IMG/VR virus record: IMGVR_UViG_3300042197_004934 | Coordinates: 1 to 27,458 of that record | Direction: 5' to 3' (one strand) | DNA length: 27,458 bases | Source: a virus | Shown here: piece after piece, positions 1 to 27,458 of the stretch | Position numbering within the stretch: position 1 is the first letter of the stretch | Layout of the letters: every line of letters begins with the position of its first letter | Notes under the pieces: model-generated | The model's input: only the letters and a program-made list of their open reading frames with translations | Database searches by the model: none | Told to the model about the DNA's origin: nothing | Translations under genes and position numbers: made by a program

Positions 1-1827
1 ATGGGTATAGCCGGGGAAAATATAGATGCCAACTGGAAGATCAAATATAAATCTCTAAAAGAATTTTATAAAAGTGAATATGATTCAAAATATTTTACTT
101 TTAACAAATATGAATTAGAAATTGATCCGTTGGAAAGTTTTGAAGAAGTTGAAGCATATGACTTCAATAAACAAAAAAAAGAATTGATGAAGTGTGCTCT
201 ATCATTTTCTTATTTTTGTCACAAATATGTAAAAATAGCACATCCTAAACGAGGATTGTTGCCATTTGTCTTATACAACTACCAAAGAAGATGTGTGCAA
301 GAATATGAAAATCATCGATTTAACATATTATCAAAATTTAGGCAGGGAGGACTTACAACAGTCACGGTTTTGTGGTGTATGTGGCGTTGTATGTTCAAAT
401 TAGATGAAACAATAATGGTTTTGTCAAAATCAGATCGTGAGGCTATTGCGGCGGGCGAAATAGTTAAACGTGGACTCATAGAGTTGCCATCTTGGATGAG
501 ACCTGATATGGATAAAAATAACGATCATCAAAAATTATTCAATGAGACAGGTTGTAAATTATTTTTCTACACACCAGAAGCTGCTCGTGGTCGATCTATT
601 ACATATCTTGTTTTGGACGAAGCGGCGTTTATTCCTCAAATGGAAAAACACTGGAAGGCTATGTTTCCCACAATAAGCACTGGTGGACATTGCATTACAA
701 TATCTACCGTTAACGGTGTGGGAAATTGGTATTATGACATTTTTCAAGGTGCAAAGAAAAAAGAAAATGATTTTCATGTAATCGAATTAGATTATTGGGA
801 ACACCCTGAATACAACGACCCCAAATGGGTCAAGGCCACACGAGCACAACTCGGAGAAAAAGGATGGCTTCAAGAAGTTATGCGTGACTTTCTTGGTGCT
901 GGAGATTCTTATATCCCGACAGATGTTATTGTGGACTTGGATTTGGTTACCCAACAAATAGAACCAATAAGAATGCTATTCCCTCAGTGGAACAATTTAG
1001 AAGAGGCTCGTGAACAAAGAATTACCGATATGGATTCTTGGAACAGGGGGGCTTTTCATATTTGGCGTGAACCAATCGAAGGAAGAGATTACATAATGGG
1101 CATAGATTGCTCAGCCGGTTTGGGGGAAGATAATGATAACTCTGTGATACAGGTTATAGATGCTGTTACTTGCGAACAAGTTGCTGAATTTTATTCTAAT
1201 TTATGTCCGCCGTACAATTTTGCTCAAGTCGTTGCGATGGTGGGAAGACTTTATAATAACGCTCAAATTGTTGTTGAGGACAATGGCGGATATGGAACAA
1301 GTGTTTTAGAAAAACTACAACACGAATTTTTTTATGAAAATCTTTTTGAGTCTTCACAAGGAACCAATAAAAATCCAAAGCCGGGAATTAAAACAACGCA
1401 TAGTAATCGTCCTAAATTTTTAGAAATGATTCAAACACGGTTGGTCAATAAAAGTATGGCAATTAGATCAAAAAGACTCGTCAAAGAGTTAAAAGGATTT
1501 ATTTGGAACACATCTACAAAGCGTGCAGAGGCAACAAAGGGTTTTCACGATGATGCCATTATGGCTTTGTGTTTGGCGTTATATGCAAAAGAGTCAAAAA
1601 ATAGAGGGATTCCTATAGGTTCTGCTGAAAATGGTGAGTCTTACACAGAAACTTACAAAGCTGAAATTTATGAAGAGATAAAAAAAGAATTGTCCAAAGA
1701 TAGCCCAGACGATTGGATGGAGTCTGGGGATGATTATCTGATGGGTAAAATAAATGATTCTGATGCTTCCTTATATTATAAGTCTAAAAGACCACAAGAT
1801 GATTTACTTAAAGAATTTGGATGGTAA
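1..1827 (+). CDS. Terminase large subunit (T4 gp17-like)
   Basis: DNA-packaging motor that translocates genome into the prohead and cuts concatemers. The 608 residues match T4 gp17 in length (610). ATPase domain: Q-motif-like YQRR (94-97), Walker A region KFRQGGLTT (112-120), Walker B YLVLDEAAF (202-210) with D206 and catalytic E207, coupling motif ISTVNG (234-239). Nuclease domain: D369 in GIDCS, E426 in VVEDN, and HDD at 516-518, matching the acidic triad of the gp17 RNase H fold. The Walker A lysine is not in its usual place (L118); K112 at the loop start may replace it, as in other terminases with a shifted lysine. The ATG is the first base of the window, so upstream sequence and RBS cannot be seen and a longer N-terminus is possible. 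The stop overlaps the next reading frame. Confidence 0.96.
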   Translation: MGIAGENIDANWKIKYKSLKEFYKSEYDSKYFTFNKYELEIDPLESFEEVEAYDFNKQKKELMKCALSFSYFCHKYVKIAHPKRGLLPFVLYNYQRRCVQEYENHRFNILSKFRQGGLTTVTVLWCMWRCMFKLDETIMVLSKSDREAIAAGEIVKRGLIELPSWMRPDMDKNNDHQKLFNETGCKLFFYTPEAARGRSITYLVLDEAAFIPQMEKHWKAMFPTISTGGHCITISTVNGVGNWYYDIFQGAKKKENDFHVIELDYWEHPEYNDPKWVKATRAQLGEKGWLQEVMRDFLGAGDSYIPTDVIVDLDLVTQQIEPIRMLFPQWNNLEEAREQRITDMDSWNRGAFHIWREPIEGRDYIMGIDCSAGLGEDNDNSVIQVIDAVTCEQVAEFYSNLCPPYNFAQVVAMVGRLYNNAQIVVEDNGGYGTSVLEKLQHEFFYENLFESSQGTNKNPKPGIKTTHSNRPKFLEMIQTRLVNKSMAIRSKRLVKELKGFIWNTSTKRAEATKGFHDDAIMALCLALYAKESKNRGIPIGSAENGESYTETYKAEIYEEIKKELSKDSPDDWMESGDDYLMGKINDSDASLYYKSKRPQDDLLKEFGW

Positions 1828-2168
1828 CAATGATTAAAAAAGATATCGAAAAAACTAACAATCTTTTAAACCAAATTTTACAATTATTACCAAAAGATAA
1901 AAAAGATTTTAATGAAACTAGACTTCATGTAAAAAATGCTATTAAAAGTCTTGATAAGGTAAATCAAAAAATTTTTAAAAAAAACAATCAATCTGAATCT
2001 TGGTGGGCGAATGTTTGTGATGGGGTTTCTAAAAATCAATTCTTCGATAACAGCAAGTCCGATGTTGGCAAATTAAAGATAATAGATTCGATGATACAGG
2101 ACCAAAACAAAATTTTAAACAATCCCAAAAAACAAAATGATACAAAAAAAGAATTGCTCAATGATTAA
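1821..2168 (+). CDS. Small helical hypothetical protein
   Basis: I do not recognise this 115-residue protein. It is rich in Lys, Asn, Asp and Leu and looks mostly helical: an N-terminal amphipathic stretch (NNLLNQILQLLPKDKK) and a lysine-rich tail, with no cysteine motif, signal peptide or membrane segment. Two starts are possible: ATG at 1821, overlapping the terminase stop, or ATG at 1830, three residues in. The second lies just after the terminase TAA with GGATGG upstream. Tight coupling to terL implies co-transcription. The position after gp17 gives no functional clue. Confidence 0.7.
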   Translation: MVTMIKKDIEKTNNLLNQILQLLPKDKKDFNETRLHVKNAIKSLDKVNQKIFKKNNQSESWWANVCDGVSKNQFFDNSKSDVGKLKIIDSMIQDQNKILNNPKKQNDTKKELLND

Positions 2169-2202
2169 TATATAAAATCATATTAATTTTTGGAGTTAAA
2201 TT

Positions 2203-3033
2203 ATGGCATTAACATTTTCCGAGTACAAGCAAATAAGGGATAAAAATAACTTTGATTATAAATTTAATAAACTTTGCGAAAACATAGTTTTAAGTAATTT
2301 GAGTTTTGAACAATATTGGGAAAATTATGCCGTCCCGACACTTTTAGAATCCACTTTTGTTTCGAACGAAGAACAATTGTTGAATGAATTTTTTGGCTTG
2401 TTCGGAGGAAAAAAACAAGCACCCTCACAACCTGCTCCAAATTTTGATTTTTTAAATCCACCGCCACCACCGCCACAAAAACCCTACGGTTCGGGTGTGT
2501 CATCAGTAAATGCTCCAGGCACAGGCGTGTCTTCCACAAACGATCCTGATTTAATTCAAAATTACCAAGCAATGCAAAAAGATGCACAAGAAAGAAAAAA
2601 AGCAGAGCGTTTGGGTCAATTTCAAAAAAACATAGATTCTCAAATAGAAACTGTGAAGCAGCGTTTTTCTACCGCTATGAAAGATTTTTTGAAAGCCATG
2701 ACAAATGATGCAAAGCAAAGTAATGATCCTCACATGTGGAAAATAGCACAAAATTTTTATAAAAAAATACTTTCTGTGGCACAACCAGTTGTTGATGAGT
2801 TTAAAATGCAAGCTAGATATGGCAAGGCTTCATACGCTGACAACTTCAACAGACTAACAAGTCGTCATCAACAAAAAACACAAGATTTTTACGGCAATCT
2901 AGGCAAATCTGTTGCTGGCAACGCTCCTCCTTCTAATGTAGGCGGAAGCCAGTCCCCATCACCTGCTTCAAGTATTATTATGCCTGGACAGCAGCCTCAA
3001 AGACAACCTCAAAAAATTTGGACTCCCGGTTAA
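2203..3033 (+). CDS. Possible internal head protein with proline-rich linker
   Basis: A 276-residue protein of unknown function. ATG is preceded by GGAG at 2192-2195. The N-terminus MALTFSEYKQIRDKNN resembles, more weakly than others in this window, the F-x-x-W/Y start of candidate capsid-targeted proteins; an LCE tripeptide at 24-26 would fit the T4 gp21 (L/I)-x-E cleavage rule. A low-complexity region (about 75-115) has a run of six prolines and two GVSS(V/T)N repeats. It is followed by a basic, helical, glutamine-rich segment (115-230) and a disordered Pro/Gln/Ser tail. It lies between terminase and portal, where T4 encodes tail sheath and tube, but resembles neither. Function is inferred only from the N-terminus. 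Confidence 0.75.
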   Translation: MALTFSEYKQIRDKNNFDYKFNKLCENIVLSNLSFEQYWENYAVPTLLESTFVSNEEQLLNEFFGLFGGKKQAPSQPAPNFDFLNPPPPPPQKPYGSGVSSVNAPGTGVSSTNDPDLIQNYQAMQKDAQERKKAERLGQFQKNIDSQIETVKQRFSTAMKDFLKAMTNDAKQSNDPHMWKIAQNFYKKILSVAQPVVDEFKMQARYGKASYADNFNRLTSRHQQKTQDFYGNLGKSVAGNAPPSNVGGSQSPSPASSIIMPGQQPQRQPQKIWTPG

Positions 3034-3071
3034 AGAAGTTAAATTTAGCATTTTGATTCATTAATATTTTC

Positions 3072-3593
3072 ATGTTAAATGGAAAATATGAATACTCATC
3101 GGTCCACATAGAGGCTCCCTGCAATCTATCAAAAAAGATTATCGACTGGGGAATTAAAAATATTCAGGATAACGATCTTTATTATTCTAAAAAAAAAGAA
3201 GTTAATTTTGGAAGAGAAGATGAAATTCATGTGACAATTTTATATGGAATCCACTCTGATTGTCACAAAAAAACAACAAATATAATAAAAGATTATGGAC
3301 AGGTTAATTGTTGTTTAGGAGAAATTAAAATATTTAAAGATCCAGAGGATTATGATGTAATTGTGATAGATGTTTTGAGTGAAGATTTGTTTAAATTAAA
3401 TGAATTGGTTATTAAAAACATTAAACACACAAACAAATACAAAACATACAAACCTCATCTGACAATAGCCTATGTAAAAAAAAATAAAAATTGGGACAAA
3501 CTAAACAAAGATTTTTTTAAAGATATTAAATTTACTTCTAACCACGCAGTTTTTTCATCCAAAAATGGATTGAAATATGGATTTTTCCTCTAG
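3072..3593 (+). CDS. 2H phosphoesterase (2'-5' RNA ligase / cyclic phosphodiesterase-like)
   Basis: The 173-residue protein has the two H-x-T motifs that define the 2H phosphoesterase superfamily: HVTILYG with H53 and HLTIAYV with H129, spaced as in the usual two-lobed fold. Family members hydrolyse 2',3'-cyclic phosphates or 2'-5' linked oligonucleotides, or open cyclic nucleotides. Phage members include T4 57B (Acb1), which degrades the cyclic oligonucleotide signals of CBASS immunity, so a counter-defence role is a reasonable hypothesis; RNA end processing is the alternative. No Shine-Dalgarno is evident before the ATG. The 3' end overlaps the convergent minus-strand gene by 39 bases. Confidence 0.85.
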   Translation: MLNGKYEYSSVHIEAPCNLSKKIIDWGIKNIQDNDLYYSKKKEVNFGREDEIHVTILYGIHSDCHKKTTNIIKDYGQVNCCLGEIKIFKDPEDYDVIVIDVLSEDLFKLNELVIKNIKHTNKYKTYKPHLTIAYVKKNKNWDKLNKDFFKDIKFTSNHAVFSSKNGLKYGFFL

Positions 3594-3989
3594 AGTTGGA
3601 TTCCATAAAGAAGATGGAGATCTTTTTTTGTATTGTTTCAACCCCTGCATCCTATAAGACCAGTAATCTTCGGCCTGTTTTTTGCTATAATTGTATTTAT
3701 TTTTTAGTTCTTCTTCACAATCTTTAAAATCACATGACCAAAATATAATTTTATAATATTTACATAGGTGTTTCATGGTGAAATCTTTATTGTGGAAAAC
3801 AACATCGACCCAAACACTCACAGAACTGTTGCGTCTGTGAATTTGAGATGTGAGTAACAAGGTGTCTGTTGGGTGTTTATAACTATTACCAGTTTCAAAA
3901 ACTTGAATATAAGAATTTTTTTCTAATAATTTTGATAATTTTTCCCAACCAGAACCTAAGTGCGTCATTATAAACAATGTGTTGTGCAT
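3555..3989 (-). CDS. Short sulfotransferase-like P-loop protein (tentative)
   Basis: A 144-residue minus-strand protein. Its N-terminus has a strand then THLGSGWEKLSKLLEKN (9-25), resembling the 5'-phosphosulfate loop of PAPS-dependent sulfotransferases. The later layout also recalls that fold: VDVVFHNKD, then YYKIIFWSCDF, then a helix with A-E-D-Y-W-x-Y-R near the C-terminus. It is much shorter than usual sulfotransferases (250 or more), so it may be a minimal or degraded member. A second, clearer sulfotransferase is at 21618-22355. It is convergent with the 2H phosphoesterase gene and divergent from the portal gene. The assignment is from pattern only; an unrelated nucleotide-binding protein is possible. 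Confidence 0.55.
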   Translation of the reverse strand: MHNTLFIMTHLGSGWEKLSKLLEKNSYIQVFETGNSYKHPTDTLLLTSQIHRRNSSVSVWVDVVFHNKDFTMKHLCKYYKIIFWSCDFKDCEEELKNKYNYSKKQAEDYWSYRMQGLKQYKKRSPSSLWNPTLEEKSIFQSIFG

Positions 3990-4070
3990 ACTCTAATACA
4001 ATAATAGAAATTTAAATTTAAATTAATAACTACTTGAGTCAATTATTTTTGACAGGAACGGAGAAATCTA

Positions 4071-6653
4071 ATGTGGTGGGATTTTTTTAAAGTATTTACA
4101 TATGCCTTTACTGAAGATCCTTTGTCAGAAAAGAACAAAAATGTTCTCACAGGTGCTGGCGTTTCGCAACTTGATGCAATACCTGATTTAAGATCAGGAA
4201 ATGAGGGATCAATAGGTGGCGGCACATCAATTAGACTAAGAGATACAAATGATTTTGTTGATCTTTCCACCGTAACAAATAGGATTCATCGATATAAAGA
4301 GTATGAAAGACTCAGAAATATGCCAGAAATTGAAATGGCAATGACAGTTTTTGCTGACGAAACCTGTCTTTCTGGCGACACAAGGGTTTCTACACCACAA
4401 GGCATGAGAACACTAAAAGATTTAGCGGAGAACGAGAAAGAAAGATTTCTTGTTTATTGTTATGACTTTGATAAACAAGACTACACCTTGGGTTGGGCAC
4501 ATAGTGCCAGAAAAACCAAAACAGCTAAAACTATAAAAATTATATTTGATAATGGAGATCATGTGGTATGCACACCAGACCACATGATCTTAAACGCTAA
4601 TGCCGAATGGGTTTTGGCCGGAAGTTTAAAAACGGGCGATGAGTTGATGCCCTTTTATAGAATTGAAGCAAATCCAGATTTGTCAAATAGCAAGGTAAAT
4701 CAATTCCCAAGAATTTATTCAACTGTTCATGGATGGATACACGAAAGACAATTTATTGATCAATGGAGAACCGGCAAGATACCAGAAGAGTTACAAACAC
4801 TAAACAGATATTGCCGGATGATAGCAGATGGTTTAAACATTCGACAGATTAAAAAAATTACACACAATCAATTCAAAACTGTTCGTGATAGGTTGGCGAA
4901 ACATGGTTTTTCAAACAAAGAACTAAAATGGCTTGGCACAAAATCAAAAACAAGACGAGTGGTTTCAGTATTTGATTATAAAGAAATGGACGTATACGAC
5001 CTATCTGTAGATGATCACAAAAATTTCGCTACGGAGTGGGGTATAGTTCACAACTGTCAGAGAGACGATTCTGGTAGGGCGTTTCAAATACACACAAAAA
5101 ACAGTGATGCAAAAGAAGAACTTGAATTTTTATTCTTTCACAAAAAGATGTTAAATTTTGACCAGAAAAGAATTTGGAATTTAGCAAAATTACTTTTTAT
5201 TTATGGTGATTTTTTCTATGAAGTTATCATAAATCCAGAAAACCCATCAGAGGGAATTTACAATCTTATACCGCTTCCTGCTGATTCAATGTATAGATTA
5301 GAAACCACCAAAGGCAAACTGTTGGAATTTCAACAGTCAAAAGAAGGACCAGATTATCAAAGTTTGGCAAACGTTGACATAACTCAGGCCACGGATGCCG
5401 ACTTGCAACAATCTACAGCCATTCGATTTGCTCCTGAGCAAATCGTACACATTCGAATTGGAGATGATAGAAAAACTTTTTATCCTTACGGCGTTTCTTT
5501 GATGGAAGCAGCAAGAGGTCCAGCACATCAATTACGATTAATGGAAGACGCTATGGTTGTTTATAGATTATCAAGATCTCCAGAGCGAAGAGTTTTTTAT
5601 ATAGACGTTCAACAATTGCCACCATACAAGGCCGAAGCTTTCATAGAGAGAATGAAAGATCAATTCAAGAAAAAGAAAGTCCCTAGCACAGGTCGAGCAC
5701 CCGGAGCCTCGTCTGTTGAGGAAAGATGGCAAACCCCTGCTGTTGATGAAGATTTTTGGATTCCAATTCGTCCTAATGCAAACACCAGGGTGGAAACGCT
5801 TCCTGGAGCAAGTAATTTAGGGGAAATAGACGATGCTCTTTATTTCAGAAACAAATTATTTACAGCACTAAATTTTCCAAGAAATTATTTTAACAACGAA
5901 GATGTTAACAGCACCAGAATAGCCTTATCTGCTCAAGATGTAAAGTTTGCCAGGATGATTGAAAGATTACAAAGTCATATCGAAGATGCTTTATGGGAAG
6001 TCTGCAATCGTCATCTTAGATTACAAGGGTATCCTGAGGAGTCTTATGATGATCTTGCTGTTAAGATGACTCCGCCCTCGGATTGGCGTGAACTCACAAG
6101 GGCGGAAGTGGTTACAAATCGTTTAAATAATGCTTCAAACTTAAAGAGTGCTATGTTACTTAGTGATTATGACATACTAACAAAGTGGCTCAAATATAGT
6201 GATGAAGAAGCCAAACAAATGATAGCAAGATTGAAAATTCAAAAACTTGATGATCTTAAATTGCAAATTGTTGCACAAAATCCTACACTATTGGGAGTTG
6301 GATTGCCAAATCCAAACGAACCAGAAATAGGAACAGATCCAGGTGGACCAAACCCAATGTTGGCACCAGATGCTGGTCAACAAATGCCACCAGATGCTGG
6401 TCAACAAATGCCACCAGATGCTGGTCAACAAATGCCACCAGATGCTGGTCAACAAATGCCACCAGATGCTGGTCAACAACCCGTTCCAGGAATGAAAAAA
6501 TTCATGGATACAGATAAGCAAGTTCCAAAGTCTGGTAGTGGAATGCCAATACCAGATGCTTCTGAAGAGGATATTAAAAAATATAACTTAGACATTAAAG
6601 ATTTTGAAAAAGAGATGGATGAAGAAGAAGTTGACATGAGTGAAAACCTATGA
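4071..6653 (+). CDS. Portal protein (T4 gp20-like) precursor containing an intein
   Basis: Forms the portal ring at the head vertex through which DNA enters and the tail joins. The 860-residue precursor holds an intein at residues 99-328; the spliced product is about 630 residues (T4 gp20: 524). Portal hallmarks in the exteins: RIHRYKEYERLRNMPEIEM before the intein, then RVFYIDVQQLPPYKAE, EDFWIPIRP, VETLPGASNLGEIDDALYF and KLFTALNFPRNYF. The C-terminus adds five PDAGQQ repeats (from 6366) and an acidic tail ending DEEEVDMSENL. GGAG at 4060-4063 precedes the ATG. The stop overlaps the next gene by ATGA, implying translational coupling. Confidence 0.96.
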   Translation: MWWDFFKVFTYAFTEDPLSEKNKNVLTGAGVSQLDAIPDLRSGNEGSIGGGTSIRLRDTNDFVDLSTVTNRIHRYKEYERLRNMPEIEMAMTVFADETCLSGDTRVSTPQGMRTLKDLAENEKERFLVYCYDFDKQDYTLGWAHSARKTKTAKTIKIIFDNGDHVVCTPDHMILNANAEWVLAGSLKTGDELMPFYRIEANPDLSNSKVNQFPRIYSTVHGWIHERQFIDQWRTGKIPEELQTLNRYCRMIADGLNIRQIKKITHNQFKTVRDRLAKHGFSNKELKWLGTKSKTRRVVSVFDYKEMDVYDLSVDDHKNFATEWGIVHNCQRDDSGRAFQIHTKNSDAKEELEFLFFHKKMLNFDQKRIWNLAKLLFIYGDFFYEVIINPENPSEGIYNLIPLPADSMYRLETTKGKLLEFQQSKEGPDYQSLANVDITQATDADLQQSTAIRFAPEQIVHIRIGDDRKTFYPYGVSLMEAARGPAHQLRLMEDAMVVYRLSRSPERRVFYIDVQQLPPYKAEAFIERMKDQFKKKKVPSTGRAPGASSVEERWQTPAVDEDFWIPIRPNANTRVETLPGASNLGEIDDALYFRNKLFTALNFPRNYFNNEDVNSTRIALSAQDVKFARMIERLQSHIEDALWEVCNRHLRLQGYPEESYDDLAVKMTPPSDWRELTRAEVVTNRLNNASNLKSAMLLSDYDILTKWLKYSDEEAKQMIARLKIQKLDDLKLQIVAQNPTLLGVGLPNPNEPEIGTDPGGPNPMLAPDAGQQMPPDAGQQMPPDAGQQMPPDAGQQMPPDAGQQPVPGMKKFMDTDKQVPKSGSGMPIPDASEEDIKKYNLDIKDFEKEMDEEEVDMSENL
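4365..5054 (+). mobile_element. Intein in the portal protein, endonuclease motifs absent
   Basis: A 230-residue in-frame insertion with class 1 splicing signatures. It starts with C1 (CLSGDTRVSTPQG), has a block B with T-x-x-H (CTPDHM, T168/H171 of the precursor), a block F (VYDLSVDDHKNFA) and ends VHN followed by Cys329 as the +1 nucleophile. The middle (about 190-305) has no LAGLIDADG or HNH motif. It does hold a helix-turn-helix-like stretch (ADGLNIRQIKKITHNQFKTV), which may be the remnant DNA-binding part of a lost endonuclease. All splicing residues are present, so splicing should be active. It sits at ADET/CQRDD in the portal. Confidence 0.93.
6366..6479 (+). repeat. 24-bp tandem repeat in portal C-terminus
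   Basis: Four identical 24-base units beginning ccagatgctggtcaacaaat (6366, 6390, 6414, 6438) and a fifth partial unit (6462-6479) encode PPDAGQQM repeated. Identity at the DNA level, including third codon positions, points to recent expansion by slippage or unequal recombination. The segment is a flexible Pro/Gln linker near the portal C-terminus. Confidence 0.95.
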
Positions 6654-6883
6654 AATCAATCATTGCAGAAGCTCCAAAAAGAGCATTAAAAAATCGTGAA
6701 GAAATATCTAAAGCAACCAAATGCAGTTGTTATAGTTGTTTTTCTACGTTTGACCCCAATGAAATTAAAAACTGGACAGATCAGAGCAAGACTGCCATTT
6801 GCCCAAATTGTTCGGCAGACACTGTGTTGCCCGAAGAGTTGAATATGGACACTTTGAAGCAGATTAAAAATTACTGGTTCTAA
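6650..6883 (+). CDS. Small zinc-ribbon protein
   Basis: A 77-residue protein with two Cys pairs, CSCYSC at about 25-30 and CPNC at about 51-54, the spacing of a zinc ribbon, followed by SADTVLPEEL. Similar small zinc ribbons with the pattern F-x-P-x-E-I-x-x-W are common as uncharacterised phage and bacterial proteins. The ATG overlaps the portal stop (ATGA), so it is probably translated by coupling. Its 3' end overlaps the convergent minus-strand gene by 4 bases. Function unknown; nucleic-acid or protein binding is likely from the fold alone. Confidence 0.82.
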   Translation: MKSIIAEAPKRALKNREEISKATKCSCYSCFSTFDPNEIKNWTDQSKTAICPNCSADTVLPEELNMDTLKQIKNYWF

Positions 6884-7227
6884 GCGTCTCCACCAAAACC
6901 ACTATCTGCTTCTGAGGGTTTAACTTCTTCTTTTTCTTCTGGGTGTTCTGGTTTTTTACCCAGTCTCAAGAAGTGGTTTTTATCAATTTTTCTAAGCATC
7001 ACAACAATTTCGTTATCTCCACGTTGTGCAAGTGTGTGAAAAAAATCCAAAGTTTCTTCGGGATATTTTTTCATAGCAATGTTAAATAAATCTTTTTTTA
7101 CTTTGTCATGATCGTCTGCATAGTCTACGTCTTGATCATTAAATTTGTACTTATCCACAAAATTTTCTTCGTCATTCATGTTTTCTTTTAATCGCTTATT
7201 ATTAAGCCAATCTGTGAAGTTGTACAT
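6880..7227 (-). CDS. Candidate capsid-targeted internal protein (F-x-x-W family)
   Basis: A 115-residue acidic protein of unknown function. I start it at ATG 7227 because AAAGAGGA lies 5-8 bases upstream; an upstream TTG at 7242 would put the Shine-Dalgarno inside the gene. The N-terminus MYNFTDWLNNKRLKEN fits the shared motif of this window: F4, W7, L8, then LKE at 13-15 as a possible gp21-type cleavage site. The rest is helical and charged (FNIAMKKYPEETLDFFHTLA) and ends in a Gly/Asp/Pro tail. A TATAAATA octamer at 7293-7300 on this strand is a likely late promoter, giving a leader of about 60 bases. Confidence 0.8.
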   Translation of the reverse strand: MYNFTDWLNNKRLKENMNDEENFVDKYKFNDQDVDYADDHDKVKKDLFNIAMKKYPEETLDFFHTLAQRGDNEIVVMLRKIDKNHFLRLGKKPEHPEEKEEVKPSEADSGFGGDA

Positions 7228-7292
7228 TTTTTCCTCTTTCAAATTATAAAATTTGCACGTTTCTGCATAACTAGAGTGTAGTAGACAGCATG

Positions 7293-7300
7293 TATTTATA
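7293..7300 (-). promoter_or_regulatory. T4-type late promoter octamer, minus strand
   Basis: The minus strand reads TATAAATAC here, the T4 late -10 consensus, 66 bases before the ATG at 7227. It forms a divergent pair with AATAAATA at 7329-7336 on the other strand. AT-rich DNA makes chance matches possible. Confidence 0.55.
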
Positions 7301-7328
7301 ATGCTCGTTTTAGAATCGAGAGATTAAA

Positions 7329-7336
7329 AATAAATA
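7329..7336 (+). promoter_or_regulatory. Late promoter-like octamer for the head-assembly operon
   Basis: AATAAATA followed by TAAGC, 57 bases before the ATG at 7394. It differs from TATAAATA only at the first base, a position that is relaxed in several T4 relatives. It would drive the 606-residue protein, protease, scaffold and capsid genes. Confidence 0.45.
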
Positions 7337-7393
7337 TAAGCAAAAAACATAGTGTTTTTGGTGCCAAAACAAAACTAGTCGAGGAGTTAAAAC

Positions 7394-9214
7394 ATGAGAA
7401 GAAGACTCATTAAGCAAGATGCCTTTGATAAAATCGTAAACGAATCTGTTTCCGCAGTTAAACGTGAACTTGTTGCAGCAGAGCCGATTTTGGCAAAAGC
7501 AGTGGATAAAACCTATCTTCGTCTGAAATCATTCACAGAATCAACAGTTCTCTACGAATCTGCCGAGGACACTTTTGTGCATGCTGGATATGAAGTTAAA
7601 AATGGACAACTTACCTTCAACAACGTAGAAGAATTAGTCGTTGACGAAGAATCACAAAAAGAAAAACGTAAAACAACGCTCTCAGAGATGATCGACGCTG
7701 TTTTAATTGATAACAACGATAAAGCCAATGAATTGTTTGATAATTATGTCGGCATGATACGTTGGAATGAAGCCAAGAAAAAAGAAGAAGATTCCGAAGA
7801 TGAAGATGAAGATATGCCAGCTTTCTTGAAAAAGAAAAGCAAAAAAGAAAAGAAATTACCAGCTTTCTTGAAAAATAAAAAGAAGAAAGCAAGCAAAAAA
7901 CATGACGAAGAAGAGAAAAAAGAAATCGTCAAGAAAATCAAAAAATCCGATAAAGATCTTGCAGAAGCCTATGTTACTTCTCAAAATGTTTTAGAGTATG
8001 TTGAGTTTATGAAGGTTGGCCCAAGTCTCGCAGAATCAACTGTTAAAACCGACGAGAATGGTAACCTTACCAACATCAAGATCCCAACCAGTAAGGTTCG
8101 TAACGAAAACAGAATGTTACGAAGTGATTGGAAGGGTTTAAATGCAAAAGTTGCTGAAACCAGAAACAAAGTTGCTGGCCTTGTTGAAAATCAAGAATTT
8201 TGCAAAGCAGTTGCTGTGTTGAAGAGGCAAAATGCTTTTGCTGATGCACAAGGACTTGAGGAGGCTTTGGAGGTTGTTGTTCAGCAATATCCAGAAGTTC
8301 TTTACGCAACCCAATCCGAATTAGCCGAAGTTGTGAAAGAGGCCCTAGAAGTCGTTGGTGCCACAAATTTTGATGACAAGGTTTGCGAGTTCATGGCCGA
8401 AGGCATCTTGAGAAAAGCACACGATGCCTACTCTGAAAAGGTTTCCCAAGTACTACACCTTGCCTCTGCAAACAAAGTAGAAGAAGGTGTTGATCCTTAC
8501 TCTTTCTTCCAATCTGTGGTCGAGAAATTCTACCCATCATTGGATGAAAAATTTGGATTGGAACGCAAAGTTTTTAGCGATCTCTATGAATCACTTGAAG
8601 TTGTTTACAAGAAAGCCGAACGCAAAGGCGTCAAATCGGTCATGAATGAAACTGCATCTTATCTCAACGATCTGGCTGCTGTTTTAAACAACGAAGTTAA
8701 ACCCACTTTAGAAATCGCTGAGGAAACAGCCGAGTATCTTGCTTTGCTAATCGAAACCAATCTCGAATCAGGAATTTGGGTTGTTTCTAACAAACCACAC
8801 GAAACTCTTAATGGAGATCATCCAGAGATGAGCAAAAAGGCTGCTCATGGATATGCTCCATCAAAAGACTTCTCTGGCGATTACGGCGATCCTCTCCCCG
8901 CAGTAGGATCAGATGATATGCGTTACAAGGGTGGCAAACACTCAAAAGAAATGAGAAATAAAGGCATGGGTCAAGAAGGCGGAAACGATGTTTTCCCAAG
9001 CCTTAAGAACCCTTATGTGCCAACTCCTTTCGGAACTTACACCATGAAAGGTGAAAAAGGAGTTGATAAAGATAAAGGCGACTTGCTGAGCGGATCCAAA
9101 GACACTTTCCCAAACCTGAAAAACCCTTACGTACCAAAAGAAGAGGTTGGAACAGGCGGAAAAGGTTACAAAATGAATCACGGCAAAGAAAAGGATTTAG
9201 TTGTTGACAAATAA
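7394..9214 (+). CDS. Probable prohead core / internal head protein, 606 aa
   Basis: I do not recognise the family. It sits between portal and prohead protease, where T4 has core genes 67 and 68, and leads the operon to the capsid gene, so a prohead core or internal head role is inferred. RBS GAGGAG is at 7381-7386. The N-terminal third ends in an acidic run (EEDSEDEDEDM, about 131-141) and a strongly basic 14-residue duplication, PAFLKKKSKKEKK then PAFLKNKKKK. The middle (about 190-470) is long and helical. The C-terminus has two copies of FP(S/N)LKNPYVP in a Gly/Lys-rich tail. The alternating acid and basic blocks suit DNA- or scaffold-contacting core proteins. Confidence 0.75.
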   Translation: MRRRLIKQDAFDKIVNESVSAVKRELVAAEPILAKAVDKTYLRLKSFTESTVLYESAEDTFVHAGYEVKNGQLTFNNVEELVVDEESQKEKRKTTLSEMIDAVLIDNNDKANELFDNYVGMIRWNEAKKKEEDSEDEDEDMPAFLKKKSKKEKKLPAFLKNKKKKASKKHDEEEKKEIVKKIKKSDKDLAEAYVTSQNVLEYVEFMKVGPSLAESTVKTDENGNLTNIKIPTSKVRNENRMLRSDWKGLNAKVAETRNKVAGLVENQEFCKAVAVLKRQNAFADAQGLEEALEVVVQQYPEVLYATQSELAEVVKEALEVVGATNFDDKVCEFMAEGILRKAHDAYSEKVSQVLHLASANKVEEGVDPYSFFQSVVEKFYPSLDEKFGLERKVFSDLYESLEVVYKKAERKGVKSVMNETASYLNDLAAVLNNEVKPTLEIAEETAEYLALLIETNLESGIWVVSNKPHETLNGDHPEMSKKAAHGYAPSKDFSGDYGDPLPAVGSDDMRYKGGKHSKEMRNKGMGQEGGNDVFPSLKNPYVPTPFGTYTMKGEKGVDKDKGDLLSGSKDTFPNLKNPYVPKEEVGTGGKGYKMNHGKEKDLVVDK

Positions 9215-9233
9215 TAATTAAGGAGCAGACACA

Positions 9234-9929
9234 ATGGATCAGATGTTACTCATCGATTGCTGTGCTAGCTCTGGATTCGAACTACAACTTAGTGAGTCCG
9301 CTATGAAAGGTGGACTCACTAAATTTCGTGGCAAGTTCCAAGAGGCTGAAGCAGTAAATAAAAATAAAAGAATGTACCCTTTTGATGTGCTAAGTGAAAA
9401 CATTGGCCGTCTTCAAGAGGCAATAGATGATCGTAGACTTGTTGGTGAGTTAGATCACCCAACAGACTCTATCATACATTTCGCAAATACATCTCACGTA
9501 GTTACCAAACTATGGTGGGAAGGAAACGTTCTCATGGGCGAGGGCGAAATCCTAAACACACCGTCTGGTATGATTTTGAAAAGTCTTATTGATGGCGGCG
9601 TTAAAGTTGGTATCAGTTCAAGGGGAGTTGGTAATGGAAAGGTGAACGAAGATGGCATTCTTGTCATCGGTGAAAGTTACAAACTTATCACATTCGATGC
9701 CGTTGCAGATCCCAGCACTTTTGCTGCATTCCAAGAAAAAGTCGTTGCTAAAGGTGAGAGTTTTAATCCTCAAGTTAAAGAGCAAATTCGTAATTCACAA
9801 CAAAAATCAAAAATTGCTATGAAAAATGAAAGCTCCGGCATACATAATGTTAACAAAGAGGTATTGATCGCTTACTTAAGCGGCTTTGTAAAATCTCAAA
9901 CACAAGAAATTAAGTCGAGGTTAGGCTAA
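9234..9929 (+). CDS. Prohead protease (T4 gp21-like)
   Basis: Serine protease that matures the prohead by cutting scaffold, internal proteins and capsid protein after (L/I)-x-E in T4. The 231 residues (T4 gp21: 212) show KRMYPFDVL (about 45-53), catalytic His75 in GELDHP, the serine motif GISSRG (126-131; S128 or S129) and FDAVADPS with D155/D159. This is the order H, S, D of the T4 prohead protease family. AAGGAG precedes the ATG. The stop TAA overlaps the scaffold ATG by one base, coupling protease and scaffold translation. The C-terminal 50 residues are basic and probably a removable propeptide. Confidence 0.94.
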   Translation: MDQMLLIDCCASSGFELQLSESAMKGGLTKFRGKFQEAEAVNKNKRMYPFDVLSENIGRLQEAIDDRRLVGELDHPTDSIIHFANTSHVVTKLWWEGNVLMGEGEILNTPSGMILKSLIDGGVKVGISSRGVGNGKVNEDGILVIGESYKLITFDAVADPSTFAAFQEKVVAKGESFNPQVKEQIRNSQQKSKIAMKNESSGIHNVNKEVLIAYLSGFVKSQTQEIKSRLG

Positions 9930-10825
9930 TGGATAAAATTACTGAAGCATTGAAGAGCATCCTTCCTGCTGAGCATGTCAATGAGGTTGCCAAAGCCGTC
10001 GAAGAAATGATGGCTGAAAACGTCGCTGCACTTGAAGCGGAGTTCCAATCCAAATTGGACGAGGCTTATGAGCAACTTACTGAAGAGCGTAAATCTGATG
10101 AAGCCATTGCTGAAAATGGTTATCAACAAGCTTATGACATGATTCAGTCTTTGATGGCTCGTTTGGATGAACAACGTGAAGAATTCGAAACAGCGTTAGA
10201 AGAAGGCTTTGAAGAAGCCTATGGCGAACTACAAAAAGAAAAAGGTCGCAATGAAAATCTTGAAGTAGAAATATATGAAGAAGCCGATAAGAAACTTCAA
10301 GAAATGAAGAGCATGATGGTTGACAAACTCGATCAATTCTTGTCACTACAAGAACAAGAAATGTACGAGTCGGCCAAACGTGATGTTCTCAGCGATCCAA
10401 GCATACTTGAACAAAGAGTTGCAGTTGAGAAGATGGCTGAAGTCCTCGCTGATTATATCGGTGACGACACTATCAACAATGTAACATCGGCCAAACTTGA
10501 AGAAATGCAAAAACAACTTGAAGCCCTTAAAGGTCAAATGAGAATTATTGAAGCCAAAAACGTTCGTCTTGCTACTCAAAACAACAAGTTGACCGAGCAA
10601 GTCCGTGAGGCTCATGAAGTGATTACCGAGGCTGCAAAAGCCGAGAAAACGAATAGATTGAATAAGAAAGAGAATGCAAGTGGGCGTGGACAAAGAGTTG
10701 TGAACGAGCAAATCATTAGTGAATTTGCTGCTCCAACTAACAAATCGGAAAAAGAGACTGACCTGCGTGAGGGTCATGATCCTTTAGCCGATCTTCTGGT
10801 TCTTTCAGGTCTTGAACAAACTTGA
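9929..10825 (+). CDS. Prohead scaffold / core protein (T4 gp22-like)
   Basis: Assembly core around which the capsid forms and which the protease then degrades. The 298 residues (T4 gp22: 269) are acidic and helical with extended coiled coil. Typical of the family are EEADKKLQEMKSMMVDKLDQFL (about 115-137, matched in pattern) followed by AKRDVLSDPS. Two GY/GF-x-x-AY repeats occur 29 residues apart (ENGYQQAYD at 62-70, EEGFEEAYGE at 91-100). A Ser/Gly/Arg linker (about 248-255) precedes a short C-terminal segment ending PLADLLVLSGLEQT. The start overlaps the protease stop. Many L-x-E tripeptides offer cleavage sites. Confidence 0.92.
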   Translation: MDKITEALKSILPAEHVNEVAKAVEEMMAENVAALEAEFQSKLDEAYEQLTEERKSDEAIAENGYQQAYDMIQSLMARLDEQREEFETALEEGFEEAYGELQKEKGRNENLEVEIYEEADKKLQEMKSMMVDKLDQFLSLQEQEMYESAKRDVLSDPSILEQRVAVEKMAEVLADYIGDDTINNVTSAKLEEMQKQLEALKGQMRIIEAKNVRLATQNNKLTEQVREAHEVITEAAKAEKTNRLNKKENASGRGQRVVNEQIISEFAAPTNKSEKETDLREGHDPLADLLVLSGLEQT

Positions 10826-10870
10826 TACCAAAAATTACATCGAACTCATTAGAAAGAGGGATTAAATATT

Positions 10871-12316
10871 ATGAACGCACGTTTCCTCAACGAAGCACGT
10901 GAGATCGAGACCAGATGGTCCAAGCCTCTTCGTAACGGCAAGTCGATGCTTGACGGCATCACCGACCGCTACGAGAGAGCTTCTGCCGCTGTTCTTCTCG
11001 AAAATCAACGTCTTATGAACGAAGCTATGACCGACACCGGTGACATTTCGCAATTCAAAAGAATTTCGATACCACTCGTCCGTCGTATCTATCCACAATT
11101 GATCGCCAACAAAATCGTTTCGGTCCAACCATTACTTGGCCCAACCGGTTTGGTCTACTATCTCCGTTTTAGATACTCTTCAAACAAGGGTGCTATGCGT
11201 GGTGCTGACCTCAATAGCGGCTATCCAAGCGACGACGCAACATCGTTACAACAACTTGCTAGCGGTGATGGCAATTTAGATATCTTCTACACACATCAAT
11301 TTGTTCAAAATGAAACAAGTTCGACTGATGCTGGCGGAGATACAACTTCGGTGTACGCTCCACTTGAGCACACCCCAGTTCTTGCCGGAACCTTGACTGG
11401 CACCGTTTATGACGGCACAATTGCTGTTCAAACATTTGTTGTTGCTGAGAATGGAACTTTCACCTTCACCGACATCGGTACTCCTGCTGCCAAAGCAACT
11501 GGCGGTACTGTTGATCTCGTGACCGGCGAAATGACCCTTACTTGGAACAGCGATCCAGGTGCTAACAGTGTTGTTATGTCGTATGAATACAACATGGAAT
11601 GCAACCAAGATTTGCCAGAAGTGAATCTCGTCGTGGAAAGCGAAGAAATCGCTGCCAAGACCCGTAAACTGAAGGCTGCTTGGAGCTATGAGGCTCAACA
11701 AGACCTCCGCTCACAGCATAACCTCGACGCCGAGGCTGAACTCACTGCCGTTTTGGCACAAGAGATCAATCTCGAAATCGACCGAGAAGTGCTCACGGAT
11801 TTGCGTAACAACGCAGGTACGGTTGCTGTGTGGGATTTCAATACTGCTCTCGGTGACACCATCAAAGAGAAGTATGAATCACTCTACGTGAAGGTTGTTG
11901 AAGTCAGCAACGTTGTGCATCGTAAGACACTTCGTGGTGGCTGCAACTGGCTCGTGACTTCACCTGAAGTTGCATCAGTTTTCGAAACTGCTACAGCCGG
12001 TTTTGCACCAGCACCAAGTGAGACTTTCACAAGTTCACTCGGCATCCAATATGTTGGCACAATCAACAATCGTTGGAGACTGTATAAGGATCCATTGTTC
12101 CCACAAGGTCAAATCCTCATGGGCTACAAGGGCGACAGCTACATGGACAGCGGATACTTCTACTGCCCATACGTGCCACTCACCCAGACCCCAGTCGTAC
12201 TCGACCCAGAATCCTTCTGCCCACGCAAGGGAATCCTGACTCGATACGGAAAGAAATTATTGAGGGAAGGGGCAAAATTTTATGCCAGAATGTCCATCGC
12301 CAACTTTATCGTTTGA
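10871..12316 (+). CDS. Major capsid protein (T4 gp23-like)
   Basis: Forms the capsid hexamers. The 481 residues (T4 gp23: 521) carry the family core LVRRIYPQLIANKIVSVQPL and TGLVYYLRFRYS (about 75-105), WSYEAQQDLRSQHNLDAEAEL, GGCNWLVTSPEV and the C-terminal KDPLFPQGQILMGYKGDS. The N-terminus (MNARFLNEAREIE) should be removed at maturation, probably after LLE44 or MNE51. A beta-rich segment (about 167-240) rich in Thr, Gly and Val looks like an inserted surface domain. AAAGAGGG precedes the ATG. The codons are C-rich (CTC, ATC, TTC, AAC) compared with the AT-rich neighbours, as expected of a very highly expressed gene. A strong terminator follows. Confidence 0.96.
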   Translation: MNARFLNEAREIETRWSKPLRNGKSMLDGITDRYERASAAVLLENQRLMNEAMTDTGDISQFKRISIPLVRRIYPQLIANKIVSVQPLLGPTGLVYYLRFRYSSNKGAMRGADLNSGYPSDDATSLQQLASGDGNLDIFYTHQFVQNETSSTDAGGDTTSVYAPLEHTPVLAGTLTGTVYDGTIAVQTFVVAENGTFTFTDIGTPAAKATGGTVDLVTGEMTLTWNSDPGANSVVMSYEYNMECNQDLPEVNLVVESEEIAAKTRKLKAAWSYEAQQDLRSQHNLDAEAELTAVLAQEINLEIDREVLTDLRNNAGTVAVWDFNTALGDTIKEKYESLYVKVVEVSNVVHRKTLRGGCNWLVTSPEVASVFETATAGFAPAPSETFTSSLGIQYVGTINNRWRLYKDPLFPQGQILMGYKGDSYMDSGYFYCPYVPLTQTPVVLDPESFCPRKGILTRYGKKLLREGAKFYARMSIANFIV

Positions 12317-12360
12317 TAAATTTGACGTTCGCATTGCAGCATAAAACTCAATGTAAAATT

Positions 12361-12395
12361 GAAACCGCATGGGGAACCATGCGGTTTCTTTTTTA
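12361..12395 (+). terminator. Rho-independent terminator after the capsid gene
   Basis: A perfect 12-bp stem (gaaaccgcatgg / ccatgcggtttc), four-base loop ggaa, and a run of T residues. It closes the head-assembly operon 45 bases after the capsid stop. Confidence 0.93.
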
Positions 12396-12424
12396 TACCT
12401 ATTGCAAAATTTGCAGTTCTTTAC

Positions 12425-12438
12425 TATGCTTAAGCATA
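12425..12438 (+). promoter_or_regulatory. 14-bp perfect palindrome beside the RBS of the HNH gene
   Basis: TATGCTTAAGCATA is directly followed by the Shine-Dalgarno AGGAG and the HNH ATG at 12452. It could be an operator bound by a dimer, or an RNA hairpin beside the ribosome site. Nothing in the sequence decides between these. Confidence 0.4.
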
Positions 12439-12451
12439 AGGAGAATTAAGC

Positions 12452-13435
12452 ATGGCAAACAAACTAACACAATCACAAGTCGAACAAGAGTTTCAGGTCA
12501 AGGGCTGTCAGCTTTTATCGGAGTATCAAGGCAATCAAAAATCAATGAAGTATAGGTGTAGTTGCGGTGAAGTGGCACAAACAAGCCTTATAGGGTTTCG
12601 TAATAGCAAGGGCTGCTACAAGTGTTCTGCCGTCAGTGCCGGAAGAAGATTTTCATATGATCAAGTAAAACAGTATTTTAAAGATAATGGTTGTGAATTA
12701 CTTGATTCTAATTATTTAAACAATGAACAAATATTAAACTATAGATGTTTATGTGGCCATATATCTAAAATCAGATTTAGAGATTTTAAAAATGGTAGAC
12801 GATGTTTGAATTGTAGAGCCAAAAAACACTCAGAAAGTTTCCGTACCTCAGATTTGGATCTTAGTACATTTTGCAACAAACATGGTTGCAGTTTGATTCG
12901 CTCTTGGATTCAATGTAAAAGAACTAGAATTGAATACATCTGTAGTTGTGGCAACCAAGCCGAGGCTTATTGGTCTAATTTTACAAGGTTTCCTAATTGC
13001 TGGGAGTGCGGCAAGAAAAAGAAGTCTGGGGCTAACTGTTATATGTATGACCCGGATCGTGACGCAGTTAAGATGCGTAAGCGATTTCGTAAAATGTGTG
13101 GCCAGTTTATTCACCGGTATATGCGGGCCACTTGTGAAAAGAAAACCCGTTATACACATGAATTATTAGGCTACACACCTCAGCAACTTCAGGATCATAT
13201 TCTTAATCATCCCGATATGAATTTATGTGAAGGAAAAGAATGGCATGTAGATCATTATTTTCCGATTCAGGCTTTTTTAGATGCTGGAATCTATGATCTT
13301 AAAATAATTAATTGTTTGCCAAACTTAAGACCAATTCCGGGTCCAGAGAATTTATCAAAGGCCGACAAATATGACGAGGAAGAATTTAAAAAATGGTTAA
13401 AGTTACTAAGTTATTCAAATTGTAGCATAAATTAG
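12452..13435 (+). CDS. HNH homing endonuclease with three zinc-finger repeats
   Basis: A free-standing endonuclease behind the capsid gene, a usual spot for T4-type homing genes. Residues 1-195 hold three similar units with the pattern G-C-x-L...Y-x-C-x-CG...F...C-x-x-C: CSCG..CYKC, CLCG..CLNC and CSCG..CWEC. These are treble-clef-like zinc fingers and the likely DNA-recognition part. The C-terminus is an HNH nuclease: WHVDHYFPIQAF with H265 and H268, NCLPNLRPI and PENLSKADKY, the D-H...N...N-x-x-K order. AAGGAG precedes the ATG. The terminator upstream separates it from the capsid operon, so it must have its own promoter. Length 327. Confidence 0.88.
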   Translation: MANKLTQSQVEQEFQVKGCQLLSEYQGNQKSMKYRCSCGEVAQTSLIGFRNSKGCYKCSAVSAGRRFSYDQVKQYFKDNGCELLDSNYLNNEQILNYRCLCGHISKIRFRDFKNGRRCLNCRAKKHSESFRTSDLDLSTFCNKHGCSLIRSWIQCKRTRIEYICSCGNQAEAYWSNFTRFPNCWECGKKKKSGANCYMYDPDRDAVKMRKRFRKMCGQFIHRYMRATCEKKTRYTHELLGYTPQQLQDHILNHPDMNLCEGKEWHVDHYFPIQAFLDAGIYDLKIINCLPNLRPIPGPENLSKADKYDEEEFKKWLKLLSYSNCSIN

Positions 13436-13547
13436 TAACTTTTAAGTTACTAAAACTATACCATTTATTTTTATTTTGTCAATACCACATTTTTGCTCCT
13501 CAATATTGATGTTTAAGACGATATTGAGTACAATGCCCTTAACGAGA

Positions 13548-13555
13548 CATAAATA
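13548..13555 (+). promoter_or_regulatory. Late promoter-like octamer abutting a start codon
   Basis: CATAAATA ends five bases before the A of the ATG at 13560, which has no Shine-Dalgarno. At T4-like spacing transcription would begin at about the start codon, so the mRNA would be nearly leaderless. Confidence 0.35.
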
Positions 13556-13559
13556 AGAC

Positions 13560-15056
13560 ATGAGCAATATAATAATTCTAGAAAAAATACCCGAACCGAA
13601 ATGGATCGCTGAGACATTAAAAAAAGAAAGAGAAGTTGATCCTGAGACTTTCATATTCTTTAAACATGAATGGAATAAAAGATCAGAGCAGATTGTTTCT
13701 CATGTAAATTCTTATTCCCAAGAGCAAAATAAAGTTTATGCTCGAAAATGTGTGGTTAAACAAATAAATCTAAAACTCCACCGGGAGTTTTGTGATTTGT
13801 ATCATATACAAGGTTCAAACAAACTATCCATTGTTTCATTTGGAATATTTTTAAAGGATGAATTGTTGGGCGTGTTGTCTTTAGGCAGACACAACCGAGA
13901 TAGTAAAGCGACCGTTTTAGATCGTTTGTGCTTTAAATCTGGGGTTAGGGTGGTTGGCGGTGCTAGTAAAATGTTTACCAGAGCCAAAGAATGGGCATTG
14001 GAAAAAGGAATATGCTCCATAATAAGCTTTAGCGACGAGCGGATGAGTACTGGTGGCATATATGAGAAATTAAACTTTTCTTTAGATTGCATATTGCCGC
14101 CTGATTATGTTTATTTAAAAGAAGATAATATAAACGTATTTCATAGCAAACAAAGCCAATGTAAAAAGTTCACAGGCTGTCCTTCTGACATAACGGAACG
14201 GAATTGGGCCAAACGCAAAGGGTTGGTTCAGGTTTTTGATGCCGGTAAAAAACGATGGATCTACAAACTGCGTTTGGAGCGGCAAGTTCCATTAAAAAGT
14301 AGAAGGCAGGGATATTATGAGACCAAAAAAGCCAATCCAAAAATTATGTATTATCAATCTAGTTACGAACTAAAAGCAGCCGTAATTTTAGATGAAAATG
14401 AAAATGTAAAATCTTATGTAAACCAGCACACGTTCTGTGTGGATGGAAGAGAACGAATAACTGACTTTGTTGTGTACTGGAATGATGGAAGTGTTACAAT
14501 TTTAGAAATCAAACCAGTGCGTAGGCTTGAAGAATTTAAAACTCAGATAGAAGACAATAAACATTATGCAAAACAAAACGGATGGAAGTTCGAGGTTTGG
14601 ACCGAGGAAAATTTAGGCTTTAAATCTGAACATTACGCAACAAAATGGGCTGATGAGTTTATTTCGAAAATAGCCGATGTTGATTTTGTTAAAGAAAGAA
14701 AAGATAGAAATTTATCTAAGGCCAAAAAATATTATCAGTCCCGTATCGCTAACGATAAAGTCGAAGTTTATTGTGAATATTGCAAAGAAACCCACAATCC
14801 GCTTCGTTTAACTTATGATCGAAATATCGTTCGTAATGGTCGATATATTTGCGAACGAGAAGGCGGGCATATATCTGGCAGCAAACCCAAGCCGCATCTT
14901 AAAAAGATTAATCCCTACGAATCAGAGGGCAAGAAAGAATGCAAATCCTGCCACTCTGTTCTTTCACTAGATTTATTCAGTGCTGGTAAGAGTGTCTGCA
15001 AGAGTTGTAGGGCCGAGAAGTATAAAGTAAAATATAGAGACAAAAAACACTTGTAA
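13560..15056 (+). CDS. GNAT domain-TnsA-like nuclease-zinc ribbon fusion, probable homing endonuclease
   Basis: A 498-residue multidomain protein. The N-terminal part (about 75-195) looks like a GNAT/Mom-like acyltransferase: FGIFLKDELLGVLSLGR, RLCFKSGVRVVGGASKM, YEKLNFSLD. A linker with VQVFDAGKKRWIYKL follows. The centre is a PD-(D/E)XK nuclease of TnsA type: E270 in SSYELKAAV, D302 in ITDFVVYW and E316-I-K318. The C-terminus has a Cys pair CEYC and a zinc ribbon CKSC-x15-CKSC. GNAT-like plus nuclease fusions of this kind occur in phage genes regarded as mobile, and the neighbour is an HNH homing gene, so homing is the favoured role; a DNA-modification role for the GNAT part is the alternative. 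A terminator overlaps the stop. Confidence 0.8.
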   Translation: MSNIIILEKIPEPKWIAETLKKEREVDPETFIFFKHEWNKRSEQIVSHVNSYSQEQNKVYARKCVVKQINLKLHREFCDLYHIQGSNKLSIVSFGIFLKDELLGVLSLGRHNRDSKATVLDRLCFKSGVRVVGGASKMFTRAKEWALEKGICSIISFSDERMSTGGIYEKLNFSLDCILPPDYVYLKEDNINVFHSKQSQCKKFTGCPSDITERNWAKRKGLVQVFDAGKKRWIYKLRLERQVPLKSRRQGYYETKKANPKIMYYQSSYELKAAVILDENENVKSYVNQHTFCVDGRERITDFVVYWNDGSVTILEIKPVRRLEEFKTQIEDNKHYAKQNGWKFEVWTEENLGFKSEHYATKWADEFISKIADVDFVKERKDRNLSKAKKYYQSRIANDKVEVYCEYCKETHNPLRLTYDRNIVRNGRYICEREGGHISGSKPKPHLKKINPYESEGKKECKSCHSVLSLDLFSAGKSVCKSCRAEKYKVKYRDKKHL

Positions 15057-15079
15057 TTTAGATACAAGTGTTTTTTGTC
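15039..15079. terminator. Bidirectional terminator between convergent genes
   Basis: A 17-bp perfect inverted repeat (gacaaaaaacacttgta / tacaagtgttttttgtc) with a seven-base loop and T-runs on both strands. It includes the stop of the plus-strand fusion gene and lies 12 bases beyond the minus-strand helicase-like gene. Confidence 0.9.
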
Positions 15080-15091
15080 CTAAAATTACCA

Positions 15092-16849
15092 CTAACTTAG
15101 TTTTGAGATAGTCCCATCATTAAACATAGAGTTTGTTGCTTTTAATGTTTTATTTTTTTGTCGATTTTTTCTTGCCCGAATTTCCTCTTCTGAGATAGTG
15201 ACCAAAGCTATTTTGTTTTGGACATTCCCATATTTTTTAATAAGTTGATCGAAATCTTTAGAGTATTTTTCATTTGGACCATCAATAAAAATAGGGGCCA
15301 ATATTACGTGATGGTTTTTGCTAATTAAACAACTGGCTATATTTGCTTTACGATTAGCACTAATAGTTCTCAAAAACTTTTGTGTTGTATCATTCGTTAC
15401 TAGCCTATATTGTTCTTTGTGTTTTATAACTTTAGGGTGTTTGGACAACCACTTATTGATAGCAGGGTACTTTTGCTTGATTTTTTTGCTATGCTTAATT
15501 TGATTTAAAACCGACTGTGGAGTGTCAAGGAATTCAACTGTTCTAGCGTCTATCATTTCAGGAGTGGCTCTGAAATTTTCACAACCGGTGCCTGATTGAA
15601 TTCTGGAAGAAATTTTTCTTTTTTTTCTTCTTAATTCTTCTAGAGAAATCTCTCCTGCTCTATATTTTATGCAATCAACGCTTGTATAAATGTGAACGCC
15701 TGTGTGAGGTTCTGGCGTGTTCCAATAAAGCTCATTAGTTTTATATGGATAATGAGACACCCTTAACGCAGATTGAATTATGGTATTATAAGGCGTCTGA
15801 GAACTTCTAAAATCATGCCAAAAATAAATCAATGGTATAAAACCCAACTCAGTTGATCGAGTACAAGTCTGATTGATTAAAAATATTTTTTTAGGGCCAC
15901 CATAATAATCAGACCAGTTTTTTGAAGAACTATTTTGCCACCCCCAGTTCATGCTATCATTTTGATCTACCGCCACAAACTTTATGTTAAATTTTAAAAA
16001 CAGCCAGTCTTGAATTTTTTTATTATTCTTGATGTAATTAAAATCCGGACCGATTTTTAAATTCTTGTTTGCTACTCTAAGTATAGAAAAAGGCTTGTCT
16101 GATTCGGTAAATTCCTTAAGTAGTGAAATTGCCTGTTCGGATGGAACCACATCTCCGTCCTCATCATAAACAAAGAAATGATCCGCCTCATGAACTAAAT
16201 TATTTTTCAAATGCCACTCTGCGCCTCTATAAAAAGAGGGTGTGGGGAATTTGAAAAAATCACAACTTTTGCCGTAATTTGAATGTAAAATTTCTTCATT
16301 CGATCCGGAAAAATATCTTAAGAATATTTTCTTTTTACAATTGTTTTTTTCTAAACCATCTATTGTTTCACATAATTTTTTAAACAACTTATTCATTGTT
16401 TGTCTACAGTTTGTGCCGTAATCGCTTTCATCTAAAAATATAAATATCATGTTGTTTTCTGATTGATATAATTTTTTAATATGACTTAAAAATTCTTTTT
16501 CTTGTTTTGCGAGAAAACACTCTATGCCATATTCTTTCATTTCTTTATGCTGCTCTTTGTTGTCTTTTCGATCTAAGCTGGTGATCATTATAAAATTAAG
16601 ATCTACATTTGAAGATGTTCTCTGCCTGAGGCATTCAATTATTTTGAGTTCTCTTTTTCCAACCTTTGGCTCGGCGTCGATAATAACCCTTGTGCAATTT
16701 TCGTATTTTTTTACAAAATCAACATGTTCCGGCCTGTTTTCGTCAAAAAACTTGTAGCTTTTTGTGTTTTTGTCTTGGCTGTTTTTTGATTTTAAAAGTT
16801 CTAAACCGGGAATGAGATATCTTAAATCTTTATGGTTGTCTTTTTGCAT
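15092..16849 (-). CDS. Diverged SF2 helicase-like ATPase
   Basis: A 585-residue protein with a degenerate helicase layout. Walker A-like AEPKVGKRE is at 59-67 (usual Ser/Thr after Lys is Arg), Walker B IFIFLDESD at 135-143, a motif III-like RYFSGS at 178-183. The second half has KKIFLINQTCTRSTELG and IIQSALRVSHYPY, which resemble motifs V and VI of the Q-x-x-GR type. The pattern recalls Z1/DEAD-like ATPases of phage and restriction systems. The C-terminal 120 residues are basic and unrecognised. AAAGGTG lies before the ATG. It follows a minus-strand membrane protein gene by 97 bases. DNA unwinding, repair, or a role with the neighbouring mobile genes are all possible; I cannot choose. Confidence 0.7.
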   Translation of the reverse strand: MQKDNHKDLRYLIPGLELLKSKNSQDKNTKSYKFFDENRPEHVDFVKKYENCTRVIIDAEPKVGKRELKIIECLRQRTSSNVDLNFIMITSLDRKDNKEQHKEMKEYGIECFLAKQEKEFLSHIKKLYQSENNMIFIFLDESDYGTNCRQTMNKLFKKLCETIDGLEKNNCKKKIFLRYFSGSNEEILHSNYGKSCDFFKFPTPSFYRGAEWHLKNNLVHEADHFFVYDEDGDVVPSEQAISLLKEFTESDKPFSILRVANKNLKIGPDFNYIKNNKKIQDWLFLKFNIKFVAVDQNDSMNWGWQNSSSKNWSDYYGGPKKIFLINQTCTRSTELGFIPLIYFWHDFRSSQTPYNTIIQSALRVSHYPYKTNELYWNTPEPHTGVHIYTSVDCIKYRAGEISLEELRRKKRKISSRIQSGTGCENFRATPEMIDARTVEFLDTPQSVLNQIKHSKKIKQKYPAINKWLSKHPKVIKHKEQYRLVTNDTTQKFLRTISANRKANIASCLISKNHHVILAPIFIDGPNEKYSKDFDQLIKKYGNVQNKIALVTISEEEIRARKNRQKNKTLKATNSMFNDGTISKLS

Positions 16850-16946
16850 TTTTGCACCTTTGTGACCAAAACTCGAACTCGTTTAGTGCATTGTACGAAA
16901 CCTAGAAAAAAATTCAAGACAGGTGGATTTTTAAGTTCAAACTTAC

Positions 16947-17357
16947 CTATTCTTCCAACTCAACCCTTTTAACGTCCTTGTTTTTTCTTAGCCAATCGAG
17001 AAACGAATTTACGTTTCGTCTCAGGGACAATTTCACTTCGTAGGTGTCAGTCTCTGTTTGGGTAACGCTCATCACCTTGCCGCCACCGACTGACACGATA
17101 CCTACGATAAAGTCTGGATTGGCGTCATTAGCGGCTATTACAACAGTAACTTCTTTTGGCGATATTAGATTGTAGGCGGCAATTCCGCCTAAACCCAATA
17201 CAACGCAGGCGGCTGTGGCGAGACTGAGATTTCTGAGCCAATTGGTTTTTGGGGCCACGATTTGCCCCATGCCGATGACTGGCGAACCGTTTGGGTCGCC
17301 GTTATGGTGGTTTTTAAGGTATTCTGGCAGATCTTGTAAGGGCAGTGGGTCGTTCAT
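16947..17357 (-). CDS. Single-pass membrane protein, unknown function
   Basis: A 136-residue protein with one clear transmembrane segment (about 42-64, NLSLATAACVVLGLGGIAAY). The Pro/Asn/Gly-rich N-terminal 40 residues precede it and a predicted beta-rich domain follows (VTVVIAANDANPDFIVGIV...YEVKLSLRR). There is no signal-peptidase motif. GAGGAATCAC before the ATG is a good RBS, and TATAAATA on this strand at 17382-17389 gives a late promoter with a leader of about 20 bases. The gene is noticeably richer in G and C than its neighbours, which may mean separate acquisition or host membrane adaptation. No family recognised. Confidence 0.75.
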   Translation of the reverse strand: MNDPLPLQDLPEYLKNHHNGDPNGSPVIGMGQIVAPKTNWLRNLSLATAACVVLGLGGIAAYNLISPKEVTVVIAANDANPDFIVGIVSVGGGKVMSVTQTETDTYEVKLSLRRNVNSFLDWLRKNKDVKRVELEE

Positions 17358-17381
17358 GTGATTCCTCGTGGGGGCTTATGG

Positions 17382-17389
17382 TATTTATA
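17382..17389 (-). promoter_or_regulatory. T4-type late promoter octamer, minus strand
   Basis: The minus strand reads TATAAATACC 25 bases before the ATG at 17357, with the RBS between. It is one half of a divergent pair with 17407-17414, the two octamers being 17 bases apart. Confidence 0.6.
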
Positions 17390-17406
17390 AAAACCGAGTG
17401 CGAATC

Positions 17407-17414
17407 TATAAATA
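17407..17414 (+). promoter_or_regulatory. T4-type late promoter octamer abutting a start codon
   Basis: TATAAATAT ends five bases before the A of the ATG at 17419. There is no Shine-Dalgarno, so the transcript would be leaderless or nearly so. The spacing is the same as at 13548-13560. Confidence 0.5.
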
Positions 17415-17418
17415 TGTT

Positions 17419-18492
17419 ATGAAAACATTTAGGGAATGGATACAGAATAAGAAACAAAAGCTACATGAAGTGGTCCAGACGGTGGGTGCCGGAACTATTA
17501 ATTATTTTGCCAAAAACATATTGGCAGATCTTCAAAAACCTGATATTCGGGTTGGCAGGATAAAGGGTTGGATTTATGAGATGTTGACACGTACTCCCGA
17601 GGTATCTGACGATGTAATTCCTAAGGGGTACGATGAAAAATACATGGTGAATTTGCCCAAGATACCTGTGCCTAGTCACACAAAGGTTATAGAAAGTGGT
17701 GGATTCGTTCATTTTACAACGAACACAAATCGACCTAATCGACAACGAATTGGGGATCAAAACGAAGCTAAGGTCACCCTCAAACAATACTTTAGTTTAA
17801 ATACTGCTGTTGAAAATTTAAAAGAAACTTTAAATTATTTGTTTCGAACTGTGCCTGTTTTAGCAGTTGAGTTGCATAAGATTGCTGTCAAGAACAACGA
17901 TCAGATAAATTTCAAAATTCCTGATCAGCTTTATATGTTCATGGAACATCCTGACACGATAGTGGTTCATTATTACAATCCGACATCTGGTCCAGAAATA
18001 CGGCAAGTAGTTGACCGTTTGTTTCCCGATCAAGCTGATCGTGGTTTGCGAGTTAAGTCTGGGTTTGATGTGAATCATCCTAGCCTGCAAAATTCTGGAA
18101 CTGATACCGGCGGCAGTCATACTGAGTTGATCGCTTGGGCGGTGGCTGGCACAATTATAGGAGCCAAGGATAAAGTTTTAAGTAAATATGATGCGAATTC
18201 TTTTGGCCAAAAGCTTTTAGAAGTAGTAAAAATGTTTGGTGAAATGGACCAAAGAACTCTTTATGCTGCATATCTTAAAGCACAAAAATTAGAAACCCCC
18301 ACGAATCAGCCTCAGCGACGCAACAGTCTTCAGGCTATGAACGATCTTATAGCGGCTTTTAAAATTGGAAAAGTAAATAAAACGCAGGCAAATCAAGAGG
18401 TTGATCGGCTTGTAGACGAAAACCCAGAGATGGATAGAAGTGCGTTTGTAAGCTATATAAATGGTGTATTGGGAAGCCACGTAGTTGCATAA
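17419..18492 (+). CDS. Candidate capsid-targeted protein, possibly HopA1-like
   Basis: A 357-residue protein when begun at ATG 17419. I reject the GTG at 17368 because the ATG places the shared motif at the N-terminus: MKTFREWIQNKKQKLHE, with F4, W7, I8 and LHE at 15-17. The body shows QYFSLNTAVENLKETLNYLF, then PDTIVVHYYNPTSGPEIRQVV, GLRVKSGFDVN, GGSHTELIAWAVAGTI and NSFGQKLLEVV. This series resembles the HopA1 effector-like family, which is related to phospho-Ser/Thr lyases; the match is by eye and low confidence. A late promoter octamer abuts the start. The next gene begins 8 bases after the stop and has the same N-terminal motif. An injected effector is an attractive inference, not shown. 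Confidence 0.75.
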   Translation: MKTFREWIQNKKQKLHEVVQTVGAGTINYFAKNILADLQKPDIRVGRIKGWIYEMLTRTPEVSDDVIPKGYDEKYMVNLPKIPVPSHTKVIESGGFVHFTTNTNRPNRQRIGDQNEAKVTLKQYFSLNTAVENLKETLNYLFRTVPVLAVELHKIAVKNNDQINFKIPDQLYMFMEHPDTIVVHYYNPTSGPEIRQVVDRLFPDQADRGLRVKSGFDVNHPSLQNSGTDTGGSHTELIAWAVAGTIIGAKDKVLSKYDANSFGQKLLEVVKMFGEMDQRTLYAAYLKAQKLETPTNQPQRRNSLQAMNDLIAAFKIGKVNKTQANQEVDRLVDENPEMDRSAFVSYINGVLGSHVVA

Positions 18493-18500
18493 GGAACAAT

Positions 18501-18902
18501 ATGAAAACATTTGAAGAATGGTTAAAATTACAAGAAGGCGGTCGGTTGAGTGGGCTTTCGTATGGAGGCAGATCGTTGGCCGACAAGTATGGAAGTTATC
18601 TCAGACCGCTTACCGATGATTTTCATCCCAAAACGGGAATGTTGCGTGAATTGAGCCAAGCTGTTCAGCAACAAGTAATTAAAACTCTTGAAAGAACAGG
18701 ATTGAGTTTATCTCGTCATGGTAATCGTTTTGTTGTTAAGGATTCGGAAGGAAATGTGGAGTTTGAATCAAGCGATATACAAGATCTTGTAAAAACCCTA
18801 CAAGACGCTTATGGATCTGGTGACGACAATGATTTGTACCATCCAAATGCCAGCATACGTGCCAGTGCGGTTCGCAGGATGGAGTTACGAGACAAAAAAT
18901 GA
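18501..18902 (+). CDS. Candidate capsid-targeted internal protein, 133 aa
   Basis: The N-terminus MKTFEEWLKLQEGG is almost that of the preceding gene: F4, W7, L8, then LQE at 10-12, a predicted gp21-type site that would leave Gly13 as new N-terminus. The remaining 120 residues are basic to neutral (RLSGLSYGGRSLADKYGSYL, then a strand-like region SRHGNRFVVKDSEGNVEFE and a C-terminal helix). I recognise no domain. AAGGAA at 18491-18496 precedes the ATG. The stop overlaps the next start as ATGA, so the three genes from 17419 to 20326 form one transcription and translation unit. Confidence 0.82.
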   Translation: MKTFEEWLKLQEGGRLSGLSYGGRSLADKYGSYLRPLTDDFHPKTGMLRELSQAVQQQVIKTLERTGLSLSRHGNRFVVKDSEGNVEFESSDIQDLVKTLQDAYGSGDDNDLYHPNASIRASAVRRMELRDKK

Positions 18903-20326
18903 AAAACTTTGTTGATTGGCTTAAACAAAAATTAAATGAAAATGAAGATCCCAAAACTATTCGTGATTTGGGAATTGATGGTGTTCCAAGTGGCGTGCAA
19001 AAACAAATTGATGTTTTTGCAAGTGATGACTGGCTGCGTGCTGTAGACGCTGGACGAGAGTACCAAATGATAAAATTTGCCGATGTTAAATTTGACTCGG
19101 TTGAAAAATACTATGCAAACTTAGATCAATCAATAAACACTATTCGTGATATAAAAACTCTAAAGATTGGTCAAAAAATTGCCGATTACGCAATCAGGAA
19201 AACTCCGTATTGGGTTGTTACCGGCACGGATGAAATTAAAAACATTGTTTACCTTGATCCGATCAAACCGAATCCATACGTTCCAGACGCTTCCGGGAAA
19301 ATAGTGGGTGCCGGGGGGCATGAATTTACAGCACATGATTTTGATGTGATGAGTGGAGAATACGAATCAAGAAAAATTGATAATTTGCTTGATATAATCA
19401 ATTCAAAGAACTATCACGATCCACGAGACGTTGCTTATATCCTGTTGGGAACAGTGCCTGTTCAATCTGGGCCAAACGGATCTCAGGGGGGCTGGTATAA
19501 TGTGCTTGATAAACACAATCGTGGTAGTTTAAAGTCAATGACACCTGAACAGATCATACAAAAAGATGCAGAAACATTAAAAAAACTTGGGTTTTCTGTG
19601 CCTGTTAAGTCCTTGAGTGGAAAAATCAAGCCGGATATTTGGAACGCATATGTTGAGGGAGGATATGTTCCTCATGGTCAGGAACAAGAATCTCAATTAG
19701 AAGAAGAAGACTTTCAAGATCCTCAAACTATGGCAAAAATTATTTTAACACATAATCAACCTCAAATTCGTGAAAGAAATGCTGATCTGTTAATAAAAAT
19801 GTATTCGGACAATCCGGATGGTTTTGAACCTTTGATCCGGGATGTATCAATAAAACTTGCTGCACAACCACAATTCGGTAAAGATTTTGATCGCAATTAC
19901 AACGTTAAAGGAAAATTTATTTGGTTGGCTTGGCATAAAAAATGGCGAGATGTTTTGGATGCTTTTCAAGACAGTCCAGAATCCGATAACAGACGCTATG
20001 TTTCACATGGATACAAAGAACTAGGGAATGTCAATAGCATCATTGAAATGATTAAAAAAGAAACCAGTTCTGAGGCTGTGTCGTCTATGTTAAATGATTT
20101 GTGGAACATGAAGTTTGAAGGAAAGGTTCCCTACTTTACTTCGGCTGAGCAAAAAGATTCTATTTATAAAAAACTTTTTGAAGAAGATGCTGAATCTAAA
20201 GATGTGGTGGTATTCTTTTGTTCAAACAAAGACAAAATTAAAAAAGTTATAGACAATCATGAATATCACAAAAAAGATGGTGCTATCATTTTTGATAGGT
20301 TTAGCAAGTTGTGTGAGTTAATTTAA
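18899..20326 (+). CDS. Candidate capsid-targeted internal protein, 475 aa
   Basis: Begins MKNFVDWLKQKLNENE, with F4, W7, L8 and LNE at 12-14. No known enzyme motif is visible. Residues 30-240 are mixed alpha/beta and contain NPYVPDASG, similar to the NPYVP pair in the 606-residue head protein. Residues about 265-285 are an acidic linker (EQESQLEEEDFQD). The C-terminal half is helical (ADLLIKMYSDNPDGFEPLI, KFIWLAWHKKWRDVLDAF) and may form an alpha solenoid. Translation is coupled to the previous gene through ATGA. If the targeting idea is right it is a large packaged protein, comparable in scale to T4 Alt, though no ADP-ribosyltransferase motif is seen. Confidence 0.82.
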   Translation: MKNFVDWLKQKLNENEDPKTIRDLGIDGVPSGVQKQIDVFASDDWLRAVDAGREYQMIKFADVKFDSVEKYYANLDQSINTIRDIKTLKIGQKIADYAIRKTPYWVVTGTDEIKNIVYLDPIKPNPYVPDASGKIVGAGGHEFTAHDFDVMSGEYESRKIDNLLDIINSKNYHDPRDVAYILLGTVPVQSGPNGSQGGWYNVLDKHNRGSLKSMTPEQIIQKDAETLKKLGFSVPVKSLSGKIKPDIWNAYVEGGYVPHGQEQESQLEEEDFQDPQTMAKIILTHNQPQIRERNADLLIKMYSDNPDGFEPLIRDVSIKLAAQPQFGKDFDRNYNVKGKFIWLAWHKKWRDVLDAFQDSPESDNRRYVSHGYKELGNVNSIIEMIKKETSSEAVSSMLNDLWNMKFEGKVPYFTSAEQKDSIYKKLFEEDAESKDVVVFFCSNKDKIKKVIDNHEYHKKDGAIIFDRFSKLCELI

Positions 20327-20330
20327 TAAA

Positions 20331-20338
20331 CATAAATA
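20331..20338 (+). promoter_or_regulatory. Late promoter-like octamer before the glycosyltransferase gene
   Basis: CATAAATA, 41 bases before the ATG at 20380, with the RBS AAGGAGG (20369-20375) in the predicted leader. It is one base from the T4 late consensus and just behind the previous stop. Confidence 0.45.
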
Positions 20339-20379
20339 TAAATGATTAGGATGGTCGTCTCAAACGTCAAGGAGGGCGT

Positions 20380-21060
20380 ATGTTGCACGAATTATTGTAT
20401 GATGACCGTGCCGCTGGTTTTTGTGATCGCTTTGTTCATTTGTTTGTATTGTTGGACATTGCACGCCAAAATCAAAAATCACTTCATTGCTTTTGGCGTA
20501 AAAACTACGCTTGTAGAGGCCACTTTTTAGATGTTTTCGAACCAATTAATGATGTGATATTTCTAAATTATCCATTAAATATAACCAAGTTTAAAAAGAT
20601 TCCTTGGAGAAATATCTATAAAATAAATTTTTGGAAAGATTTGGTATTAAAAAAATCTATAGAAAAAGAAATACATGATTTTAAAAATTTTTTAAATTAT
20701 GATTACATTGCCGTACATGTAAGAAGAACCGACAAGATGGATCCCAAGTTGGGGATTAAAAATATAACGACTGATGAGCAATTTTTTAAATTTATTGACG
20801 ACAACAAAAAAAATAAAAAGATATTCTTAGCGACAGATAATTCTCATACACAAAAAATTTTTAAAAAAAGATACGGTGAGGATTTGTTATTTTATTCTAA
20901 TATAGTTGATGTTAAGGGCAACACAAGAAACACAAGTTTCACAAATAGCATTATTGATTTTTATCTTTGTATAAATAGTCAAAAATTTCTAGGAAGTCAT
21001 TATTCTTGGTGGCATTTTTTTATAAATAAAATTAGAGAAAACAAGTTTAAAAATTTATAG
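20380..21060 (+). CDS. Fucosyltransferase-like glycosyltransferase
   Basis: A 226-residue protein with the H-x-R-R-x-D motif typical of GDP-fucose-using GT-B enzymes (GT11/GT23 type): VHVRRTDK at 112-119. Other family-like parts are an N-terminal DDRAAGFCDRFVHLF, IFLATDNSHTQKIFKKRYG and a C-terminal NSIIDFYLCINSQKFLGSHYSWW. It is short for the family (about 300), so the N-terminal acceptor domain is reduced. The start at 20380 has a strong RBS, AAGGAGG; an earlier ATG at 20342 opens only an overlapping frame. It starts a block with a sulfotransferase, suggesting decoration of a glycan on virion or host surface. Sugar donor is inferred from the motif only. Confidence 0.82.
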   Translation: MLHELLYDDRAAGFCDRFVHLFVLLDIARQNQKSLHCFWRKNYACRGHFLDVFEPINDVIFLNYPLNITKFKKIPWRNIYKINFWKDLVLKKSIEKEIHDFKNFLNYDYIAVHVRRTDKMDPKLGIKNITTDEQFFKFIDDNKKNKKIFLATDNSHTQKIFKKRYGEDLLFYSNIVDVKGNTRNTSFTNSIIDFYLCINSQKFLGSHYSWWHFFINKIRENKFKNL

Positions 21061-21078
21061 CCAGCACTCCTTTAAAAT

Positions 21079-21630
21079 GTGAGTTGTCCAAAAGAAAAAT
21101 ACTTTAAAGATATTGATCACAAAAAAGTTCTGGAATACATGTTTGATCAATCCTGTGCTTCCTCTTTTGCCAAAGGATCAATTGTTGAATTAAATTTTAT
21201 AGATCAAATGGAAACGAAGGGCTACAAATTAAAAAAGATTAAAGATCATGATAAGTCTAAAAGATATGATTTTTTGGCAAACAAAAATAATGAAAAAATT
21301 ACCTTTGAAGTAAAAACAATAAAAGAAAGTTTGTCGGTCGATGTTGGGTACAAAGACCCTAGAAAAATCATCCTTCCGTCAGGAAAGGTGTGGTCCACAA
21401 GAAGTCGCCATATTAATGAGCGTTTTGACTTTTTAGCGGTGTGCCTAGTTAATTGTGACAAATTTACAATAAAAGACTTTATTTACATTCCATTTGAAGA
21501 AATCCCGAAAATCAAAAAAAGAAAATTTACAAAAGAAGATTGTGATTTTGTTGAATCAAAATATCTTGCTTTGAGTTTTAGTTTAAAAAAATGCGAATTT
21601 AAAAATGTAAATAAATTATGCTTTTTGTAA
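21079..21630 (+). CDS. PD-(D/E)XK nuclease-like protein
   Basis: A 183-residue protein whose middle has the restriction-endonuclease pattern: KGSIVELNFIDQMETKGY helix, then YDFLA with D64 and, 12 residues on, FEVK with E77 and K79. The later FDFLAVCLVN fits a core strand. These agree with a PD-(D/E)XK core, but I cannot name a family. The start is uncertain: GTG at 21079 has no clear RBS, and ATG at 21139 (20 residues later) keeps the whole core. The gene lies between glycosyltransferase and sulfotransferase genes and overlaps the latter by 13 bases. Its partners there do not explain a nuclease role. Confidence 0.65.
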   Translation: MSCPKEKYFKDIDHKKVLEYMFDQSCASSFAKGSIVELNFIDQMETKGYKLKKIKDHDKSKRYDFLANKNNEKITFEVKTIKESLSVDVGYKDPRKIILPSGKVWSTRSRHINERFDFLAVCLVNCDKFTIKDFIYIPFEEIPKIKKRKFTKEDCDFVESKYLALSFSLKKCEFKNVNKLCFL

Positions 21631-22355
21631 ATTCTGACTGTGCTAAAAAAGTTTTTATAATTGGAGTTGCTAGATCTGGGACTTCGCAACTTGCAAAAAT
21701 TTTTACAAACCACCCATTTTTAAAAGGTTTGTCTTTTGAAAAATTTAATCTAAATTCAAAAAATTTAGATTTGTCTATAGCCACAGAGAATCAGACAAAA
21801 CTATATTTTAATTATATGTTTGATCGTTATGATGTTTTTAAAGAAATAATGCTTAACGATAAACACAACAAAGCTGTGAGAAATTATTTTTTTTCTACAA
21901 ATATCAACAAAATTGTAATTTATAGAAAAAACAAACTGAGACAGTCTATTTCGCATATATTTTCAAAAAGATCGCAAATATGGCACCTGACTGAGGCTGA
22001 TCGAGGCATTTACGAAAATGAGATAGAGGGTATTAAAATTTCTTTAAATGAAGTTCGAAGCACATTAAATTATATTAAATTTCAATATGAACTTTTGTTT
22101 AAAGAATTGAAAGAAAAAAAATATTTTTTGGTTGTTTATGAAGATCTTTTTTTTGACAAGATTGAAAATCAAAAATTGCTTTTAAAAAATATGTTTGATT
22201 TTTGTAATTTAAAATTTGATAGTAACAATAAAAAAATTATAGATCTATTGTGCAATGGAAGAGTCAACTCCAACGATACTTATAAAAAAATAATTAATCA
22301 CGAAGAAATAGAAAAAACATTTGGCAATGAAGAAAATGGATTCTTATTTAAATAA
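21618..22355 (+). CDS. Stf0-like sulfotransferase
   Basis: A 245-residue protein with the PAPS-binding signatures of sulfotransferases. The 5'-phosphosulfate loop is IIGVARSGTSQLAKIF (14-29) and the 3'-phosphate region is VIYRKNKLRQSIS (100-112), whose R-x-x-x-L-R-Q-x-x-S form is like that of trehalose sulfotransferase Stf0. VVYEDLFFD (about 172-180) is a conserved core strand in the family. It would move sulfate from PAPS to a hydroxyl, probably on a sugar; together with the fucosyltransferase-like gene 0.6 kb upstream this suggests a sulfated glycan. Start overlaps the preceding gene by 13 bases. The next gene is convergent. Confidence 0.85.
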   Translation: MLFVNSDCAKKVFIIGVARSGTSQLAKIFTNHPFLKGLSFEKFNLNSKNLDLSIATENQTKLYFNYMFDRYDVFKEIMLNDKHNKAVRNYFFSTNINKIVIYRKNKLRQSISHIFSKRSQIWHLTEADRGIYENEIEGIKISLNEVRSTLNYIKFQYELLFKELKEKKYFLVVYEDLFFDKIENQKLLLKNMFDFCNLKFDSNNKKIIDLLCNGRVNSNDTYKKIINHEEIEKTFGNEENGFLFK

Positions 22356-22356
22356 A

Positions 22357-22569
22357 TTATTTTTCTTTTTTTTGTTGGGATTTTTTCCAATCTTCCCATT
22401 TTGCATTTGCTGCCGAAACTCTTGTTTCAAAAGTTTTTTTCTTTGATTTGTACTCTTCAAACATTTTTTTAAATTCTTCTTCGACAACTTTTTTTTCTTC
22501 GTGTATAGAAGTAATCTCTTTAGAAAAAGCAACAAATTCATCTGTTAGTAGTAACTCTGCTTCGCTCAT
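22357..22569 (-). CDS. Small coiled-coil protein
   Basis: A 70-residue, highly charged helical protein (FSKEITSIHEEKKVVEEEFKKMF) ending in a lysine-rich tail. AAAGGAA precedes the ATG at 22569, which supports real expression and this start rather than the overlapping frame at 22344. It ends one base from the convergent sulfotransferase stop. No family recognised. Confidence 0.72.
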   Translation of the reverse strand: MSEAELLLTDEFVAFSKEITSIHEEKKVVEEEFKKMFEEYKSKKKTFETRVSAANAKWEDWKKSQQKKEK

Positions 22570-22643
22570 ATTTTTTCCTTTAAAAAGAACAAATTATAAT
22601 AGTAATAATTGTAGATATTTTACACCAAAATATTGGGAACACT

Positions 22644-23096
22644 ATGTTAAATGAAAAAGACAAAAGTTGGTTTTGGAATGTGTTTGGCGGGGCCATGATG
22701 AGCATTGTTTTTGTTTTATTTTTATCGCATATTAACAATACAAACAATAATATTGATAAAAGTTTTCTGTCTTTAAAGACAGAAATAAAAGAACTATCTG
22801 TGGTCCTGGACTCTCAGAAAGAAAGAATTGTTGGCTTGGAAAAAAATCGTGAAATTGACAAAGAAAAAGATTGTTTGTTAGAAAATAATATTAAAAATTT
22901 AGAAAATTTTTTGAATGAAAATAAACAAAAATTATTAGTTTGCGAAACTCAAATATCGTCTATGAAAGAAGAAATCAAAATAATATCTGAGGTCAACAAA
23001 GATTATTTAAAACAAATTCAAATCATGAAAGAGAAAATGGCCGCTGATGAGGCCACCAAAAAAGCAAAACAAGAATCTACAAGCCCAAATCCTTAA
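22644..23096 (+). CDS. Membrane-anchored coiled-coil protein
   Basis: A 150-residue protein with a short cytoplasmic N-terminus, one transmembrane segment (about 14-31, VFGGAMMSIVFVLFLSHI) and a long coiled coil (about 40-135) predicted outside the membrane. A charged, disordered Ala/Lys/Ser tail follows. This is the plan of an i-spanin, which links inner and outer membranes at lysis, but no lysis gene or embedded o-spanin is visible nearby, so the reading is tentative. GGGA lies before the ATG. The 3' end overlaps the convergent minus gene by 20 bases. Confidence 0.7.
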   Translation: MLNEKDKSWFWNVFGGAMMSIVFVLFLSHINNTNNNIDKSFLSLKTEIKELSVVLDSQKERIVGLEKNREIDKEKDCLLENNIKNLENFLNENKQKLLVCETQISSMKEEIKIISEVNKDYLKQIQIMKEKMAADEATKKAKQESTSPNP

Positions 23097-23346
23097 GTTT
23101 GTCACGTTTTTTCTTGTTTTTCTTTTTCTTTTTCTTGTGTTTCTTTGATACTTTTTTTATCTCGGGACTTAACAACTCTGGGTGAACGTCGCTATGTGTT
23201 GTTGCAAATGCATTTAGATGACCAGCAACACTCGGGGCAAAAGCAAGAGGAGGAAGTTGTCCGCTTCCGTAAAGAGGAGGATATATTCCTAGTGCGGTTC
23301 GTTTACCACGTTCATTTAACCATTGTGTAAATGATTGCAAAGCCAT
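23077..23346 (-). CDS. Basic candidate internal protein with capsid-targeting-like N-terminus
   Basis: An 89-residue protein. The N-terminus MALQSFTQWLNERG has the shared F-x-x-W-L (F6, W9, L10) and LNE at 10-12 as a cleavage-like site. The middle is Pro/Gly-rich and the C-terminus very basic (SKKHKKKKKKNKKKRDK), as in T4 internal proteins that sit with the DNA. Its ATG overlaps the stop of the upstream 54-residue gene by one base (TAATG), and AAAGGAAA is upstream, so it is the third gene of a minus-strand operon beginning at 24211. Confidence 0.83.
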   Translation of the reverse strand: MALQSFTQWLNERGKRTALGIYPPLYGSGQLPPLAFAPSVAGHLNAFATTHSDVHPELLSPEIKKVSKKHKKKKKKNKKKRDKLKDLGL

Positions 23347-23510
23347 TATGCGTTTCCTTTTTCACGATCCAAATTTAAAAGTAACATATTTTTGTCGAAT
23401 TCATCTTTGGTAATTAGCTCTGCCGCTAACATTTTTTCAAGTTTCTTTTTTCTTTTTTCGTAATCATCGTCTGTCATTTCTTCAAAAACCCAATTTTTAA
23501 AATCTTTCAT
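23346..23510 (-). CDS. 54-residue protein with the shared F-x-x-W start
   Basis: A short gene easy to overlook. It starts MKDFKNWVFEEM (F4, W7, V8), matching the other candidate targeted proteins, though the tripeptide here is VFE rather than LxE. The rest is helical and charged (YEKRKKKLEKMLAAELI, then a Asp/Glu/Lys helix). The body has the look of short phage proteins with an EKRKKKLEKML-x-x-x-LI-T-K-x-E-F pattern. AAGGTG precedes the ATG, two bases after the nuclease-like stop, and its TAA overlaps the next ATG. Continuous coupling with both neighbours is the main evidence that it is real. Confidence 0.8.
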   Translation of the reverse strand: MKDFKNWVFEEMTDDDYEKRKKKLEKMLAAELITKDEFDKNMLLLNLDREKGNA

Positions 23511-23512
23511 AT

Positions 23513-24211
23513 TTACACCTTATTTATTGGAAAACGCTCTTCAACCACACTCTCAACAGGAATAAAAGCCATAACTTTGTTGGGCGTGAAACTGTTTGGG
23601 TCTGGGTCACGTGTTGGTCTTAAATCTATGCCATTTGCTGCTTTAAAAGGTCGTGTTAATCTTCCGCCAAAGTAACTCAGGTTCATTTCACGTATCGCCT
23701 CCAACACAGCGTTTTTTAATCTAAAAGCTGGAACGTAATAGATTTCTGTTTCTGTTTGGTTTAAAACAAAATAGTGTTCCACTTTTGTTCCTCGAAAATC
23801 ACGACCTTGTTGATGATAATTTTCTAATTGCTTTGAAAGCAACTGGGTGTTGTCGTGGTTTCTTAAGACTTCATATGCTATATCATTTCGCCCTGGCTTA
23901 AAACTGCGTCTTAACTTTATTTGAACTGGGTCTTTTTGGTTTCCACCAAGATAACCATCTATCTTAAACTTGGCGTCTGTTCTATAGTCCGAGGCGGGGG
24001 TTATTTCTATTCCATGTTTGCCAAGTTGGTCTATGATGAATTTTTCACCTATATCACGACCTTGAGCCATCCTGTCTTCGATTGGCAAATTGCTAAAATC
24101 TTTTTGAATCATACTTGATGTTTCAACGTAATCTCTAAAACCCTTCGTGGTTGATTTATTCTTCATTTCGTTTATATATTGATTTGTTCTTTGAATTTGA
24201 TAAGATCGCAT
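23513..24211 (-). CDS. PD-(D/E)XK nuclease-like protein
   Basis: I begin this at ATG 24211 (232 residues); starting at 24331 would run far into the divergent methyltransferase gene. No strong RBS decides between 24211 and 24166. The core GRDIGEKFIIDQLGKHGIEI (about 51-70), KIDGYLGG with D85 and VQIKLR with Q97-I-K99 fits the PD-(D/E)XK fold in its D...Q-x-K variant, with E56 as the helix acid. The C-terminal region is mixed and unrecognised. It is first in an operon with two F-x-x-W proteins. A DNA-processing role in head or early infection is possible; the substrate is unknown. Confidence 0.6.
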   Translation of the reverse strand: MRSYQIQRTNQYINEMKNKSTTKGFRDYVETSSMIQKDFSNLPIEDRMAQGRDIGEKFIIDQLGKHGIEITPASDYRTDAKFKIDGYLGGNQKDPVQIKLRRSFKPGRNDIAYEVLRNHDNTQLLSKQLENYHQQGRDFRGTKVEHYFVLNQTETEIYYVPAFRLKNAVLEAIREMNLSYFGGRLTRPFKAANGIDLRPTRDPDPNSFTPNKVMAFIPVESVVEERFPINKV

Positions 24212-24252
24212 AAGAAATATAGTTACTTTTTGTCGAAATTTAGGATCAAAAT

Positions 24253-24783
24253 ATGCAGATTGATAACCGCAACGTAATTGACTTTTACAAATACTGGGAC
24301 ACAGAGGCCATATTTGCGGACTTACAATCAAAACACAACGACTTCTCTGTGTTGATAACCAATAAATTTAACGATTTTAATATTGGCAGTGTCATAAGAA
24401 ATGCTAATGCTTTCTGTGCCAAGGAAGTAATAATTTACGGCAGACGTTCTTTTGATCGGCGTGGTTGTGTTGGCACTCACAATTATTTGCAAATAAAGCG
24501 TGTTAAATTTGTTGAAGAATTAGACTTTAAAGATTGTTTTGTTGTTGGAATCGATAATATAAAAAATTCTAAACCAATAGAAGATTTTGTTTGGCCAACC
24601 AACAAACACGTTGTTATGGCTTTCGGGCAAGAAAATGGCGGGCTGTGTGATGAGATAATTTCAATATGCAATGAGTTGGTTTATATTAAACAATACGGAA
24701 GCGTGAGATCCTTAAATGTAGGATGTGCCTCATCTGTGGCGATGTATGATTATTGTAGAAAAGTCAAATGCGGTGAAACATAA
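24253..24783 (+). CDS. SpoU/TrmH-family RNA 2'-O-methyltransferase
   Basis: A 176-residue SPOUT enzyme that would methylate a ribose in tRNA or rRNA using S-adenosylmethionine. All three family motifs are present: NIGSVIRNANAFCAKEV (N43 to V59; catalytic R49), VVMAFGQENGGLCDEI (E127) and VRSLNVGCASSVAMYDY (S153, N155). Length is that of a bare catalytic domain, as in TrmL-like enzymes, with no extra RNA-binding domain. AGGA precedes the ATG. It shares a 41-base divergent region with the nuclease-like gene and overlaps the convergent LAGLIDADG-type gene by 20 bases. The RNA target cannot be told. Confidence 0.92.
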   Translation: MQIDNRNVIDFYKYWDTEAIFADLQSKHNDFSVLITNKFNDFNIGSVIRNANAFCAKEVIIYGRRSFDRRGCVGTHNYLQIKRVKFVEELDFKDCFVVGIDNIKNSKPIEDFVWPTNKHVVMAFGQENGGLCDEIISICNELVYIKQYGSVRSLNVGCASSVAMYDYCRKVKCGET

Positions 24784-25315
24784 AGTTTGGAAAACGATGT
24801 GCAATAGTTTTAAGAAAAACTTCTGTACCATCGACAGAAAACAATATCTTTAGCCTACTTTTGTCGTGATTGACGGTACAATCCATTCCAATTTCTTGAA
24901 AATATCTTAAAATTGTTTGAGTTCCTTCTTCGCCAAATTTAGTTGTGTTTATGTAAGCGTTTTTCTTATTTCTCCCGGTTTTGCTTCCTCCATCCAAAAA
25001 CCATGTGGCAAGACCGGTGTCGGTAAGCGTGTCTAAAACGCTCATTTTTATACTTCTTTTATTATTTTCGTATAGTTTATCATGCAGTTCTGTTATTTTG
25101 GGGTGACAACTTGAGTTGCATCTATAAGTGTTTCCATATTTTTTTAAATTTAAATTATCAAAAAAATCGCACATTTCAACCATCTTATATTCTAGCCATT
25201 CTTTATTGTTGCTCCTCATAGAAACACAATAATTTACCCCTTTTGGGGGTTTTATTAAACTAGATCCGCCTAAAATTGTCCCCAAAAGTATCTGAAGTTG
25301 AAAATTATGATTCAT
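24764..25315 (-). CDS. LAGLIDADG-type protein lacking both motif aspartates
   Basis: A 183-residue protein laid out like LAGLIDADG DNA endonucleases of the LAGLIDADG_2 type. Motif 1 is LLGTILGGS (10-18) where the family has LLG-x-x-LGDG; motif 2 is LATWFLDGG (102-110) where the family has LA-x-WFMDDG. In both, the eighth position, normally the catalytic Asp, is Gly (G17, G109). The rest (SMRSNNKEWLEYKM, KYGNTYRCNSS, GRNKKNAYINT, FPNFMFHRI) is intact with no stop or frameshift, so it may be a catalytically dead DNA-binding protein or maturase-like relic. It is free-standing; no intron is evident around it. Confidence 0.78.
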   Translation of the reverse strand: MNHNFQLQILLGTILGGSSLIKPPKGVNYCVSMRSNNKEWLEYKMVEMCDFFDNLNLKKYGNTYRCNSSCHPKITELHDKLYENNKRSIKMSVLDTLTDTGLATWFLDGGSKTGRNKKNAYINTTKFGEEGTQTILRYFQEIGMDCTVNHDKSRLKILFSVDGTEVFLKTIAHRFPNFMFHRI

Positions 25316-25395
25316 TAGAATTTATGTATGTTTTTTGTTATTAATTTTTTGATGTATATCATGCACCAAAATTTACAGGAAAGGAATTTATAAAC

Positions 25396-25403
25396 TATAA
25401 ATA
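25396..25403 (+). promoter_or_regulatory. T4-type late promoter
   Basis: TATAAATAATT, a full match to the T4 late -10 octamer, 42 bases before the ATG at 25445. The predicted leader holds the RBS AAGGAG (25432-25437). It lies in a 129-base intergenic region and has the best context of the octamers here. Confidence 0.72.
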
Positions 25404-25444
25404 ATTGTGAATTTTAACCCTTTAAAATATTAAGGAGAATCATT

Positions 25445-25786
25445 ATGGCTGCTAGTTCTGTAACAGGTGTTGGTCGTGGATCGGCTGTAAAGAAACAAAA
25501 AGGATCTGAGCATGTTAGCCTCGGAGCCGCAAAAATCGTTGGACCCAGAGTGGTTTATGCTGGAAAAGCAACCACAGACGCAAGCGGAGACGTTACTGTA
25601 GTTCTTCCAAGACTTCCTGGCGTTGCTGCTAACTATGTAACAATGGTAACCGAAACAGGCGTTGCTGCTGCTGGAGCTTGTGCTGTTTCGTTGACCTTAT
25701 CGGCTAATGCCACAACTTTGGTTCTTAAAGGACCAGCCTCCACAGAGTGCAATGTTGTGATCGTTAAAGCCGGTTTGGCCATCTGA
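25445..25786 (+). CDS. Small beta-rich probable virion protein
   Basis: A 113-residue protein rich in Ala, Val, Gly and Thr, with alternating short strands (KIVGPRVVYAGKATTDASG, VTVVLPRLPG, TTLVLKGPAS, VVIVKAG). It has no Trp and few charges after residue 30, as in capsid decoration or fibre proteins. A late promoter and a strong RBS precede it and a terminator follows, so it is a single-gene late transcript. The codons are less AT-rich than the neighbours, which suggests high expression. A structural role is inferred from these signs; no family recognised. Confidence 0.78.
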   Translation: MAASSVTGVGRGSAVKKQKGSEHVSLGAAKIVGPRVVYAGKATTDASGDVTVVLPRLPGVAANYVTMVTETGVAAAGACAVSLTLSANATTLVLKGPASTECNVVIVKAGLAI

Positions 25787-25815
25787 TCATACAAAGGTAA
25801 TTAGTAATAAATAGA

Positions 25816-25855
25816 AAACCGGCCCAAAATTTTGCAATTTTGGGCCGGTTTATTT
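25816..25855. terminator. Bidirectional terminator
   Basis: Perfect 15-bp stem (aaaccggcccaaaat / attttgggccggttt, 25816-25830 with 25837-25851), loop tttgca, T-rich on both sides. It ends the plus-strand structural gene and the minus-strand genes from beyond 27458. Confidence 0.94.
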
Positions 25856-26188
25856 TTAGCATTTTTTGATATTTTCTAGATCAGCAAGTTTGTCAAACCA
25901 ATAGTTCTCGGCAATTAATTTTGCATCTTCAAACTCTATCAGATCGTCTTCGTTCCAAAGACCATTTAATGTGTCTGTGTATAGAACGACAAATCGATTA
26001 TATGTTTTTTTTGATTTAATTAGTTTTTGTGATTTTATTATAACTTTTTCTAAAACTCCACGATTTGCCTTGATTAAACTATAAACAATATCTCCGGGAC
26101 CGTATAGTGTGTTGTAGTTTTTCAAAAATTCTTCAACGACACACCCCGCTAATTTTATGCCGCCCAAAAAGTTTTCGTTTATAATCAT
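25856..26188 (-). CDS. Hypothetical protein downstream of the repeat protein
   Basis: A 110-residue protein of unknown function. I use ATG 26188, one base after the preceding stop, rather than GTG 26200 within that gene; GGTGG upstream may act as RBS. The sequence (NTLYGPGDIVYSLIKANRGVLEKVIIKSQK, in part) has a small beta core and RFVVLYTDTLNGLWNEDDLI followed by a helix. The GDIVY...GVLEKVIIK pattern suggests an SH3-like barrel. It is the last gene of the minus-strand unit, placed after a fibre-like gene, so a tail-related role is possible. Confidence 0.7.
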   Translation of the reverse strand: MIINENFLGGIKLAGCVVEEFLKNYNTLYGPGDIVYSLIKANRGVLEKVIIKSQKLIKSKKTYNRFVVLYTDTLNGLWNEDDLIEFEDAKLIAENYWFDKLADLENIKKC

Positions 26189-26189
26189 T

Positions 26190-27458
26190 TTAACCACCAC
26201 TTAATTGTTTAATTTTTTTCATTATTTTTTCTCGGTTGTTTTCAATCAAATCGTTTGAATTATTTGAATTTAACACAAATTTTCCGCCTTTTGGACTTGG
26301 TGGCTTTTTGTGTTTGCTTAAATTATTTATCTTATCGCTTATATTTAAAATTTTGTCTTTTTGCCTTAATGTATCTGCAAGTTTTACAAGACCACCTTGG
26401 GGCAAGGGAGATATTGTGTTGTCTTCTATTGTTTTTAAGTTGGAATCTATATTTGCTGTGTTGAGGTTTAGGATAGTATCCTTTTCTTCTACAGGTGACA
26501 ATTCATTCGAATAAAAATCCCCCAATGATGTAACATATCTAAATACATTATTTTCTAAAATAATTCTTGATATAATAGTTTTTTGTGTACTTAAATTTCT
26601 ACTTACAAAATAAACTTTTTGTCCTATCTCAAATGAATATTTTATATCTCTTAAGAAATTATAAAAATCCATAGTAACAATTGAATAAATAGAAACTTTT
26701 GCTCCGCCCGAAGTGGATATTTCTTGATTTGAAAAACTTGATGGAGATATAGTCGCTCCACCTGATGCTAAGAATACCAAATCAACCGAGGCTGATCCAT
26801 TGATGGTTAAGTTCAAAAATGAAATTATATTATAATCAAAGTAAATTAAAGATGATCCGTTATTGATTGCCCCGCCCATCGAGAGTGGGTTATATTCTAA
26901 TTCAATCTCAGGAATACCACTAGCAAGTGAACCACCACTAACAGCAATATTGTAAACTGCTGTTTCTAAAGCAACACCACCAGCAAGTGAACCTCCAGTA
27001 ACCTCAATATTGTAAACTGCTGTTTCTAAAGCAACACCACCAGCAAGTATTCCACCAGTAACCTCAATATTGTAAACTGCTGTTTCTAAAGCAACACCAC
27101 CAGCAAGTGAACCTCCAGTAACCTCAATATTGTAAACTGCTGTTTCTAATCCAACACCACCAGCAAGTATTCCACCAGTGGGAACAATATTGTAAACTGC
27201 TGTTTCTAATCCAACACCACTAGCAAGTGAACCACCAGTGGGAACAATATTGTAAACTGCTGTTTCTAATCCAACACCACCAGCAAGTATTCCACCAGTA
27301 ACAGCAACATTGTAAACTGCTGTTTCTAATCCAACACCACCAGCAAGTATTCCACCAGTAACAGCAACATTGTAAACTGCTGTTTCTAAAGCAACACCAC
27401 CAGCAAGTATTCCACCAGTGATGGCAATATTGTAAACTGTTGTTTCTAATCCAATACC
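26190..27458 (-). CDS. 3' part of a long repeat protein (fibre-like), running off the window
   Basis: Open from the window edge to the stop at 26190: at least 422 residues with no N-terminus visible. An internal ATG at 26879 (MGGAINNGS) is not the true start, as the same frame continues upstream without a stop. The N-terminal visible part has nine 20-residue repeats of the type GLETAVYNIEVTGGSLAGGV and a degenerate tenth. These are followed by a Ser/Asn/Ile-rich beta region, a segment with FEIGQKVYFVSRNLS and FRYVTSLGDFYSNEL, and a Lys-rich C-terminal tail (KHKKPPSPKGGKF, REKIMKKIKQLSGG). The repeats predict an elongated beta structure as in tail fibres or adhesins; the role is inferred. Confidence 0.82.
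   Translation of the reverse strand, partial: GIGLETTVYNIAITGGILAGGVALETAVYNVAVTGGILAGGVGLETAVYNVAVTGGILAGGVGLETAVYNIVPTGGSLASGVGLETAVYNIVPTGGILAGGVGLETAVYNIEVTGGSLAGGVALETAVYNIEVTGGILAGGVALETAVYNIEVTGGSLAGGVALETAVYNIAVSGGSLASGIPEIELEYNPLSMGGAINNGSSLIYFDYNIISFLNLTINGSASVDLVFLASGGATISPSSFSNQEISTSGGAKVSIYSIVTMDFYNFLRDIKYSFEIGQKVYFVSRNLSTQKTIISRIILENNVFRYVTSLGDFYSNELSPVEEKDTILNLNTANIDSNLKTIEDNTISPLPQGGLVKLADTLRQKDKILNISDKINNLSKHKKPPSPKGGKFVLNSNNSNDLIENNREKIMKKIKQLSGG
26881..27458 (-). repeat. 60-bp coding tandem repeat array
   Basis: Nine units of exactly 60 bases plus one degenerate unit (26881-26940), continuing past the window. The core tgtaaactgctgtttctaa is nearly invariant. Variation is confined to a few sites, giving (A/G)LETAVYN(I/V), then EV, VP or AV, then GG(S/I)LA(G/S)G. 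The variants are shuffled between neighbouring units, which suggests gene conversion or unequal crossing-over. Confidence 0.95.

Follow-up and report, generated by a model that had tools for sequence, protein, structure and literature searches.

A tryptophan form of a T4-like capsid-targeting tag is predicted on many unrelated proteins of a clade of huge phages with gp23-type heads

The prohead protease gp21 of phage T4 cuts at [LI]-x-E. In the T4 genome (NC_000866) the internal proteins IPII and IPIII begin MKTYQEFIAEA, IPI begins MKTFKEF, and Alt begins MELITELFDED; a first-pass annotation of the DNA described here had given the first of these starts to IPI-III and Alt together, which is right for IPII and IPIII, needs amending for IPI and is wrong for Alt. 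In IPIII, targeting was mapped to residues 4 and 7 and processing to residues 8 and 10 (PMC9026906). Related T-even phages are reported to have at least 10 internal proteins, with the ip loci forming a hotspot of turnover (PMC12373910).

The window, meaning the whole 27,458-nucleotide stretch of viral DNA that was analysed, is by its sequence a fragment of a huge phage, kin to a 459-kb contig with a major capsid protein 98% identical to its own. Six of its genes begin with one short pattern and another resembles it weakly:

7183..7227, minus strand: tag of the gene at 6880-7227, residues 1-15, MYNFTDWLNNKRLKE, with L13-K-E15, behind which a cut is predicted
17419..17469, plus strand: tag of the gene at 17419-18492, residues 1-17, MKTFREWIQNKKQKLHE, with L15-H-E17, on an ORFan body
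18501..18536, plus strand: tag of the gene at 18501-18902, residues 1-12, MKTFEEWLKLQE, with L10-Q-E12
18899..18940, plus strand: tag of the gene at 18899-20326, residues 1-14, MKNFVDWLKQKLNE, with L12-N-E14
23311..23346, minus strand: tag of the gene at 23077-23346, residues 1-12, MALQSFTQWLNE, with L10-N-E12
23481..23510, minus strand: tag of the gene at 23346-23510, residues 1-10, MKDFKNWVFE, with V-F-E and no L-x-E
2203..3033, plus strand: weak seventh member, beginning MALTFSEYKQ (F5-S-E-Y8-K)

A start of the form M-x(2-4)-F-x-x-W-[LIV] occurs in 6 of 31 window genes. The core F-x-x-W-[LIV] is found eight times in the 31 listed genes (8,356 positions, stops counted), of which six lie in the first 6 residues, and per-protein shuffling gave a mean of 0.019 tagged genes and a maximum of 2 in 5,000 rounds. 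F4 and W7 are exact in five of the six tags; the sixth is displaced by two. With a leave-one-out profile, trained on other contigs and used at a cut-off score of 7, 6/32 window genes are tagged against 0.0 expected, the six scoring 9.5-13.2 and the 2203 gene 5.3. Blastp at E 1e-4 placed the six proteins in separate groups. The first-pass annotation thus described this set correctly: six starts with a common pattern on unrelated bodies, L-x-E at residues 10-17 in five of them, and a weaker seventh.

Tagged homologues were found for 18501-18902 (G001|447547), 23346-23510 (G001|453227) and 23077-23346 (G001|452961, near-identical). The gene at 18899-20326 has two relatives (L229 and L230), both of which keep F4, W7, L8 and N13-E14; one relative of 6880-7227 was found in viral contigs, and none of 17419-18492 was confirmed in the viral contigs searched. 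Of 42 readable records, 28 have a tagged minus-strand gene at the position of 6880-7227, with the capsid gene following 2.5-6.5 kb later, and 34 further records were too short to read; among the 14 syntenic genes classed as untagged, some have an MF-x-x-WL start that the profile is unable to score. The 2203 gene is possibly a worn member, since L067 has a distant, fully tagged homologue (24% identity, E 1e-6) that begins MRSFTEFLEEN, and another in L023 begins MNFNEYREH. A search of solved structures gave no match better than E 0.04. Predicted structures of two window cargo proteins had mean pLDDT of 40.7 and 41.4, too low to use; these low-confidence models draw the tag start as a helix.

We then searched the contigs of five relatives. 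F-xk-W-[LIV] at k=2 occurred 17 (G001), 11 (G005a), 11 (G008), 9 (G002) and 20 (LR756511) times and at any other k no more than 5 times, so that the k=2 spacing alone is clearly in excess. Likewise, in 72 other gp23 loci (697 genes), F-x2-W-[LIV] occurred 33 times against at most 1 at other spacings. The leave-one-out profile at score 7 gave 38/633, 27/431, 26/838, 15/288 and 43/1052 tagged genes in the five relatives, where chance predicts 1.0, 0.1, 0.6, 0.6 and 0.9. The genome-wide search that the first-pass annotation had proposed thus yields a clear excess, and the tagged genes are dispersed across the contigs. The tag Phe falls at residues 2-7 in 178 tagged genes, at residue 4 in 83 and at residue 3 in 44. 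The second aromatic position most often carries Trp in the clade (63/129 tags), a form seen in none of 257 T4 and 554 CBB genes, in keeping with the earlier suggestion that the Trp tag is a distinct version. N-termini with at least 12 of AILMFVWC among the first 20 residues were dropped (14/143 in the 129-tag set; the filter was reused elsewhere), and G005 320001-323421 and the final 1.6 kb of LIS04 fell outside the analysis.

Other T4-like phages tested had zero or few tagged genes. CBB, HTVC008M and LIS04, handled identically, showed no excess at score 7; Atu_ph07 and RaK2, for which only the DNA pattern search was made, gave 3 matches against 1 in the control and 1 against 1, respectively. 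Virion proteomes are published for CBB and Atu_ph07. Neither is of use for testing the tags, as CBB lacks the excess and Atu_ph07 has only the DNA-pattern counts, and no virion proteome for the tag-bearing clade was found in the literature looked through. T4-type late promoters had no clear link to tagged genes in G001 and G008: TATAAATA lies within 60 nt upstream of 4/43 tagged and 8/590 other genes in G001 (three control octamers of the same composition gave similar values, 3/43 and 12/590) and of 0/29 and 0/809 in G008.

The two conserved aromatic positions of the tag, 4 and 7, are the mapped targeting residues of IPIII. A profile trained without T4 ranked IPI 4th, IPII 9th and IPIII 10th among 257 T4 genes, and the chance of three internal proteins in the top ten is 4e-5. 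Their scores are only 2.5-3.8, where the cut-off is 7, and across all of T4 score 5 is reached by 1 gene against 0.8 expected, which is no excess; this ranking is suggestive and no detection. Alt, which has a propeptide, ranks about 120th, so the profile misses some head-targeted proteins.

A putative cleavage site accompanies the tag. [LI]-x-E follows the start in 78/178 tagged and 380/2841 untagged genes (Fisher 2e-21) and, with the fixed Leu excluded, in 57/178 and 340/2841 (Fisher 1e-11). Column shuffles of 170 non-redundant tags gave 39.2 expected occurrences against 74 observed, a count reached in 0/2,000 shuffles; in the same shuffles [LI]-E, [LI]-xx-E and [LI]-xxx-E showed no excess, nor did [LI]-x-D, -Q, -K or -N, and [FYW]-x-E was slightly raised (22 against 14.9 expected, 48/2,000). 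Simple counts in 129 tagged and 2143 untagged genes are raised for [LI]-x-Q (21 and 140), [LI]-E (39 and 240) and [LI]-xx-E (31 and 201) because Leu and Glu are abundant in the tag; [LI]-x-E differs in this respect. The stretch tested has no [LI]-x-E in 100 of the 178 tagged genes.

The tagged bodies are diverse. Blastp placed 176 tagged proteins in 136 groups, 90 of them single-member (3 of 179 tagged genes, which cross a 20-kb border, were omitted). Pfam scans covered 169 of them (79 + 90), leaving out 7, namely a false window call at 26190 and six weak LR756511 starts. Many tagged proteins are enzyme-like among the matches listed, which in the second scan cover 25 of 33 families. One tagged G008 protein matched S-adenosylmethionine lyase (E 3.8e-6) and was rejected, its 19.4 bits lying below the family cut-off in a genome search. 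One enzyme family has both tagged and untagged members, and the window encodes an untagged one:

3072..3593, plus strand: 2'-5' RNA-ligase-like (Acb1-type) enzyme, untagged, with tagged homologues in six other contigs

This 2H family has 16 homologues, 10 of them counted as untagged, and a tree of 14 members implies about three changes of tag state. LR756511 534205 and L018 705, two of the ten counted as untagged, were left out of the tree; their tag state is unknown because their called starts fall inside the body. PF23474 is above its cut-off in five of six records (G001, G002, G005, G008 and T4) and below it in LR756511.

The window also encodes known or presumed head genes:

9234..9929, plus strand: gp21-type prohead protease (PF03420, E 5.4e-27, match 9303-9737; PHROG 207, E 1.5e-48)
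9929..10825, plus strand: presumed scaffold/core protein in the gp22 position, between the protease and capsid genes
10871..12316, plus strand: gp23-type major capsid protein (PHROG 138, E 1.4e-83), predicted cut M49-N-E51|A

The protease, already named gp21-like in the first-pass annotation, is presumed to be the enzyme that cuts the tags. The 9929-10825 product has no PHROG match and is rich in [LIM]-x-E, with 19 sites where its composition predicts 9.4; it is presumed to be the docking partner of the tag. Of 70 capsid proteins compared, 31 have [LIMV]-x-E-[AGS] near the predicted capsid cut and 39 do not match it, [MI]-N-E-V being the reading in some of those.

We consider it likely (probability roughly 0.85) that the F-x-x-W-[LIV] start is a capsid-targeting sequence of the T4 internal-protein type, in a Trp form common in a clade of huge phages with gp23-type heads; docking, cutting, packaging and injection are inferred from T4. 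While the prohead is being built, the protein would attach to the scaffold core by its two aromatic residues (as a rule 4 and 7), a gp21-type protease would cut at [LI]-x-E just behind the tag, which would then leave, and the mature body would remain in the head and enter the next host along with the DNA. Gain of a ten-residue tag would thus make a protein cargo, which would account for dozens of unrelated tagged proteins per phage. What stands at the level of sequence, in support of the targeting tag first inferred from the window, is the tag itself, with its spacing and its excess across whole genomes, the match to T4 IPI-III (in rank) and to the mapped targeting residues, the coupling of [LI]-x-E to the tag, and an enzyme family in which some members have the tag and others lack it.

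Chance or biased start calling can be practically dismissed as the source of the pattern. The gene starts do come from a simple home-made caller, but this caller is blind to the motif, the background was set by other spacings and by shuffled N-termini, CBB, HTVC008M and LIS04 were treated alike without excess, and a DNA pattern that needs no gene calling concurs, with 38 matches in 12 contigs against 7 with a reversed control. It is scarcely more credible that the tagged proteins are ordinary paralogues sharing an N-terminus by descent: a few groups are paralogues, such as five G002 proteins of about 570 aa, but the 136 groups and the repeated tag changes on the 2H tree argue otherwise.

What the tag addresses is less easily settled. 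It could direct proteins elsewhere, to a phage-made compartment, a membrane or a part of the tail or baseplate, with no relation to the head; an N-terminal aromatic pattern by itself names no receptor, a helical start (in low-confidence models) is common to many docking signals, and the tagged genes are spread along the contigs. We regard this as improbable, given that the coupled [LI]-x-E matches T4 gp21 specificity, that the positions are the IPIII targeting residues and that the T4 internal proteins rank high. Alternatively, the tag might bring proteins into the prohead merely to help in the core or scaffold, to be kept or degraded without injection or action on the host. In T4, several proteins of the core are fragmented and lost from the head (PMC9026906), and the syntenic tagged gene of the head operon, 6880-7227, could encode a core protein; against this, many tagged proteins are enzyme-like, and T4 internal proteins with a similar leader are injected (PMC12373910). 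A purely helper role is possible and, in our judgement, unlikely.

If the tag is indeed a capsid-targeting sequence, we lean towards a clade of huge phages with gp23-type heads delivering some 25-45 different proteins per virion by a ten-residue F-x-x-[W/F/Y]-L label, including Acb1-type phosphodiesterases, ADP-ribosyltransferases, C39-like peptidases, HD/poly(A)-polymerase-like proteins, HAD phosphatases and FMN reductases; counter-defences would then be ready before the first transcript. That most cargo acts against host defence is speculative. No description of a genome-wide capsid-targeting sequence in huge phages was found in open-licence PMC full text (preprints and subscription papers were outside the scope); new here are the scale of tagging, the Trp form and the enzyme cargo, including an Acb1-type protein. 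Huge phages have many proteins of unknown role, and a sequence label that marks a protein for the head, and probably for entry into the cell, would let dozens of orphan genes per genome be tested as delivered effectors and anti-defence proteins. The T4 sorting signal would then serve generally to load cargo, with this clade relying on it far more than T4 does, and fresh tags and cargo would be at hand for delivering proteins in phage heads. Since recognising the label takes nothing but sequence, proteins predicted to be injected could be listed even for phages that have not been grown.

Among known systems, the giant phages SPN3US and phiKZ resemble what is inferred for the clade in that head proteins are cut after Glu by a gp21 relative and some paralogues have short conserved starts; they differ in that many propeptides exceed 100 residues and are cut at [SA]-x-E (PMC5694885). 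Neither A-x-E (11/178 tagged, 104/2841 untagged, Fisher 0.07) nor S-x-E (8/178, 103/2841, Fisher 0.33) is enriched behind the tag. The Acb1 anti-CBASS phosphodiesterase of T4 (57B) shares PF23474 with the clade, where the match is weak (32-37 bits against 202); 57B is outside the listed top twelve T4 profile scores, whereas six clade homologues are tagged. The closest likeness is to the leader of T4 IPI-III, which is N-terminal, with aromatic residues at 4 and 7, a hydrophobic residue at 8 and a close [LI]-x-E, and in T4 as in the window the mature bodies are unrelated and the genome encodes a gp21-type protease. The T4 internal proteins have Phe at the second aromatic place, most often taken by Trp in the clade, and number three in T4; in the clade, by the profile at score 7, a contig has 15-43 tagged genes, many with enzyme-like bodies. 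At T-even ip loci, too, the leader serves to predict packaged proteins and cargo turns over (PMC12373910), as it also does at the window cassette; the clade differs in consisting of distant huge phages with a larger, scattered repertoire.

The window (27,458 bases) covers part of the genome of a huge phage related to T4. The following list gives several of its genes, along with six whose products begin with the pattern M-x(2-4)-F-x-x-W-[LIV] (the "tag"):

1-1827, terminase
4071-6653, portal
6880-7227 (-), tagged gene
7394-9214, conserved head-operon protein, 606 aa
9234-9929, gp21-type (prohead) protease
9929-10825, presumed scaffold
10871-12316, gp23-type capsid protein
17419-18492 (+), tagged gene
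18501-18902 (+), tagged gene
18899-20326 (+), tagged gene
23077-23346 (-), tagged gene
23346-23510 (-), tagged gene

A related 458,813-base contig (G001) encodes a capsid protein 98% identical to that of the window and aligns in five stretches at 82-93% nucleotide identity; no alignment to it was found for window 12313-14717 and 17359-18890. LR756511, from an uncultured phage of 595 kb, is the closest phage-genome record (78%). Read by eye, the portal gene (4071-6653) seems to carry an insert resembling an intein (C-LSGDTRVSTP ... VHN-C), and its end consists of DAGQQMPP repeats. Between the portal and head-operon genes (6650-6883) lies a gene for a 77-aa protein with CxxC pairs and the start MKSIIAEA, in which I-A-E followed by A resembles the cut site of the T4 internal protein IPIII. 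Homing endonuclease families match at 12452-15056, adjoining the capsid gene, and at 24764-25315, near the window end, and an open reading frame at 26190-27458 has a repeating unit like GGILAGGVALETAVYN.

The six shared starts reported in the first-pass annotation are real: F-x-x-W-[LIV] falls within the first six residues in 6 of 31 genes, whereas shuffled window proteins gave a mean of 0.02 tagged genes and at most 2 in 5,000 rounds. L-x-E is present at residues 10-17 in five of the six, and no blastp group is common to any two. In 28 of the 42 records that could be read at this place, the plus-strand head operon contains a tagged minus-strand gene at the position of 6880-7227; the window gene and its counterparts in relatives may encode a core protein.

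We then searched for tag starts genome-wide, examining G001, three further related contigs (G008, G002 and LR756511) whole and a fourth (G005) minus 3.4 kb. Genes were called with our own script and starts of the form F-xk-W-[LIV] counted for k = 0 to 6. The k = 2 spacing was in excess throughout (17, 11, 11, 9 and 20 in G001, G005, G008, G002 and LR756511, G005 being represented by its first 320 kb), and no other spacing exceeded 5. In 72 further gp23 loci (697 genes without repeats) the counts for k = 0-6 were 1, 0, 33, 1, 0, 1 and 0, and a DNA pattern free of gene calls gave 38 matches in 12 contigs vs 7 with a reversed control. A ten-column profile was trained each time on the other contigs, with expectations from each record's own shuffled N-termini. 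At score 7 it detected 6 of 32 genes in the window (0.0 expected), 38/633 in G001 (1.0), 27/431 in G005 (0.1), 26/838 in G008 (0.6), 15/288 in G002 (0.6) and 43/1052 in LR756511 (0.9). Tagged genes are scattered in G001, LR756511 and G008, with median lengths of 140-189 aa. The commonest letters read M-K-T-F-K-E-W-L-E-E-E-E. Trp, previously proposed to mark a distinct version, is the commonest second aromatic, at about half of 129 (W 63, F 47, Y 19), but is not the sole form.

Three signs say that the tag is a putative T4 capsid targeting sequence (CTS), namely residue positions, the ranking of the T4 internal proteins and the [LI]-x-E motif, and they support the capsid-targeting role inferred earlier. 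Amber-suppressor work on IPIII (PMC9026906, section 10) assigned targeting chiefly to positions 4 and 7, and processing to 8 and 10; in the huge phages the conserved tag residues are usually 4, 7 and 8. Among 257 T4 genes, the profile trained without T4 placed 61.1, ipI, ipII and ipIII at 1, 4, 9 and 10, and the chance of three internal proteins among the top ten is 4e-5. These three score only 2.5-3.8, well under the cut-off, and the result is therefore a ranking, not a detection. Alt, which had been thought to start like the internal proteins, begins MELITELFDED and ranks about 120th. The top T4 match, gp61.1 (NC_000866 18966-19130, 54 aa, MKTFKEFIKED; score 10.5), may be an unrecognised internal protein.

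T4 gp21 cuts after [LI]-x-E (PMC9026906). This motif follows the tag in 78/178 tagged vs 380/2841 untagged genes (57/178 vs 340/2841 with the fixed Leu excluded). In 170 non-redundant tags, [LI] and E stand two apart in 74 vs 39.2 expected from the columns, a value reached in 0 of 2,000 shuffles; an earlier set of 119 tags gave 59 vs 30.1. Among the 170, neither [LI]-E distances of 1, 3 or 4 nor replacement of E by D, Q, K or N showed an excess, and [FYW]-x-E was slightly in excess (22 vs 14.9; 48/2,000 shuffles). The presumed scaffold (9929-10825) has 19 [LIM]-x-E sites vs 9.4 expected. The window capsid protein reads M-N-E followed by A near residue 50, where [LIMV]-x-E-[AGS] fits 31 of 70 capsid relatives; 39 fail, some reading [MI]-N-E-V.

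Other T4-like phages tested hold no tags or a handful, as judged from profile and DNA-pattern counts. At score 7 the profile found 1/554 genes in CBB (0.3 expected), 1/257 in T4 (0.1), 1/370 in KVP40 (0.3), 0/189 in HTVC008M (0.1), 2/210 in S-SSM4 (0.1) and 0/242 in LIS04 (0.2). KVP40 may hold a few, since score 5 gives 6 genes vs 1.1 expected. The Trp DNA pattern gave 4 matches vs 9 controls in seven records (four from the same phages as profile-tested), 7 vs 6 in Atu_ph07, CBB, RaK2 and T4 combined, and 7 vs 1 in LR756511. Signals of the CTS kind are known and were earlier used for spotting ip genes in T-even phages (PMC12373910). Open-licence PMC full text, preprints not included, yielded no report of a CTS in huge phages, nor any mention of the Trp form or of genomes with dozens of such tags. 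The label is recognisable without cultivating the phage, which gives it high practical value.

Pfam scans of two sets of tagged proteins (79 and 90) matched one or two members per family: PolyA_pol and Peptidase_C39_2 (each 1 in the 79 and 2 in the 90), HD and Toprim_2 (1 in each set), Arr-ms, FMN reductase, Acb1 and radical SAM (1 each in the 79), and HAD_SAK, tRNA_lig_CPD, NIF and thymidylate kinase (1 each in the 90). Ten proteins were checked singly; five passed a cut-off (Arr-ms, 122 aa; PolyA_pol + HD, 720 aa; FMN_red; 2H/Acb1; NIF phosphatase), one had a NUDIX match below it and four had no match. Small tagged proteins with a body like LGLYP..YG.GQYPPLY occur at window 23077-23346, G001 323493, 136128 in the first 320 kb of G005, and LR756511 71311, 502604 and 589654; five form one blastp group, and the window protein, together with its G001 copy, forms another of similar appearance. 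G002 169016-177625 holds five tagged paralogues in a row (565-583 aa), and the one scanned had no Pfam match. An anti-defence use of tagged cargo is plausible, though not shown, given that the three T4 internal proteins are injected and inhibit type IV restriction enzymes (PMC12373910).

The tag is modular, as one enzyme family shows. Proteins homologous to a 2'-5' RNA-ligase-like enzyme (window 3072-3593) carry it directly ahead of the conserved start in six contigs, in two of which (G002 and L033) Trp is the first aromatic, and lack it in eight, including the window; the G001 copy is likewise untagged. The enzyme tree (n=14) needs three changes of tag state, at least two of which are imposed by well-supported branches. 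The family passes the Pfam Acb1 (anti-CBASS) cut-off in G001, G002, G005 and G008, with matches far weaker than that of T4 57B. In the cassette at 17419-20326, two tagged genes are common to the window and G001 (18501 = 447547, 18899 = 448786), and the third differs: no G001 gene corresponds to window 17419, and the third one in G001 is 447946. Such turnover is reminiscent of the hotspot of ip genes in T-even phages (PMC12373910).

Follow-up and report, generated by a model that had tools for sequence, protein, structure and literature searches.

Sulfotransferases of phages are known, although their role was stated as unclear (PMC10580990). Sulfotransferases have also been mentioned among the viral auxiliary genes, as have nucleotide-modification systems of phages that use them (PMC10829341). 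The search phrases tried for the function of phage sulfotransferases matched no publication, and no literature linking huge phages to sulfotransferases was found beyond these two publications. The stretch of 27,458 bp analyzed here (“the window”) is one whole virus record and contains a T4-like head module composed of the genes for the terminase (1-1827), the portal protein (4071..6653, plus strand, Portal_T4, Pfam 3.3e-75), the prohead protease (9234-9929, Peptidase_S77, 6.4e-25), and the major capsid protein (10871-12316). The major capsid protein shares 98% identity with that of the IMG/VR contig 3300023179_000009 (458,813 bp; G001 in the following) and 78% with that of LR756511 (595,163 bp), which indicates that the window represents part of the genome of a huge T4-like phage.

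The portal protein contains a mini-intein at residues 99-328 (Intein_splicing, 4.1e-13) with the boundaries C99...VHN/C. An intein homologue with 37-94% identity was present in 110 of the 110 related loci that have both portal flanks, including LR756511, and the insert in these loci was nearly always about 690-710 bp in size. The intein seems to be fixed in the portal gene across the whole huge-phage clade, and clade-wide fixation is unusual for inteins. A perfect 24-bp tandem repeat unit (MPPDAGQQ) is located in frame at the portal C terminus (6364-6479). Another in-frame tandem repeat, nine copies of a 60-bp unit of the GGVGLETAVYN type, occupies 26916-27458.

The three-gene cassette at 20380-22355

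A sequence-only reading of this DNA had proposed a glycan cassette composed of a fucosyltransferase-like gene and a sulfotransferase gene 0.6 kb apart. Both open reading frames are located as described, one for a protein of 226 amino acids (20380..21060, plus strand) with the HVRRTD motif at residue 113 and one for a protein of 245 amino acids (21618..22355, plus strand) with GVARSGTS at residue 16. The gap of 0.6 kb is not empty: it is filled by an overlooked gene, 21079..21630 (plus strand, GTG start, 183 amino acids). The product of this gene has weak matches to the nuclease-fold families NOV_C, SfsA, PRK14683, and YraN and carries a D-x(n)-FEVK motif, so that it was listed as PD-(D/E)XK nuclease-fold-like. 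It is separated from the upstream gene by 19 bp, and its end shares 13 bp with the beginning of the sulfotransferase gene (spacing of −13 bp). This spacing of the three genes is operon-like, and they may be co-transcribed; sigma-70 promoter scans near the cassette and near the gene 3555-3989 gave results at the level of shuffled sequences. G001 possesses all three genes in an identical arrangement, with 92, 93, and 81% identity in the best segments. The dN/dS ratios between the window and G001 were 0.07 for the fucosyltransferase-like gene, 0.11 for the PD-(D/E)XK-like gene, and 0.11 for the sulfotransferase gene, which shows that the first and the last are real genes.

The product of 20380..21060 is a protein of the fucosyltransferase superfamily, FUT8/O-FucT-like, as judged from Pfam, profile, and motif comparisons. 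The Pfam matches O-FucT (2.9e-6) and FUT8_N_cat (3e-5) were both just under the curated cut-offs. When a profile of three phage sequences was compared with the PDB, FUT8 chains were the best matches (4.8e-7 to 4.1e-6), followed by POFUT2 (2.3e-4). The motifs HVRRTD-113, ATDN-151, and GSHYSWW-205 occur in the order known from fucosyltransferases, and their equivalents are kept in the locus L002 and in a copy with about 38-39% identity on the contig L008.

Support for the assignment of 21618..22355 as an Stf0/Sulfotransfer_3-like sulfotransferase, predicted from its sequence, is weaker than that for the fucosyltransferase-like protein. The protein possesses the motifs GVARSGTS-16 (5'-PSB), YRKNKLRQSIS-102 (3'-PB), and VVYEDL-172. 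Its match to Sulfotransfer_3 (1.1e-4) was below the Pfam cut-off, with 23.0 of the 27 bits needed, and so was that of the G001 ortholog (2.9e-5, 24.9 bits). A weak match to Stf0 (E 0.11) covers residues 97-126 over the 3'-PB and thus a motif separate from the Sulfotransfer_3 match. A comparison with canonical phage sulfotransferases by hhalign yielded a probability of 90% (1.6e-6) over the 5'-PSB only. The AlphaFold2 model, which was built from an alignment of two sequences only, had a pLDDT of 41 and was discarded as uninformative, and a PDB profile search gave only glutathione transferase noise. Neither this protein nor the fucosyltransferase-like protein had a tblastn match among 50,697 phage records, homologues of both were not found in bacterial GTDB contigs by the search method used, and PHROGs and NCBIfam contributed little for the cassette proteins.

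The scores under the thresholds and the low pLDDT of the sulfotransferase model leave room for the explanation that one of the assignments, or even both, is incorrect, or that the glycosyltransferase and sulfotransferase folds are retained as remnants without activity. The clade indeed retains sulfotransferase folds without PAPS motifs in the family of the gene 3555-3989. Nevertheless, the catalytic-type motifs are conserved in the G001 ortholog and the dN/dS ratio is about 0.1, so that this explanation is rather improbable. As another alternative, both enzymes may hypermodify the bases of the phage DNA, since phage nucleotide-modification systems based on glycosyltransferases and sulfotransferases have been mentioned (PMC10829341). 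The solved structures nearest to the glycosyltransferase, however, are FUT8 and POFUT, enzymes acting on glycans and proteins, and no gene for the synthesis of a base modification was recognized beside the cassette. A Mom-like domain is encoded at 13560-15056, but it is fused with a TnsA-like/restriction-fold domain in a protein that matches phage homing-endonuclease families. Base hypermodification is therefore the least probable of the alternatives and very unlikely.

Gene turnover needs to be considered next to conservation. Among the viral contigs, the sulfotransferase of the cassette was found in none beyond the window and G001, and an additional fucosyltransferase-like gene was found only in L008. 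There, the fucosyltransferase-like gene has been deleted from its place between the upstream gene and the PD-(D/E)XK-like gene. A 3'-terminal piece of about 80 bp is left of it, which reads FLGSHYSWWYFFINKIRENRFKNL-stop, and the start of the PD-(D/E)XK-like gene is retained, within which the contig terminates. The divergent copy (about 38-39% identity) is on the opposite strand some 3 kb off in another slot. The positions concerned in L008 are 8863-9543 and 12394-12506. The deletion and the divergent copy show that the cassette is accessory and turning over, and that the fucosyltransferase-like gene is not strictly bound to its neighbors.

As another explanation, the fucosyltransferase-like and sulfotransferase genes may be unrelated accessory genes (morons) that are adjacent by chance, with the fucosyltransferase-like enzyme decorating one glycan and the sulfotransferase acting on a host metabolite, a lipid, or a virion protein. 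This is the main rival of a common function. It is in agreement with the loss of the gene in L008 that left a remnant, with the different slot and orientation of the divergent copy, and with sulfotransferases of the clade that often have no recognized glycosyltransferase neighbor (L181, L182, and L189). On the other hand, the tight three-gene arrangement was retained in two phages, and glycosyltransferase-sulfotransferase neighbors recur in LR756511. Independent morons are thus a possible explanation but less probable than a functional cassette.

Sulfation genes in related huge phages

Phage-encoded sulfation of a glycan had been regarded as rare in the sequence-only reading. This does not hold for the clade of the window, because canonical Sulfotransfer_3 genes are present in four of nine large relatives and phage sulfotransferases have been published (PMC10580990). 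In the stretches read of one of these relatives, G005 (527 kb), a minimum of seven sulfotransferase genes, which represent four Pfam kinds, was identified. Three of these genes have an APS kinase gene (PF01583, 9.8e-39; L183:1901-2386, G005 positions 151972-152388) at a distance of about 6 kb or less. The search of eight other records, G001 included, revealed no APS kinase, so that the phage of the window most likely uses host PAPS.

In LR756511, a sulfotransferase gene overlaps a gene of the RGP family (1.7e-42) by 4 bp, and this pair is followed by the gene for an F5/8-type-C protein and then by a second sulfotransferase gene. At another place in the same genome, only 2 bp separate a sulfotransferase gene from a gene with weak similarity to GT2 (E 0.007, below the cut-off). 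LR756511 also contains a GDP-mannose-dehydratase-like gene (1.8e-112) and two GT11 matches. Three dehydratase/epimerase matches were obtained in G001, and the identity as GDP-mannose dehydratase was established for none of the three. A gene for a Gly_rich_2 protein comes directly after a sulfotransferase gene in G002 (533 kb). Judged by the domain type, the F5/8-type-C and Gly_rich_2 neighbors may be adhesin-like. The pairing of sulfotransferase genes with glycosyltransferase or adhesin-like genes and the APS kinase gene near three sulfotransferase genes in G005 make sulfation in this clade credible.

The superfamily-level identities of the genes, their tight spacing, the purifying selection, the gene turnover, and the glycosyltransferase, sulfotransferase, and adhesin-like neighborhoods in the relatives are established. 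From these, we infer the co-transcription, the donor sugars, the catalysis, a common substrate, the target, and the benefit of the cassette. The region 20380-22355 would be an accessory three-gene operon in the variable region that follows the head genes. The fucosyltransferase-like enzyme would most likely transfer fucose or a similar deoxyhexose from a host-made GDP-sugar onto an extracellular-type glycan, and the sulfotransferase would most likely sulfate a glycan or the glycosylated product with host PAPS. As a net result, either the adhesin of the phage itself or the surface of the infected cell would be decorated with fucose and sulfate. Counted against it are the Pfam scores below the cut-offs, the pLDDT of 41 of the sulfotransferase model, the deletion of the fucosyltransferase-like gene in L008, the search of G001 that revealed neither an APS kinase gene nor a match assignable to GDP-mannose dehydratase, and the fact that no adhesin gene was identified beside the cassette in the window. 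Addition of a deoxyhexose and of a sulfate to a surface glycan of the virion or the host by these two enzymes has, all things considered, an even chance of being correct. The proposed glycan cassette is supported for its two enzymes by the motifs, the operon-like spacing, the conservation, and the neighbors in the relatives, although not for the third member assigned to it, the product of 3555-3989.

A portal-side family with a sulfotransferase fold

The gene 3555..3989 (minus strand) had been seen as a second, minimal sulfotransferase-like gene. It is instead divergent from the portal gene and a short-form member of a clade-core family with a sulfotransferase fold. An alignment search yielded 73 viral loci for this family, some of which share contigs, so that the counts are not all independent. 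A family member is present in 32 of the 35 capsid-defined loci whose sequence covers 700 bp or more upstream of the portal start, always on the strand opposite to the portal gene and mostly within 100 bp of it in head-to-head orientation. The three loci without a member near the portal gene are L035, L029, and L034. In the L035 contig, a family member is present farther away from the portal gene, the L029 contig stops 1.2 kb upstream, and the L034 contig with its 70 kb has no family member. Exactly one copy each was present in nine of the ten records searched as a whole. A gene at 3072-3593 is convergent with 3555-3989 and overlaps its 3' end; it encodes a 2H phosphoesterase above the Pfam cut-off for the anti-CBASS protein Acb1 (3.3e-7) and is kept close to the portal gene in some relatives.

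The AlphaFold2 model of the full-length member L095/L077, built from 73 sequences, had a pLDDT of 95.9. When this model was compared with the PDB by Foldseek, sulfotransferases were on top, and 43 chains had an E value of 0.001 or lower, nearly all of them sulfotransferases. The VIA-align Z scores were 14.5 for CurM of the curacin pathway, 14.2 for TPST1, and 13.3-13.5 for NDST1 over 180-194 residues, compared to 10.7 for the best kinase listed. Comparison of the family with the canonical sulfotransferases of the clade by hhalign gave 96% probability (1.4e-9) over 143 columns. The window protein is 22% identical to L095 and would share the fold modeled for this full-length relative; as a lone sequence, it had no sulfotransferase match and is related through its family only. 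It had no tblastn match among 50,697 phage records, and a match to Ephrin_lbd (8e-4) was attributed to chance because only two of the 73 members showed it. No convincing match of the core family was obtained in Pfam or PHROGs, and the family is apparently new to description.

Use of PAPS by sulfotransferases requires a lysine or arginine residue in the 5'-PSB and an arginine residue in the 3'-PB. The column of the basic 5'-PSB residue in the family is mostly occupied by G, otherwise by H, Y, C, F, A, or D, and K or R were not seen among the residues listed; the window protein has a G at this position. Of the 62 full-length forms, 58 have the 3'-PB arginine, but it is lacking in all 11 short forms, which comprise 10 loci plus the window's own sequence or a near twin. 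The C-terminal helix is also missing in the short forms. His-10 and Arg-114 are invariant in the family, and Asn-67 is nearly invariant. Since the short forms are monophyletic (11 of 11, support 1.0) and under purifying selection with a dN/dS ratio of 0.06, decay into a pseudogene was rejected as an explanation. On the basis of the modeled fold, the motif losses, and the synteny, the product of 3555-3989 is probably a pseudo-sulfotransferase, which has the fold of these enzymes but not their usual chemistry. The family may bind a nucleotide or PAP, or it may contribute to head assembly as a structural component or a regulator.

Together with the cassettes, the multiple sulfotransferases, and the single APS kinase, this portal-side protein may belong to a sulfation program of the clade. 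It would not transfer sulfate itself but may be PAP- or nucleotide-sensing or structural, and it would be further reduced in the sub-clade of the window. This wider interpretation is tentative.

Comparison with known systems

The clade offers concrete genes to probe the role of phage sulfotransferases, which are multi-copy and near glycosyltransferase, adhesin-like, and APS kinase genes, plus a fold homologue beside the portal gene. Should the proposed function of the cassette hold, sulfated and fucosylated glycans of virions or infected cells could originate from huge phages. The core family may be a new pseudo-enzyme with a link to early takeover or to the assembly of the head. In the cassette, known kinds of proteins are combined in a new way; the core fold family and the neighborhood of APS kinase and sulfotransferase genes are more novel.

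The fucosyltransferase-like protein shares HxRRxD, LATD(N/D), and the C-terminal Ser motif, in this order, with FUT8/NodZ (GT23) and POFUT (O-FucT). It differs from them by its length of 226 amino acids with a shortened N-terminal half and by scores below the Pfam cut-offs. The 5'-PSB RSGTS, R-K-N-K-L-x-Q-x-I-S at the 3'-PB, and YEDL are common to the sulfotransferase of the cassette and Stf0/NodH, and NodH was among its weak phmmer matches (E 1.1). Unlike Stf0/Sulfotransfer_3 proteins, it has no significant match over the whole length, and only two sequences were found. The portal-side family has the fold in common with CurM and the tyrosylprotein and heparan sulfotransferases (Z about 14.5-12.4 over 180-197 residues). 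In contrast to these enzymes, a 5'-PSB K or R is not seen in the family residues listed, and the short clade of the window contains neither the 3'-PB arginine nor the C-terminal helix.

Known phage sulfotransferases, such as those of OM43 phages, of the Synechococcus phages S-SRM01 and S-SCSM1, and of the Xanthomonas phage FoX4, are also from tailed phages (PMC10580990; BFVD matches). The phages analyzed here differ from these by the operon linked to a fucosyltransferase-like gene and by a core fold homologue, and the relatives of the window possess multi-copy sulfotransferases plus an APS kinase.
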